Virus record (IMG/VR): IMGVR_UViG_3300044511_000220 | Span: 1 to 45,086 of that record | Reading direction: 5' to 3' (one strand) | Source: a virus | Length of the DNA stretch: 45,086 nucleotides | Part shown: one piece after another, positions 1-45,086 of the stretch | How the letters are laid out: each line of letters opens with the position of its first letter | Numbering within the stretch: the stretch's first letter is position 1 | Made by a program: the position numbers and the translations under genes | The notes under the pieces: generated by a model | Told to the model about the DNA's origin: nothing | What the model saw: the letters and a program-made list of their open reading frames with translations, nothing else | Database searches by the model: none

Positions 1-2188
1 CCATATCGGAATATGCAGTCAATGGCGATGTAAAGGAGCGCGCGAAGGATATTCCGCGCATTTGTGGATATCCCTGTTGGATAAAATCATGAATTATCGC
101 TTCTCGTAGGGCTTTGTCCCGTCTTTTCGCTGGGTTGGGATGAAAAAATTCCTTTAACCCGACAGGAATCCCCCCTATCTTTTCCCCCTCATCATAAAAA
201 CGTCCATATGCACCCTTACCCATCAAGCGCCGCGTGAAATTTGGAATCAATCCCTCCGCCCTATACGGATTAAAACCATGCACCCCCTCAAAATCCCTTT
301 TATAATTCTTGCCCGCCGCGCTGGACGCGGGCGGCATAATCGCGGGCTGTTCGAATTGCGGGAAATAGCGCACCCGTTCGGCGGCGTTATAAGTAACCTC
401 CCCCATCCCCTTCACATTCATCCGTTTAATATTGCCCGGCGCATACCCACCGTTAAATGCCCCCATGATTTCAAAGGCATCATCTTGCCTTACAAAATTC
501 GGGATGAAGCCCGCCGCCTTTCTGCGTCCGGGCACAATTATGGATTCCTGCGTGCCGGGCATTTTCTCCACGCGCACAATTTGGGATTTGGCGGCGGTCG
601 CAGCCAAAGAACCCTGTATGCCGCGCAAACGCTCGCTGGCCGCAACCTGTTGTTGCAATATAGCCAAAATGCGCGCCTCATATTCCACCAGCGAAATCTC
701 ATTGGTCAACAATTGATGCCGCAGGGTATTCTCCGTTGTCATTACCTGCGCAATTTGTTTGCCAATATACAGGCGGTTCTGCTCTTCCTTGTTAAGTCCA
801 ATAACACCCTTCAACGAATCCAAGCTGAACTTGGAAAACTGCACGAACAATTTGGAAAGGCCCGCCGTGATAAGGAGGCCACCGGGACCAAAAGGTAAGT
901 CGCCGGAGCCACCCAAAAAGCTTCCGATACCCTTGGATATGCCACTGGCGATTTTTGCGCCAATGCCCTCGCCGTTGACAGTATCCGCAACGTCGTTAAC
1001 CTGCTTTAAAATACCTTCCACGAGGGGGCGAAACATATTTCCGCCCAGCTTAGCCCCCATTTGCAATATGTTATTTCGCGTTTTCTCCAACAGCGCATCC
1101 AAAGATTGGTTCAACATTTCATTACGTTGGATGGCTGCGTCCGTGGCGTTTTTGGATATTCCCAAGGCTTGATTGTATGTTGAGTATTGCTTGCTCAAGT
1201 CGCCTAGAGCGGCCTTGAGGATGTTGATTTGATAAACGCCACCCACCAATTCAGCCAGTTGCGAGCGTTCGGCCTGCCCCAAGCGGTCGAATTGCGTGGC
1301 TAAGTTGCCGATAATCTCCTGTGCGGGCAGCAAATTACGGTGCAAATCACGCGCCACAACACCAAAAGTTTCCAGTTGTTCAATGACTTCCGGGCGCTGG
1401 ATACGGGTGAAAATAGTCTTAAGGGAGTTACCGATGACCGCACCGCCGCGCGCCGTGGTTTGTTGAACTGATGTTACGAGGGCCAGTAATTCATCAAGAC
1501 CCACCCCCGCATCCTGCGCGGATGAACCCACGCGCTGGATGGCCTCGGCCAAGTCCTTTGCGCTTACAGCGAACGAAGCATCAACCGTAGCCAGTTTATT
1601 TACCAATTCGGTGGATGTAATGGTCGTTCTATTGAACGAGTTGATAGCCGCCGTCATTGCCTCAACCGCCCCAACAACCCCCATACCCGACAAGCGCGAC
1701 AGGATTAGCGCGTCGCGCGTTCTCTTGAGTGTTTCTTGCATACCCAAGCCCTGCCGGGAGAATTCCAGTGCGGCCTTGGAAACGGTATCAAAGGTTTGGC
1801 CCGTATTTTTCGCAATGGTAAATAAATCGTTTCCGAACTTTTGCAAGTTGGTCGTTGAAAGACCCAAGATGGCATTGATATCAACAAGATTCTTTTCCAC
1901 GTCGCGCGTGGCCTTTATCATCTCGACAAAGGCGCGCTGGACGGCATAGAGGGAACCGGCAGAAGCGGCGAAGGCTAATACGCGGGCGTTGGAAGCATCG
2001 AGCGATTTGTTGAACTCGCCCATTGCGCCGGTAATGCGGCCCAAGGGTTGGGAAAAGGAGCGCCCGTCGAATTTGAAGGCTCGTTGAAGTGCGGGCTCGA
2101 CGCGATGAGCCGCCGCCAAGATATCCCTTTCAAATTGGGAAGTCTCTGCGCCGACCCTTAAGGAAACGTGTGATGCGCCTGCTGCCAT
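1..2188 (-). CDS. Tail tape measure protein with kinase-like segment, 3' end outside window
   Basis: Long open frame of 729 codons that runs off the left edge, starting at the ATG at 2186-2188. The N-terminal half resembles the TP901-type tape measure domain, rich in Ala, Ser and Gln helices, which sets tail length and is packed in the tail tube. Two GxIPNF motifs lie near residues 560 and 646. Directly after the second comes a glycine-loop-like GKGAYGRFYD (about 657-666), a VGLKEF motif (Lys about 679) and a helix containing REAIIHDF (Glu about 696), as in the N-lobe of protein kinases. It follows chaperone-like genes, the usual place for a tape measure. The tape measure call is firm; the kinase part is inference and its catalytic half is not visible. 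Confidence 0.85.
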   Translation of the reverse strand, partial: MAAGASHVSLRVGAETSQFERDILAAAHRVEPALQRAFKFDGRSFSQPLGRITGAMGEFNKSLDASNARVLAFAASAGSLYAVQRAFVEMIKATRDVEKNLVDINAILGLSTTNLQKFGNDLFTIAKNTGQTFDTVSKAALEFSRQGLGMQETLKRTRDALILSRLSGMGVVGAVEAMTAAINSFNRTTITSTELVNKLATVDASFAVSAKDLAEAIQRVGSSAQDAGVGLDELLALVTSVQQTTARGGAVIGNSLKTIFTRIQRPEVIEQLETFGVVARDLHRNLLPAQEIIGNLATQFDRLGQAERSQLAELVGGVYQINILKAALGDLSKQYSTYNQALGISKNATDAAIQRNEMLNQSLDALLEKTRNNILQMGAKLGGNMFRPLVEGILKQVNDVADTVNGEGIGAKIASGISKGIGSFLGGSGDLPFGPGGLLITAGLSKLFVQFSKFSLDSLKGVIGLNKEEQNRLYIGKQIAQVMTTENTLRHQLLTNEISLVEYEARILAILQQQVAASERLRGIQGSLAATAAKSQIVRVEKMPGTQESIIVPGRRKAAGFIPNFVRQDDAFEIMGAFNGGYAPGNIKRMNVKGMGEVTYNAAERVRYFPQFEQPAIMPPASSAAGKNYKRDFEGVHGFNPYRAEGLIPNFTRRLMGKGAYGRFYDEGEKIGGIPVGLKEFFHPNPAKRRDKALREAIIHDFIQQGYPQMRGISFARSFTSPLTAYSDM

Positions 2189-2217
2189 AATGATGCCCTA
2201 TACCGTGTCTATTCTAA

Positions 2218-2224
2218 TTACACG
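2218..2224 (-). promoter_or_regulatory. Late promoter-like motif CGTGTAA before tape measure
   Basis: On the minus strand CCCGTGTAATT lies 29 nt before the tape measure ATG. The same GTGTAA core precedes many other genes of the virion and accessory region. Confidence 0.45.
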
Positions 2225-2239
2225 GGAATTGGGTATCCC

Positions 2240-3229
2240 TTATCGGCCCTTGCCTTGAATTTCCATGATTTCTTCCATCGAAAGGGTTTTCTTGCCGCGC
2301 TTCTTTGCCTCGCGCGCCAAGTCAATGCCATTGTCGGTATTGATGCCCATTTGCTTTAGTTCCGTTGGGGATGCCCCGACAATAGCCACGTTACCCTCGC
2401 CCCCAACATATTTCTGAACATTTTGCGTGCCCGTATGTAATGTAATCAACTTATCGGGCTCATCCATCATCTCTTCTGTCGGTGTTGTCTTTAATTCGGA
2501 CAATATACGTTTAAAATAGCGCGCGAAGCCAAATAGCTCGGCTTGATAGAAGGTCAATTCCATGACGGGCTTGCCATAGAAAACGCGCGGGTCGTCATTG
2601 CACAAATAAAAGAAATTCAAAAAGGAAGATAATAAAGCCACTCGCTGCAAATTAATTTGCCCAAAATGGTCCATTTTTGTATTATATGTTTTGACAAGCT
2701 CATTTAATTGGTCATCCTCCAAATCGTTGAATTCCTCCAACGTAAAAAGCGGGGTGTGACACGGCCCATCCCTGTAAAATGACTTGAAAATATAGTATTC
2801 ATTAATCTTTTTCGCGGCAAATTTCTCCGCCGTGTCTCCAATTAAAAAATCCCTTTCATTCTCTATCTTTTTGATGGATTGCCGTGCACTGGCAATTTCT
2901 ATATCAATTTCACGAATCAGGTCCTTCTGAAAATGCTTGGCGCGGGTATTTTTGGCATTTTCAATAAAAGATGCAAAATTAGCTACGTCTCGATTCTTGG
3001 ATTCCGACCAAAAACCATCCCTGATAAGTTCTTGTTCACGCTCTTGATTGGTGGACATCCCACGCTCGCGGGCTTTATTAAGGAAGGATTCGTTTTGACA
3101 ATCAATATCGGCAATGTCAAAATTAGTCAGATGCTTGATGAAGATGGGATTGCCCTCAAAGGACGCGGGGCTATAGGCGCGCAAGATATCAGCGAACAAT
3201 ATCTTTAATTGAGCGCGGGGCACTTTCAT
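2240..3229 (-). CDS. Probable tail assembly protein, upstream of tape measure
   Basis: 329 residues, mostly charged and helical, with the start at 3227-3229. No catalytic motif is visible. The C-terminal 60 residues are lysine-rich (KKRGKKTLSMEEIMEIQGKG). Many tailed phages place one or two tail assembly chaperones between the tail tube gene and the tape measure gene, and this gene and the one before it occupy that position. The function is therefore inferred from position only. A baseplate or tail accessory protein is the alternative. Confidence 0.6.
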   Translation of the reverse strand: MKVPRAQLKILFADILRAYSPASFEGNPIFIKHLTNFDIADIDCQNESFLNKARERGMSTNQEREQELIRDGFWSESKNRDVANFASFIENAKNTRAKHFQKDLIREIDIEIASARQSIKKIENERDFLIGDTAEKFAAKKINEYYIFKSFYRDGPCHTPLFTLEEFNDLEDDQLNELVKTYNTKMDHFGQINLQRVALLSSFLNFFYLCNDDPRVFYGKPVMELTFYQAELFGFARYFKRILSELKTTPTEEMMDEPDKLITLHTGTQNVQKYVGGEGNVAIVGASPTELKQMGINTDNGIDLAREAKKRGKKTLSMEEIMEIQGKGR

Positions 3230-3249
3230 GACGATGGAACGGCGTGTCT

Positions 3250-3993
3250 TTAGCCGCTGGCGTCATAAATCTTTTCCAACTCGGCAAACTCATCCTTTGA
3301 AAAGGCCCGGCCCATAAACCACGCGCCGACCAAGAAGCTGAATTTCTTAATGACGGCGGCGGCAAATTCATCCTCCTTTTCATCATAATCATCATAACGC
3401 TTCAAACGGTCCTCAAAGGAGCCCACGCCAAAAAAAGGAACGGGCTCCTTCTTATCGTTTTCCTTATGCGATAAATGCAAGACCCACCACACGATGATTT
3501 TATTACGCGCGTGACTTTCCGCCGTTTCCTCGAAAAGACTGGCGTGCGCATCTTCAAACTCCTTGATGCGTTGATTCAAATCAACCAGTTCAGTCAGCAT
3601 CTTGGTGTATGCTTCCTGTTCTTCCTTGGTGCGCTCTTTTTCCTCCTTTGATGCTAATTCCCGAAACCGCGTTTGCTTGGCCTGCAATTCGGAATAAATG
3701 GTCTGATATTCCTGTTTCGCGCCGTCGCTAAACACACCACCGTCATTCGCAAAACGCTTGGCCAACTGAGCGTTCGTCAATAGGCCACGTTTGATGCCCT
3801 CGCCAAGCTTAACCCCATAAAACAATCTCGCCTCATCATTCAATTCACGATTTGGTCGGACGATATGGAATGGGCAGGGGACTTCCTTCTTTACCTTGCG
3901 CGTGACGGTAACGGACTGGCCATTTTCCTGTTTCGTCTCTTGTTCGTCAACCTCAACGGTTTGATTAACCGTGAATGAATGTAGCAATTTCAT
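3250..3993 (-). CDS. Probable tail assembly chaperone-like protein
   Basis: 247 residues. The N-terminus is a short beta-rich stretch (MKLLHSFTVNQTVEVDEQET) followed by a region with KFAxxD-like helices (LLTNAQLAKRFANDGG) and a long charged helix likely to form a coiled coil around residues 85-145. It lies between the 88-residue gene (2 nt spacer) and the 329-residue gene (20 nt spacer), upstream of the tape measure, where tail chaperones are normally found. I recognise the general look of proteins in this position of large myoviruses but cannot name a family. Confidence 0.6.
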   Translation of the reverse strand: MKLLHSFTVNQTVEVDEQETKQENGQSVTVTRKVKKEVPCPFHIVRPNRELNDEARLFYGVKLGEGIKRGLLTNAQLAKRFANDGGVFSDGAKQEYQTIYSELQAKQTRFRELASKEEKERTKEEQEAYTKMLTELVDLNQRIKEFEDAHASLFEETAESHARNKIIVWWVLHLSHKENDKKEPVPFFGVGSFEDRLKRYDDYDEKEDEFAAAVIKKFSFLVGAWFMGRAFSKDEFAELEKIYDASG

Positions 3994-3995
3994 GA

Positions 3996-4262
3996 TTAAA
4001 GGGTATCGTTGCCGCCGCCGCTTAAATTGATATGAAATTTGTCAATAAAATCAGTCAACTCACGCTGCGCGTCACCGTTCTTATCCAAAATCGTTTTTCG
4101 CATTTTGAAAAAATCCTCTTGATTTATCTTACGCGCTTGTAGCAATTTTTCCAACATTTCAAGGAAAGTTTTGGATAAATGCACGAGCCTGCGCGTAATT
4201 TGAAACTTAATCAAATCATTAGCGGTCGGCTGTTGAGACATTGGCGTTTGAGCGTCACCCAT
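3996..4262 (-). CDS. Small helical protein at head of tail chaperone operon
   Basis: 88 residues, Gln/Thr-rich N-terminus followed by two predicted helices with many Lys and Leu. No known motif. It is the first gene after the terminator that closes the tail-tube gene and follows a CGTGTAA motif by 31 nt, so it probably opens the transcription unit running through the chaperone-like genes to the tape measure. A second in-frame Met (MSQQ) seven residues in could be the true start. Confidence 0.55.
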   Translation of the reverse strand: MGDAQTPMSQQPTANDLIKFQITRRLVHLSKTFLEMLEKLLQARKINQEDFFKMRKTILDKNGDAQRELTDFIDKFHINLSGGGNDTL

Positions 4263-4293
4263 ACCTTTGAAAAACCTTTCCCTTCAAGCAAGA

Positions 4294-4300
4294 TTACACG
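4294..4300 (-). promoter_or_regulatory. Late promoter-like motif CGTGTAA
   Basis: CGCGTGTAATC on the minus strand, 31 nt before the 88-residue gene and just downstream of the terminator of the tail-tube gene. Confidence 0.4.
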
Positions 4301-4324
4301 CGAAAATGCCCCACCTTAAAAACA

Positions 4325-4356
4325 AAAAAAATGAGGGTGTATTCCCCCATTTTTTT
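4325..4356 (-). terminator. Intrinsic terminator after tail-tube gene
   Basis: A-tract, ATGAGGG, 6-nt loop, CCCCCAT, T-tract as read on the plus strand: a stem with one mismatch flanked by A and T runs, so it could work in both directions. It lies about 20 nt after the stop of the tail-tube-like gene. Confidence 0.7.
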
Positions 4357-4375
4357 GAACTATTTGTTCGAAGTG

Positions 4376-5521
4376 TTAGTATGAATTCGCGGCCCCGCTC
4401 ATAAGCAGCACCACGCCCGTTTGGTTCGGGCCACCAAGTTGGCCTACGAAACTCGCGCTGACCCGCTTGTTGCCGCCAATATCAGACGAGAAGGATTCGC
4501 TGTCCAGCTTGCACTTGCGGAGGATATAGGCCGAAACCGGATTGCCCTGCGCGGTGCAACTGGATTTCTTGAGTGTGACCGTAATATCGTAATCCGTGTC
4601 GTCGCACAGAATTGATTGCAAATCACCCGTGGTCAAATCGCCCACTTGCGCATCAATATCCACGCGAACATCGATTGGGAAACGCGGCTCCCGAGCGAAC
4701 GCGAATCGTGAACCAAGTTTCTGTAATTGCTCGCGAGAGAGGTCGAAGCTCAGGTTAAAGCTTTGAATCTTCGAATCATCAATGTCAACGCCCGCCTCTC
4801 GGAAGCTGGTCGTTGTGCCGTTTTCCCTGATGGTAACGGTGATATCACCCGGTTTGAGCGCTGAGATTGCCAAGTCGCCAGCCGTTGCGCCCATTGGGTT
4901 GGTAGTTGCAACTGGCAGAGAATATATTTTAGCTGACATGCGCGTGCCCGCGTTGGGGTCAATCGCGGGAATCGAGTTACCAGTGCAACCATCATCCCAA
5001 GTAAGGTTCAAACCTTCCACCCCGACATTCACGACGGGAAGATTACCCACGGAGGCGGACACGCTGTATGAAGTGATGAAAGCATTACCAATGCCCACGG
5101 TATGACCCGAATCCGTCGAAACGGGTTCAGCAAGAGCGTCCTTGCCCTCGGGCACAAAGCGAATGAAGTAATTTTTCTCGTCCGTTTCGCGCGTTAGGAA
5201 ACCAGACAAACAAGATGTGGTTCCATCCACCACGAACCCCATCTTATGTTCGTTCCAGAAGTTGGCGAGCAAGTAAGAGAAGGAGAGCGGGACGGTCGGG
5301 CTGGAAAGGTTGATACGGTCGATGGCCGCAAGTTCACCAAATTGATTGATAGGCTGGCGCGGAATATTGAAGGAATAATTGCAGTTCTGAATACGATGCA
5401 ACTGAACCGTTAGGTTTGCGCCGATGTCTCCCGATTCGAAGTGGTTGCCCGTAGCGCTATATTTACCCGTGGGACCAACGAACAGTGATTGTGCGGCGCT
5501 GATGATACGATTGCGAGGCAT
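4376..5521 (-). CDS. Major tail tube-like structural protein (copy 1)
   Basis: 381 residues, beta-rich, with few charged helices. The N-terminus has an LFVGP motif, then a conserved block (LHRIQNCNYSFNIPRQPINQ) followed by FGELAAIDRI, and near residue 155 SASVGNLPVVNV. The same blocks in the same order occur in the 471-residue protein at 14860, so the two are paralogs. The position between connector genes and chaperone-like genes and the terminator just downstream suggest an abundant tail protein, most likely the tail tube. No sheath protein is visible in the window, so the tail type stays open. Confidence 0.65.
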   Translation of the reverse strand: MPRNRIISAAQSLFVGPTGKYSATGNHFESGDIGANLTVQLHRIQNCNYSFNIPRQPINQFGELAAIDRINLSSPTVPLSFSYLLANFWNEHKMGFVVDGTTSCLSGFLTRETDEKNYFIRFVPEGKDALAEPVSTDSGHTVGIGNAFITSYSVSASVGNLPVVNVGVEGLNLTWDDGCTGNSIPAIDPNAGTRMSAKIYSLPVATTNPMGATAGDLAISALKPGDITVTIRENGTTTSFREAGVDIDDSKIQSFNLSFDLSREQLQKLGSRFAFAREPRFPIDVRVDIDAQVGDLTTGDLQSILCDDTDYDITVTLKKSSCTAQGNPVSAYILRKCKLDSESFSSDIGGNKRVSASFVGQLGGPNQTGVVLLMSGAANSY

Positions 5522-5588
5522 AGGTTTTTAAGGTTTATGGTTAAAAATGGCGCGATTCAAAACCGGGTGACGATTTATTCACTTTAAA

Positions 5589-5594
5589 TTACAG
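5589..5594 (-). promoter_or_regulatory. Weak late motif (CTGTAA) before tail-tube gene
   Basis: TGCTGTAATTT on the minus strand, about 67 nt before the start. It differs from the GTGTAA motif by one base and follows a weak terminator, so it may start the tail-tube transcript. Confidence 0.25.
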
Positions 5595-5595
5595 C

Positions 5596-5616
5596 AAAAA
5601 GGCTCATCTGAGAACC
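5596..5616 (-). terminator. Weak hairpin plus T-run after 291-residue gene
   Basis: On the minus strand GGTTCTCAGATGAGCC can form a 5-bp stem followed by TTTTT. Short stem, so only a possible terminator. Confidence 0.35.
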
Positions 5617-5629
5617 TCAAAAGATACGC

Positions 5630-6505
5630 TTAACTTCTTGGGTATCTGGCCTTTTCCAAGGTAAAATCGACAAAAGCCGGAAATATTTCAGGGTTAATGT
5701 CTCGAACCTCGCTCATAATACGCGCGTTGGAGTCTAGCCTTGTCACCATGACATTCTTAATAAATGCCCCGCTATCATAGGAAACCCTATCCCCCACTAA
5801 ATTGTTATAATTGAACCCGGTCGCACTTTTTGTAAACCCAAAAGAATTATAGGGATATTCGTCACCCGCCAAAAGGGGTATGCAACCCCGCGCTTGGTCT
5901 TTCATGATGGAGCAAATGGCGTCCAAATTGAACGTATTATCAGCAATTACCACCGCACGCACATTAGAAATGGTGGTTTCCATGCCCCCGAAGGCAAATT
6001 CCTCGGATTTTCCACCATTATTTATCAAAAACACGGCAGGATAGGTAATCACATTTTTACCCAAACCGCTGGGCACAACCGGAATCTTGGGTCTAGGCAC
6101 ATATTTCGTTTCAAACAAAAGCTCGGCGTCCGTTTTGTTCGTTAAATTGATATTGAATTCTTTAACGGAAAGATGCCCAGAAATTACCAAGGTGCCCGTT
6201 AAATCCGTATGAAATTGGCCCTCCCGATAGCTGAAATTGCCCGTAACGGGCTGATTACCATTCTGGCCGCTAACGTATATGCGTGCGGGCACAATGGCGG
6301 AAGTCGAAATGGCACTATCCGCCACAATGGGCTTATATGGAGCCCCAAATGCCTTGTATGTGGTTGTGCCAGAAATATACGTATCCGATGGTAGCCTATA
6401 CAATAGGCCCGAATAGTTGAAGAAAGCTTCCCCCTTGGTTAGAACCTTGTTATCCAACCATAAAAGGACGCTCGCCATTAACTGATTTTCGTATTGGGGC
6501 TTCAT
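5630..6505 (-). CDS. Virion structural protein, neck or tail completion candidate
   Basis: 291 residues beginning MKPQYENQLMASVLLWLDNKVLTKGEAFFN; after this helical start the protein is mostly beta-strand, with several cysteines near residues 197-210. No family recognised with certainty. It is last in a chain of tightly packed genes from the capsid side (starts and stops touch within 1-3 nt), just before the tail-tube gene, which fits a neck, tail terminator or completion role. This is positional inference. Confidence 0.55.
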   Translation of the reverse strand: MKPQYENQLMASVLLWLDNKVLTKGEAFFNYSGLLYRLPSDTYISGTTTYKAFGAPYKPIVADSAISTSAIVPARIYVSGQNGNQPVTGNFSYREGQFHTDLTGTLVISGHLSVKEFNINLTNKTDAELLFETKYVPRPKIPVVPSGLGKNVITYPAVFLINNGGKSEEFAFGGMETTISNVRAVVIADNTFNLDAICSIMKDQARGCIPLLAGDEYPYNSFGFTKSATGFNYNNLVGDRVSYDSGAFIKNVMVTRLDSNARIMSEVRDINPEIFPAFVDFTLEKARYPRS

Positions 6506-7102
6506 TTATGCGAAATTAGCCTTGAATTTATCCAGCATTTGCCGGAAATAATAGGACGCGGGCGAAAATTCCTCACCTCGCACGGCATGTTTGGCCTGCA
6601 CACCCAATGTCGAGCGGCTCGCCGGATGGAATTTCCAGTAAATAAAATGCGTGAAACCCGGCACCCCATCCGTAATTGCATACAACCAGCTTATGTTCTT
6701 ATTCCAAGGCAAGCCGCTGGCTTCTATCAGTTTATCCTCGGGGGGTAAATTCACATCAAATGAATAGGTAATTTTGGCTCCATTAATTTGAACGTCTGGA
6801 TTATTCTTATCCCCAAGGTTAATTGTTTCCTCCAATATATTAACAACCGGAACAGAGGGTGTTTCGCCCGCATTAAAGCCCAGCAAACCAAAAAGCGTGC
6901 CCTTGCCCCCTAGTAATGAACTATTTCCAGCGCTTGTTCCCGCGTCCACTTCCTTGGTAATGTCATCATTCTGAAATTCCTCGATAAAGCGCTTCTTACT
7001 TGCCATCAAAGACCTTTCTGCATTAGCCACAACAAGGTTCTTTAGAGAATTCATATGAAATCCCATATCCCTCCGCAATACTTCAAGGTTAAGCGTAGTC
7101 AT
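6506..7102 (-). CDS. Head-tail connector or neck protein candidate
   Basis: 198 residues if started at the ATG at 7100-7102 (MTTLNLEVLRRDMGFHMNSL). This start leaves one base after the stop of the preceding gene; a longer frame reaching 7222 overlaps that gene heavily and has an unphage-like basic extension, so I reject it. The centre has a Gly/Ser loop (SAGNSSLLGGKGTLFGLLG) and the C-terminus is aromatic. No known motif. Position suggests a connector or tail terminator protein. Confidence 0.55.
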   Translation of the reverse strand: MTTLNLEVLRRDMGFHMNSLKNLVVANAERSLMASKKRFIEEFQNDDITKEVDAGTSAGNSSLLGGKGTLFGLLGFNAGETPSVPVVNILEETINLGDKNNPDVQINGAKITYSFDVNLPPEDKLIEASGLPWNKNISWLYAITDGVPGFTHFIYWKFHPASRSTLGVQAKHAVRGEEFSPASYYFRQMLDKFKANFA

Positions 7103-7103
7103 G

Positions 7104-7550
7104 TTATTTGATAAGTTTGAGCGTATAGAAATAAAAGGCAAGCCCCATATAATTCTGCACGACTTCCTCACCCACAATATTGAATGAATTATTATCAAAC
7201 TCAATCTTTTCCGTTTTGCCATTGCGGATGAAATTGCGCGCGTCCTCGCGCACCTTGATTCTCAAAGTTTCTTGGGTTACTTGAGTGTTAGCAACGTCTA
7301 TTCGTTGATTTCGTTCATTGCGCCCATAATCGACCAAGGCCGAAAAGGTGCCCGAAACCCCGCTATACGTTATTGCGTCTGGCTCCGATTGTTCCTCATA
7401 CCCGGCGTAAAAATTGGTCTGATTATACGCACGACTCAGTATTTTCAGGGGCTCTTTATAAATAAGAATATTCCTTTTGAACGTGTCAAAATGGTTCAGG
7501 CACGCTCCGGTCATTAGGAAAATATCACCAGTTGTAAGGAAGGAAGCCAT
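7104..7550 (-). CDS. Head completion or connector protein candidate
   Basis: 148 residues, alpha/beta, no known motif. The N-terminus MASFLTTGDIFLMTGACLNHFD is followed by a beta-rich body. It is separated from the gene on each side by 1-3 nt, so it belongs to the connector operon that begins near 8033. Function inferred only from position between the capsid and tail genes. Confidence 0.55.
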   Translation of the reverse strand: MASFLTTGDIFLMTGACLNHFDTFKRNILIYKEPLKILSRAYNQTNFYAGYEEQSEPDAITYSGVSGTFSALVDYGRNERNQRIDVANTQVTQETLRIKVREDARNFIRNGKTEKIEFDNNSFNIVGEEVVQNYMGLAFYFYTLKLIK

Positions 7551-7553
7551 GTG

Positions 7554-8033
7554 TTATGTGCGGTTGGTTTCCTTTGTGGTGGGCCGCGCGTCCCACGCGA
7601 CATTATCATCGCCCACCACTTGCACGGGCGCATACTTATTGCGCTTGTAAGCATCCACAAGGCCATTAAGCTCAACGTCCGTATCCTTCTTGAAGGTCAA
7701 ATACGTTTTGCTTACCTCATTCTTATTGACCATTTTTGCGGTAAAGCCATTCTCACTGACCTCCAAGGCTGTATTGGTGCCCACCGCGCCCAAATTATCC
7801 GCAACCTTTTTGCCCCAATAATAGGAATCGAACATCTTTTCCCAGATGATTTTCTGGTCCTCTTCAATGGCGGGAGACAAGCCGGTGGAACCTGATAATA
7901 CGAAGGAAGAATCCAGTGCTAGATTTAGTTTCCCGACATTCGTTCGGAGCCAGAAGGAAACGAAGGAATCGCTTAAATCGGATGGAGAGCCAAGGCCCGA
8001 GATAATTTCGTTGGCAATTAAAGAAATGGTCAT
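7554..8033 (-). CDS. Head-tail adaptor-like protein
   Basis: 159 residues. The N-terminal 100 residues (LIANEIISGLGSPSDLSDSF, then SFWLRTNVGKLN and a segment with EEDQKIIWEKMFDSYYWGKK) look like the helical adaptor proteins that bind under the portal ring. The tail has a beta hairpin and a basic C-terminus. It follows a CGTGTAA motif by 11 nt and leads the connector operon. The family is not certain. Confidence 0.55.
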   Translation of the reverse strand: MTISLIANEIISGLGSPSDLSDSFVSFWLRTNVGKLNLALDSSFVLSGSTGLSPAIEEDQKIIWEKMFDSYYWGKKVADNLGAVGTNTALEVSENGFTAKMVNKNEVSKTYLTFKKDTDVELNGLVDAYKRNKYAPVQVVGDDNVAWDARPTTKETNRT

Positions 8034-8044
8034 ACTACCGTTTT

Positions 8045-8051
8045 TTACACG
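8045..8051 (-). promoter_or_regulatory. Late promoter-like motif CGTGTAA
   Basis: CCGTGTAAAAAAC on the minus strand, 11 nt before the adaptor-like gene. Confidence 0.45.
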
Positions 8052-8101
8052 GAAATACCACCATGCCCAACGGGAAAGAAATGCAAGAAAAACCGAATAA
8101 T

Positions 8102-8482
8102 TTAGCGTCCTTCGGCCAATACGGACGCGGCCTTTTTACTAAGATTAACGGTGGATTTGGACGGTGCGGGCTTTCGATAAGACCCAACGTGAGCCCTGAA
8201 TTCCGCCAATAAGCGCTTAATCAATAAGCCCTTATTATCGGTTGCTGGGAGGCCCGCGACCTCAACCGCGTGCCTCTGCATGTCCGATAGGTTCATATCC
8301 TCCAAGCGCGCGGCATATTCGGATTCCTCCATAGTGCCATATTTGCTAGTGCCATCGTCCCCCCAGATTTGGTCAAGGGTCGTCTTTTGTGCGACGAACT
8401 CTTCCTGTGATTCGGGGGCGGCTTTGCCGTCAATTTGCTTGAGGGATGCCAATTTGGTGGGTTTAGTTTTGCGGTTTGCCAT
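8102..8482 (-). CDS. Small basic protein of unknown function near capsid gene
   Basis: 126 residues with a lysine-rich N-terminus, an acidic centre (WGDDGTSKYGTMEESEYAAR) and a helix-loop-helix segment DMQRHAVEVAGLPATDNKGL followed by RLL, resembling a SAP-like or rho-N-like DNA-binding fold. A clear AAGGA ribosome site lies 6 nt before the ATG and a GTGTAA motif 40 nt before it. It could be a head-associated DNA-binding protein; this is inference. Confidence 0.5.
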   Translation of the reverse strand: MANRKTKPTKLASLKQIDGKAAPESQEEFVAQKTTLDQIWGDDGTSKYGTMEESEYAARLEDMNLSDMQRHAVEVAGLPATDNKGLLIKRLLAEFRAHVGSYRKPAPSKSTVNLSKKAASVLAEGR

Positions 8483-8522
8483 AAATGTCCTTGATGTTCA
8501 CCTTATTATACCTTGCTTGGGG

Positions 8523-8528
8523 TTACAC
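8523..8528 (-). promoter_or_regulatory. Late promoter-like motif GTGTAA
   Basis: AAGTGTAACCC on the minus strand in the short gap between the homing endonuclease stop and the 126-residue gene. Confidence 0.35.
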
Positions 8529-8546
8529 TTAAAAGAAAAGAAGAAA

Positions 8547-9434
8547 TTACATTTTTGTATCAATATTCATTGATTTATTGAAAAAGGATGGATAATCCCT
8601 TTTTATTTCCCCTACTCGATTGATAATGTTGGGGTTATTCCATTTTCTCGATAATTTTGGAACGGGAAATTTACTTAAAAAGTCAAAAATAATAGCCCCC
8701 CTGATACCTTCTACTCTCAAATACCAACAATTATAACGTTTATCTTTATAGGTGTTATGAGTTCTACGTCTAAGTTTTTGGGGAAATTCCCGACTAAGAA
8801 AATCATTTATCCATTTGATTAAATACTCGCTTGCACTCACGAATGAAATAGAAATTGTGTTGTGTGCTCGTCTTAAATGTATACATCCGTCACCGTCAAT
8901 ATAACCTATCAGCCAACAAAAAAGCAAATAATCATTTAAGCCGTCGGGCGGCTTTAACCTTTTGGTTTTCAGGGGCACCAAATTAAAGTTGTTTTTTAGT
9001 TTATCCGCCCATATATCAGAATTCACAATTAATCTTACCGTTTTACTTTTATTGTCGGGTTTTTCTGTATAATAAAATGGGTAATTCGACCCACAAGCAT
9101 TGGCCAATGACTGCAAATGTCCCTCATCGCTTTGTTGTAACTCTAACGCAAAAGAAAAATGTTTTCCACGAGTTCTAATAGACGCATCCGCCGCCGCAAA
9201 TCCGGCCCAATAACAATTTATTTCGTTTGGGGTGTCCCAAAACTGGTGATTAACAGAATAAATTCTCCTAATATATGGATTTTTGATTTTTAAATGGCGG
9301 GCATGGCTTATACAAGAAGAGCAACTACGATTTAATCGCTCGGCAATCGTTCGGAAGGGTATCGAACCCGAACAGAGATTTTCCAACTGTTTATTTTCTG
9401 CAATCGTCCATTCTTTACGCGCGTAATTTGGCAT
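8547..9434 (-). CDS. LAGLIDADG homing endonuclease with N-terminal HTH
   Basis: 295 residues. Two LAGLIDADG motifs are visible: YWAGFAAADASI at 75-86 and CWLIGYIDGDGCI at 173-185, the second with the classical catalytic aspartate. Residues 8-50 form a Myb/HTH-like DNA-binding segment (WTIAENKQLENL, then FRTIAERLNRS). Such enzymes cut a specific DNA site to spread their own gene. It stands alone between the capsid terminator and a small gene and is more AT-rich than its neighbours, which fits recent insertion. No intron signature is seen around it. Confidence 0.9.
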   Translation of the reverse strand: MPNYARKEWTIAENKQLENLCSGSIPFRTIAERLNRSCSSCISHARHLKIKNPYIRRIYSVNHQFWDTPNEINCYWAGFAAADASIRTRGKHFSFALELQQSDEGHLQSLANACGSNYPFYYTEKPDNKSKTVRLIVNSDIWADKLKNNFNLVPLKTKRLKPPDGLNDYLLFCWLIGYIDGDGCIHLRRAHNTISISFVSASEYLIKWINDFLSREFPQKLRRRTHNTYKDKRYNCWYLRVEGIRGAIIFDFLSKFPVPKLSRKWNNPNIINRVGEIKRDYPSFFNKSMNIDTKM

Positions 9435-9473
9435 GTTAAACTACTATGTTGTATATCGTATATGTATTTGGGT

Positions 9474-9508
9474 AAACAAAAATCACACCGAAGCAAACCC
9501 CGGTGTGA
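9474..9508 (-). terminator. Intrinsic terminator after major capsid gene
   Basis: Perfect 8-bp stem TCACACCG/CGGTGTGA with a 10-nt loop, followed on the minus strand by TTTTTGTTT. It lies 13 nt after the capsid stop codon. Confidence 0.9.
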
Positions 9509-9521
9509 AGTGATATCAAAC

Positions 9522-10688
9522 CTATAGGACGATGCCGCTGACAGCCCGCGCGTCGAGCGCCACACGCCCCTCTTGCAGATGGGCGTAGAACCCAACCTTG
9601 TCGGAACGGTCAACCCACTGATTGTCGGGCAGCACTTGAACTTGTCCGCCATTCTCACCAACTTCGACGGGGCGAAGGAATGTTCCACGGGTGAGGTCAA
9701 GTCCGACGATGAGTTCATCACCGCTGGAACCGCCATCAAACGCCGCACCACCCGAGCCGTCCAGTTTCGTCCAAGATGTGGCACCAGCCAAATCATCGAA
9801 GAGCGTGTTATACTTGGCTCCCTGACCCAGTTCAACAAGTTCGGTAAGGAACTTATCGAAGATGGACATTGTTCCCGCGCCACGGAAAATGGCGGAACGA
9901 ACATCATCGGGTAGCGGAATACCAACGGTTGAACCGGCTGGCGTGCCGGTCGAGCCAGTGACGCCCGCGACGGTGTTCATCGGCTGATAGGCAAAACCAC
10001 GAATGTCGCCCATGACTTCGGGGCTAACAAACAGGTCTGTTAGGCCGACGCTACCCCCAGCCGGAGTGCCATTAGCCCATGAAACATTGACGCGCTTGAC
10101 ACGAATCAAGAGTTCATTTAGGTCTTGCAACTGGAACCGGCCAGCGGTATTGGCGCGGATAACGTGCTTGACCGAGCCCGACGCTGTGGAATGCTTGCCA
10201 TCCTTCGTAGAGGCTTCGGCAAGACACTTGAGAACGACGGCCCACGCATTGCGCTCCTGCTTGATGAGCATTTCCTGACTCATACGGTCAAGATATGAGG
10301 CAACCACGTCCAGACGGGACTTGCGCGCCCACTTCTTGAGGAACGAAACCGCGCTGTCGATGGTGAATGTCGAGAACTTCAACTCGCCCACGCCTTCGGG
10401 ATGGGAGGTCGGAAGGCCACCAGCCATGTGCTGCGACCAAACCTGAATATAGTTTTCACTCTTATCGAAGAGCGTATCAACCGGGAAGGAGGGGGATTCA
10501 TCCTCGCCATATGGGGCGTCGGTATAAATCATACTCGCGGTGCCAGCGTGACTCAACACCGATTGAACGGTGGAGCCAACAGCGGCGGCAAAGGCTTCTG
10601 CGGCCTCGGCTGACTTTACCCGGTCCTTCGAGCCAAGCATCTTGATTAGCTCAACTTGGTCGGCGGTGTTTTTGAGTTGAATTTTCAT
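9522..10688 (-). CDS. Major capsid protein (HK97-fold)
   Basis: 388 residues. The order is a helical N-terminal arm, a region with DAPYGEDESPSFPVDTLF, a long spine-like helix (FLKKWARKSRLDVVASYLDR) with QEMLIKQERNAW after it, and a beta-rich C-terminus ending in a barrel-like segment. This layout and position just after the protease-scaffold gene and a probable decoration gene match HK97-fold capsids of large myoviruses. GC-richer and more biased codon use than its neighbours and a strong terminator downstream fit very high expression. No ribosome site is obvious before the ATG. Confidence 0.85.
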   Translation of the reverse strand: MKIQLKNTADQVELIKMLGSKDRVKSAEAAEAFAAAVGSTVQSVLSHAGTASMIYTDAPYGEDESPSFPVDTLFDKSENYIQVWSQHMAGGLPTSHPEGVGELKFSTFTIDSAVSFLKKWARKSRLDVVASYLDRMSQEMLIKQERNAWAVVLKCLAEASTKDGKHSTASGSVKHVIRANTAGRFQLQDLNELLIRVKRVNVSWANGTPAGGSVGLTDLFVSPEVMGDIRGFAYQPMNTVAGVTGSTGTPAGSTVGIPLPDDVRSAIFRGAGTMSIFDKFLTELVELGQGAKYNTLFDDLAGATSWTKLDGSGGAAFDGGSSGDELIVGLDLTRGTFLRPVEVGENGGQVQVLPDNQWVDRSDKVGFYAHLQEGRVALDARAVSGIVL

Positions 10689-10736
10689 ATTGTTCGTTAG
10701 TCAGTTTAAATTTGTGTTTGTCAAATCAACATGCGC

Positions 10737-11267
10737 TTAGACATCCAAGCGGAAGAACACGAATCCGTCGGCGTCCTTCACGCCAAGGAACTGTCCAACT
10801 TGGGTAAGGCCCGTAGTGGCAATCTTGCCATTACCGAGATAGTCGTCGAGATACGCCTTTGCGCCCGCGACTGGATTACCACCCACACCCGAAATATGGA
10901 AGATACCACGAGTGACGATTGGCACAGCCTGTCCCGTTAGAACAACCTGCATTTCCGCAGCCTTGCGGGGGTTGAACTTGAGATTTTCGCCATTTTCGTC
11001 CGTTTCGCGAACGTCATGCAGAGTCATACCAAGCACAACCGAGCCAGTATTGGCATAGGTCACGCTGGGAGTCACGCTGTAGCGCTGAGAAACGGTGTTG
11101 CCATACACGGCACCCGGCGCACCAATCATCAGCCAATTGTCGTCGTTCGCCTTGATGCCAGACAGCACCTTGACGAGTGTGCCGTTGTCGAGTGGAACCA
11201 CGTCGGACTTGAAGTGGTTAATCACGTCGGTTTCGTTGTATTGACGGTATGCGCGTAGCTTGCCCAT
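10737..11267 (-). CDS. Probable capsid decoration or minor head protein
   Basis: 176 residues, nearly all beta. Motifs seen are YNETDVINHF near the start, GTLVKVLSG, then VRETDENGENLKFNPRKAAE and VVLTGQAVPIVTRGIFHISG. The gene lies between protease-scaffold and capsid genes, where many phages encode a head decoration or stabilisation protein. The codon usage resembles the capsid gene, suggesting an abundant product. Upstream there is an A-rich leader with no Shine-Dalgarno site. The role is inferred. Confidence 0.6.
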   Translation of the reverse strand: MGKLRAYRQYNETDVINHFKSDVVPLDNGTLVKVLSGIKANDDNWLMIGAPGAVYGNTVSQRYSVTPSVTYANTGSVVLGMTLHDVRETDENGENLKFNPRKAAEMQVVLTGQAVPIVTRGIFHISGVGGNPVAGAKAYLDDYLGNGKIATTGLTQVGQFLGVKDADGFVFFRLDV

Positions 11268-11310
11268 AAGTTTTTGGTGTTTTTAAATTGTTGTTGTCTC
11301 GAAATCTGGT

Positions 11311-12888
11311 TTACCGCGTCACTTCCGCGTTCGAACGACGGTCAACAAACTTGATTCCGTCTACTCCAAACGCCTTCAACATTCGCTCCTTGAGTGTTGA
11401 GGGGGTTGCCGTAGAGACAGGCACGTTTTGCTTGTCCTTGGACGCATTATCCAATGCACCCGCAACCACCGTTCCTACATCCAGAGTTACACTGTCAGTT
11501 GTTTTTGTGGAAGCTGAAATTTGTGTTTTTTGCGCATTTAGCGCGGCGGCTTTTTCAGCCTCGGCCTTGGCAAGTTCGGCCTTATGAGCCTTGCTCTTTT
11601 CCTTCATGAGAACGGAAAGTTCCTTTTCCAGTTCCGCAAAAACCTCATCACTCATATCGGCGATATGACGCTTGGCCAAAACTTCGCGTTCCGCATCGCC
11701 CAATTCATAAGTATTATCGAGACTGGCCATGCGCTCATTAAATTTAACCTGCTTCGCAGCCGCCACGCGCTCACTTTCGAACTTTTCGATGGTTTGGGTG
11801 GCCGTATTGAGTTTCTCGGTCAGTTTCGCAACCTCGGCTTGCACTTCCGTAAGCTTTGTCTGCGCGGTTTGAGCCTGCGTTTCAAGCGTTGCCTTATCCG
11901 CAACAAACTTATCCGAAGCTTTCTTTAATTCATCCTCAAAGAGCTTGCTGATATCAAACGCCTTGATTGTGGTCAGATGCTCGTCTTTGAGGTCTTTGAT
12001 TGAGGAAATTACCATAATCGTGGAATTCGTTGCTTCGTTCTGATTTACAGTTACTTCCGAGCTTTGGGAAGATTTATTTGTATTTTCCGCCGAATTAACT
12101 ATATGTTGAACTTGTCCGGTATTGCCCTCTTCTAATATGATGGGCGCAGTATTATCCATATCCACGGCGACCCCCTTTACATCAGCCGCCGGGCTCAAAA
12201 CAAAACCGACACCCAAGGGTATGACATTTTTTACGAGACGCGCGACCCTTTTGCCTTCATATTTGCCAGAACCATTCATGGCGCGCAAAGACGGGATGAT
12301 TTTGTTTTTCTTATCTGTATCCGTGATGATTTCGCCATTTTCGAGGTTTTTCTCATTGCCCTCGAATAATACAATATCAAATTCATCAAAACCCACTTCA
12401 AAGGATAGGCTTATACTGAGGAATTTATCAGAGGTTGGGTCATTTGACTCTTCCAGCATTGCGGCTAAATTTTCACTCACCACCTTCCAGACAATGCCAC
12501 CCACCGCAACATTGACTGGCCCTTTGGTCTTTTTTATATCATCTTCTGTAAGCAATTTATCCGAACCAAACTCTGTGAATTGTGACGTTAGAATGGTGCC
12601 AACGACCCTTTTCCTATCATGGTTTAGGTTGATGTATTTATTGATAAAACCCTGATAAATAGCAAGGGAGGATTCATTATCAATAATGTCGTCATTTTTG
12701 TTGACGCGCGCGGATACATAGGCGTTTGCCGCCACAGGCAGCAAATCAAAGTTGCGATTAACATCTATGGCGGGCAACAGTTTACTTAGTTCCTGCACAT
12801 TGGCAAGGGCTAAATACTTATCTGTTTCGGGGGAAACTATGGGCCGAACTAGGGAACTAAAAATCGTGGTAAATTTCGGCGTGTGCAT
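11311..12888 (-). CDS. Prohead protease fused to scaffold
   Basis: 525 residues. The first 250 look like a prohead maturation protease: INLNHDRKRVVGTI (about 87-100) supplies the histidine and LSISLSFEVGFDEF (about 158-171) the serine of an S78-like fold. Residues 310-450 form a long Glu/Lys/Ala coiled coil (KLTEVQAEVAKLTEKLNTA and similar), typical of scaffold. The C-terminus contains short polar linkers. The protease would cut scaffold and capsid during maturation. Position directly before decoration and capsid genes agrees. The catalytic assignment is by motif only. Confidence 0.8.
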   Translation of the reverse strand: MHTPKFTTIFSSLVRPIVSPETDKYLALANVQELSKLLPAIDVNRNFDLLPVAANAYVSARVNKNDDIIDNESSLAIYQGFINKYINLNHDRKRVVGTILTSQFTEFGSDKLLTEDDIKKTKGPVNVAVGGIVWKVVSENLAAMLEESNDPTSDKFLSISLSFEVGFDEFDIVLFEGNEKNLENGEIITDTDKKNKIIPSLRAMNGSGKYEGKRVARLVKNVIPLGVGFVLSPAADVKGVAVDMDNTAPIILEEGNTGQVQHIVNSAENTNKSSQSSEVTVNQNEATNSTIMVISSIKDLKDEHLTTIKAFDISKLFEDELKKASDKFVADKATLETQAQTAQTKLTEVQAEVAKLTEKLNTATQTIEKFESERVAAAKQVKFNERMASLDNTYELGDAEREVLAKRHIADMSDEVFAELEKELSVLMKEKSKAHKAELAKAEAEKAAALNAQKTQISASTKTTDSVTLDVGTVVAGALDNASKDKQNVPVSTATPSTLKERMLKAFGVDGIKFVDRRSNAEVTR

Positions 12889-12898
12889 CCGAACAAAA

Positions 12899-12904
12899 TT
12901 ACAC
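12899..12904 (-). promoter_or_regulatory. Late promoter-like motif GTGTAA
   Basis: CAGTGTAATTTTG on the minus strand, 10 nt before the protease-scaffold start. Confidence 0.45.
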
Positions 12905-12911
12905 TGATTTC

Positions 12912-13331
12912 TTAGCTTTTCTGCGAAACCGTGGCAATTTCCACAATCTTACCGCGCGCACCATCTTTTACGGTGGCAGAAATCATAGGTTTATAAACTG
13001 CGTAATCATCGCTCATACCTAGCGTATCAAGCGCTTTTTCCATCTTACCCGCGCCCTTGATTGGGGGCAAATGGCCATCGCTCATATGACGCCACATTTC
13101 ATCACCAAGCCGGTCAATACGAGCATGAATATTTTCAGCAACACGGTAAACCATGTCGCACATCTTACAGTGCATTTCCCATAGCGCATCTTGGGAGATT
13201 GGGTCTGAACAAGTATGAACGCCCTTCGCCATCTGAACTTTCATTTCCTCGGTGATGCCCGCGAAGGCTTGGGATAATTTCTTTAATTCTTCGTGGGCTT
13301 GAATGGCGGTCTGGTCGGGTTGGGGCTTCAT
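12912..13331 (-). CDS. Conserved-looking phage protein of unknown function
   Basis: 139 residues. A helical N-terminal half is followed by a Cys/His-containing segment (HTCSDPIS, then MHCKMCDMVYRV, then HMSDGH) that could bind a metal or form disulfides. No family recognised. It has its own CGTGTAA motif 13 nt upstream and lies in the virion operon between the lipoprotein and the protease-scaffold, so a minor head role is possible. Confidence 0.55.
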   Translation of the reverse strand: MKPQPDQTAIQAHEELKKLSQAFAGITEEMKVQMAKGVHTCSDPISQDALWEMHCKMCDMVYRVAENIHARIDRLGDEMWRHMSDGHLPPIKGAGKMEKALDTLGMSDDYAVYKPMISATVKDGARGKIVEIATVSQKS

Positions 13332-13344
13332 AATGCAATGTTTT

Positions 13345-13351
13345 TTACACG
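13345..13351 (-). promoter_or_regulatory. Late promoter-like motif CGTGTAA
   Basis: GCGTGTAAAAAAC on the minus strand, 13 nt before the 139-residue gene. Confidence 0.45.
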
Positions 13352-13356
13352 CAAAA

Positions 13357-14541
13357 CTAGATATTTACCTCATCTTTTAGACGAATGGGGGCTTTAATAC
13401 CCGATTCGGCCTTGGCATGTTGAACCAAAGCATACCCCTCTTCTTTTTGTTGGGCCGTCAATTCAGCGGTTAAAATGTCATTAATCTTGGCGCTCATTTT
13501 CTCCAAGAGCGCATGAACTTCCTTTTTGCTGAATTGATAATTATCGGGATAATTCTCCATCAAATCCGATTCAATATCCTCGCGCTCTAGTTTAGCGCGG
13601 GTATTTTCAATAGCTTTAACAGTTCCCTTGAAACCTTCCCAGACTGAGCGTCCAACCAAGTTTGCGCTTTTTACGGCGGACGGAACCAACCTTTGTACCC
13701 CACGAATCAGCCCCCCAAATATTGTGCCCAAAATATTGAAGGCGGGAAAGAAGATTTCAAGCAATTTGAAGGCAATAAACAAAATACCCCCCAAGATACA
13801 TAGGGAAAAAAGTTTTTTGAAGAATTTGGTAATGTCCGCAAAAATGTTAAATTGTGACCAAAAACCGTTCTCCGCATCCCATTTGGCCGCTTTGAGGGCA
13901 TTTTCGGTGTTTTGGGCGTCTTGCTGGTTGCGTTCCAACGCATGTTTCTTGTTTAAATTTCGTTGTTCTTCCTGTAACGTAACGATTTGCCCCGCAAATG
14001 CGGACAAATCCTTCTCGGCTTTATCATACTGTTTCTTGTATAGGGCTGATTCCGTCTGTAATTGGTCCGCCCGTTCCCGAAGCTGATTTACCTCTAATTT
14101 AAGCACCTGATTGGTAGCGCTTAAAGCCATTCTATCTGCCTCGCTTTCCAAGCGGAGGGATTCACTATGGGCTATTTCCATCTTATATTGGGATAATAAT
14201 CCATCTGCAATATCTTCGATGGTGCGAGCATCCTTCATTGAGGGTTGCCCCAACGATAAGGTAGCTAACTCTAAAAAGCGCCCCGCGACCTTGATTTCGG
14301 CGGTTTGATTGGTGGCTTGGTTTAGAACATACAAACCACCATGCACAAATGCGCGCCCCTTATCCTCAATGAGCGTTTTGTTTGTAACGAGGGCGCTTTC
14401 AATAGCCTTAACCTTATTATCTAGCGCCCGTTTATCCTTGAGTGGGTCATTAACCTTGCTCGGGTCGAATGAAATACACCCCCACGCAAACAGAGATAAA
14501 CAAAGAATTAAAAGGGTAAAATATCGTGTTCTATTTTTCAT
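13357..14541 (-). CDS. Membrane lipoprotein with coiled coil
   Basis: 394 residues. The N-terminus is a lipoprotein signal: two basic residues, a hydrophobic stretch and a lipobox ending AWGC (Cys22). Residues about 135-225 form a long coiled coil (LRERADQLQTESALYKKQYD and following). Two hydrophobic segments at about 245-280 (SLCILGGILFIAFKLLEIFF and following) should cross the membrane. So the protein would be lipid-anchored at one end and embedded further on. Its place among virion genes is odd. A lysis role such as a spanin-like protein, or a host-envelope modifier, are possibilities; neither is shown. Confidence 0.65.
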   Translation of the reverse strand: MKNRTRYFTLLILCLSLFAWGCISFDPSKVNDPLKDKRALDNKVKAIESALVTNKTLIEDKGRAFVHGGLYVLNQATNQTAEIKVAGRFLELATLSLGQPSMKDARTIEDIADGLLSQYKMEIAHSESLRLESEADRMALSATNQVLKLEVNQLRERADQLQTESALYKKQYDKAEKDLSAFAGQIVTLQEEQRNLNKKHALERNQQDAQNTENALKAAKWDAENGFWSQFNIFADITKFFKKLFSLCILGGILFIAFKLLEIFFPAFNILGTIFGGLIRGVQRLVPSAVKSANLVGRSVWEGFKGTVKAIENTRAKLEREDIESDLMENYPDNYQFSKKEVHALLEKMSAKINDILTAELTAQQKEEGYALVQHAKAESGIKAPIRLKDEVNI

Positions 14542-14820
14542 TTAAAATGGCAATAATTGAGTCCTAAGCCAGCCCGTGCCATTATGCACATATAGAAAAT
14601 TATCTTTAAATGTAAATTGGCCAGAAACGCCCGCGCTGGTGGACGCCGTGGGAATTTGTCTGGAATTCATGTAGGAAATACCTGTGCCGCTCGTAAATAA
14701 TATTGGCGAAACTACATTAGGTGTGGCCTTGTAGCCCACCCCGCTCCGCACAACGAATAGTAAATCATTGGAAAGTGGGCTATAAATCTGACCTAATTCT
14801 GATACCTTTTGATTGGGCAT
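14542..14820 (-). CDS. Small fibre-like structural protein
   Basis: 92 residues. It starts with KVSELGQIYSPLSNDLLFVV, like the short N-terminal modules of phage fibres, and ends with GQFTFKDNFLYVHNGTGWLR, a module often found in fibre and collar proteins. Such proteins usually form trimeric virion appendages. The stop codon lies right beside the ATG of the lipoprotein gene. A CGTGTAA motif lies 22 nt upstream. Confidence 0.65.
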   Translation of the reverse strand: MPNQKVSELGQIYSPLSNDLLFVVRSGVGYKATPNVVSPILFTSGTGISYMNSRQIPTASTSAGVSGQFTFKDNFLYVHNGTGWLRTQLLPF

Positions 14821-14842
14821 AATAACCTTTACCTAAAAACCT

Positions 14843-14849
14843 TTACACG
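14843..14849 (-). promoter_or_regulatory. Late promoter-like motif CGTGTAA
   Basis: ACCGTGTAAAGG on the minus strand, 22 nt before the fibre-like gene. Confidence 0.45.
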
Positions 14850-14859
14850 GTTTATTCAT

Positions 14860-16275
14860 TTAAAATAATGGGATATAATTCTTCACAATTGGAAAACCAT
14901 CCTCATTAAGCAGGTAAGTTCCATCCTCGTTTAAAAGAAAATCCTCAATCTTATCCACGGGAATGACGCCGCTGATAAACCAGCCTTTGGAAACATCATA
15001 TGGGTCTATTTCAGTGGAATAAGCCAAGGAGACAACCTTATGATTACCGACGCTCATATTGGACGACCGGCTTTGAAACTTGCTTTTAAGAAAATCATAT
15101 TGTGCCGCGACATCCTGTAATTTATTCAGAATACCAGCATTATAGAACCCCGTTGGCCCGACGCCTGCGCCAAACCTGTCGGGATGCTTTAACTTAAGCG
15201 TGATGTTATATTCCAAATCCTTGCGGGTTAACTCATTTAACACGCCTGTTTGATGCTCGCCCACAATGATTTCAAAGTTCAAGTCCGCAAAAATGGGGGG
15301 CGTTATTTTTCTGTCTATGGGTAATTTATGTCCCAGCCCGGCCAAAACCTGACGATTAAAATTGACGTTGAAGTTGTAAGATGTGATGCTAAGGCCCGTG
15401 AAATTGACTTCCGAATCGGGTATAGTGGCTTGACCCGTGGATGAAATATCCACCATGATGTTACCCGGCAATAAAGCACCAACGCCCCCCTCATCTAACA
15501 ACGGCGGAACATAAAATAGCTTGCTTCCACTTTCGGGTGTGTTGGTTCTATAATCCACCGCCGGGCCTAACGTAGCATTTCCACTACTATCAAACTTGAC
15601 ATTTTCACATGTGAAGGCAACGCTCGCGCGGGGCAAATTACCAACGGAAGCCGAATTGTTATATGAGTCCAGATAACAATTACCAAAGCTCATCACTTGA
15701 TAATTGACGTTCCCACTGTTAAACGCGCGCGTTACATCTGGATTATTGAAATCCTCTCGCCGTGTTAACTTCACGTCATTATAACCCGTCTCTAATACAA
15801 CGAATAAATTGCGCTTGTCCCGGTAGCTTGGGGGCCAAGGTAAATCCCCGGTGGGAAATTCCAACGTGGAAGCAACAAAACCCGAAATAGGACAGACTCG
15901 ATTGCTATAAAATGGAGCGCCGCTAAAGGGATGTTGAACGCGCGGATAATTAACATAGAGCCCCAAGCGGGCTTCGTTCTTAACTCCGTTTACATAATAG
16001 TCTAATACAACATTAGCCGTAACAGGCTTGATGATGGCCCGATTTACCAAGGAATATGTGCCAAGCTGGGCAACATTATCTCTGGGAATTTCCAGATTAT
16101 ATTCGAGGCGCGTTACCCGGTCAAGTTGTTTGAGAAGGTTATGGTTTTTGAGAAGGCCCGAATGAGATAAATCGTTATTTAACGTGCCCGCATAGTCAAT
16201 AAAGAAGAACCCGCTTGCCGGGGCTGGCCCCACGAAAACGGCTTCTGTATTAAAAATAACATAGGAGCGCGCCAT
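14860..16275 (-). CDS. Tail tube-like paralog (copy 2) with repeated C-terminus
   Basis: 471 residues. It shares with the 381-residue protein at 4376 the blocks FVGP, LDRVTRLEYNLEIPRDNVAQ followed by LGTYSLVNRA, SASVGNLPRASV and a late EYNITLKLK strand, so the two arose by duplication. It is longer by inserted loops and a C-terminal tandem repeat (FLLNEDGTYLLNEDGFPIV). Its ATG overlaps the stop of the DUF1501 gene by one base (TAATG), so translation is coupled. A baseplate tube or tail-end tube subunit is a reasonable guess. Exact role unknown. Confidence 0.65.
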   Translation of the reverse strand: MARSYVIFNTEAVFVGPAPASGFFFIDYAGTLNNDLSHSGLLKNHNLLKQLDRVTRLEYNLEIPRDNVAQLGTYSLVNRAIIKPVTANVVLDYYVNGVKNEARLGLYVNYPRVQHPFSGAPFYSNRVCPISGFVASTLEFPTGDLPWPPSYRDKRNLFVVLETGYNDVKLTRREDFNNPDVTRAFNSGNVNYQVMSFGNCYLDSYNNSASVGNLPRASVAFTCENVKFDSSGNATLGPAVDYRTNTPESGSKLFYVPPLLDEGGVGALLPGNIMVDISSTGQATIPDSEVNFTGLSITSYNFNVNFNRQVLAGLGHKLPIDRKITPPIFADLNFEIIVGEHQTGVLNELTRKDLEYNITLKLKHPDRFGAGVGPTGFYNAGILNKLQDVAAQYDFLKSKFQSRSSNMSVGNHKVVSLAYSTEIDPYDVSKGWFISGVIPVDKIEDFLLNEDGTYLLNEDGFPIVKNYIPLF

Positions 16276-17567
16276 TAAGCTAAGATTCCTTTAATCGGAG
16301 TGCCGTGGTAAACAATCTTAATTGGGCGTCCGCCCGAAGCAAGCAAATCCTTATCATGGTCAATACCCAGCAAATGATATACGGTGGCGGCATAATCTTC
16401 CAAATGCACGGGATTTTCACCCACGCCGTTTGAATTCGCATCCGACGCCCCATATACCATACCGTTTTGCAATCCTGCGCCCGCCATGACGATACTAAAA
16501 ACGCCGGGCCAATGGTCACGTCCAGCCGTCGCGTTGATTTTTGGGGTGCGTCCAAATTCCGTCGTCACCAAAACTAATGTTTCATCCAGCAGCCCCTTGG
16601 CGTCCAAATCGGTAATTAATGCTGCAAAAGCCTTATCAAAATTAGGCAATTGCCGATTCATATTATCTCGAATTTGGTCATGATGGTCCCAGCCACCATA
16701 GGTCAATGTAACAAATCTGACCCCACCCTCAATAAGCCGTCGGGCAAGCAACATACGCATACCCGCCGTATTACGCCCATACATATCCTTGATTGTGTCG
16801 GATTCCGCCTTAACATCAAAGGCGGCTCTGGCGCGTTCTGAGCTAATCAAGGAATATGCCTGACTGTAAAATTCATCCATACCTTGCAGTTTATCATTTT
16901 GCTCCAATTGGGAAAAATGTTCATCCACCAATTCCCGTAATTTTTTACGATTGGCCGCACGTTCGGGCGTAACACTATCGGGCACCGTTAAATCCCTGAC
17001 GGCAAAGTTTGGGCTCGCGGGGTCGCTTCCAATACTAAAAGGCCCAAAGGCCGAACTTAAAAAGCCCGCGCCAGCAAATTCATTGGGAAAATTAGGAATA
17101 GTAACATACGCGGGTAGATTTTTTTGCCCACCTAACTGATGGCTTACAACACTTCCCATACTTGGATATTGCAGGGATGGGGATGGTTTGTAGCCAGTGA
17201 ACAGGTTGTGTGTGCCTCGCTCGTGTGCTGCCTCGCCATGCGTGAAGGAACGAATAACAACGATTTTATCCGCGATTTTTGCCGTGTGTGCCAAATTCTC
17301 AGAAAAGGCTACGCCGGGCAACACCGTCTTAATATGGCTCAAAGGCCCACGATATTCAATCGGGGCGTCCACCTTCGGGTCAAAGGATTCTTGTGATGCC
17401 ATACCACCGGGTAAAAAGATATGAATAACGGATTTGGCACGCGCCGAACGCTTTTCAAGAGCAAGCGCCTTGGGTAAGGTTAAACCAAAAGCGCCCAATG
17501 CCCCGACAAAGAGAAAGTCGCGACGATTAGAACCCCAAGGATGTTTTCCACAATCGGAGTAGTGCAT
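16275..17567 (-). CDS. DUF1501 Tat-exported protein inside virion operon
   Basis: 430 residues of full family length. The N-terminus has a twin-arginine signal (SNRRDFLFVGALGAFGLTLP, Arg15-Arg16). The body contains the DUF1501 hallmarks LPGGMASQESFDPK, TLTYGGWDHHDQ, TTEFGRTPKI, GRDHWPG and HLEDYAATVYHLLGI. DUF1501 proteins are alkaline-phosphatase-superfamily proteins of unknown substrate, abundant in Planctomycetota and Verrucomicrobiota. Here the gene lies 6 nt after the portal stop and overlaps the next gene by one base, so it is co-translated with virion genes. The family is certain; export and host origin are inferred. Confidence 0.9.
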   Translation of the reverse strand: MHYSDCGKHPWGSNRRDFLFVGALGAFGLTLPKALALEKRSARAKSVIHIFLPGGMASQESFDPKVDAPIEYRGPLSHIKTVLPGVAFSENLAHTAKIADKIVVIRSFTHGEAAHERGTHNLFTGYKPSPSLQYPSMGSVVSHQLGGQKNLPAYVTIPNFPNEFAGAGFLSSAFGPFSIGSDPASPNFAVRDLTVPDSVTPERAANRKKLRELVDEHFSQLEQNDKLQGMDEFYSQAYSLISSERARAAFDVKAESDTIKDMYGRNTAGMRMLLARRLIEGGVRFVTLTYGGWDHHDQIRDNMNRQLPNFDKAFAALITDLDAKGLLDETLVLVTTEFGRTPKINATAGRDHWPGVFSIVMAGAGLQNGMVYGASDANSNGVGENPVHLEDYAATVYHLLGIDHDKDLLASGGRPIKIVYHGTPIKGILA

Positions 17568-17573
17568 AAATAT

Positions 17574-19454
17574 TTACTTTTCGCAATCGGCAATGATGGC
17601 GGCTTCAAACATGGATGTTTGATGTTGGGCCGCAATCTCACGAATATGTGCAACCCTGTCCATATTCTTATCAACGGGATTGTCAAGATAAGGTTTGAAT
17701 TCCGACAGCCAATTGGCGCTCGTTTCATTTGTGACGACCAGTTCCGCCAGCGAATCCACCAATTGTAATTGTTCGGCGTTAAGCTCTTTAAGCTTCATTT
17801 TCTTCAATAATGCAGCCTTGATTTTATCTTCGAGCGCCCCATACAGAATCAACTTATCCTTCACCTTGGCCAAACTAATGGCCTTCGATGTGCCAATAGG
17901 CGATACATTTTTTGTGGATTGTGGCGCTTTGGTGCCGTCGGGCCTGCCCGCACCGTCTCCCTCTTTGGGGGCACCTAACAACGGTTGATATAACCCATCC
18001 TCCCGTAATTCCTTAAATCGCTTTTGGGATTCAATGGATTCCTCATTGGAGGGTAACTTACCAGAATCAATGGCTTTGAAACACTCTTCGGGCGTCAACA
18101 CTCCCAATTGCGCCAATTGGGTATAAATGCGCGCGTATTGCAGGGAATCCTGCAAATCAATATCCTCAAAGGTGGGTTCGGGATAAGTCTTGAGCCCAAT
18201 ATCCTTGGCGATACGCTTAATTTCTGGCGTGAGAAAATCATTCAAAAACGCCAAGCGCGCCTGCTCCAAACGCTGCATGAAGATTTGCACCTTGATATGC
18301 TGGTTGGCGAATTTTTCATCGCCAATCAGAACATTATTTAAGCCCTCTCGTATATCCCTATCTACAATTTGATATTTTGCAGGGTCGAGCAAATCTGCAA
18401 TATCTGGAATCACGAATTGGGCTTTTACGGTGAAATCCGCCACCAATACCCGGCTAATGGATTCGTTTTTGAACAAATTCTGCATTGCCTCCACCGCTTT
18501 TTGATTGACAATATACTTCCCATCCTTGGATTCATATCCCATGTTAATCAGCAAAATAACCTGCTGCATGGTGCGCGCCGCAGCCATGTCCATCTTCTTC
18601 ATTTCGGACTTCCAATTGATATCCTCTAATACTGGATAAATCATTGGAACGGCCATTGGCTCATAATCCTGTTTCTTGTAAAAAACGGCGGAAATTTTCG
18701 TATTATCCAGCGGTAACAAAACTTGTTCCCCGCCCCGTCCCTGTTTAATCTCTGTCTGGGTTTTTTCGGGAAGAGCCGCCAACATATCCCGTTCTTCTTG
18801 GTTTTGGGGCTTCTTCAACCGTTCCAATTCAAATGAATTCAACACCTTTGAAAAGCTCGGACGTTCGTGAAATACAATGGAATCCGCCACAATAATATCC
18901 TCTGGGTTTAACAGGATATACTTTACCGGAAACTTCAATTTTGGCTCAAGCTTTTCAGCGTCCGTTTCCTTGGCGAGCGCCTGTTTAATCTTGCGAATAT
19001 CGTCTGTTTTTAACTCGCCATCCAAACGGTAAAGAAACACGTTGGCGGAACGATAATATTCACGGAAAAACTTGTCCTGCAACGTCCACAGGGTTTGCTT
19101 GCTGAAAATGGTTTCAAATAGGGCGCGGGATTTGGTTGACCCACCGCGAAAGAAGATATGGCTGGTGGAAAATTCAGTCATTAAATCGACCGTATTACGA
19201 ATCACCGAGAAATTGAAATATGCCTTCCGACTCAACCCGATGGCGTCCTTGATACTGATGATGGAGGTGTTTTTTTTACCTAGATTGCTGGGCACCAACC
19301 CATCCGCAATATTTGCGAATTTATCAGTCCGTTCTTGGGTTGAAGAGGCGTTGCGCCGCGCGGGGGAGCCCGTGGCAATTTCGAGCGGTATTAAATCGTT
19401 ATTGCTACCTTGCGCAACCCTCATTTGACGAGCCTTTTTGTGTGCCTTTGGCAT
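17574..19454 (-). CDS. Portal protein
   Basis: 626 residues. It lies directly after TerL, and has the alternating helical and beta pattern of portal proteins of large myoviruses: a polar N-terminus, a core with EDIIVADSIVFHERPSFSKV and SAVFYKKQDYEPMAVPMIYP followed by VLEDI, a stem-like helix MKKMDMAAARTMQQVILLIN, and an acidic C-terminal domain with long helices. The portal is the ring at the capsid vertex through which DNA enters. Assignment rests on position, length and general pattern. Confidence 0.8.
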   Translation of the reverse strand: MPKAHKKARQMRVAQGSNNDLIPLEIATGSPARRNASSTQERTDKFANIADGLVPSNLGKKNTSIISIKDAIGLSRKAYFNFSVIRNTVDLMTEFSTSHIFFRGGSTKSRALFETIFSKQTLWTLQDKFFREYYRSANVFLYRLDGELKTDDIRKIKQALAKETDAEKLEPKLKFPVKYILLNPEDIIVADSIVFHERPSFSKVLNSFELERLKKPQNQEERDMLAALPEKTQTEIKQGRGGEQVLLPLDNTKISAVFYKKQDYEPMAVPMIYPVLEDINWKSEMKKMDMAAARTMQQVILLINMGYESKDGKYIVNQKAVEAMQNLFKNESISRVLVADFTVKAQFVIPDIADLLDPAKYQIVDRDIREGLNNVLIGDEKFANQHIKVQIFMQRLEQARLAFLNDFLTPEIKRIAKDIGLKTYPEPTFEDIDLQDSLQYARIYTQLAQLGVLTPEECFKAIDSGKLPSNEESIESQKRFKELREDGLYQPLLGAPKEGDGAGRPDGTKAPQSTKNVSPIGTSKAISLAKVKDKLILYGALEDKIKAALLKKMKLKELNAEQLQLVDSLAELVVTNETSANWLSEFKPYLDNPVDKNMDRVAHIREIAAQHQTSMFEAAIIADCEK

Positions 19455-19471
19455 GGAATTCCTTCAAGGAT

Positions 19472-19477
19472 TTACAC
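19472..19477 (-). promoter_or_regulatory. Late promoter-like motif GTGTAA before portal
   Basis: CAGTGTAAATCC on the minus strand, 17 nt before the portal start, in the short gap after TerL. An AAGGA ribosome site lies between motif and start. Confidence 0.45.
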
Positions 19478-19489
19478 TGACTTTTGTGG

Positions 19490-21367
19490 CTAATTGATAA
19501 ATACTGGAATAAAACCCGGCATATCCTCTTGAACATTCATGTTCTGCATATCATAGTAACATTTCGCGCCCCAATTACCCAAAAATAAAGCAGTATAATT
19601 GTCGCGCCGCACCCGATTGGGTGAACTATGGTCGCGCTTTAAATTCGCGGGCAAATCAAATTCCTGATGCCCCGCCGGGCTGGTTCTAACCTCGATAAGC
19701 GCCGCTTGAGCTTTAACTTCATCCATGAATCTATCTTGTGTGGATACAAACTCTGACAAGGAGCCTTCCCCGACCCGCTCCAAATCAATACGCATTTTTT
19801 CCACCGCGTCAAAAGCCTCAAAATTACCCGCAATTTTGGAGGCAAAGAATATTTTCTTAAAATCAATGGCCTTTTGCAATTCCTCGTTGGCTTTGCGAAT
19901 GGCCCCGGTTTTTGAGAAAACAAATGTAAAGGCAATCTTTTTACCTTCCAAATTGTATTGCATTTTTGCGCTTTCCAACTCACGACGATAATCATCCCCC
20001 TCGGCCACACAGTCAAAATCCATACAATGAACGGCGGTATTATGCTCCTTGAATAATTGGGATTCGTTCGCGGCCTGTAGGAATTGCTCCGTGCCCGCGT
20101 TGTCCCCAATAATCATCACGATATTAAAATGGGTCAAAATATAAAACAAATAATTGATATGGTTGCTTAGACCCACGCCCGCTTTTCCGTAATTATGGAC
20201 TACCGTGGCGGTTTGGTTTTCTTCGTTTAATTCAAGCACGCACATCGCAAAAAAGTCACCTGTTGGACTATCACTACCATTAGGGTCAATGGATAAGATA
20301 TATTTTTTGTCTCTATTACCTTTTAATCTAATAACGGGGCTCTGCCCAATCGGGATGGTGCAATTGAACATCTTTTGGGGACTGAAATAGGAATCGGAAC
20401 CGTCCGTAAATAATGCCTCGAATTCCCTCTTAAAAACAGCCTCGGCCATGCCCCCGCTTTTGGCTTCGTGAATGATGGCCCTATCCAAAATTTCTGGCGG
20501 GATTGCCTCCCATCCAATCTGCGCCACAAAATAGGACGATATGGAAGCCTCATTATCCTTCACGGGCTCCATGATTTCATTTATCCATTTGTTGTAAATT
20601 TTGTATAAATTTTCAAATGTATAGGAGGCCGATGAAAGACCTATCATTTTCACCTTATTGTCAAATATCATCCTGTCCTCTTCCTTCATTAATCCCTTCG
20701 AGATAAGTTCCGCCTCCATTTCGCGAATTTTGACTTTCTGCTCAATATCAATGGGGGCGGTCAAGAAGGGCATCAATACAGCCTCAATGAATTCATTGGA
20801 GAGCAATAAGAATTCGTCCAATATCAGAATATTCGCGCGGTAGCCGCGAATTTTTTCACTGAGGGGCAGGGCGACTATACTGGACAATGCGCCATTTGGA
20901 AAAGTGATGACCCATTCATATACGTCGTTCTGCATTTTATATTGTTTCTCAGCTTTCGTTCCAAAAGCGTGTTGTAATAACTTGCCCGCCGGGGACAATA
21001 TCATCTTCTGCATGTCGGTGAAAATCTTCCGACTGCTTCGAAAGTTCGCTGAGGAAAGCAAGATTTTGGTGCCCGGATTAAACAAAACGTATAAGAAGCA
21101 GAACACACTCGCAATGAAAGATTTGGAGCCGCCACGACTCATGACGAGTAATGAGAAGTTTCTCTTAAATAACGCCTTAAGCAAAAGCTCTTGAATGGGG
21201 AAAATCTTCACGCCGGACAATAATTCCACGGTAATGCCCAGATTCGCCATCAAAAAACGCACCAGCGCGTGGGTTGCTTCCTTATTATCAAGCTCCCCCT
21301 TAAGGGCGGCAAGCTCGGCATTAACGTCGGTGATACCTTTCTTGTATTTATCGGTGAAATGAATCAT
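19490..21367 (-). CDS. terL: Terminase large subunit
   Basis: 625 residues. The ATPase half has a Walker A-like SRGGSKS at 77-83 and Walker B ILILDEF at 180-186. The nuclease half has ILSIDPNGSDSPTGDFFAMC with the first catalytic aspartate and IIGDNAGTEQF for the next acidic residue. It drives DNA into the capsid through the portal and cuts the concatemer. Its ATG overlaps the stop of the nuclease gene before it (TAATG). Length and motif order match T4-like large terminases. Confidence 0.92.
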   Translation of the reverse strand: MIHFTDKYKKGITDVNAELAALKGELDNKEATHALVRFLMANLGITVELLSGVKIFPIQELLLKALFKRNFSLLVMSRGGSKSFIASVFCFLYVLFNPGTKILLSSANFRSSRKIFTDMQKMILSPAGKLLQHAFGTKAEKQYKMQNDVYEWVITFPNGALSSIVALPLSEKIRGYRANILILDEFLLLSNEFIEAVLMPFLTAPIDIEQKVKIREMEAELISKGLMKEEDRMIFDNKVKMIGLSSASYTFENLYKIYNKWINEIMEPVKDNEASISSYFVAQIGWEAIPPEILDRAIIHEAKSGGMAEAVFKREFEALFTDGSDSYFSPQKMFNCTIPIGQSPVIRLKGNRDKKYILSIDPNGSDSPTGDFFAMCVLELNEENQTATVVHNYGKAGVGLSNHINYLFYILTHFNIVMIIGDNAGTEQFLQAANESQLFKEHNTAVHCMDFDCVAEGDDYRRELESAKMQYNLEGKKIAFTFVFSKTGAIRKANEELQKAIDFKKIFFASKIAGNFEAFDAVEKMRIDLERVGEGSLSEFVSTQDRFMDEVKAQAALIEVRTSPAGHQEFDLPANLKRDHSSPNRVRRDNYTALFLGNWGAKCYYDMQNMNVQEDMPGFIPVFIN

Positions 21368-22311
21368 TAAAGCCTCCCCAACTCATAAGCATACTGCAAA
21401 TCAAAATTTTGCGCACACCCTTTTGACATAAGCAGATTCCGTAATACGCGCGCCGCTTCCTCGCGCCCATCAACAAACAGCACTTGAAAATTGTCATAGG
21501 ATTGCAGCAATTGGCGCAGATTATGGAAGATATATTCAGGCGTCGCGCGCACAAAGTTTGCAATCCAAGGTTTTTTGTTGAATTCCAAGGCATCCTCTAT
21601 ACGGGTTTCCACGAGCATCACTAAATATGCGTTATCCGCGCTTGCCCTTTCTACCTCGCGTGTAAACCGCTCGATATTATTTGCGGATAGGGTGCCAATC
21701 CAATCGTTGAGGGATTTGCGGTCCACGAACAAGTAATCGTTTCGCACGGGCTCCACGAGCGCGTAATCACCATAGGGAAGGGCCGCAACTTCCATCGGAA
21801 CCCCAACCAAACGAAGCGGGTTTTGTTCCCGAGTATCCTGTAAGATACGGACATCCGTATCCTCTAATGATAATAGGGGATAACTCTCTTTTGTGATGGT
21901 TTTAAAACGAACATCCAAGCCTAATTGCTTGCATATGGCATAATAGCCCCCCTCATCCTTGAATAGCACGTCCCAAAAACCTTGACGTGGCAACAATATG
22001 CTTCTTAATTCGACCTCGCAAGGTGCAAAGCGCAAATCTTTGATGGTTTTGCGCCGCGTAAGCGAATCTATGACATACGTCTTTTGCGCCGCAACATCCA
22101 GCCCTTGGATAAAATCTCGTAATTCCCCCCGATTCTCAAAATCATTCAGAAAATATGAATCTCTATGTTTGAAAGAAATGGGTTTATGTGTTAATGGATT
22201 CTTGCGCGGAAAATATGTCTCATAATATGTGGACTCTTTTATCCTGTGGGCCGAAAAGAAATGTTTGGGCTCAGGATTTTCACAGTGACAGATGGCGCAC
22301 GCATTTTGCAT
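21367..22311 (-). CDS. ERCC4-type nuclease with N-terminal zinc motif
   Basis: 314 residues. The N-terminus CAICHCENPEPKHFFSAH looks like a small zinc-binding site. The ERCC4 nuclease signature is clear at residues 157-205: ILQDTREQNPL, ALPYGDYAL, VDRKSLNDWIGTL. Enzymes of this family (XPF, Mus81) cut branched DNA. The gene overlaps both its neighbours by one base and so is co-translated with TerL, suggesting that it resolves branches in replicated DNA before or during packaging. That link is inference. Confidence 0.85.
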   Translation of the reverse strand: MQNACAICHCENPEPKHFFSAHRIKESTYYETYFPRKNPLTHKPISFKHRDSYFLNDFENRGELRDFIQGLDVAAQKTYVIDSLTRRKTIKDLRFAPCEVELRSILLPRQGFWDVLFKDEGGYYAICKQLGLDVRFKTITKESYPLLSLEDTDVRILQDTREQNPLRLVGVPMEVAALPYGDYALVEPVRNDYLFVDRKSLNDWIGTLSANNIERFTREVERASADNAYLVMLVETRIEDALEFNKKPWIANFVRATPEYIFHNLRQLLQSYDNFQVLFVDGREEAARVLRNLLMSKGCAQNFDLQYAYELGRL

Positions 22312-23462
22312 TAATTCAAGAATTCCTCCACATTAACGCCAAAGACGCGGGCTTTAATTGCTTCCATACTGGCCAGCCTGTCAATTTCGTCCCTGACCGC
22401 CTGTTTACGCAAGTCGGCCAGACGAAGCAACTGCTTGCGTGATTCCTCTTCCCTGAACATTTCTACCAAATGTAAAATACTGGCATTATCGCCACGTCGC
22501 GCGTTGATACGCTCACTTCTTTTACCCTGCAAATCACTGATTAAGTCGCGTTGCCGCTTGATGCATTGATTATATTCGTTGCGCAACGAGTTAATCGCCT
22601 CAACCATCGCCATCGGGATTGTATTATTTTCCTCAAGGCTCTCGGTAATTTTTTCCTGCAATTGCTCAATACGCTCGGAAATTGCTTTTTCCACCACAAC
22701 TTCCTTGGCGTATACGATATATTGGTCAACCTCTTCCTCCGTCAAGTCCTCCTTGTCATAGGCGCAACGTATAAAGCCCGATTCGAACAATTCTCTGTCC
22801 GTCACGCGCGTAAAAGCATTAATGGTGGACATGAAGCGGTAGGTGTTGATATAGCCGATGAGCGCCTTGACCTGCTTCCTTTGCAAACCCGTCATTTTTT
22901 CCGAATCGATGGGATTCGTCACATATTTGTTAATCCGCAAAATCATACCCGCATCCGATTTGGGCGGCGCATATTCTTTGTAGCAATTAGCGTCTGGTTC
23001 TTCCCTGATTTTGGTAACGTGGGGATTCAATGTTTTGATGAATCCATACACCGTGCGCGTTTCTTGTGCTAAATTACTCAAATTAGGTTTATTATAGAGC
23101 GCGCGAGCTATTTCAAGAGGCGTCATCAATGGTGCTTGTGCGCCGATAAATTCCTTTTGCTCCACAGTCAAGGGAAGCAAACCCTTGGGTTGATATATGT
23201 AGGTTTTGGGAGGTTCAAGCTGTTTGGACGTTAAAAATTCCTTGATGGCTCGTCCCTCAAGGCTACGAGCATCGTTAACGCCGGGAAAAATAATGGCTAG
23301 TAATTCATTAATCGATGGTGGGGCGTCTGGCCGCTTTTCCCACTCTTGCATAATCAAGAGCTTCTGTTCATCCGTAAGGCTGACGGGTGTTTTTGCTGCC
23401 TTGAGGGGGACGGGGCTTTCCAGCACGTCTTTGACGGTCAAATCTTTTGTTTCCCCAGCCAT
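22311..23462 (-). CDS. Putative small terminase or packaging accessory protein
   Basis: 383 residues. An N-terminal region (SLTDEQKLLIMQEWEKRPDA, then INELLAIIFPG and SLEGRAIKEFL) looks like a DNA-binding helical domain, repeated in a weaker form near residue 95 (LTVEQKEFIGAQAP). The C-terminal half is one long coiled coil (residues about 260-370). Proteins of this look are common just before TerL in large myoviruses. A small-terminase role is inferred from position and the HTH-plus-coil layout. Confidence 0.55.
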   Translation of the reverse strand: MAGETKDLTVKDVLESPVPLKAAKTPVSLTDEQKLLIMQEWEKRPDAPPSINELLAIIFPGVNDARSLEGRAIKEFLTSKQLEPPKTYIYQPKGLLPLTVEQKEFIGAQAPLMTPLEIARALYNKPNLSNLAQETRTVYGFIKTLNPHVTKIREEPDANCYKEYAPPKSDAGMILRINKYVTNPIDSEKMTGLQRKQVKALIGYINTYRFMSTINAFTRVTDRELFESGFIRCAYDKEDLTEEEVDQYIVYAKEVVVEKAISERIEQLQEKITESLEENNTIPMAMVEAINSLRNEYNQCIKRQRDLISDLQGKRSERINARRGDNASILHLVEMFREEESRKQLLRLADLRKQAVRDEIDRLASMEAIKARVFGVNVEEFLN

Positions 23463-23470
23463 AACGAGCC

Positions 23471-24145
23471 TTAAATATCCACCTCTCCCTGTGCGATAAG
23501 TTTTTTTGCCTTGGTTATGATGGCTTTTCGAACGTTCGCGATGTTCTTATACCCCGCAGCGCGACCCTTTTCGGATGTTCGATAATTCATGATTTTAGCT
23601 ACCTCTTCCTCGGTTTTGTTCTGAATATAGAGCAAATCATATAATCGCGCCTCAATGGGCTTTAATGATTTCAGCATCTTCTCATGCAGTTGTGACGCGG
23701 CGCGTGTAATATCCACATTATCATCCGTCATATCGAAAACCTCTTGTGAGTGATTTTCGAGCGAAACGGGCAGCTTGCAATTATGGGCGCGCTTTTTGGT
23801 CTTTTCCCAAGTAGCATATAACGGACAATCGGCACACTGTTTGGCATAAATACGACAACCACTTTCACCCTCGGCGGCAGCACATCTCAAACATGGGCGC
23901 GAAAAATTAGAATAAACGTTACGTATTAGGTTCTTAATTTGGCGGGATATGACCCGGTTTACCCACGGCCCCAAGGGTTGTGTTTGGTCATATAATGCCC
24001 ACTTCTTATGAATATGAATACGTAAAATTTGGGCGACATCATCATAATCCATCCAAGCGATGGCGGTAAGGTTCCATTTGTGCCGCCGTTTGGTGATTTC
24101 GCAATTAATAGCGTCGAGACATTCCTCGAAGGTTTTAGATTTCAT
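23471..24145 (-). CDS. RNA polymerase sigma-70-like factor
   Basis: 224 residues. A region-2-like block (DYDDVAQILRIHIHKKWALY, then PLGPWVNRVISRQIKNLIRN) is followed by a Cys-rich insert (PCLRCAAAEGESGC, then CADCPLY) and a C-terminal region-4-like helix-turn-helix (LKPIEARLYDLLYIQNKTEE, then VAKIMNYR). It would direct RNA polymerase to phage promoters, most simply the late genes around it, and the GTGTAA motif is a candidate target. The cysteine insert between the two sigma regions is unusual and may bind zinc. Confidence 0.8.
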   Translation of the reverse strand: MKSKTFEECLDAINCEITKRRHKWNLTAIAWMDYDDVAQILRIHIHKKWALYDQTQPLGPWVNRVISRQIKNLIRNVYSNFSRPCLRCAAAEGESGCRIYAKQCADCPLYATWEKTKKRAHNCKLPVSLENHSQEVFDMTDDNVDITRAASQLHEKMLKSLKPIEARLYDLLYIQNKTEEEVAKIMNYRTSEKGRAAGYKNIANVRKAIITKAKKLIAQGEVDI

Positions 24146-24163
24146 GCAATGGAGCGGAAGTCC

Positions 24164-24589
24164 TTATTGGCGCGCGGGCTTGGTTTTGGGTTTGATGCTG
24201 CCCGCCTCCTTCTGAAAGTCCGACCAGATGGCCTTGGATGCCCTTTTTGCGGTTGTGGCGCTGGGTTTGCGGCCACGTTTGACAACGCGCCCGGCATTTG
24301 GTTCGCCAGAACCCATAATGGCGCTGAGGGGTTGACGGTTTGCGCGCTCCGTTTGAATATGAACATCCAAACGTTCCAGTCTTGGCACGTCACCCATAGA
24401 TTCATCACCATCTTCGTCATCGTCTGGAACGTGGGTGGGTTGTGCAGATGCAACAATCGTGTTCTTCGGGACGGGCGCATCCGCCGTTTGAGCCGCTATA
24501 TGCCCAAAGGGTTTCCCGCATTTTCCACAGAAATTAATTTGGAAGGGACTCTCGTTTTTGAAGGCGCAATGTTGACAATATTGGGTCAT
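24164..24589 (-). CDS. Zinc-ribbon protein
   Basis: 141 residues. The N-terminus holds a zinc ribbon, CQHC then 15 residues then CGKC. The rest is polar, with an acidic stretch DDDEDGDESM and a basic tail rich in Lys and Arg. No enzyme domain. It precedes the sigma-like gene by 18 nt, so it may be a transcription cofactor. The alternative frame over the same bases lacks the ribbon and is rejected. Confidence 0.65.
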   Translation of the reverse strand: MTQYCQHCAFKNESPFQINFCGKCGKPFGHIAAQTADAPVPKNTIVASAQPTHVPDDDEDGDESMGDVPRLERLDVHIQTERANRQPLSAIMGSGEPNAGRVVKRGRKPSATTAKRASKAIWSDFQKEAGSIKPKTKPARQ

Positions 24590-24649
24590 ATCTTATTATA
24601 TACCCGGAAAATGAATAAATCCAATTTAATTGGTTGAAAAAACGTGGAA

Positions 24650-25741
24650 TTATAAATAATTATTAATTGGAAAATTAGTTTTTGCCCTTGTTCCGAGAAT
24701 TTCCACGGCCTTTAAATCATATAATTTTGCCGCTTCATTTTCTGAGCGCGCCGTCCCCCTTATTTTAGATTTATTAAAACTGATACCCCAACACCACACG
24801 CTCTGGCATTGACCATGCCGATTTACACCACGAAATTTAGAGGTTGTTTGTTTGGCTATTGTTTTTATACGTGTTTTAAAATAGGAATATAAAGCTGATA
24901 AATCTTCTTTTCGATATTCCTCTATTCTATCTGGAAAATTTAATTTGGCTCGCTCTCCGTTAATAAATAATTCCATTTTATCCACCATGATTGCGGCCTC
25001 ATTTTCTGAGTCATATCCACCTAGATATAATCTCATATTTCCATTTTTTATCCTTGCTATCCATTTGTTTGTTTTGCTGCAAAAGGATACATTTCTATAG
25101 TAAGATTTTGGACAATTTTTTTGGGTTGTTTTTAAGAAAAAAGCCTTTAATTGTATCCGTTTATATCTTGATATTAAATTTGGCCGATTTAATAAAGCAT
25201 GTTTGCCATATAAAAATAAAGCAAGCTTATCTCTTGCTAAAATTGCGATATTTTTGTTAGCAAATCTTTTTGTGTATTTTTTACCCAAATAACATATATA
25301 AATTTGCCAAGGATTTTTACTATGTTTACCATCATTATTTGAGTAATATACCCCTATTAATTCCGTGTTTCTTTTTCGGGTATGAAGGATTCGGCCCCGT
25401 TTTATTCGTTTATTATTCCAATTTGAAATTTTAATAGGTTCGCCCCCACAAGAATCAACGGTTAAATTATATCCTATTTGGGGTTTATAAGACTGTGAAG
25501 ATTTTATATGATAAGTTTCCTTTAATTTTAAATCAGAAAAATTATCTGTCGAGTCTATTTGTTCTATTTTAAAATTTTGATATCCATATTTAGCAATAGC
25601 TCGTTGAACATAAGGGCATCCGCGCGGATATTTATAGCGCGTGTGTGCTAGATGAACGGCCCACCTTTGCTTTAGGGTCTTGATTGTTCTACCTATATAA
25701 ATTTTACCATTAATTAGGTTAGTAATTTTGTAAATTATCAT
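24650..25741 (-). CDS. GIY-YIG homing endonuclease with AP2-like repeats
   Basis: 363 residues from the ATG at 25739-25741, chosen because it starts right at the GIY-YIG domain (MIIYKITNLINGKIYIGRTI); an upstream extension would add only unrelated residues. Three AP2-like DNA-binding units follow, centred near residues 145-200, 225-285 and 310-360, each ending in a KLNFP- or RAKTNFP-like motif. The gene is strongly AT-rich compared with its neighbours and overlaps the end of phoH by 23 nt, as expected of a mobile endonuclease. Confidence 0.9.
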   Translation of the reverse strand: MIIYKITNLINGKIYIGRTIKTLKQRWAVHLAHTRYKYPRGCPYVQRAIAKYGYQNFKIEQIDSTDNFSDLKLKETYHIKSSQSYKPQIGYNLTVDSCGGEPIKISNWNNKRIKRGRILHTRKRNTELIGVYYSNNDGKHSKNPWQIYICYLGKKYTKRFANKNIAILARDKLALFLYGKHALLNRPNLISRYKRIQLKAFFLKTTQKNCPKSYYRNVSFCSKTNKWIARIKNGNMRLYLGGYDSENEAAIMVDKMELFINGERAKLNFPDRIEEYRKEDLSALYSYFKTRIKTIAKQTTSKFRGVNRHGQCQSVWCWGISFNKSKIRGTARSENEAAKLYDLKAVEILGTRAKTNFPINNYL

Positions 25742-26465
25742 TTTTTTTATTAAATTCCTCAATTCTTTCCATAATAAAACGGACCAAGCCACTTCTTAAA
25801 ATATCCTCAATGCCAAAATGAAAATAATGAATTCCATAATTTTTACATATTTCTGTGTTAAAAATTTCGCACATTTTTTTAAAACCAGATAATTTACCCA
25901 AATCATTTTGATACAGAGTATCTCCCAATATAAACAATTTACTAAATTTCCCGGTTCGGGTAATGACCGTTAACAAAGAATCGAACGTCGCGTTTTGCGC
26001 CTCGTCTAAAATAATTGCCTTCGTATTGAAATTATAACCTCTTAACATAGATGTTGGAAAGCATGTTATTCTCTTGTCTTTAAATAATTTTTCTACCGAA
26101 ATTTTATCTAATAATTCTTCAAGTTTATCCGTTAGTGGCACATTGTAATAATGGGTTTTTTCCGCCAAATCACCTTGTAAAAATCCAGTTTCACCATCCC
26201 TTGCCTGAATTAACGAGCGTATATATACAATATCACTTATTTTTTTCTGCTTCATTAATGAAAGGGCACAATATACAGCTAATAGCGATTTGGACGTGCC
26301 CGGCAACCCATCTAATATTAATATTTGCGCATTTTTATCAAGAGCTATATTGATAAATTCCCTTTGTTTGGGGGTCCAAGGAAATTCCCGTATCGAAAGC
26401 TCGTCTTTCAGCTTGTCACGCTGCTCAACGTGCAAAGAAGCATCCCTGCGCTTCGGCTTAGACAT
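25719..26465 (-). CDS. phoH: PhoH-like ATPase
   Basis: 248 residues. Walker A GLPGTSKS at 53-60, the PhoH block YIRSLIQARDGETGFLQGDL followed by AEK, and Walker B IILDEAQN at 151-158 are all present. PhoH-like ATPases are frequent in phages of aquatic bacteria; their role in infection is not settled (RNA metabolism or phosphate stress have been proposed). The C-terminal 20 residues are Asn/Lys-rich and overlap the endonuclease gene, so the end may have been altered by that insertion. Confidence 0.92.
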   Translation of the reverse strand: MSKPKRRDASLHVEQRDKLKDELSIREFPWTPKQREFINIALDKNAQILILDGLPGTSKSLLAVYCALSLMKQKKISDIVYIRSLIQARDGETGFLQGDLAEKTHYYNVPLTDKLEELLDKISVEKLFKDKRITCFPTSMLRGYNFNTKAIILDEAQNATFDSLLTVITRTGKFSKLFILGDTLYQNDLGKLSGFKKMCEIFNTEICKNYGIHYFHFGIEDILRSGLVRFIMERIEEFNKKNDNLQNY

Positions 26466-26476
26466 TCCAAAATGAA

Positions 26477-26482
26477 TTACAC
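26477..26482 (-). promoter_or_regulatory. Late promoter-like motif GTGTAA before phoH
   Basis: TAGTGTAATTC on the minus strand, 11 nt before the phoH start. Confidence 0.4.
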
Positions 26483-26499
26483 TATACTCAAGAAGGTAG

Positions 26500-27315
26500 T
26501 CACACTTGTTCAGCCAAATATTCCTGCAAAGCTTCTTTTGTCACCACTGTCACGCCCCGCCGTGTAACAGCATACCCCGCAGCCGCATTTGCAAAATGAA
26601 TCGCCCGTATCATATCCTCGGTATGCAAGTAATGTAATACGAGCGCCGCAAGGAAGGTATCACCCGCGCCCGAGCAATCATAGACGGGCACCTTGTTTGT
26701 GGGCACATTAATAATGTTTCCTTTATGTATGAACATGGCACCCTCCGCGCCATATGTAACAATCAAGTTTTGGCAAAACAAATCTGGTTTTTCACATTTC
26801 AAGACTTGCGTGCCATATTCCTTGGCGTTAATTTTAACAATGAAGGCATTTTTAGACCATTCCCCCAAGGTTTTCTTGGTGTCCAAGAAGGTGGGGATGC
26901 CCAAGTCGTGGGCCTTATTCAAGAGGAAACGCAACATGCCCTCGGTCAAAAAGCCCTTATTGTAATCAGAAAACACCAGTGCGGCCACATCATCCCATGA
27001 ATCATTTATGATGGGAAAATCAACCTCATTCATGGGGCTGCAAAAATCATGGGAATCAATACGAATCAATAGATACCCAGAGGTGCCATCCACGAGACGC
27101 TTTTTAATGATACGTTCCTTTTGGGAAAAAAGAGTGGTAGTATAAACTTGTGATAAGCCCTTCAAATTGGCCGCTGTGTTGCCAGCCATACCGATGGTGA
27201 CTTTTGTTTCGACTGGATTAAACACAGGCACCGGAGCTTCGGGGCATATCCGATGCACCGCGCCATAGATGGTTGGCTCGACGCTTTTTTCACCAAAAAC
27301 GAGGATAGAGTTCAC
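26500..27315 (-). CDS. HldE/PfkB-type sugar kinase
   Basis: 271 residues with a GTG start that overlaps the previous stop (TAGTG). The N-terminus (LVFGEKSVEPTIYGAVHRIC, then PEAPVPVF) closely resembles the kinase half of heptose-7-phosphate kinase HldE, and YDCSGAGDTFLAAL near residue 212 is the PfkB anion-hole and catalytic-aspartate motif. It would phosphorylate a sugar phosphate, perhaps for activated heptose. The adenylyltransferase half of HldE is missing. Together with the cupin and GDP-mannose dehydratase nearby it suggests a glycan modification set. Confidence 0.8.
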   Translation of the reverse strand: MNSILVFGEKSVEPTIYGAVHRICPEAPVPVFNPVETKVTIGMAGNTAANLKGLSQVYTTTLFSQKERIIKKRLVDGTSGYLLIRIDSHDFCSPMNEVDFPIINDSWDDVAALVFSDYNKGFLTEGMLRFLLNKAHDLGIPTFLDTKKTLGEWSKNAFIVKINAKEYGTQVLKCEKPDLFCQNLIVTYGAEGAMFIHKGNIINVPTNKVPVYDCSGAGDTFLAALVLHYLHTEDMIRAIHFANAAAGYAVTRRGVTVVTKEALQEYLAEQV

Positions 27316-27572
27316 TATATGACGACCCCCTCGGATGTAAGATTGGGTTTCTCAACGGTCAACAGTTGAGGCTGTAAGGGTTGGTTGAAGGTTAAAACTT
27401 GGTGCCAAATTTTACCCGTCAAAAAAACGGTAAGGCGCTCACGCCAAGTCAGTTGCCAGCAACAAGCAATACGCCCATCCACCCCGCCGAAACGATAGGC
27501 TGGCAGCGGTTTATATTCGGTTTGGTTTTTGGCGTAAACCGTTGTTTGTTCTGGGAATTCGATGAGGGTCAT
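27315..27572 (-). CDS. Small phage protein of unknown function
   Basis: 85 residues. The central part (CCWQLTWRERLTVFLTGKIW) followed by HQVLTFNQPLQP is a pattern I have seen in many unrelated phage small proteins, but no function is attached to it. It overlaps the gene on each side by 1-4 nt and so is part of the sugar-kinase operon. Confidence 0.65.
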   Translation of the reverse strand: MTLIEFPEQTTVYAKNQTEYKPLPAYRFGGVDGRIACCWQLTWRERLTVFLTGKIWHQVLTFNQPLQPQLLTVEKPNLTSEGVVI

Positions 27573-27757
27573 AGTGTCAAATCAGTTTTTCCACTAGCCC
27601 CCTTACGCTTACCACCTTTTCGTGAGTGGCATATCCTATCCCATACATCCATCACAACCGCAAGGCCAACGAGCGCAAACATTACAACCAAGAACAACAA
27701 AATCGGAAAAAGGCAAACCATCACAGCGACGGAATACAATAGTTCAATCCAAGTCAT
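27569..27757 (-). CDS. Small single-pass membrane protein
   Basis: 62 residues with one hydrophobic segment (SVAVMVCLFPILLFLVVMFA, continuing to about residue 35) and a basic cytoplasmic-looking tail RKGGKRKGASGK. It overlaps the cupin gene by 4 nt (ATGA) and the 85-residue gene by 4 nt. A holin or membrane-remodelling role cannot be judged from the sequence. Confidence 0.6.
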   Translation of the reverse strand: MTWIELLYSVAVMVCLFPILLFLVVMFALVGLAVVMDVWDRICHSRKGGKRKGASGKTDLTL

Positions 27758-28194
27758 TTTTGGCTATCTCCTTTCTCAATGCGATAATTATCCTCATCGT
27801 AATGATGGGTGGATACTTCGATAATCGTGGATTCCTCAAGGGCCGTTACTTTATGAAAGACGCCTTTTGGAATGTGAACACAATCCCCCACATTAAGTTC
27901 CCGAGATTTTCTATCAGCGTTGGCGTAATTGAAATATTCAAGCATTAACCGACCCGAAAAAATAAGATAGGATTCTCGCTTTAAAATGTGGATATGTCCT
28001 GAAAAGGAAGCCCCCTTTTTAAACTTCAAAAGTTTGCCACAATATTCGGGCTGATTGTCAATAACCACTTCTTCCCCCCAGCCCTTTGGGACAACAACGG
28101 GTTTATAAAAGATAGGCTCCATCAATTCTCCATCGATTGTAACGGCCCTTTTGATATCTGGCATACAATCAATTATGGGGCGTTGCACCCTCAT
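27754..28194 (-). CDS. Cupin-fold protein
   Basis: 146 residues from the ATG at 28192-28194; the longer frame begins with TTG and overlaps the gene before it, so I prefer the ATG. The cupin motifs are visible: GHIHILKRESYLIFSGRLML (motif 1, with two His and a Glu-like acidic residue) and GDCVHIPKGVFHKVTAL (motif 2, with His). Cupins of this size bind a metal and are often sugar isomerase or epimerase domains, which would fit the neighbouring sugar kinase and GDP-mannose dehydratase. Substrate unknown. Confidence 0.75.
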   Translation of the reverse strand: MRVQRPIIDCMPDIKRAVTIDGELMEPIFYKPVVVPKGWGEEVVIDNQPEYCGKLLKFKKGASFSGHIHILKRESYLIFSGRLMLEYFNYANADRKSRELNVGDCVHIPKGVFHKVTALEESTIIEVSTHHYDEDNYRIEKGDSQK

Positions 28195-28205
28195 TATCCA
28201 ATATC

Positions 28206-28745
28206 TTACCGAAATTCGGGCCTTAACAACTTCCAACGCTCATTATCAATGGTAATTTCGCCCGAGTCAATCTTATTTAAAACATTGAGCGCATCATCAA
28301 AATTGTCGTAAATGAATTTGTGGGGCATCATACCCAATACCCACAAGGGGGTATTCTTCTTACCCCCTTCAATTACCATGAAAATTACCTTTTTCTCACG
28401 AACTGCCGTGGTTAATTCCTCGATAGAACCAACCGTGGGCACCTTGGGGTTCAGATAAACGATGAGAAAATCAGATAAATCGACAGTCCTTAAGTCCTCC
28501 GAACGTATTTGTTTCATGTGTTCGGCTACTAAGTCATATTTCCCTTGACCCATCCAGTCCTTTAATTGTCGCCGGGCTCGCTCATCTTCAAACCGTGAGG
28601 AAATAAAAGGGTGATTGTAAGGGTCGAAGCAAATAACGCCAAGTTTCTCTAATTGTTTCGTAACGTATTGACGCCAAGACTCACCATCGGTCGTATATTC
28701 CATCGGGCCGACGAGATAAGTATGGCATTTATTTAACAACCCCAT
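28206..28745 (-). CDS. Nucleoside 2-deoxyribosyltransferase-like protein
   Basis: 179 residues. Start YLVGPMEYTTDGESWRQYVT and LGVICFDPYN match the N-terminal loop of the deoxyribosyltransferase fold; SDFLIVYLNPKVPTVGSIEE holds the TVGxxEEL catalytic-type motif with glutamate. Such enzymes exchange or remove bases of deoxynucleosides or nucleotides and could act in salvage or base modification. The gene has a leaderless-type sigma-70 promoter like those of the region beyond 34 kb, the only such case found outside it. Confidence 0.75.
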   Translation of the reverse strand: MGLLNKCHTYLVGPMEYTTDGESWRQYVTKQLEKLGVICFDPYNHPFISSRFEDERARRQLKDWMGQGKYDLVAEHMKQIRSEDLRTVDLSDFLIVYLNPKVPTVGSIEELTTAVREKKVIFMVIEGGKKNTPLWVLGMMPHKFIYDNFDDALNVLNKIDSGEITIDNERWKLLRPEFR

Positions 28746-28751
28746 AGGAAA

Positions 28752-28780
28752 ATACTAACAAAACCTTGTGCGCCAGTCAA
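28752..28780 (-). promoter_or_regulatory. Leaderless-type promoter of deoxyribosyltransferase-like gene
   Basis: -35 TTGACT, 17-nt spacer, -10 TAGTAT, then 6 nt to the ATG. Same geometry as the cassette promoters beyond 34 kb. Confidence 0.7.
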
Positions 28781-28785
28781 GAAAA

Positions 28786-29631
28786 TTACGCCTTGTAATT
28801 GGGTGGCACTTTACAATAATTAGACTTTTCCGACGTTTTGGGAAACGGCGCGGGGAATTGCGCGATACTCTTTTTCGGGTGCAATTCAACACCGTGGGCC
28901 AGCAACTCATCCCGGCTAGCATAAAAAATTGTCGTGCAGAAACATGGCTCCTTTTCCTTTTGGAAAGAAATCGTTTCCACCCTATCCTCTTCGGCGCGCC
29001 CCCAACCCGTTCCAATACGGAAATTTGGCATTTCGCGCATGGGCGCACTTGAAGAATAAACCGAGTTGCAATATACATCGGATGCGTTTGACTTGCCCCC
29101 AACACCGCAAGTAATTTCTTCCCAATACGGACGCCAATAGGGATTGGTATCCGGCGGGGGTATCAATGGCGGGGGAGAGAAGGGTCGGGACGTTGTATTT
29201 CCAAGCCACGTTACCGTTGTCCACGCTTGCTCTTCAAAATATACCCGAACGCCAATAACGCCATTATTATCCATTGTGCGAACTTGTTTGCCATGTGCGT
29301 CCGTGGCCCCAACCGTAGCGGCATAGCTTGTTTTACCATCCGAGAAAACGAATTTGGCCACCTTATCATCATTTATGCGATAGCCCTTAATTTCGATTGC
29401 ATTATAGGTATCCACAATATACCCATTATTGGCGTCGCCCGCCATTTTACCGTGCAATACATCCACACCATCCACCGAAAAGATAGCCACGGCCCGCCGA
29501 TGGGTGTTGTTCTTTAACCGAAGCGTATATTCGGTGCCGGTTCTGGCCTCAATGAACACTTGGCCATTATGAGGATACCGTTTGACAGGTTTACCGTTGA
29601 CGAGGACTTGGAGTTCAAAACTATTATTCAT
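28786..29631 (-). CDS. Protein with N-terminal beta domain, unknown function
   Basis: 281 residues from the ATG at 29629-29631; the longer frame upstream has no homology-like features and no matching context. The first 130 residues (ELQVLVNGKPVKRYPHNGQV, then FIEARTGTEYTLRLKNNT and SVDGVDVLHGKMA) form a beta domain that I recognise from many bacterial hypothetical proteins. Then comes a proline-rich linker (SPPPLIPPPDTNP) and a C-terminal part with several Cys. It may be a surface or virion-attached protein; unproven. Confidence 0.6.
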   Translation of the reverse strand: MNNSFELQVLVNGKPVKRYPHNGQVFIEARTGTEYTLRLKNNTHRRAVAIFSVDGVDVLHGKMAGDANNGYIVDTYNAIEIKGYRINDDKVAKFVFSDGKTSYAATVGATDAHGKQVRTMDNNGVIGVRVYFEEQAWTTVTWLGNTTSRPFSPPPLIPPPDTNPYWRPYWEEITCGVGGKSNASDVYCNSVYSSSAPMREMPNFRIGTGWGRAEEDRVETISFQKEKEPCFCTTIFYASRDELLAHGVELHPKKSIAQFPAPFPKTSEKSNYCKVPPNYKA

Positions 29632-29670
29632 AATTTGTCTAGCGCCACAACAGGCGACTTCATTATAATG

Positions 29671-29677
29671 ATACACG
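29671..29677 (-). promoter_or_regulatory. Possible late-type motif (GCGTGTAT)
   Basis: TTGCGTGTATCATTATAATG on the minus strand, 39 nt before the start at 29631. One base off the GTGTAA motif. Confidence 0.25.
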
Positions 29678-29693
29678 CAAAATCTATCGCTAT

Positions 29694-29885
29694 CTAATTT
29701 TCTTTGTAACCAGAACAACGCAAGCAATAGAATAGGTGTTTTTCCTCACATGTAAAATGCCGCGCCCCTTTCGGAATAACTTGCTTACAGGCTGCGCAAT
29801 AAATATTCCAATTGATTAGGGAAAAATTTTCCCTAAATTCCCTTGAAAAACAATTGCGCGGGCTATCCCCCTTACCGTTTTGCAT
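29694..29885 (-). CDS. Small zinc-finger-like protein
   Basis: 63 residues. Two CxxC pairs (CAAC and CLRC, the second preceded by another Cys and a His: HFTCEEKHLFYC) should form a treble-clef or zinc-ribbon type site. The ATG at 29883-29885 shares one base with the stop of the phosphoesterase gene (TGATG), so it is co-translated. Function unknown. Confidence 0.65.
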   Translation of the reverse strand: MQNGKGDSPRNCFSREFRENFSLINWNIYCAACKQVIPKGARHFTCEEKHLFYCLRCSGYKEN

Positions 29886-30628
29886 CACAGGTCAAGATAA
29901 GATTTCTGTTCCAAAACGCCATTTGTAATAGTCATATAAAACATCAAATTCGTATCAATGCAAAAATTCCCACTTTCAAAGCCTTCCACGCATCGAATAC
30001 CTTTACCATAGGTGTGCCCAAAAATTTGATTAACGCCGGGGATAAGCGCAAATTCCTTAAAATCCTGCCACAAAATACCCCCTTTTATATGCGGTCCAAA
30101 ACGCATACAACCAACATTAAAAAACCAGTGATTCTGTCTTTTTAAAAGGGCGTTTTGGGCACACGCGCTCTCACATTTAAGCATTTTATCAATTGAGTTT
30201 TTGTTAACGCGAGCCGTTTCGGACAGATAAATTGGATTAAGTCCGGCATGAGTCAGTAGATAATCATCCACCCAACAAAAGAACATCAATTTATTCCAGT
30301 CGTCCCGATTCAAAATATTATTAATAACGTAGTCCGCTCTTTCATCGTACCCGCTCGCGCGCAATTCCCGCCTATTATCTGGGCCATATTGAGTAATATC
30401 ATGGTTGCCCGTTAAACAATGAAAATTAGGTGTCCATAACCATCTTTTAATCCAAAGCGCCGCCGCTTTTTGATGTTCAAGCCCGCACTTGAAATGAGAA
30501 TCAAAGATGTCGCCCAAACAAACAATAATATCTGGGTGTTCGGCGGAAATAATTTTATCAGCCTTATCTATCTCCAAATGAACATCCGAGAACAAGAGGA
30601 TTTTTTTATTTTTGGATGAAAGACGCAT
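29885..30628 (-). CDS. Calcineurin-like metallophosphoesterase
   Basis: 247 residues. All metal-binding blocks are visible in order: FSDVHLE (about 13-19), CLGDIFD (about 38-44), LTGNHD (about 73-78), LLTHAGLN (about 124-131) and IFGHTYG (about 207-213). Family members hydrolyse phosphoesters such as nucleotides, nucleic acid ends or phosphoproteins. Start taken at the ATG at 30626-30628 rather than the adjacent GTG. The gene is divergent from the plus-strand dehydratase, with only 48 nt between the two starts. Confidence 0.85.
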   Translation of the reverse strand: MRLSSKNKKILLFSDVHLEIDKADKIISAEHPDIIVCLGDIFDSHFKCGLEHQKAAALWIKRWLWTPNFHCLTGNHDITQYGPDNRRELRASGYDERADYVINNILNRDDWNKLMFFCWVDDYLLTHAGLNPIYLSETARVNKNSIDKMLKCESACAQNALLKRQNHWFFNVGCMRFGPHIKGGILWQDFKEFALIPGVNQIFGHTYGKGIRCVEGFESGNFCIDTNLMFYMTITNGVLEQKSYLDL

Positions 30629-30676
30629 CACTTTTAATTTTATCGCAAAATGGCCTACTCGTCAACATAATTCAAT

Positions 30677-31696
30677 ATGGAAAATGCAATCCTTACAGGC
30701 TTCGACGGTCAAATGGGCCGGGCCTTTATTGAGTTGCTAAAAGGGGAAAACGTTCAAATTATCGGGGTTGCCCCGCGCTTTGATGAGGCTCATTGGAAGG
30801 ATGAGCATTTTATCAGGGAACGTTTATCAATTACCCATCCAGATATCGCGCGTTTGATAGAAAAACATAAACCCACCTATTTTATTAACTGTGCCGCCCG
30901 TTCACGGGTCGCGGATTCTTGGGAAAATCCAGAGGATTATCTAATGATTAATGGAGTCACTGTTGCCCGCCATTTACAAGCCATTAAAATGTTTTCGCCA
31001 AAGACCCGTTATATCACTTTCGGGTCGGGGGAGGAATTTGATTATCGGAATAATAATGAAGAACCGCGCGACGAGTCATCCCCTTTATTTGCATCGAACC
31101 CCTATGGAGCAAGCAAGATATACGCCCGGCATATATTAAACATATACCGAAAACAGGACATTTACGCCGTGATGCCGTGGTGTTTTAACGTGGAGTCTGC
31201 AATGCGGGGGCCAACCTTTTTAACGCAAAAATTGACAAGGAGCATATCCAATATAGATAAAGCCATTAAAGCGGGAGAGTCTTTTGAACCTATATCCGTG
31301 GGAAACATATGGGTAACAAGAGATTTTAGTCTTTGTGATGAAATAGTAAGGGGGGCGTGGCTATTGCTGCACCAAGATAAGCCAAAGGATTACATTTTAT
31401 CAAGCGGTCGGGGGCACAAAATCAAAGACGTAATTTACATGATATGTTCCGATTGTTTCGGATATAACTGTTGCTGGCGTTATGTTAACGGCGGAGATAT
31501 TACTTTATGGAATTTTGACGTGAAAAAACCGCTTGTCATTGTAAATCCCGCGCTATTCCGCCCAAATGATATTTCCTATATGGTGGGTAATCCGAAGTTA
31601 GCCGAAAGGGAATTGGGATGGAAAACGGAACGCAACCTATTGGATATTCTGAGAGTAATGGAGGAAGCCAACGCTAACATTCGGTCAACATACTAA
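30677..31696 (+). CDS. gmd: GDP-mannose 4,6-dehydratase-like SDR enzyme
   Basis: 339 residues, the only convincing plus-strand gene. The Rossmann motif TGFDGQMG is at 7-14 and the YGASK catalytic motif at 143-147 (Tyr143, Lys147). The C-terminal block NPALFRPNDISYMVGNPKLA and ELGWK is typical of GDP-mannose 4,6-dehydratases, which make GDP-4-keto-6-deoxymannose. Its 3' end overlaps by 23 nt the convergent P-loop gene. Opposite strand and sugar-nucleotide function suggest a separately acquired gene used to modify host or virion glycans. Confidence 0.85.
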   Translation: MENAILTGFDGQMGRAFIELLKGENVQIIGVAPRFDEAHWKDEHFIRERLSITHPDIARLIEKHKPTYFINCAARSRVADSWENPEDYLMINGVTVARHLQAIKMFSPKTRYITFGSGEEFDYRNNNEEPRDESSPLFASNPYGASKIYARHILNIYRKQDIYAVMPWCFNVESAMRGPTFLTQKLTRSISNIDKAIKAGESFEPISVGNIWVTRDFSLCDEIVRGAWLLLHQDKPKDYILSSGRGHKIKDVIYMICSDCFGYNCCWRYVNGGDITLWNFDVKKPLVIVNPALFRPNDISYMVGNPKLAERELGWKTERNLLDILRVMEEANANIRSTY

Positions 31697-32084
31697 AGTC
31701 GGCTTGGTTTCGGGCAAAATCAATATCATCATCCGCAAACATCGCCGCTCGCAAGCCCCTTAATGTGTGGCGCTCCACCATTGGAACCACCCGAATATTG
31801 AATTCTGTTCCGTTAAAAAGGACACATAGGGAATTGGCATATTGATTACCAACCCGGCGCTTAAGTATAATATGGTTTAATTGCAACTCACGCTCAAGCT
31901 CCTTGGTGAAAAAGCTTCCGCTTCTATTATTAGCCACCAAAACTACAATATTCTTCATGTCCCCGGCCCAAATTTGACCGATGACTTGATAGATAACGGC
32001 AGTCGTTTTGCCGGTTTGCCGATGATGTGGGTTGCCCCTAACAAACACTTGATGCAAATTAAACAAAAAATCCTCGTTACGCAT
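31674..32084 (-). CDS. Small P-loop protein
   Basis: 136 residues from the ATG at 32082-32084, which overlaps the previous stop by one base (TAATG) and has a GGAGG ribosome site 5 nt upstream; the longer frame is therefore not needed. Walker A-like HHRQTGKTTA lies near residue 21 and a Walker B-like AAMFADDDIDF near residue 113. It looks like a stand-alone half of a helicase or terminase-type ATPase core. The catalytic competence is uncertain because the second half is missing. Confidence 0.65.
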   Translation of the reverse strand: MRNEDFLFNLHQVFVRGNPHHRQTGKTTAVIYQVIGQIWAGDMKNIVVLVANNRSGSFFTKELERELQLNHIILKRRVGNQYANSLCVLFNGTEFNIRVVPMVERHTLRGLRAAMFADDDIDFARNQADFSMLTEC

Positions 32085-32680
32085 TAAAGCCTCCATGCTA
32101 TTACGCTGGCCATTTCCGTTTGTGATAACTTGACAATTGAGTTCATTTGGGGGTCAAAAAATACCAAACCAATGGTTTTATCGGCCTTGTTGAATACTAC
32201 GAAGAAATTGATGGCGTGTCCAGTATTATTTGTAACGCCGGGTATTTCTTTTTCATACCAAAATTCACCCATAGCCAGCGGTTTCTTGTAGTCGGGAAAG
32301 GTTTTCTTAAACAAATAATGTCCAAAAAAAGCCCCCGTGCGGGCCATATCGTCGCAATCGTTAATTTCGGGCTGATATTTATCTATCCCGAGGGCTTTTG
32401 TAAAGGAGGTAAAATTAGGTAGGAATTGTTCCTCAATCCAACGGGGGTCGGGCAATACATAAGCATCATCGGCAAACAAACGCCCCACGAAATTGAGAAT
32501 ATTGTTTGTTACCAGTAATTCATTGATTGTCGTTCTGCTGGCAATGGCAAAATCATAATGATTTGTAGCCTTATTGGATGTAATTAGGGCGGGCTCCGCC
32601 TTTATTGAGGTCTGTTGGATAGAAGAACACCCCAAACAAAAACAGGCGAGACTAACTAGCATTATGCACCCGAAGCGCAT
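32084..32680 (-). CDS. Lipoprotein with transglutaminase-like Cys/His/Asp triad
   Basis: 198 residues. Signal peptide with lipobox CLGC (Cys18), so a lipid-anchored envelope protein. In the mature part NDCDDMAR (about 107-114), GHAINFFV (about 154-161) and FFDPQMN (about 173-179) place Cys, His and Asp in the order and spacing of transglutaminase-like or papain-like cysteine proteases. Substrate unknown. It has a GTGTAA motif 8 nt before the start and is coupled to the P-loop gene. Fold assignment is by motif only. Confidence 0.65.
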   Translation of the reverse strand: MRFGCIMLVSLACFCLGCSSIQQTSIKAEPALITSNKATNHYDFAIASRTTINELLVTNNILNFVGRLFADDAYVLPDPRWIEEQFLPNFTSFTKALGIDKYQPEINDCDDMARTGAFFGHYLFKKTFPDYKKPLAMGEFWYEKEIPGVTNNTGHAINFFVVFNKADKTIGLVFFDPQMNSIVKLSQTEMASVIAWRL

Positions 32681-32688
32681 CGAATAAT

Positions 32689-32694
32689 TTACAC
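32689..32694 (-). promoter_or_regulatory. Late promoter-like motif GTGTAA
   Basis: TTGTGTAAATTATTCG on the minus strand, 8 nt before the lipoprotein gene start. Confidence 0.4.
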
Positions 32695-32698
32695 AAAA

Positions 32699-33052
32699 TT
32701 AATCCACTTCTACCGGATTCACCGGAACATTACTGATGCTTTCAGGTTCCTTTAATTGAGTATTAAAGGTCTTGTATTCCTTGATTAACCGAAGCAACAA
32801 CTTGACATTCTTTGGCGGATTTGAGGAAATCGGGCTTTTCTTAGCTGTGCTTCCTAATGCTCTTTGGACGCCGAAATATTCATCCAATTCATACATAGTC
32901 CATAACCATTCAGATTCGTTCTCCAATTCCCATAATAACACCGTAATTTGCGACCAAAGTTGTTGGGAACGAGCCATACGAACGTAGGGAGGGAGTGGCA
33001 CATTTATACAAACCTCTTGTATATCCTTGGGCTTTCGGTGCTCCAATGCCAT
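32699..33052 (-). CDS. Small protein of unknown function
   Basis: 117 residues. Trp-rich helical middle (QLWSQITVLLWELENESEWL) and a polar, Pro-containing C-terminus. No family recognised. It is the last minus-strand gene before the non-coding region, and its leader is AT-rich. Confidence 0.5.
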   Translation of the reverse strand: MALEHRKPKDIQEVCINVPLPPYVRMARSQQLWSQITVLLWELENESEWLWTMYELDEYFGVQRALGSTAKKSPISSNPPKNVKLLLRLIKEYKTFNTQLKEPESISNVPVNPVEVD

Positions 33053-33232
33053 GTAAGATGATAGGAGATTATTCCTATTTTATCTAAACTAAGGGTATGC
33101 GGGCGAGGCTTTATAAATAGCGATATCTTAAAAGCACTTTTTACGAGATGGGCTCGGTGGATATTTTTGAAAATTGATAAAAACGCATATACCCTTTCTC
33201 ATTTTTGCGCAATAATCGAGGGGGGGGTGCTA

Positions 33233-33367
33233 ATGTATGTTATAAGTGACATAAGAGGCTTATTCGTCTCGCATATGGGGCGTATTGCTGTCGGAGCTAT
33301 AAGGCATATAGAGAGACATAAAGGAACGATGTGCCGGGCCATAGATAATGTATTTAATATGATTTAG
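33233..33367 (+). CDS. Doubtful small plus-strand ORF
   Basis: 44 residues from ATG at 33233, which has a G-rich stretch resembling a ribosome site 6 nt upstream. The protein (MYVISDIRGLFVSHMGRIAV and following) has no recognised motif and the frame lies in the repeat-rich region, so chance is a real alternative. Confidence 0.25.
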   Translation: MYVISDIRGLFVSHMGRIAVGAIRHIERHKGTMCRAIDNVFNMI

Positions 33368-33575
33368 TCGCGGCGCATCATTAAGGACATTAAATAGAAT
33401 AGATTATGAAAGATATGTGCCATCAACGCATAATCGGACGCATATTAGGACATAAATACTTTAAAAACGAATAAATTGGCATATCGGGGTGATTCTATCA
33501 ATTTTTACTCATGATTGGGTGGATATTCGATTAGAAAACATATAGAGAAACAAATACTTTACAAATGGATAATTC
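33303..33575 (+). repeat. Three imperfect direct repeats
   Basis: Copies start near 33303, 33440 and 33536. The second and third share AAATACTTTA then AAAYGRATAA; the first and third share CATATAGAGA. Spacing is about 100-140 nt. Could be iterons or regulator sites. Confidence 0.45.
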
Positions 33576-33600
33576 AATATACCATTTCATTTAGAATTTA

Positions 33601-33970
33601 GCCCCCCGCCGTCAATTTTTTGTGTGCCCGCGCCCGTGAAATCGAATAATCGGCCCCCCCCTCCTACCTTTGGCACGCTTCCTGCTGTCATCCTTTAACG
33701 CTAAAGGATGGCCCCGCCGTTGCCCGTGGCGGCGTTTTGTTTGCCAAAGAGAACCCATTCGCTTTTCGCTCTAACGCATTGCAAACAAGCAACTTGCGCG
33801 GATAGGCCGAAAAGTTGTGCTGTCCCTATACTGTCAAGGGGTCCCGATGCGCTAGCGGGCATCCTAGCGCGTTTGCGGGGGTGTTGTTTTTTATACAGTA
33901 TGCTCGAAAGGATACAAGGCGGGAGCGTTAATCCTAAGCGATGCACTTAGGTTACGCGGGATTCGCCCTT
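33601..33970. other. GC-rich non-coding stretch with hairpins
   Basis: No supported gene. Three hairpins stand out: CATCCTTTA-ACGC-TAAAGGATG (33689-33710), CCGCC/GGCGG near 33713-33731, and GCGCTAG/CTAGCGC near 33850-33871. On the minus strand a TTGTAT-N16-TATAAA pair lies near 33885-33915 and could drive an RNA leftward. Two overlapping frames (about 80 residues) on opposite strands look like shadows. Confidence 0.4.
33689..33710. repeat. Perfect 9-bp inverted repeat
   Basis: CATCCTTTA, loop ACGC, TAAAGGATG. A similar hairpin with the core CCTTTA-CCGT-TAAAGG occurs at 36535-36550 at the end of a non-coding locus. Confidence 0.7.
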
Positions 33971-34004
33971 AAAGCAAAAGCCCCGCCCTTACTAGGGGCG
34001 GGGC
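33971..34004 (-). terminator. Intrinsic terminator at end of small-gene region
   Basis: GCCCCGCCC/GGGCGGGGC, a 9-bp GC stem with a 7-nt loop, followed on the minus strand by TTTTGCTTT. It lies 22 nt after the stop of the 151-residue gene. Confidence 0.85.
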
Positions 34005-34025
34005 GTGAAGGGTGCGGGTTTTAGG

Positions 34026-34481
34026 CTACGCGCCGCACCGAAGCGCGGTGAGGTTGTCAAGCGCGACGTTCAAGACAACGGGCCTTTCCCCGCTGCCCGT
34101 TTCGCTTGCCAGAAGCAACGGCGCGACGATGGACTTTTCGACACGCTTGCCGTTCAAAAACCACACGGCGGCGAACTTGCTGCCCGCCGTCACGTTAAGA
34201 CGGGCGTAAAGTTTGCCCGTTTTGTCGGCGCGAAGGATACGGGGAAAGACTTCCCAAGTGAAGCCCCGCAAGCCCGCGTTTTCAGCGGGCAAGGTTCCAT
34301 CCTCGCGCCCCTCGCGCACCACGGCGCGGTTATCGTATGCCACGCCAAACGTGAGCGAATGAGCCGCCACGCTCTTTTCGACAAGGGCGGAAACCCCCTT
34401 GCGGGTTTTCGCCGGACGCCGCCAAGCGGCGGAGATAAAAGCCCCGCCGGGAGCCGCGAGAAGTTTTTCAAGAGTTTTCAT
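34026..34481 (-). CDS. Phage protein of unknown function with structured leader
   Basis: 151 residues. The start MKTLEKLLAAPGGAFISAAW and the following RRPAKTRKG resemble a family of phage hypothetical proteins I have seen before; no function is known to me. Unlike its neighbours this gene is not leaderless: a TTGACT/TAAAGT promoter lies 57 nt upstream, and the leader can fold into nested stems (GTTCGC/GCGAAC outside, GCCCG/CGGGC inside). It is the last gene of the region in transcription order and is closed by a strong terminator. Confidence 0.65.
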   Translation of the reverse strand: MKTLEKLLAAPGGAFISAAWRRPAKTRKGVSALVEKSVAAHSLTFGVAYDNRAVVREGREDGTLPAENAGLRGFTWEVFPRILRADKTGKLYARLNVTAGSKFAAVWFLNGKRVEKSIVAPLLLASETGSGERPVVLNVALDNLTALRCGA

Positions 34482-34538
34482 CGGGTTACTGTTCGCGCCC
34501 GTCGCTTTCGTCGCGGGCTTGTTTATGCGAACGCGGAC

Positions 34539-34566
34539 ACTTTAGCAGGTTCGGCGCGTGAGTCAA
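34539..34566 (-). promoter_or_regulatory. Promoter with structured leader
   Basis: -35 TTGACT, 16-nt spacer, -10 TAAAGT, 57 nt before the ATG. A-tracts lie just upstream of the -35 box. Confidence 0.6.
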
Positions 34567-34608
34567 TAGGGGCGATGCACTTTTTTTAACTTTTTTTTAT
34601 GCCCCGTG
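34562..34608 (-). repeat. 47-nt direct repeat, copy 1 (A-tract element)
   Basis: Matches 35050-35096 with few differences. On the minus strand it reads ATAAAAAAAAGTTAAAAAAA then GTGCATCG up to the -35 box, so it resembles an UP element. Confidence 0.7.
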
Positions 34609-34641
34609 CAAGTGATTGAACGCCAATCACCTACACGGGGC
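34601..34641 (-). terminator. Long hairpin after 123-residue gene
   Basis: GCCCCGTG and GTGATTG pair with CAATCAC and CACGGGGC around a short loop. It follows the stop at 34648 by 7 nt. On the minus strand it is followed by A-tracts rather than a T-run, so termination is uncertain. Confidence 0.45.
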
Positions 34642-34647
34642 GACGTG

Positions 34648-35019
34648 CTACGCTCGCGCCGCGTCGCGGGCGGCAAGGGCTTCGCCCGCCGCATAAAGCG
34701 GAGAATTCTCCGCAAGCGAATTGTCCGGGGCTTCGTCCGCTCCGCCCGCCGCATACGTTCCGCCGTAGCGGGCTGCAATGCGGGCCTCTTGCCCGTAGGT
34801 TTCGGGGCTGTTTTCCAGATAGGGCGTGACGCCGTTTCCCGCCCGTTCCCACGCAAGGGCAATGTCAGCCGCCTTGCGGCGAGCGTCCACTGTCAGGGCA
34901 AGCCAAGCGGCCATGCGCCGCCCGTAGGCACGGGCACTCGCCCTATCCGCGAGGGAAACGCGCGCCCCGATAGGGCGCGCAAGGTTGCGTTGAAGGTTTT
35001 TAATGGCGAGTGTTTGCAT
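34648..35019 (-). CDS. Ala/Arg-rich small protein
   Basis: 123 residues, helical, rich in Ala and Arg (NLARPIGARVSLADRASARA, then YGRRMAAWLALTVDARRKAA). No family recognised. The start is fixed by the promoter: the -10 box ends 7 nt before this ATG and no other Met fits. Overlapping frames on both strands in this GC-rich stretch are shadows. Confidence 0.7.
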   Translation of the reverse strand: MQTLAIKNLQRNLARPIGARVSLADRASARAYGRRMAAWLALTVDARRKAADIALAWERAGNGVTPYLENSPETYGQEARIAARYGGTYAAGGADEAPDNSLAENSPLYAAGEALAARDAARA

Positions 35020-35026
35020 GGCGGAC

Positions 35027-35054
35027 AGAATATCAAAAGCGCGGGGGTTGTCAA
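35027..35054 (-). promoter_or_regulatory. Leaderless promoter
   Basis: -35 TTGACA, 16-nt spacer, -10 TATTCT, 7 nt to the ATG at 35019. A-tract repeat copy 2 lies just upstream. Confidence 0.75.
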
Positions 35055-35096
35055 TAGGGCGGATGCACTTTTTTTTAACTTTTTTTATGCGCCGTG
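35050..35096 (-). repeat. 47-nt direct repeat, copy 2 (A-tract element)
   Basis: Second copy of the element at 34562-34608; again it ends at the -35 box of a promoter. Confidence 0.7.
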
Positions 35097-35118
35097 TAAC
35101 CCCTTGCGCCGCAAGCGT

Positions 35119-35349
35119 TTAGCCTTCGTCCCGGTAATCGTCCGCCTCGCGCAAGTTGTAATCGGCGAAGTCATCACTTCCGCCGCCATCACCCGGCCAA
35201 CCGCCGCCGTCGTAAGGCGCATCCTCGATTTCCGTGCGCGCTTCGTAAGCGGCTTCAAGGTGCGAATCCTCGCCGCCTTCGTGACTTTCAACTTGCGCTA
35301 ACCGCGCTTCCGCGCTTTCCGCGCTCAACTGGTCAAAGGGATTTGTCAT
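35119..35349 (-). CDS. Acidic small protein
   Basis: 76 residues, very acidic (about one third Asp/Glu) with a glycine stretch (YDGGGWPGDGGGSDDFADY). No family recognised. Such acidic small phage proteins sometimes mimic DNA, but there is no direct sign of that here. Start set by its leaderless promoter. Confidence 0.65.
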   Translation of the reverse strand: MTNPFDQLSAESAEARLAQVESHEGGEDSHLEAAYEARTEIEDAPYDGGGWPGDGGGSDDFADYNLREADDYRDEG

Positions 35350-35355
35350 GCGTTG

Positions 35356-35384
35356 AATTTAGGGGTTTTTCCCCGTCCCGTCAA
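35356..35384 (-). promoter_or_regulatory. Leaderless promoter
   Basis: -35 TTGACG, 17-nt spacer, -10 TAAATT, 6 nt to the ATG at 35349. Confidence 0.75.
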
Positions 35385-35388
35385 GCCC

Positions 35389-36267
35389 CTATTCGCTTTC
35401 GTCCGCGTCTGCTTCCGGGTCCGCCGGGGCCGGGGCGTCGTTAAGTATCCACTTCGCCGCCTTGCTCGCCGCGCCCGCCGCCACTACAACGGCGCGATTG
35501 TCCTCGCGCAAGGTTTTAATCCAACCGGCGAGATAAGCGGCGGAATTTTCAAAGGTGCTTTCAAGGCCGATGGAATTTCCGACGAAAGCGGCGGACATTT
35601 CCGCAATCAATTCCTCGCGCCCGTAACTGTCAGAGCCGAACATTTCCAACTTGGAAATGCCTTCCCGATTCAGGCGGGAAACGTGCCCGGTAGAGTGCGC
35701 CAATTCGTGAAACAGCGTCGAGTAGTAGGCTTCTGGCGCGCTGAATGACTCGCGGGAAGGCATACCAACGAAGTCCTCGGAGGGACGATAAAACGCCCGC
35801 CCTTGCCCGTGTCGAATCTCAGGCTTTTGCGGCATCCCCGCAACGATAGCTTCCGCCGCTTCAATGGGATTGAAAGCAACGCCAGCGGCGCGGGCGGGAA
35901 TGGCAATGCCCTCCGTTTGCGCCAAGTTGAATACGGTATAATACCGGAGCAATGGGATACGCTTCGGATTGCCCTTTGCGTCCAACTCTTTGCCGTCCAG
36001 AAATTTCCAGAAAACCACGGGAAAACCCTTCTCGCCGCGCTTCACGTTGCCGCCAAGCCCCGCCGCTTGGCGATAGGTCAGCCAATAGTTTGACTCAAAG
36101 CCCGCCACGGCGAGGATAAAAGCATTGATGCCCCGATAGGGCTTGCGGGAAATGAAATTGGCGGGCGCATCGGCATCGCCTTTCCAAGTCTTTTTCCACG
36201 GGACGGTTCCCGCTTCAAGAGCCGCAAGGATTCTATCCGTGACAATTTGAAAAACAGTGTCGCGCAT
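35389..36267 (-). CDS. ardC: ArdC-like antirestriction protein
   Basis: 292 residues. The N-terminal domain (VTDRILAALEAGTVPWKKTW, NFISRKPYRGINAFIL, YWLTYRQAAGLGG, KRGEKGFPVVFWKF) is the ssDNA-binding ArdC domain. The C-terminal domain has zincin motif HELAH at 187-191 with a downstream YGREELIAEMSAAF supplying the third ligand. ArdC proteins shield incoming DNA from restriction. The leaderless sigma-70 promoter fits expression early after entry. The last 15 residues are acidic and probably disordered. Confidence 0.9.
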   Translation of the reverse strand: MRDTVFQIVTDRILAALEAGTVPWKKTWKGDADAPANFISRKPYRGINAFILAVAGFESNYWLTYRQAAGLGGNVKRGEKGFPVVFWKFLDGKELDAKGNPKRIPLLRYYTVFNLAQTEGIAIPARAAGVAFNPIEAAEAIVAGMPQKPEIRHGQGRAFYRPSEDFVGMPSRESFSAPEAYYSTLFHELAHSTGHVSRLNREGISKLEMFGSDSYGREELIAEMSAAFVGNSIGLESTFENSAAYLAGWIKTLREDNRAVVVAAGAASKAAKWILNDAPAPADPEADADESE

Positions 36268-36273
36268 GGGTTA

Positions 36274-36301
36274 AAAGTAAGGGCTTTTTAGGTTTTGTCA
36301 A
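36274..36301 (-). promoter_or_regulatory. Leaderless promoter of ardC-like gene
   Basis: -35 TTGACA, 16-nt spacer, -10 TACTTT, 6 nt to the ATG. Confidence 0.75.
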
Positions 36302-36304
36302 GTG

Positions 36305-36481
36305 TTAATACGGGCAATTATCACCCGTGCAGCAAGGGCAAAGTGTAGCCGTGCAATGCGGACAAACCGGAACAACGGCATTTTCGCGTTCGCTTTCCTC
36401 GTCGCAATGCGCGCAAGTAAAAACCGCGCGCCGCTCAATTTCGCCCGTGAACTCGTTCAAGTCTGTTAAGATAATTCGCAT
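36305..36481 (-). CDS. 58-residue Cys-rich zinc-finger-like protein
   Basis: 58 residues, found by following the promoter. It reads MRIILTDLNEFTGEIERRAV at the start and contains CAHC, CPHC and CPCC, with a final Cys near the C-terminus, so a rubredoxin-like or double zinc-ribbon fold is likely. No paralog in the window. The promoter places the start exactly. Confidence 0.75.
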   Translation of the reverse strand: MRIILTDLNEFTGEIERRAVFTCAHCDEESERENAVVPVCPHCTATLCPCCTGDNCPY

Positions 36482-36487
36482 AAGTGC

Positions 36488-36515
36488 AATTTAAGACTTT
36501 TTTAGGCTTTGTCAA
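36488..36515 (-). promoter_or_regulatory. Leaderless promoter
   Basis: -35 TTGACA, 16-nt spacer, -10 TAAATT, 6 nt to the ATG at 36481. Confidence 0.75.
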
Positions 36516-36637
36516 ATACTTTTTTAGCCTTTATCCTTTACCGTTAAAGGTATCCGTGCATCCTTCGGTCCCCTACCCTTCGCGTGTTACCGCTAGTCAG
36601 GCTGTAAGTGTCGCCGCCACTTGTGTTCGGAAATTGT
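36516..36637 (-). ncRNA. Putative non-coding RNA D
   Basis: A cassette-type promoter directs transcription to begin near A36637, but no start codon follows and no frame of useful length is open. The roughly 120-nt product would end before the next promoter and carries the hairpin CCTTTA-ACGG-TAAAGG near its 3' end (36535-36550). The overlapping 70-codon minus frame (36544-36756) has a different start and is judged a shadow. No known RNA family recognised. Confidence 0.5.
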
Positions 36638-36643
36638 AGGTTT

Positions 36644-36671
36644 AGTCTAAGGCTTTTTGCGCCCTTGTCAA
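36644..36671 (-). promoter_or_regulatory. Promoter of putative RNA D
   Basis: -35 TTGACA, 16-nt spacer, -10 TAGACT; predicted start 36637. Confidence 0.65.
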
Positions 36672-36688
36672 GAGTTAATGCGGGCGGA

Positions 36689-36889
36689 TTATTCGCCAGA
36701 GCCATCGCGCCTTGCAAGGGCAACCCGCCCGCGAAGAAACTCGATTGCCGTTTCAAGCGACACGTTCAGACGGGCGAAATGGACAAGGTTTTCCGCGCAA
36801 GCCGCCGTATCGGACGTGCAAAACAGGGTGAAGTTGTCGTGCGCCAACGGTGCGCCGCACAAGGGGCAATCGGAATTGAGCGTTTGCAT
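36689..36889 (-). CDS. 66-residue zinc-binding-like protein
   Basis: 66 residues beginning MQTLNSDCPLCGAPLAHDNF. The CPLC pair followed by FCTSDTAAC gives four possible ligands, like a small zinc finger. The C-terminus is Arg-rich and ends acidic. Start fixed by its leaderless promoter. Function unknown. Confidence 0.7.
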   Translation of the reverse strand: MQTLNSDCPLCGAPLAHDNFTLFCTSDTAACAENLVHFARLNVSLETAIEFLRGRVALARRDGSGE

Positions 36890-36895
36890 AGATTC

Positions 36896-36923
36896 AATGT
36901 AAGGGTTTTTCGCGCCTTGTCAA
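36896..36923 (-). promoter_or_regulatory. Leaderless promoter
   Basis: -35 TTGACA, 16-nt spacer, -10 TACATT, 6 nt to the ATG at 36889. Confidence 0.75.
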
Positions 36924-36932
36924 GCGCGCCCC

Positions 36933-37124
36933 CTATCGGGGGAAATCATCTTCAGGATGCGGCACGGGCGGGCCGGAATAAGACGGGTTAGGTTCCCACG
37001 TATCAAAATCCGTCAAAATCCATGCCCTTTCCGGGCGCGTTGCGCCGTAGTTACGGGCGTATTCCCGGCACGCTTCGGAAACGGTTGCGGGGCGGTCCTC
37101 GTCGAATTCAACAGGATTGAACAT
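36933..37124 (-). CDS. 63-residue orphan protein
   Basis: 63 residues, acidic and Pro-rich at the C-terminus (WEPNPSYSGPPVPHPEDDFP). No family recognised. The start agrees with the promoter geometry. Confidence 0.6.
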   Translation of the reverse strand: MFNPVEFDEDRPATVSEACREYARNYGATRPERAWILTDFDTWEPNPSYSGPPVPHPEDDFPR

Positions 37125-37130
37125 GGGATG

Positions 37131-37159
37131 ATTAAAAGGGAATTTTGCCCCCTTGTCAA
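37131..37159 (-). promoter_or_regulatory. Leaderless promoter
   Basis: -35 TTGACA, 17-nt spacer, -10 TTTAAT, 6 nt to the ATG. The -35 box contains the TGA stop of the gene before it. Confidence 0.65.
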
Positions 37160-37434
37160 GCGTTCGCCGGAAGGCGGCGCGCGTCCAACTGCCAGCCCCT
37201 ACGGGGCGGGCGGGCGTTCACCGTCCACGTCGGCACTCCCCAGCCGTTCGGGTTATGACTGGCGACAAAAACCGTCCAATCGGCGGGGATGACGGCGCGC
37301 ACGTCCGCAACGTGCGCGTCAGTGGGTTGCACCGTGTCAGTGTAAAGGTCGGCCCTATCCCCGTTCACGTCCCGGTAAAAGTTCACAGTGCGCCCACCGG
37401 GGGTTTGACGCGAGAAGCGAAAGAATGAGTCCAT
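37156..37434 (-). CDS. Small protein, paralog of 42821 gene
   Basis: 92 residues. Middle segment (HVADVRAVIPADWTVFVASH, then NGWGVPTWTVNARP) matches the 78-residue protein at 42821 (DVADFASILPADWRVSVASD, then YGWGVPTWVLYARP). The pair is a duplicated family with no known function. The stop codon lies within the -35 box of the next promoter. Confidence 0.7.
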   Translation of the reverse strand: MDSFFRFSRQTPGGRTVNFYRDVNGDRADLYTDTVQPTDAHVADVRAVIPADWTVFVASHNPNGWGVPTWTVNARPPRRGWQLDARRLPANA

Positions 37435-37440
37435 GCGTTG

Positions 37441-37468
37441 AATATAAGGGTTTTTTAACGTCTGTCAA
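37441..37468 (-). promoter_or_regulatory. Leaderless promoter
   Basis: -35 TTGACA, 16-nt spacer, -10 TATATT, 6 nt to the ATG at 37434. The -35 box abuts the 3' end of RNA A. Confidence 0.75.
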
Positions 37469-37586
37469 GTCGGAGCGTGGCGGCTAACTTAAAGGGGCAT
37501 TTCTCACATCCGTTCAGCCGGGGCTTGCCCGACATTCCGTTAGTAACCCCTCCCGATACTGGGAGTCTCCCCGCCACGCACCCGAC
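37469..37586 (-). ncRNA. Structured non-coding RNA A (118 nt)
   Basis: A cassette promoter sets the start at G37586. The RNA begins GTCGGGTGCGTGGCGG and ends CCGCCACGCTCCGAC, so its two ends pair over about 14 bp with one bulge. Inside are CTCCC/GGGAG (37550-37565, 6-nt loop), GGGC/GCCC (37521-37530) and CTAAC/GTTAG closing the core next to the end stem. No open frame. The next promoter starts at the very next base. It shares AATGTCGGGC and GAGAAATGCC with RNA B. No known family recognised. Confidence 0.75.
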
Positions 37587-37592
37587 AAAAGG

Positions 37593-37620
37593 ATATTAAG
37601 GGTTTTTAACGCCCCGTCAA
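37593..37620 (-). promoter_or_regulatory. Promoter of RNA A
   Basis: -35 TTGACG, 16-nt spacer, -10 TAATAT; predicted start G37586. The -35 box lies in the last codons of the 75-residue gene. Confidence 0.75.
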
Positions 37621-37833
37621 GCCGGGAATCTTGCCCGCGAGCACGGCGTCACGAAAGGCAAGCCGCCCGCGAACCGCGCTCCGCACGTCAAAGCGCGCCG
37701 CGTGAGCGTGCCCGCTGGTCCGCCCGTGCACGCGCACCGCGTCACGCAAGGCATCCTTCGTCACGCGGAGCAAAAGGAATGACGCATAGTGCGCCGCGTC
37801 AAAGGCGGTGTCGGTAGCAAAATTCAGTTGCAT
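37606..37833 (-). CDS. 75-residue basic orphan protein
   Basis: 75 residues, Arg/His/Ala-rich (RDAVRVHGRTSGHAHAARFD). No family recognised. Basic charge would suit nucleic-acid binding, but there is no motif. Start set by its promoter; the gene end holds the -35 box of RNA A. Confidence 0.65.
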   Translation of the reverse strand: MQLNFATDTAFDAAHYASFLLLRVTKDALRDAVRVHGRTSGHAHAARFDVRSAVRGRLAFRDAVLAGKIPGLTGR

Positions 37834-37839
37834 AGGTGC

Positions 37840-37868
37840 AATTTAGGCGTTTTTACCTCCGCCGTCAA
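37840..37868 (-). promoter_or_regulatory. Leaderless promoter
   Basis: -35 TTGACG, 17-nt spacer, -10 TAAATT, 6 nt to the ATG at 37833. Confidence 0.75.
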
Positions 37869-37876
37869 GCCCCCGC

Positions 37877-38074
37877 CTATGCGGGACGAATCTTCACTCC
37901 CTCAACACGGGTGACTTCGCCCCGGCCAATCTTTTTTGCCAGCAACGCCAACTCGATTTCATTCCGCCCGCCGTTGCGGATGGTGGCGCGATACGTTACG
38001 CCCCCGCGCGCGTAAAAGACGGACAAATGCGAAAAGGTTGCGGTGGGGAGGGAGGGAATGAGGATTTTGAACAT
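37877..38074 (-). CDS. 65-residue protein, possible paralog of 38811 gene
   Basis: 65 residues. It has a central GVTYRATIRNGG strand and a KKIGRGEVTRVEG end; the 67-residue protein at 38811 has RTYHATFAANIP and EKRRGEVLLLSVADG in the same places, so both may share one small beta fold. Weak but consistent similarity. Function unknown. Confidence 0.65.
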   Translation of the reverse strand: MFKILIPSLPTATFSHLSVFYARGGVTYRATIRNGGRNEIELALLAKKIGRGEVTRVEGVKIRPA

Positions 38075-38080
38075 GGAGGC

Positions 38081-38109
38081 AAATTATGGGATTTGCGCTG
38101 TATTGTCAA
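38081..38109 (-). promoter_or_regulatory. Leaderless promoter
   Basis: -35 TTGACA, 17-nt spacer, -10 TAATTT, 6 nt to the ATG at 38074. The -35 box contains the stop of the 20-residue ORF. Confidence 0.75.
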
Positions 38110-38168
38110 GAGTTTTCGCCAACCCCGAAATAGGCAATCGAGCAAGCAAACAGGGCAAGTAGCATCAT
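38106..38168 (-). CDS. 20-residue hydrophobic peptide
   Basis: Reads MMLLALFACSIAYFGVGENS: one hydrophobic span with a Cys in a lipobox-like setting. A promoter-like TTGATT-N17-TACCAT ends 6 nt before the first ATG, and the TGA stop lies in the next -35 box, both as in the larger genes here. Membrane peptide likely if it is expressed. Very short, so moderate confidence. Confidence 0.5.
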   Translation of the reverse strand: MMLLALFACSIAYFGVGENS

Positions 38169-38174
38169 GGGATG

Positions 38175-38203
38175 ATGGTAACGAATTATTAGGGAATAAT
38201 CAA
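38175..38203 (-). promoter_or_regulatory. Leaderless promoter (weak -35)
   Basis: -35 TTGATT, 17-nt spacer, -10 TACCAT, 6 nt to the ATG at 38168. Confidence 0.5.
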
Positions 38204-38391
38204 TTCCCGCCCCAAAGTTGGCCGATGTCCTGATACGTTGCGCCGATGATAATTGCCTTGTAACAGGCATCATCAACGCGGAGCATTACATTGACATAAT
38301 CGGGCCGCACAATCCAGATTTCAGGAAAGGCGACAGGATGAAAAGGCGCGGGTTGCGCCGTGTCATTAGCAAAGGGTTTGTCAACTCTCAT
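38200..38391 (-). CDS. 63-residue orphan protein
   Basis: 63 residues from the ATG at 38389-38391, which lies inside the end of the 49-residue gene (ATGAGAGTTGA), so translation is probably coupled. A longer frame reaching 38460 lacks a promoter. The sequence (PEIWIVRPDYVNVMLRVDDA) predicts a small alpha/beta protein. No family recognised. Confidence 0.55.
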   Translation of the reverse strand: MRVDKPFANDTAQPAPFHPVAFPEIWIVRPDYVNVMLRVDDACYKAIIIGATYQDIGQLWGGN

Positions 38392-38530
38392 TTGAACCAC
38401 CGAATTTGGACTTCCGACGATAAGCCCCCGGCCCCTTGCGTGGCCGATGGATACGGCCAACGGTGGAATACGAAGGAATCATTTTGCGCGCCTTCACGTT
38501 GCGCGGCGCGGGGATGGAAAAGGATTTCAT
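38381..38530 (-). CDS. 49-residue very basic protein
   Basis: Reads MKSFSIPAPRNVKARKMIPS at the start and has a run of Lys and Arg (RPRKGPGAYRRKSKFGG). A leaderless promoter places the ATG at 38528-38530. A nucleic-acid or ribosome binding role is plausible because of charge only. It forms a two-gene operon with the 63-residue gene that overlaps its end. Confidence 0.6.
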   Translation of the reverse strand: MKSFSIPAPRNVKARKMIPSYSTVGRIHRPRKGPGAYRRKSKFGGSNES

Positions 38531-38536
38531 CCGGGC

Positions 38537-38565
38537 AATTTAAGCCCTTTTGTCCGCTATGTCAA
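38537..38565 (-). promoter_or_regulatory. Leaderless promoter
   Basis: -35 TTGACA, 17-nt spacer, -10 TAAATT, 6 nt to the ATG at 38530. Confidence 0.75.
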
Positions 38566-38597
38566 GCGTTAAGAGAGCGGGAGCATCAAATCAAAAT

Positions 38598-38780
38598 CTA
38601 CACCCCGCAAGCCCGCAGGAAGCGCGCCCGGTCAAATTGCGGATTGAAACCCGCAAACACCGTTGCCAACCCTTCAATGGCGCGAAGGGTGGCGTTTTCC
38701 GCCGCCTTACCCTCGGCGCGGCTGATTTCCAACGCGGCGTTGAGTTCGGCGGCGATTTCAATGAAATGCTTTTTGCTCAT
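38598..38780 (-). CDS. 60-residue helical orphan protein
   Basis: 60 residues, Ala/Glu-rich helices (FIEIAAELNAALEISRAEGK). No family recognised. Start fixed by its promoter. Confidence 0.65.
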   Translation of the reverse strand: MSKKHFIEIAAELNAALEISRAEGKAAENATLRAIEGLATVFAGFNPQFDRARFLRACGV

Positions 38781-38786
38781 GGGTGT

Positions 38787-38814
38787 ATTTTAAGATATTT
38801 TACTTCCCTGTCAA
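38787..38814 (-). promoter_or_regulatory. Leaderless promoter
   Basis: -35 TTGACA, 16-nt spacer, -10 TAAAAT, 6 nt to the ATG at 38780. The -35 box holds the stop codon of the gene before it. Confidence 0.8.
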
Positions 38815-39014
38815 GCCACCATTTCGATTTCCCCATCCGCCACGGAAAGCAATAGAACTTCACCCCTACGCTTTTCGACGAAATACAAACCACGCGCTTT
38901 GGCGTTTGGGATATTCGCCGCAAAGGTGGCGTGATAGGTCCGCCCCTTGTGAAAGGTCCACGAAGCCGGAAGGTGTGCCATTGAGCGGGTTTGAAGCATT
39001 TTGACTTTGTGCAT
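38811..39014 (-). CDS. 67-residue protein, possible paralog of 37877 gene
   Basis: 67 residues, small beta-rich protein (FHKGRTYHATFAANIPNAKA) with a C-terminal GEVLLLSVADGEIEMVA. Its TGA stop is part of the next -35 box. Function unknown; see the 37877 gene for the weak similarity. Confidence 0.65.
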   Translation of the reverse strand: MHKVKMLQTRSMAHLPASWTFHKGRTYHATFAANIPNAKARGLYFVEKRRGEVLLLSVADGEIEMVA

Positions 39015-39020
39015 GGATGT

Positions 39021-39048
39021 ATTTTAGGGGATTTTGCGCCCTTGTCAA
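39021..39048 (-). promoter_or_regulatory. Leaderless promoter
   Basis: -35 TTGACA, 16-nt spacer, -10 TAAAAT, 6 nt to the ATG at 39014. Confidence 0.8.
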
Positions 39049-39061
39049 GCTACCCCACAAA

Positions 39062-39177
39062 AAACTTGCTCGGCTTATTGATTCTCACTTTAGGAGTCCT
39101 GCCCGCGAGCCGGGGGCTTTCCCTAGATACGCTCTTTGTCCTTGCGGACCGGTGGCAATCTGCACCGTCGAAAAAAG
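39062..39177 (-). ncRNA. 3' part of the RNA B transcript (RNA F)
   Basis: About 115 nt after the T-run that follows RNA B. It contains GTCC-GCAA-GGAC, CCCG/CGGG and GGCT/AGCC stems and then TTTTTT, so it looks like a second structured segment closed by a terminator. No frame and no own promoter seen. Could be read-through from RNA B or a separately processed RNA. Confidence 0.4.
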
Positions 39178-39397
39178 GTCGGATATGGCGGGATTTGAAC
39201 CCGCGACATTGCAAATTTGCCCAGCTACATTTCGGACAGTGTGACGTGTTTGCGTTCCCCCTTGCGCACCCGACATCTAAAGGTCGTCAAGGGGGTTCGG
39301 GCCACAAGTGAGAGTTACGCCTGAATTGACCGAGAGTTTTTGGCATTTCTCCCATGTTAAACCCATCACTTTACTTGTGAACCCTTACCCGCCCGAC
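39178..39397 (-). ncRNA. Structured non-coding RNA B with tRNA-like 3' part
   Basis: Promoter sets the start at G39397. The RNA begins GTCGGGCGGG and ends ATATCCGAC, followed by a T-run, so GTCGG/CCGAC can close it at about 220 nt. GGGTTC and ACAAGT in the 5' part pair with GAACCC and ACTTGT near position 100. The last 97 nt (39178-39274) begin GTCGGGTGCG and carry a consensus T-arm (GCGGGTTCAAATCCCGC), but the acceptor and anticodon arms do not fold in the standard way. I therefore call a tRNA-like RNA, not a tRNA. A tmRNA-like RNA was considered and is unsupported. Confidence 0.6.
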
Positions 39398-39403
39398 ATT
39401 GAA

Positions 39404-39432
39404 AGCATAAGGCTTTTTTTTCTTCCCGTCAA
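39404..39432 (-). promoter_or_regulatory. Promoter of RNA B
   Basis: -35 TTGACG, 17-nt spacer, -10 TATGCT; predicted start G39397. Confidence 0.7.
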
Positions 39433-39434
39433 GT

Positions 39435-39628
39435 CCCGCCTTTGAAATTGTTTGGGCGCGTATCGCTCTCCCCCTCGCGGCCTTCCTTATATTGTTTGCG
39501 CGGTGGAATCGGCTCACCCGCGTTTGTTCATTTTTTCCGTTCTGGGTTTCGGCTACTCAATACGGGGTCAACTTTCGTTGGTGGTGCCGCACTTTGGCTT
39601 ATTCCCGCACACGGTTCAAACGAACGCT
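39435..39628 (-). ncRNA. Putative non-coding RNA G
   Basis: A cassette promoter places the start at A39628; about 190 nt follow without an open frame until the promoter of RNA B. A GTTC-GTTT-GAAC hairpin is near the 5' end, and CGCG/CGCG and GCGCC/GGCG pairs occur toward the 3' end. The only ATG gives five codons. Structure is less clear than in RNAs A-C. Confidence 0.5.
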
Positions 39629-39634
39629 AAAACA

Positions 39635-39662
39635 AAGATAATGTTTTTTTTGTCCCTGTCAA
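39635..39662 (-). promoter_or_regulatory. Promoter of putative RNA G
   Basis: -35 TTGACA, 16-nt spacer, -10 TATCTT; predicted start A39628. Confidence 0.65.
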
Positions 39663-39671
39663 TACCGCACT

Positions 39672-39935
39672 TCAAACATCCGTTGCCCGTCGCGCGCCAA
39701 CCTTCGCCGTCGCCGCGCTCGCGCCCAACGGGGCGGAAAACCAACAGACATTCCTATCGGAATCCCACGCTTGCCAAGTGAAGCGTCGCCCCTCAAAAGT
39801 CAGCACCTTGCGTGTCAGCTTCTTAACATCATCCCACCCGTTAGGGCAATTTACCGTAAGATATTCAAGCCCAACGTCGGGACGCACGGAATGAATGACG
39901 GGGATTTCATCGGGGATGATGGAAGCGGTGGGCAT
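39672..39935 (-). CDS. 87-residue orphan protein
   Basis: 87 residues from MPTASIIPDEIPVIHSVRPD; the frame is open further upstream, but the promoter points to this ATG. Middle part VNCPNGWDDVKKLTRKVLTF predicts a small alpha/beta fold. No family recognised. Confidence 0.65.
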   Translation of the reverse strand: MPTASIIPDEIPVIHSVRPDVGLEYLTVNCPNGWDDVKKLTRKVLTFEGRRFTWQAWDSDRNVCWFSAPLGASAATAKVGARRATDV

Positions 39936-39941
39936 GGATGT

Positions 39942-39970
39942 ATTTTGGGGCTTTTTAAGCCGCCCGTCAA
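39942..39970 (-). promoter_or_regulatory. Leaderless promoter
   Basis: -35 TTGACG, 17-nt spacer, -10 CAAAAT, 6 nt to the ATG at 39935. Confidence 0.65.
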
Positions 39971-40031
39971 GAGCCTTATTCGTTCCATTGCAACTCAACC
40001 CCCAACACCAAGCCTAAAAGAAGCAAAGTCA

Positions 40032-40415
40032 TTAGGCGTTGCAATCGCAAGCGTCGCGAAAGCACAAGGGCTGGAAAAGGCTTCCGATGTTCGCGTCGCC
40101 CGTCGCCTCAAAGGAGCGTTCAAAGTCCGCCCGCCCGTCATAAGTGGCGCGGCACGAAATGATTTTCGCGTCAGGCACGGCATCAAAGAGGGCTTTGAAC
40201 AAATCCCGGTGCGCGTGCCAACACGCGGCGGCAACGCGCCGCCCCGTATGGCCCCGGCGTCCACCCGGCCCCTTTGAGCTTTTGACGGTCAAAGTGAACT
40301 GAAAACCCTTACCTTGCGGGGCGATATACCGGAAGGCCAAGTTGCCGTGGTAGGCTTGGTTTGCGGTGGCGAGGGCGGCGTGAAGCTGCGGGGCATTGAT
40401 GTTACGTGCAATCAT
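40032..40415 (-). CDS. 127-residue phage protein of unknown function
   Basis: 127 residues. The order MIARNINAPQLHAALATANQ, FTLTVKSSKGPGGRRGHTGR, ACWHAHRDLFKALFDAVPDA, ATYDGRADFERSF resembles a phage hypothetical family I have seen elsewhere, without known function. Basic middle and conserved Cys/Trp/His. Start agrees with the promoter. Confidence 0.7.
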   Translation of the reverse strand: MIARNINAPQLHAALATANQAYHGNLAFRYIAPQGKGFQFTLTVKSSKGPGGRRGHTGRRVAAACWHAHRDLFKALFDAVPDAKIISCRATYDGRADFERSFEATGDANIGSLFQPLCFRDACDCNA

Positions 40416-40421
40416 AGGATG

Positions 40422-40449
40422 ATGATAAGGTTTTTTGTGATTCTGTCAA
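40422..40449 (-). promoter_or_regulatory. Leaderless promoter
   Basis: -35 TTGACA, 16-nt spacer, -10 TATCAT, 6 nt to the ATG at 40415. The -35 box holds the stop of the gene before it. Confidence 0.8.
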
Positions 40450-40676
40450 ATGACGCCCAACTCCCAAACAATGCAATCATGCAAAATCGAGCCGTTCGTG
40501 CGCTCAATGACGCGAAAAAAGGAATCGCTCTCACTATCGGAAAGTAAGCGGGCTTTGCTTACAGCATCCCGCCGGTTTGAAAATGAACCCTCGGCGGCAC
40601 AAAAGCCAAGCAGGAAATCATACCAACGGCCATCAACGGCCATTTTCTGAATAATGAAAGGGGTGTTGTCTTGCAT
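40446..40676 (-). CDS. 76-residue orphan protein
   Basis: 76 residues with DGRWYDFLLGFCAAEGSFSN and a Ser/Asp-rich centre. No family recognised. Its TGA stop is in the next -35 box. Confidence 0.65.
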   Translation of the reverse strand: MQDNTPFIIQKMAVDGRWYDFLLGFCAAEGSFSNRRDAVSKARLLSDSESDSFFRVIERTNGSILHDCIVWELGVI

Positions 40677-40682
40677 GGATAC

Positions 40683-40711
40683 AATTTACTGGGTTTTTCC
40701 CGCCTTGTCAA
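40683..40711 (-). promoter_or_regulatory. Leaderless promoter
   Basis: -35 TTGACA, 17-nt spacer, -10 TAAATT, 6 nt to the ATG at 40676. The -10 box contains the TAA stop of the gene before it. Confidence 0.8.
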
Positions 40712-40889
40712 ATGTTGGATTATGCCGGTTCATCCAATCCACGGCATCTCGCGCAGAATAGGCAAGGCACACCTGCCCGTCATTGAAAGTGATTCTGTGT
40801 GTCCACACCCTCACGGGCACAACACCCCCGCACAAAACGGGGAAAATCCCTTCCTCAATCGAGGCAACGTTATTTTCCGTATAGTACAT
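40686..40889 (-). CDS. 67-residue orphan protein
   Basis: 67 residues from MYYTENNVASIEEGIFPVLC; a longer frame to 40949 exists but the promoter fits only this ATG. Centre VRVWTHRITFNDGQVCLAYS is beta-like. No family recognised. The TAA stop is part of the next -10 box. Confidence 0.65.
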   Translation of the reverse strand: MYYTENNVASIEEGIFPVLCGGVVPVRVWTHRITFNDGQVCLAYSARDAVDWMNRHNPTFDKAGKTQ

Positions 40890-40895
40890 AACGGC

Positions 40896-40924
40896 AATAT
40901 ACAGAAAATTGCCGAGCTTGTCAA
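40896..40924 (-). promoter_or_regulatory. Leaderless promoter
   Basis: -35 TTGACA, 17-nt spacer, -10 TATATT, 6 nt to the ATG at 40889. The -35 box holds the stop of the gene before it. Confidence 0.8.
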
Positions 40925-41226
40925 ACGTTGGGTGGACTTGCCTTTGCAATCGCGGCGCGGGCTTCGTCCGCGACTTCGGACAACTCTGGATTCGCCTCTA
41001 GGATGTTCTCTAGTGCCGCGAGCAAGTTAGCGTGTGCATTGCAAGCCCGCACGATAAACTCAGCATTGGCGGCGGGCCGGGCATAGTGCGTCAACTCGTA
41101 ATCACCGCACTTAACAAGGGCGATTTGCTCAACACCATCACAGGCTTGGGGACTGTCGGAATCGGCGACGATACGAAGATTGTCCAACTCGCCTTCGACG
41201 CGCCACGGGCCGGGGGTGTGTTTCAT
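40921..41226 (-). CDS. HTPGPW-type phage protein
   Basis: 101 residues. The N-terminal HTPGPWRVE and the later ANAEFIVRACNAHANLLAAL are features of a widespread small phage protein family of unknown function. The overlap with the 67-residue gene's promoter shows how tightly this region is packed. Start fixed by promoter. Confidence 0.75.
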   Translation of the reverse strand: MKHTPGPWRVEGELDNLRIVADSDSPQACDGVEQIALVKCGDYELTHYARPAANAEFIVRACNAHANLLAALENILEANPELSEVADEARAAIAKASPPNV

Positions 41227-41232
41227 GTTTGT

Positions 41233-41260
41233 AGTATGCAGGAAATTTCAGGCTTGTCAA
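41233..41260 (-). promoter_or_regulatory. Leaderless promoter
   Basis: -35 TTGACA, 16-nt spacer, -10 CATACT, 6 nt to the ATG at 41226. The -35 box holds the stop of the lysozyme-like gene. Confidence 0.7.
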
Positions 41261-41658
41261 GACTTTGAAGGCTTCATTTGCGCTTTAACCTTGCGCCAAT
41301 AGGAATCGGTCAAATGCCTTTTGTTTCGCCAGTTCGGGCCGCTATTGAACAAACGCGCAAGAGGCTCGAAATCATTCTCCCGTAAGGCTTTACGCTCATA
41401 ACGCTCACAATAAGCCCGCAAAACCCGGATGGAATAGGCCAAGTCCGCGCAATCCTCGTATTTCCCGCCTATTTTATCCTTAACGTCAAGCCAGCAAACG
41501 CGGTGAATACAAAGGGGGCCGAGGGCTTTACCGTTATCGGAGAGGATTGGGCCAACGCGCCCGCCCGTTTCCACCTGATGTATTGCCCGCGCAAAGCCGT
41601 CGAAATCAGCGGCGCACAGACTCGGAAGGAAGGCGAACAAAAGGAGCGTTGTCCTCAT
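41257..41658 (-). CDS. Secreted lysozyme-like/transglycosylase protein
   Basis: 133 residues from ATG at 41656-41658 (the longer frame begins with TTG). It starts with a signal peptide (MRTTLLLFAFLPSLCAADF). The domain has AIHQVETGGRVGPILSDNGK with the likely catalytic Glu, ALGPLCIHRVCWLD, and a C-terminal RLFNSGPNWRN plus YWRKVKAQM, the pattern of lysozyme-fold enzymes that cut peptidoglycan. It follows the 65-residue gene, with an ATG just past its stop, so it shares that promoter. Lysis at the end of infection or entry-time wall remodelling are both possible. Confidence 0.75.
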   Translation of the reverse strand: MRTTLLLFAFLPSLCAADFDGFARAIHQVETGGRVGPILSDNGKALGPLCIHRVCWLDVKDKIGGKYEDCADLAYSIRVLRAYCERYERKALRENDFEPLARLFNSGPNWRNKRHLTDSYWRKVKAQMKPSKS

Positions 41659-41665
41659 TTGGGCT

Positions 41666-41863
41666 TTAATCAATCGTCCACTTGAATTTTTCGGGCGCGC
41701 TCACAGCTTCGGCCTCGCGCACCGTCGCCAGTGATTCGGCGATGAACTCCTTAGAAAACACGTCGGAGGGCAGGGTTTTAATGATGGATTCACCAATGAA
41801 CAAGCCGCTACGCAAGGCGCGGTATTCGCTTTCCGTAAGGGTAATGGAGGCGGTTGAAGTCAT
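41666..41863 (-). CDS. 65-residue orphan protein
   Basis: 65 residues, Ser/Glu-rich helices (SEYRALRSGLFIGESIIKTL). No family recognised. First gene of a two-gene unit with the lysozyme-like gene. Confidence 0.65.
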   Translation of the reverse strand: MTSTASITLTESEYRALRSGLFIGESIIKTLPSDVFSKEFIAESLATVREAEAVSAPEKFKWTID

Positions 41864-41869
41864 GGGTGT

Positions 41870-41897
41870 ATTATGCGGGTTTTTTGTTTCCTGTCAA
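41870..41897 (-). promoter_or_regulatory. Leaderless promoter
   Basis: -35 TTGACA, 16-nt spacer, -10 CATAAT, 6 nt to the ATG at 41863. Confidence 0.75.
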
Positions 41898-41903
41898 GTG
41901 GGA

Positions 41904-42009
41904 AAGGCGCGGCAGGATTTGAACCCGCACCTTTTCAGGATTACGTTTCGGCGGCTTCGGTTTCCCGTGCGCTTACTAGGTAGCGTCTATCCCATTCCGC
42001 CACAGAGCC
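41904..42009 (-). ncRNA. tRNA-like RNA (class II, Leu-like D-arm)
   Basis: Own promoter at 42030-42057. D-arm like tRNA-Leu (TGGCGGAATGGGATAGACGC), variable-arm hairpin CCT-GAAA-AGG and T-arm GCGGGTTCAAATCCTGC are clear. But the expected acceptor ends GGCTCTG and CGCGCCT mispair, and 43 nt lie where a 17-nt anticodon arm should be, containing CGCT/AGCG and CGG-GAAA-CCG stems. Total about 106 nt. So a degenerate or modified tRNA, or an RNA that mimics one. No CCA end encoded. Confidence 0.55.
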
Positions 42010-42029
42010 AAAGAGCAAATGATGTTTTG

Positions 42030-42057
42030 AGTATGCAGGATTTTTTCACCTTGTCAA
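42030..42057 (-). promoter_or_regulatory. Promoter of tRNA-like RNA
   Basis: -35 TTGACA, 16-nt spacer, -10 CATACT; predicted start near 42023, about 14 nt before the tRNA-like body. The -35 box holds the stop of the 83-residue gene. Confidence 0.65.
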
Positions 42058-42305
42058 TCCCACCCGTAGCATCCACAATAATAGGAGTCTCGCTCCCGTG
42101 TGGGACAATGTTCAAAATAGGGTAGGTTGGAGTTACTATCCACGATGGCGTGATTACCATACGTGCAAGACGCTTTCCGGCCAGTCAAATCGGGCATGGG
42201 AGCCTCGATATACGCGCCGGGGTCAAGTCCCGCACAAATCGCGCAACAGGGCTTCTTATCAAAAGAAGCGTTGGCCGCATGGCCGCATTTCATAATGGGT
42301 ATCAT
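42054..42305 (-). CDS. 83-residue Cys-rich protein
   Basis: 83 residues. Eight Cys and several His (MKCGHAANAS, CCAICAGLD, SCTYGNHAI, HCPTRERDSYYCGCYGWD) suggest one or two zinc sites. The N-terminal CGHAAN...CAIC pattern resembles small zinc-ribbon proteins of phages. Start agrees with promoter; stop lies in the next -35 box. Confidence 0.7.
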   Translation of the reverse strand: MIPIMKCGHAANASFDKKPCCAICAGLDPGAYIEAPMPDLTGRKASCTYGNHAIVDSNSNLPYFEHCPTRERDSYYCGCYGWD

Positions 42306-42311
42306 GGGTTA

Positions 42312-42339
42312 ATGATAAAAGATTTTTGCGTCCCGTCAA
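42312..42339 (-). promoter_or_regulatory. Leaderless promoter
   Basis: -35 TTGACG, 16-nt spacer, -10 TATCAT, 6 nt to the ATG at 42305. Confidence 0.75.
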
Positions 42340-42342
42340 GCC

Positions 42343-42417
42343 CTAATTGCCAATTCTGCTAACCCCCATTATCGAAATATCCCCATACGCTTCGGATGCC
42401 TTTCGTATTGCGTCCAT
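42343..42417 (-). CDS. 24-residue ORF at operon end
   Basis: Reads MDAIRKASEAYGDISIMGVS and ends RIGN. A TAGGA ribosome-like site lies 6 nt before the ATG, and it follows the 54-residue gene by 12 nt in the same direction. Too short for certainty. Confidence 0.35.
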   Translation of the reverse strand: MDAIRKASEAYGDISIMGVSRIGN

Positions 42418-42429
42418 TTTGTTCCTAGC

Positions 42430-42594
42430 TCAAACGTGGCAATAGGTTTGTTCGCCGTTTTTCTTATACGTAACTTCAAAAAGGTAGGTATTCAGAGCTT
42501 TTTCCATCATTTTAAGCGCAAAAACCTCGCGCTCGTTTTGCCTTGTGGCAGACTGGTTTTCTTCACCGTTGGGATTTTCGCGGTAGGCTTTCAT
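42430..42594 (-). CDS. 54-residue orphan protein, second in operon
   Basis: Reads MKAYRENPNGEENQSATRQN, with a Lys/Glu helix after it and KKNGEQTYCHV at the end. The ATG overlaps the stop of the 63-residue gene (ATGA), so it is translated by coupling and needs no promoter. No family recognised. Confidence 0.6.
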   Translation of the reverse strand: MKAYRENPNGEENQSATRQNEREVFALKMMEKALNTYLFEVTYKKNGEQTYCHV

Positions 42595-42782
42595 GCGCGG
42601 GGGCTATCTAATTCGCAAAAGACTTCAATGGCGAAGCTGGTATAATCATAATCCACCAATTCCAGTTCCCGCGCTTCGGACGCAAAGGCCGCGTTCAACT
42701 CGGCGCGGTTTGCCGCCGCCCAAGTGAAGAAGTGAGGGGGCAAAACCCTTGCTTCAAGTTCGTCAATGAGAATGTCTTGCAT
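42591..42782 (-). CDS. 63-residue orphan protein, first in operon
   Basis: 63 residues from MQDILIDELEARVLPPHFFT; the longer frame to 42863 has no promoter, whereas a consensus promoter ends 6 nt before this ATG. Acidic helical protein with Trp/Phe. No family recognised. Confidence 0.65.
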   Translation of the reverse strand: MQDILIDELEARVLPPHFFTWAAANRAELNAAFASEARELELVDYDYTSFAIEVFCELDSPRA

Positions 42783-42788
42783 GATGGG

Positions 42789-42817
42789 ATAATAGGGGCT
42801 TTTGGGAATCTTGTCAA
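42789..42817 (-). promoter_or_regulatory. Leaderless promoter
   Basis: -35 TTGACA, 17-nt spacer, -10 TATTAT, 6 nt to the ATG at 42782. Confidence 0.85.
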
Positions 42818-42820
42818 ACC

Positions 42821-43057
42821 TTATGCGGGGCGGGCATACAAAACCCACGTCGGAACGCCCCACCCATAGCCCCGCGTATCGGAGGCCACGGAAACGCGCC
42901 AGTCGGCGGGCAAGATACTGGCAAAGTCCGCCACGTCCGCATCGTCGGGTTTCTGCGTGTCCAAGCGAATTTCGGCGCGGGGTCCGCCCCCATCCTTGAA
43001 AAAGGCGGCAACGCGCCCCATCGGGGTTGAGCGGTTATGGGTGAAGTAGGGTGTCAT
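42821..43057 (-). CDS. Small protein, paralog of 37156 gene
   Basis: 78 residues from MTPYFTHNRSTPMGRVAAFF, the ATG 7 nt after a promoter. It shares DVADFASILPADWRVSVASD and YGWGVPTWVLYARP with the 92-residue gene at 37156. Function unknown; the pair suggests duplication within the small-gene region. Confidence 0.7.
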   Translation of the reverse strand: MTPYFTHNRSTPMGRVAAFFKDGGGPRAEIRLDTQKPDDADVADFASILPADWRVSVASDTRGYGWGVPTWVLYARPA

Positions 43058-43064
43058 GGGTGAC

Positions 43065-43093
43065 AATATAGGGAATCTTGCGGGCCTTGTCAA
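43065..43093 (-). promoter_or_regulatory. Leaderless promoter
   Basis: -35 TTGACA, 17-nt spacer, -10 TATATT, 7 nt to the ATG at 43057. Confidence 0.75.
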
Positions 43094-43112
43094 GCCTTAA
43101 AGCGTTAGGGTA

Positions 43113-43166
43113 TTATTCGTTCCCTTGCAAGATACCCAAGACGATACAAAGACAGAGAAACACCAT
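43113..43166 (-). CDS. 17-residue hydrophobic ORF
   Basis: Reads MVFLCLCIVLGILQGNE, a hydrophobic span, 4 nt after the 67-residue gene with AGGG just upstream. It resembles the 20-residue peptide at 38106 in being hydrophobic, but it is short enough to be chance. Confidence 0.3.
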   Translation of the reverse strand: MVFLCLCIVLGILQGNE

Positions 43167-43170
43167 CGCC

Positions 43171-43374
43171 CTAGTCCCCTTCGCACACGTCGCACCCGCC
43201 GAGGACTGTTTCCCATCGGCCCGTTTTGGGGTCGTAATGTTCAACGCTGACGCCACCCGCCCCCCGACAAAGCCAAATGCGACGACGTGGTTCCTTAACT
43301 TTCAAGGAACAGCATTGCCCGACGCAAAGGGTGGGCATTGCTTCGAGTTCCGCCGCGCTATATTCGCAAATCAT
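43171..43374 (-). CDS. 67-residue Cys-rich protein
   Basis: 67 residues from MICEYSAAELEAMPTLCVGQ. Six Cys, including VGQCCSLK and GGCDVCEGD, suggest a metal site. Start set by promoter; the longer frame to 43419 is not preferred. No family recognised. Confidence 0.65.
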   Translation of the reverse strand: MICEYSAAELEAMPTLCVGQCCSLKVKEPRRRIWLCRGAGGVSVEHYDPKTGRWETVLGGCDVCEGD

Positions 43375-43380
43375 GGGTGA

Positions 43381-43407
43381 ATGATAGAGGATTTTAAGCC
43401 TTGTCAA
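43381..43407 (-). promoter_or_regulatory. Leaderless promoter (15-nt spacer)
   Basis: -35 TTGACA, 15-nt spacer, -10 TATCAT, 6 nt to the ATG at 43374. Shorter spacer than the others. Confidence 0.6.
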
Positions 43408-43408
43408 T

Positions 43409-43716
43409 GTCGAGCCCACAAAAAATAACGGTTTTTCTCATTCCGTTGCAACGGAACAAGCGGGATAACCGTGGGTTTGCATCTGGCCTGACGCTTACCC
43501 GTGAACCCGAAGGGCGGCACTAGCCGTTATCCCTCATTTACTCAGTGCTTTCCTGAGAGGCAAGCAGAACTCTGGCCCTGCTATCAGTCGGCGATTTCGC
43601 TGTATTGAACCCGCGCCGAACCAAACCTACGCTGTTTTTGAGTTTAGGGAGTCTCACGGGGCGATTACCTTATCCCGTTGCGAGTCTCGTTCCGCTAGCA
43701 GAACTGCACTCGCGAC
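43409..43716 (-). ncRNA. Large structured non-coding RNA C (about 308 nt)
   Basis: Promoter sets the start at G43716. The RNA begins GTCGCGAG and CTCGAC lies just before the next promoter, so the ends can pair. Stems seen: GCGAGT/ACTCGC with GTTC/GAAC inside; an 8-bp GGGATAAC/GTTATCCC stem closing a 72-nt tRNA-sized domain; and the hairpin TTCCGTT-GC-AACGGAA followed by a T-run (TTATTTTTT) that may be the real end. No open frame of useful length. Not recognised as RNase P, 6S, tmRNA or a group I intron. Confidence 0.65.
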
Positions 43717-43722
43717 AATGTG

Positions 43723-43751
43723 AAATTAAATCTTTTTTGGGGCGGCGTCAA
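43723..43751 (-). promoter_or_regulatory. Promoter of RNA C
   Basis: -35 TTGACG, 17-nt spacer, -10 TAATTT; predicted start G43716. The whole promoter overlaps the end of the 62-residue gene, whose TAA stop is in the -10 box. Confidence 0.7.
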
Positions 43752-43914
43752 GAGCATACGGATTGATAAAGTTCTGCAAAAGATTACCGTCCGGCCCGAC
43801 AAAGAAGCGCAAACCGATGCAGTTAGGCAATCCTGCTTTGGTAGCCAATCGGATAGCTTGCTGGCGTTGCTCATCGTTCAAACGGGCGAAGGGAAGGGCG
43901 TATTCATTATTCAT
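43726..43914 (-). CDS. 62-residue orphan protein
   Basis: 62 residues; NDEQRQQAIRLATKAGLPNC followed by IGLRFFVGPDGNLLQNF predicts helix then beta hairpin. No family recognised. Its last codons carry the promoter of RNA C. Confidence 0.65.
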   Translation of the reverse strand: MNNEYALPFARLNDEQRQQAIRLATKAGLPNCIGLRFFVGPDGNLLQNFINPYALDAAPKKI

Positions 43915-43920
43915 ATATGC

Positions 43921-43948
43921 AGCATACAGGAATGTTGCGCGCCGTCAA
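43921..43948 (-). promoter_or_regulatory. Leaderless promoter
   Basis: -35 TTGACG, 16-nt spacer, -10 TATGCT, 6 nt to the ATG at 43914. The -35 box holds the stop of the 36-residue gene. Confidence 0.75.
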
Positions 43949-44055
43949 GCTGTAAAAACAACAGCAAGGCAACGAACGGAGGTAATGAGCATGGCGACAA
44001 TGGCGGGCCAGTAAAGCCAATGATTGAATGGGTCCTGAGAATCGGGGGTTTGCAT
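43945..44055 (-). CDS. 36-residue membrane protein
   Basis: Reads MQTPDSQDPFNHWLYWPAIV and continues with AMLITSVRCLAVVFTA, one membrane span. The ATG overlaps the previous stop by one base (TGATG), so translation is coupled to the 88-residue gene. Longer frames over this segment are shadows. Confidence 0.55.
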   Translation of the reverse strand: MQTPDSQDPFNHWLYWPAIVAMLITSVRCLAVVFTA

Positions 44056-44321
44056 CAATAGGTTTCCAGAACCACCTTGCCGTTCGGAAACGTCTCGAAA
44101 TGGCTCTTGCGGCCCGAAAAGTAGGTATTTCCAATCTTGAACCAATACCGGCCCCGCGAGAACCTTGTGGCGAGCAAATGAAGGCCGCGATTGACTTCCC
44201 GTAGCGAGCTTTTATCCTCTGCCGTCAACACGGTATTACGCTTGGCAAACACACGCTCGCCAACGGAAAAACCATTGATTTGTCCGTTTGTGAAGGCGTC
44301 AGAGGCTTGTTTGTAAGTCAT
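44055..44321 (-). CDS. 88-residue orphan protein
   Basis: 88 residues, basic, with a helical N-terminus (MTYKQASDAFTNGQINGFSV) and beta C-terminal part (YWFKIGNTYFSGRKSHFETF). No family recognised. First gene of a pair with the membrane peptide. Confidence 0.65.
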   Translation of the reverse strand: MTYKQASDAFTNGQINGFSVGERVFAKRNTVLTAEDKSSLREVNRGLHLLATRFSRGRYWFKIGNTYFSGRKSHFETFPNGKVVLETY

Positions 44322-44327
44322 GGAAAC

Positions 44328-44355
44328 AGAATAAAGAAAATTCGGGCCTTGTCAA
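44328..44355 (-). promoter_or_regulatory. Leaderless promoter
   Basis: -35 TTGACA, 16-nt spacer, -10 TATTCT, 6 nt to the ATG at 44321. The -35 box holds the stop of the 64-residue gene. Confidence 0.8.
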
Positions 44356-44546
44356 GCGTGGGGCGGCAAGACCTGTTGGAAAACAATGCCGCCCGATGAC
44401 AAATCGTGCATCAATTTACGCATGACGCCATTGATGGTTTTCTGGCCGGTAAGTTGCCGCAGAATGGCCGCATCCGCTTCGTTGACAACATATTCCAAAC
44501 GATTGCCATAGACTTCACGCACGTAAAATGGAATGATTTTCTTCAT
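44352..44546 (-). CDS. 64-residue orphan protein
   Basis: 64 residues. Translation probably relies on the GGGGGA ribosome site 5 nt before the ATG, which lies directly after the stop of the Cys-rich gene. Sequence (EADAAILRQLTGQKTINGVM) is helical. No family recognised. Confidence 0.65.
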   Translation of the reverse strand: MKKIIPFYVREVYGNRLEYVVNEADAAILRQLTGQKTINGVMRKLMHDLSSGGIVFQQVLPPHA

Positions 44547-44744
44547 TTAGTCCCCCTCAATCGTCTCGCCAAGCTCTACAAGCTCCCGCCGCCCGTCGCC
44601 GCCACTGGTGGCCCACCCGCAATAACAGCGGGCAAGCCCCTGATGATGGCCGCAATCGTCACAAACCCGAACGCCACAATAACGGGATGGCCACGCGGAT
44701 TCCGAACCACAAGCATCGCAACGGGTGGGTTGGGGGTCAATCAT
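44547..44744 (-). CDS. 65-residue double zinc-ribbon-like protein
   Basis: 65 residues from MIDPQPTRCDACGSESAWPS. Four cysteine clusters (CDAC, YCG, CDDC with two His, CYCG) look like two small zinc sites. The ATG is 6 nt after a consensus promoter; the longer frame to 44765 is not needed. The protein ends acidic. Confidence 0.7.
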   Translation of the reverse strand: MIDPQPTRCDACGSESAWPSRYCGVRVCDDCGHHQGLARCYCGWATSGGDGRRELVELGETIEGD

Positions 44745-44750
44745 GGGGAC

Positions 44751-44779
44751 AAAATAAGGTAACATGCCCCGCGAGTCAA
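44751..44779 (-). promoter_or_regulatory. Leaderless promoter
   Basis: -35 TTGACT, 17-nt spacer, -10 TATTTT, 6 nt to the ATG at 44744. Confidence 0.75.
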
Positions 44780-44783
44780 GCCT

Positions 44784-45026
44784 TCAAGCCTCAAATGCCC
44801 GCTGAATGATGTTGGCATCTTCTTTGCGCGGAAAGAAATTAAGGGTGATTGACGAATCTGCAACGGATACCACGCCATCATATTCGCTAAAAAGGCCCGC
44901 ACTGACAGCCTTATCCTCCACCCCATCGCGATAAACCAACACCTGATTATGCGACGCTTTATTAAATGGAATCAGCACGGGATATTCCAATCCGTCGCGC
45001 TCAAAGATGATGTATTTACCCTGCAT
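44784..45026 (-). CDS. 80-residue phage protein of unknown function
   Basis: 80 residues. IIFERDGLEYPVLIPFNKAS, AVSAGLFSE and SVADSSITLNFFPRKEDANI look like a small beta protein similar to phage hypotheticals that I have seen. Upstream (45027-45086) there is no promoter of the cassette type; a TTGAAC lies near the right edge, so it may belong to an operon that continues outside the window. Confidence 0.6.
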   Translation of the reverse strand: MQGKYIIFERDGLEYPVLIPFNKASHNQVLVYRDGVEDKAVSAGLFSEYDGVVSVADSSITLNFFPRKEDANIIQRAFEA

Positions 45027-45086
45027 AAGTCTTTGCGCTTTAATGCGTTATGGGTAAGTGAGCGAGTAAATCCTTTTCGTTCAAGG

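Follow-up and report, generated by a model that had tools for sequence, protein, structure and literature searches.

An array of very small phage genes with sigma-70-type promoters placed for predicted leaderless mRNAs

Promoters and genes of the array

The DNA analysed here, referred to as the window, is a viral stretch of 45,086 nucleotides (IMG/VR record IMGVR_UViG_3300044511_000220). Its right part carries an array of very small genes preceded by promoters with a TTGACN box, a 15-17 nt spacer and a −10 box that ends 6 or 7 nt before an ATG. All features described below lie on the minus strand, and the higher coordinate of each promoter-bearing range gives the position of the promoter (−35 box). 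Predicted leaderless genes with consensus boxes and a gap of 6 nt are found at 44547-44779 (ATG at 44744), 44055-44355 (44321), 43726-43948 (43914), 43171-43407 (43374), 42591-42817 (42782), 42054-42339 (42305), 40686-40924 (40889), 40446-40711 (40676), 40032-40449 (40415) and 38811-39048 (39014). They continue with 38598-38814 (38780), 38381-38565 (38530), 37877-38109 (38074), 37606-37868 (37833), 37156-37468 (37434), 36689-36923 (36889), 36305-36515 (36481), an ArdC-like gene at 35389-36301 (36267) and 35119-35384 (35349). A gap of 7 nt is seen at 42821-43093 (43057) and 34648-35054 (35019). Five further array sites have slightly off-consensus hexamers: in four the −10 box deviates, namely 41666-41897 (CATAAT, ATG at 41863), 40921-41260 (CATACT, 41226), 39672-39970 (CAAAAT, 39935) and 36933-37159 (TTTAAT, 37124), and the fifth, 38106-38203 (TTGATT/TACCAT, 38168), is weak and heads a 20-aa ORF. 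A strong intrinsic terminator-like site at 33980-34004 marks the end of the array; a terminator search found no convincing intrinsic terminators between the array genes. Outside the array, the same type of promoter precedes a predicted leaderless nucleoside deoxyribosyltransferase-like gene at 28206-28780 (28745) and, with a gap of 8 nt, a metallophosphatase gene at 29885-30665 (30628).

The pattern TTGACN-N15-17-TANNNT-N6/7-ATG has 21 matches on the minus strand between positions 33001 and 45086, whereas 300 dinucleotide shuffles gave 0.007 on average and never more than 1. It has no match on the plus strand of this region and a single match, at 28780, in positions 1-33000. With the off-consensus sites included, there are 26 array sites plus the one at 28780, with a gap of 6 nt in 25 cases and of 7 nt in two (43093 and 35054). 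A preliminary description of this DNA had counted 26 minus-strand array genes and the gene at 28206, with the same division of spacings, and both counts are exact; the comparison with shuffled sequence and with the first 33 kb that it had proposed comes out in favour of its pattern. A general sigma-70 consensus (TTGACA-like and TATAAT-like boxes 16-18 nt apart) was found 39 times versus 8.9 expected. The ORFs starting at the promoter-linked ATGs of the array are real genes. Their median length is 67 aa and 25 of 26 reach at least 45 aa, a length reached by 17% of all plus-strand and 37% of all minus-strand ATGs of the array region.

The preliminary description had also assigned one promoter and leaderless translation to each gene. 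One promoter per gene is strongly backed by the statistics and by the orthologues described below, but some array genes are second genes of small operons. Moreover, seven promoters of the same type, absent from that description, face no ATG; six of them precede units that look non-coding, and the seventh precedes a leadered gene. The site at 30665 was likewise unlisted. The leadered gene (34026-34566) has a 51-nt leader before its ATG at 34481 and thus breaks the leaderless rule. The non-coding-looking units comprise a structured RNA-like unit without an ATG at 43460-43751 (predicted +1 G at 43716), a tRNA-like unit at 41899-42057 (−10 box CATACT) with a weak tRNA model match of 16 bits, below the gathering score, and RNA-like units at 39478-39662 (predicted +1 A at 39628), 39171-39432 (predicted +1 G at 39397; a T-arm-like 3′ end followed by T6) and 36516-36671 (predicted +1 A at 36637), the last of which folds no better than shuffled sequence. 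The promoter at 37620 (unit 37469-37620) precedes a 118-nt RNA (37586-37469) whose fold spans its full length, beginning at the predicted +1 G, with z = −4.1 against mononucleotide shuffles and a stem that closes at the predicted +1. A tRNA, tmRNA or Rfam identity was considered for these units, and only T-arm or tRNA-like matches were obtained, all of them sub-threshold.

Conservation in an uncultured virus family and a second promoter motif

For six window genes that carry such a promoter, orthologues exist in other viruses at 33-59% identity: the genes with ATGs at 36267 (orthologue in G008), 39935 (G015), and 38780, 35349, 30628 and 28745 (all G026). In all six orthologues the gap is 6 nt, although the spacer sequence has diverged; this includes the metallophosphatase gene, whose gap in the window is 8 nt. 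In a scan of IMG/VR with the promoter alone, the matches came mostly from one virus family, which shares TerL, portal, PhoH and a divergent sigma-like factor. TerL, portal, PhoH, an ERCC4-like protein and the sigma-like protein are homologous and in shared order across the family. We define the family by homologous TerL (the terminase large subunit, encoded at 19490-21367 in the window), of which IMG/VR holds at least 523 loci. Family contigs chosen by TerL alone contained 90 promoter sites, compared to 8 in reversed controls. The idea that the array is peculiar to one contig is refuted by arrays in further family contigs, and contigs with ArdC neighbours, considered as possible relatives, turned out to be unrelated and to lack the array. 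Among 50,697 phage records searched for a cultured or named relative, the portal had no match and the TerL of G026 reached at most ~25% identity. The family is large and uncultured, and its genomes reach about 200 kb.

Late genes carry a different motif, GTGTAA / AAGTGTAATA, for which seven family contigs show an enrichment upstream of structural genes. In the window, GTGTAA candidates at most 50 nt from a gene start lie within 4294-32694 (at 32694, 26482, 19477, 14848, 13350, 12904, 8528, 8050 and 4299). A divergent phage sigma-like factor is encoded at 23471-24145. Its product matches Pfam Sigma70_r2 at E 5e-4, below the cut-off. The best fold matches of a moderate-confidence model are mostly sigma factors, with ECF-type factors leading (E about 3e-3 to 1e-2), and the sigma profile matched no PDB sequence. 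In a profile test the protein was present in 12 of 13 family contigs. From its co-occurrence with the late motif, we infer that this factor probably reads the late promoters. No second sigma factor was found in the window; G026 encodes a second protein with sigma-70 regions 2 and 4. The separate early expression programme that had been suggested for the array is supported indirectly, by the distinct late-gene motif and the virus-encoded sigma-like factor. Shine-Dalgarno sites are scarce in front of late genes too, and early and late genes therefore do not differ absolutely in their mode of translation.

The family sigma-like factor was not found in 1,465 sampled genomes, drawn from the phyla to which a Flavobacteriales MAG, an Oscillatoriales cyanobacterium, a Saccharibacteria MAG and a SAR116 alphaproteobacterium belong; this sampling does not inform on the host. 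A genome-wide scan of GTDB genomes with the promoter pattern gave scattered single matches and no host signal. A repeated leaderless element was observed in one cyanobacterium in the same scan.

Leaderless initiation and alternative readings

The leaderless reading of the array genes is well supported by the sequence around the predicted transcription start. The base at −1 is a pyrimidine at 26 of 27 sites in the window, and likewise in G008 (26/27), G026 (43/48) and G015 (15/16), compared to 45 of 74 large late ORFs of the family. At a gap of 6 nt, the family start codons are ATG in 159 cases, GTG in one and TTG in none. E. coli-type leaderless initiation strongly prefers AUG (PMC9031893), and the near-exclusive ATG starts fit this expectation. 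From the promoter geometry, the 5′ end of each mRNA should be the start codon itself, in two array cases within one base. That the start codon has become part of the promoter geometry, as had been proposed, is strongly backed by the statistics, the Y(−1)A(+1) step, the exclusivity of AUG and the conservation in orthologues.

Taken as a whole, it seems likely that the array is an early programme in which host sigma-70 RNA polymerase uses a leaderless promoter for each gene or small operon. The 34.6-45 kb region would be an early, host-takeover type region of the phage, and every gene or small operon would be under its own sigma-70-type promoter. Transcription would begin at the A of the start codon, and each gene or small operon would be read as a leaderless mRNA. 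The array genes have no Shine-Dalgarno sequence, so that initiation at a start codon inside a read-through transcript would be poor; a promoter of its own that makes a 5′-terminal AUG would let each gene start independently. The array would be transcribed early by host RNA polymerase carrying the housekeeping sigma factor, and 70S ribosomes would initiate by binding directly to the 5′ AUG. The phage sigma-like factor would next direct the late genes from GTGTAA / AAGTGTAATA, giving mostly leadered late mRNAs.

The promoters might instead be real but read by a second phage-encoded sigma factor or a modified polymerase, the array then being a middle or late class. The second sigma factor of G026 might read such an array, and the spacer consensus is virus-specific with an A-tract that could be the contact site of an extra factor. 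On the other hand, TTGACA, 16-17 nt and TATAAT-like boxes are the housekeeping consensus, the late genes use a different motif and the window is without a second sigma factor; we therefore consider this reading rather unlikely. Very short leaders, with mRNAs starting 2-5 nt upstream of the ATG and the fixed gap reflecting promoter compactness, would agree with the variation of real promoters by a few bases in their start site and with the gaps of 7 nt in two genes and 8 nt in one (30665). Against them, the histogram of gaps peaks at 6 nt and this gap dominates in every family contig, a pyrimidine at −1 precedes A at +1, non-AUG starts are nearly absent, and the stem of the RNA at 37620 starts exactly at the predicted +1, so that such leaders have a low probability. 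Finally, the motif is very unlikely to be mainly an operator or another protein-binding repeat that lies upstream of genes by chance: the window spacer consensus AAGG-N-AAAAA-CCTT looks palindromic, but the dyad is not above a control that deals 3′ halves among sites and is thus accounted for by column composition only, and in other family members the spacers differ while hexamers and gap are kept.

The preferred reading of an early leaderless programme could be extended to a family-wide strategy, which we regard as doubtful. Takeover genes would be expressed without Shine-Dalgarno recognition, perhaps while the virus or a host defence disables canonical initiation. The RtcB RNA ligase, the CCA-adding-enzyme-like protein and the tmRNA, all encoded by G026, might then be partners in ribosome and tRNA repair.

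Comparison with known systems

Phages with leaderless mRNAs are known, and so are promoter arrays; their family-wide combination is, as far as we could find, undescribed. If the reading is true, the family would be a natural and large-scale case of leaderless initiation, on which dozens of genes rely and which is kept over deep viral divergence. An early-infection advantage of leaderless initiation becomes testable through changes of the promoter-to-AUG spacing. In addition, the promoter geometry is a strong annotation signal for where very small phage genes truly start, and the motif alone splits early from late genes in an uncultured virus family.

Bacillus phage SPO1, in its early host-takeover region, and E. 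coli phage T5, in its pre-early and early regions, likewise have many small co-oriented genes and several host-sigma promoters. Their genes have leaders with Shine-Dalgarno sites, and the SPO1 and T5 stretches that we tested showed no 6-nt peak between −10 box and ATG. The arrangement had been called very unusual; this holds in comparison with known phages, but within the present family the arrangement is the rule. Phage mRNAs starting at AUG, as predicted for the array, are also found in Thermus phages such as phiYS40 and in lambda cI. The latter is a single leaderless gene, and the leaderless mRNAs of phiYS40 reportedly belong to middle and late genes, in a host that itself has many leaderless genes. 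T4 gp55 is a late sigma factor with the promoter motif TATAAATA. The array phage resembles T4 in having a small divergent sigma-like factor and, for its late genes, a short motif that lacks a clear −35 box, whereas the motif itself (GTGTAA / AAGTGTAATA) differs and the fold matches are led by ECF-type sigma factors. In Actinobacteria and Deinococcus-Thermus, TA-like leaderless genes, with the −10 box adjacent to the ORF, carry TANNNT some 12 nt before the start codon (PMC3160421, PMC12340547), and actinobacterial leaderless genes also start with GUG (PMC9031893). The phage array shares the placement of TANNNT with these genes, but differs in that it has a strong −35 box, is viral and starts almost strictly with AUG.

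Promoter geometry and predicted transcription start

The minus strand of 33001-45086 contains 21 matches to the strict pattern TTGACN-N15-17-TANNNT-N6/7-ATG, compared to 0.007 expected from dinucleotide shuffles, and the plus strand of this region has none. The other 33 kb of the window contain a single match, at 28780. Adding five sites with slightly off-consensus hexamers results in 26 promoters for the array of mostly tiny genes (34648-44779) plus the one at 28206, with a gap between -10 box and ATG of 6 nt in 25 cases and 7 nt in two. The preliminary description had given the same gene counts and gaps, and the array it described stands out from both shuffled sequence and the first 33 kb. 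Across the entire window, the minus strand has 30 promoter-like sites, and in 20 of them the first ATG follows at exactly 6 nt. On sequence grounds, the promoter-linked ORFs are considered real genes; their median length is 67 aa and 25 of 26 reach at least 45 aa, against a background of 17% for all plus-strand and 37% for minus-strand ATGs. Some second genes are joined by stop-start overlap (e.g. TAAATG at 44546). The arrays compared, that of the apparently unrelated locus G011 among them, share an A-tract in the promoter spacer, roughly 8-10 nt in.

A sigma-70 promoter has six bases between its -10 box and +1, so at a gap of 6 the A of the ATG would be +1. The usual initiator step is Y(-1)R(+1). 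C or T directly precedes the ATG in 26/27 window cases, and a pyrimidine is likewise found in other IMG/VR loci (G008, 26/27; G026, 43/48; G015, 15/16; G022, 6/6; G011, 11/11), compared to 45/74 for large late ORFs of the family. Each of the seven array promoters without a facing ATG likewise shows a pyrimidine at -1 and a purine at +1. The 118-nt RNA that would start at the predicted +1 of the 37620 promoter (37469-37586, minus strand) folds over its full length, with its first G paired to its last C; relative to mononucleotide shuffles its z-score is -4.1, and the region gave no Rfam match. Start codons at gap 6 are ATG in 159 cases, GTG in one and TTG in none (ORFs of at least 45 aa, ten family contigs). 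Leaderless initiation demands AUG in E. coli and Caulobacter, whereas actinobacteria tolerate GUG (PMC9031893); the family bias fits the former. The -1 base, the ATG-less promoters with the 37620 fold and the start codons thus agree on a predicted +1 at the A of the ATG.

Conservation and distribution

Six window genes match promoter-linked genes of family members at 33-59% protein identity: ORFs 39935 (homologue in G015) and 38780 (G026), both aligned from residue 1, ORFs 35349, 30628 and 28745 (G026) and the ArdC-like ORF 36267 (G008). The relative's promoter has a gap of 6 in all six despite a diverged spacer sequence, and 48 further promoter-linked homologue pairs exist among the relatives themselves, which indicates that the geometry is kept by selection.

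An IMG/VR scan with a stricter promoter form and no protein criterion returned 49 loci. Many sites were found in G008 (202,704 bp, 34 sites), G026 (202,882 bp, 50 sites), G015/G016 (186 and 108 kb), G022 and G011. The window TerL (19490..21367) is 46% and 49% identical to those of G008 and G026, and the sigma-like protein encoded at 23471-24145 (minus strand) is present in G008, G026, G015 and G022; promoter search and protein search therefore meet on one family. At 45 kb, the window probably represents part of a larger genome. The TerL profile matches at least 523 loci, and 38 of these contigs, selected regardless of promoters, contain the pattern 90 times compared to 8 in the reversed control. 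In five TerL contigs, the gap was 6 in 40 cases, 7 in seven and any other value in at most three, with none at 6 after reversal. Early-type stretches of phages SPO1 and T5 do not show this peak at 6.

The family sigma-like protein was not found in G011 (42.7 kb; L175-L177), which carries 11 promoters exactly 6 nt from the ATG, each with C at -1. G011 is apparently an unrelated case, so this promoter arrangement may have originated on more than one occasion. No close cultured phage was found among 50,697 phage records, nor a description of a phage with this architecture in open papers; bacterial leaderless genes are already well described (PMC3160421, PMC12340547). The family sigma was found in none of 1,465 sampled genomes of four phyla, which says little on the host. 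In Oscillatoriales cyanobacterium RM2_1_1, a repeated element, probably mobile, shows the same promoter geometry on five contigs (L083, L092, L106, L111, L126).

RNA-like units and RNA-related genes

The remaining RNA units of the array fold less strikingly than the 37620 RNA. Units at 41899-42023, 39171-39397 and 43460-43716 (minus strand) carry tRNA T-arm-like pieces (GCGGGTTCAA) and may be degenerate or disguised tRNAs; the first is similar to a tRNA-Leu whose anticodon region contains CTAG, scoring below all thresholds. G026 has a tmRNA (L186:8618-9001; Rfam, 140 bits; tag ANKVALRNAVDCGVVRGFAAFAMA), and in G022 (L174:1418-1805) ARAGORN calls a tmRNA where Rfam sees only tRNA. G026 (L186-L189) also encodes about 20 tRNAs, an RtcB ligase, a CCA-adding-enzyme-like protein and a HAD RNA-repair domain, a set that suggests tRNA/rRNA repair against host nucleases.

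Proposed expression and late promoters

Building on the geometry, its conservation and the two promoter classes demonstrated in these sequences, we propose that host RNA polymerase would read the array upon entry. No convincing terminator was found between array genes and the single strong one lies at 34004-33980, so transcription may continue from one gene into the next. In such a transcript, an internal AUG that lacks a Shine-Dalgarno site would initiate poorly; a promoter for each gene with +1 at the AUG would overcome this, the ribosome presumably binding the 5′ AUG directly. One promoter per gene would thus be a consequence of leaderless translation. G026 encodes a second sigma-like protein, which could serve the array.

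Beside the array type read by host polymerase in our proposal, the family has, judging from motif enrichment, a late promoter class. GTGTAA is the most enriched hexamer 5′ of late (structural) genes (8 of 30 window upstream stretches, 0.44 expected) and also precedes late genes in L235 and L218. Longer forms are AAGTGTAATA in G026 and AGTGTAA in G008, L208 and L203. The form AGTGTAATA, absent from the window, occurs 10, 8, 5 and 7 times in G026, G049, G050 and G054, compared to 0, 0, 0 and 1 in reversed sequence. All family TerL contigs that were compared carry a gene for a homologue of the 23471-24145 protein (42-61% identity). This protein matches sigma region 2 weakly, and its AlphaFold model (pLDDT 69, moderate confidence) finds mostly sigma factors as best structural matches. 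As the simplest reading, we infer that it drives the GTGTAA class. In phage T4, gp55 drives the late promoter class, and the family sigma-like protein can be likened to it as a putative driver of late genes.

Follow-up and report, generated by a model that had tools for sequence, protein, structure and literature searches.

Does a 118-nucleotide interval lying between two small phage genes, and lacking a start codon where its neighbours carry one, specify a dedicated RNA? The DNA analysed here (hereafter the window) is a 45,086-nucleotide linear virus record from IMG/VR (IMGVR_UViG_3300044511_000220), in which the minus strand carries most of the genes that can be recognised. Small genes form an array from approximately 34 to 45 kb, and in front of each stand TTGAC, a spacer that is usually A-rich, and a -10 element resembling TATATT. 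The ATG codons of these genes are found about 34-35 nt after the start of the -35 element, and thus their transcripts are expected to begin at the start codon, without a leader. A consensus scan of positions 36400-40000 recovered 17 promoter-like sites, compared with 2.1 in shuffled sequence. The small genes of this phage serve as an internal standard for transcript starts, against which a promoter that is not followed by a gene can be judged.

One such promoter precedes the interval of interest, which we call RNA A. Its cassette is located between genes 37833-37606 and 37434-37156 and lacks an ATG where a leaderless gene would start. A reading of the sequence made earlier, without database searches, had placed the element correctly at 37469-37586; the strand, which it did not give, is minus, such that the RNA would run from 37586 to 37469. 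The promoter (37593-37620, minus strand) consists of TTGACG at 37620-37615, a 16-nt spacer and TAATAT at 37598-37593, as identified by consensus scan, and both its spacing and its A-rich spacer match those of about 25 cassette promoters. The stop codon of the upstream gene, which codes for 75 amino acids (37606-37833, minus strand), falls within it. When this promoter is aligned with those of the roughly 25 leaderless genes of the same array, the predicted first base of RNA A is G37586, precisely where the other cassettes carry the A of ATG. This start scores 7.8 against the array's own pre-ATG profile, on which true cassettes mostly score 3 to 14. RNA A thus has its own promoter, whose predicted start agrees with the 5′ end proposed from the letters alone. 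The proposed 3′ boundary is equally exact, since the base after C37469 (37468) opens TTGACA, the -35 element of the downstream cassette promoter (TTGACA-16-TATATT, 37441-37468, minus strand) that drives the leaderless gene 37434-37156.

The absence of an open reading frame had also been claimed, and strictly speaking this does not hold. Frame 0, which contains a GTG at 37577, runs without a stop for 43 codons from G37586 before it reaches a TAA at 37457-37455 within the next promoter. One could accordingly propose that the locus specifies a small protein of some 26-43 residues (GTG 37577 to 37455, containing CEKCPF) and that any RNA structure is incidental to a GC-rich coding sequence. We regard this as highly improbable given that open runs of 43 codons are not rare in GC-rich DNA, that no ATG occupies the leaderless position, and that codon use in this frame is unlike that of the neighbouring genes. 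The frame scores -0.43 bits per codon, outside the range of -0.07 to +0.45 spanned by all 24 of those genes, although evidence from so short a sequence is of moderate strength. RNA A is likely a noncoding gene.

If the product is RNA, then its predicted structure becomes informative. The minimum free energy (MFE) structure joins the two ends of RNA A over 15 bp, arranged as 6 and 9 pairs around a single bulged U (U37580), and the same end stem appears in the centroid structure. Its 5′ strand is GUCGGGUGCGUGGCGG (37571-37586, minus strand) and its 3′ strand is CCGCCACGCUCCGAC (37469-37483, minus strand). A 14-bp stem had been described previously; the stem itself is confirmed and its length is corrected. 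Terminal pairing of this extent (15 pairs) arose in only 3 of 5000 shuffles of RNA A. The interior includes a central hairpin, GUCGGG-CAAGC-CCCGGC (37517-37533, minus strand), a second hairpin, CCC-AGUAUC-GGG (37552-37563, minus strand), and further helices formed by GACU/AGUU and AGGGGU/GCCCCU. The internal stems named in the sequence-only reading fared less well. When CTCCC/GGGAG and CTAAC/GTTAG are imposed together with the end stem and the central hairpin, the structure reaches -46.6 kcal/mol, compared with -55.2 kcal/mol for the MFE structure, and it is best considered an alternative fold in which the second hairpin has the five pairs of CUCCC/GGGAG rather than three.

A comparison with shuffled sequences, as the sequence-only reading had suggested, favours a structured RNA. 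None of 200 dinucleotide shuffles was as stable as RNA A at -55.2 kcal/mol (z -3.66), and in a larger sample 2 of 2000 were (z -3.57). RNA A is also more stable than the neighbouring transcripts. When 25 coding cassettes were folded from their own starts, RNA A had the lowest score (z -3.46, compared with a coding mean of -0.13 and a minimum of -3.0), and the paired fraction of its first 15 nt was 0.92, whereas the coding cassettes averaged 0.35 and reached at most 0.70. However, a regional scan found several other minus-strand windows of 118 nt in this GC-rich region with z-scores of -3 to -5, and for this reason the stability of RNA A is unconvincing if taken alone.

These regional values bear on the idea that the structure is an inverted repeat that arose by chance in intergenic DNA rich in GC, or perhaps a DNA element involved in replication or packaging, with no functional RNA produced. 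The complementary (plus) strand of RNA A likewise beats its shuffles, at z -2.82, as is expected for an inverted repeat. However, the minus strand is the more stable of the two (-55.2 versus -47.3 kcal/mol), and the first base of the stem is the very base at which transcription is predicted to begin, while its end adjoins the next -35 element. The coincidence of the stem with both boundaries is a stronger argument for RNA A than its stability, and we consider a repeat without an RNA product to be improbable.

No terminator was detected at the 3′ end of RNA A or before the next gene, and this raises the main rival to a dedicated RNA. Transcription that begins at the RNA A promoter might continue through the next promoter into gene 37434-37156, which lies on the same strand only 34 nt downstream, and the stem would then be a structured 5′ leader that protects or regulates the mRNA. 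There is a possible precedent in the same array, where the 5′ end defined by the promoter at 34566 also begins a stem and the ATG follows about 75 nt later. That predicted transcript (34532-34457, minus strand) opens with the GC-rich stem GTTCGC...GCGAAC, and windows of 118 nt starting at 34530-34590 reach z-scores of -5.3. Set against a leader function, gene 37434-37156 starts without a leader and is served by a better promoter of its own, so that a second leader of 150 nt is unneeded, and the end stem of RNA A closes ahead of that promoter without masking the start codon. On balance we judge the leader explanation unlikely, but it deserves the most serious consideration among the alternatives.

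Searches for known families and for relatives of RNA A gave consistently negative results. No model in Rfam 15 (4227 models) matched RNA A at the gathering threshold, and none matched the interval 37400-37640 at E<=5 with permissive filters. A covariance model of RNA A recovers its own locus at 148.6 bits and drew no match from 50 complete records of related phages. The end-stem pattern had three matches in IMG/VR, two of which are nearly identical to each other, and these share only the pattern with RNA A; an 18-mer from the core had no match in the same collection. Among 84,980 species genomes, a pattern for the 5′ end had eight matches, none fitting the RNA A model beyond E 2.1, and blastn searches of phages and plasmids yielded nothing credible. 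A 19-nt match in two relatives (L182 and L183) was attributed to chance because no corresponding end stem surrounds it. By these searches, which used short exact patterns or a single-sequence model and could miss a diverged homolog, RNA A is an orphan across IMG/VR and the collections of phages, plasmids and species genomes.

Attempts to reach homologs through nearby proteins ended similarly. No near relative was found for the proteins encoded on either side (37156-37434 and 37606-37833), the upstream protein having no relatives in our searches. The terminase identified one partial contig with 100% identity, which does not include the array region. The ArdC gene (35389-36267) was set aside as a route to homologs, as its three relatives lack the array.

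RNA A is not the only cassette in the array with a promoter and no open reading frame, as the promoters at 43751, 39662, 39432 and 36671 share this characteristic. The cassette downstream of 43751 (43717-43420, minus strand) is about 300 nt long, starts with GTCGCGAG, ends near a T run and has no Rfam match. Two others extend over 39628-39440 and 36637-36516 on the minus strand, following the promoters at 39662 and 36671. The cassette served by the promoter at 39432 (39398-39170, minus strand) starts with GTCGGG and has a 5′ part of 112 nt with a closed end stem, followed by a 3′ part in which a tmRNA-type T-arm precedes CCGAC and a T run. This T-arm, at 39188-39205, is the sole tmRNA-like element found in the window. 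We considered whether the RNA from this cassette and RNA A are paralogs, given that they have a 13/14-nt motif in common (ATGNGAGAAATGCC), but make no such claim because shuffled versions of RNA A equal this match in 103 of 4000 trials.

The T-arm is relevant to another explanation, in which RNA A is a decayed or diverged tRNA- or tmRNA-like gene, a remnant of the tRNA/tmRNA region of related phages that is still transcribed but has lost its function. Relatives do carry tRNAs and full tmRNAs, and the 39432 cassette not only keeps the T-arm but also contains a 10-mer identical to the one with which RNA A opens. However, ARAGORN predicted no tRNA or tmRNA gene in the window, and RNA A itself has no T-arm and no Rfam match at E<=5, including to the tRNA and tmRNA models (RF00005 and RF00023). 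Moreover, an intact 15-bp end stem that matches the start site would be unexpected in a decaying gene. A degenerate tRNA or tmRNA therefore seems an improbable source of RNA A.

Related phages offer a broader view of what this genomic region can encode. A sigma-like protein encoded at 23471-24145 (minus strand), with a weak match to Sigma70_r2, marks a large uncultured phage lineage, and at least 555 IMG/VR stretches encode a relative of the protein. The best 80 of hundreds of contigs are about 58-66% identical in this protein. A search for cellular hosts found no relatives of this protein in GTDB genomes. Searching with the promoter pattern led to a further record (L065), which has six diverged proteins in common with the window.

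One relative, L156 (contig IMGVR_UViG_3300031800_000001), has an ORF-less cassette at 2665-2734, upstream of a tRNA-Thr gene. Its promoter, of the leaderless type and at 2630, is not followed by an ATG where one would be expected, and the predicted RNA starts at position 36 from TTGAC, which is the ATG position of a coding cassette in the same phage. This RNA has an end stem of 15 bp and is more stable than all 200 of its shuffles (z -5.0). It thus resembles RNA A in its promoter, its start site, its lack of an open reading frame and its terminal pairing. However, it is only about 70 nt long, has a different interior and no detectable sequence similarity, and the RNA A model misses the locus. 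By analogy, L156 gives some support to the suggestion that cassettes of the RNA A type exist elsewhere in the lineage.

Other structured RNAs are present in these relatives. A tmRNA scored above the cut-off in 8 of 35 records, with complete examples of 137-148 bits in L156 (6908-7335), L110 (1301-1725), L113 (4143-4555) and L154 (8724-9146). Directly 3′ of the tmRNA, three of these phages carry a small RNA (L110 1729-1809, L113 4560-4639, L156 7339-7428) that has a T-rich tail and an end stem in which four pairs are changed on both sides. It has no Rfam match at gathering, and a model built from the three examples (R2) found no match better than E 1.2 in the window and none at RNA A. Together with the L156 cassette, the tmRNAs and this adjacent RNA support the view, again by analogy, that structured RNAs may be a regular part of the small-gene region in this lineage. 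Several additional observations were made in the same records. The tmRNAs appear to have in common a long tag-like frame, which when read by eye from the DNA includes DIDMEMALSVDEADEILAKFGYVEEEALLLAV in L156 and is similar in L154. A GGTGC...GCACC hairpin element is conserved at 85-92% identity between phages (L110 1026-1075, L156 6642-6689, L185 4197-4242), and in both L110 and L156 it precedes the tmRNA gene. Finally, L182 carries a manA RNA motif (Rfam RF01745, 62.5 bits) at 16251-16435 on the minus strand.

Given the promoter, the coincidence of start and stem, the excess stability, the codon statistics and the lack of any Rfam match, the best reading of RNA A is a dedicated phage RNA outside the known families, as had been proposed, even though the internal stems named in that proposal belong to an alternative fold. 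We estimate a probability of roughly 50% for the full version of this reading, in which RNA A is a noncoding RNA gene whose early-transcribed, 3′-processed and stably structured product acts on a protein. From the computed promoter, position, fold excess and noncoding statistics, we infer the following course of transcription, early timing, 3′ processing and protein binding. The RNA polymerase of the host, carrying the housekeeping sigma factor, would initiate at G37586, and the 118-nt RNA would fold at once into a domain closed by the 15-bp GC-rich stem formed from its own ends. Because no terminator is visible, the 3′ end would probably be generated by cleavage or by trimming back to the end stem. 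This stem would also shield both ends from nucleases and keep ribosomes off. The RNA could then serve as a stable ligand that binds, scaffolds or titrates a host or phage protein, a role that is more likely than that of a base-pairing antisense RNA because most of its bases are predicted to reside in helices.

A more general arrangement can be imagined, in which small genes with their own promoters and leaderless starts make up a cassette grammar of this large uncultured phage lineage, and in some cassettes the base that would otherwise open the start codon is instead the first base of an end-stem RNA. The set would comprise RNA A, up to four others in the window and one in L156, and might permit early delivery of RNAs that bind and disable host RNA-binding or translation proteins. 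We offer this as a speculative and rather unlikely extension of the reading for RNA A.

If RNA A is transcribed as predicted, it is a candidate for a new RNA family whose promoter, start and 3′ boundary were all derived from sequence alone. It would also join the few phage RNAs of no known function to which a separate gene is devoted, and its lineage additionally has tmRNAs and a covarying small RNA adjacent to them. Among comparable RNAs are RNAs C and D of phage T4, which are small stable RNAs of unknown function that reside in a cluster of tRNAs and mature from the precursor of that cluster. They resemble the putative RNA A in being small, stable and noncoding and in being encoded among small genes; RNA A differs in having a separate promoter and no tRNA beside it. 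The pRNAs of phi29-type phages are also phage-encoded, and these RNAs of about 120 nt end in a terminal helix and have a multi-helical interior. RNA A is similar in size, in its paired ends and in its multiple internal helices. However, membership in this group is not supported, given that RNA A has no Rfam match and that the large terminase and the portal of this phage are of another type, the terminase matching phrog_2 and other large terminases.

Small RNAs of phages and prophages such as IsrK, AgvB and c4 have regulatory roles, with AgvB and c4 working through base pairing or the mimicry of targets, and IsrK serving also as an mRNA (PMC12197685). RNA A would likewise be a small RNA encoded by a phage, but it is predicted to be mostly helical and has no known target. 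The solitary-repeat RNA anti-CRISPRs (Racr) are small phage noncoding RNAs that bind host proteins by mimicking single CRISPR repeats (PMC10651486). As a small phage RNA that would act on a protein, RNA A is akin to these, and it is set apart by its predicted fold as a 118-nt domain of multiple helices.
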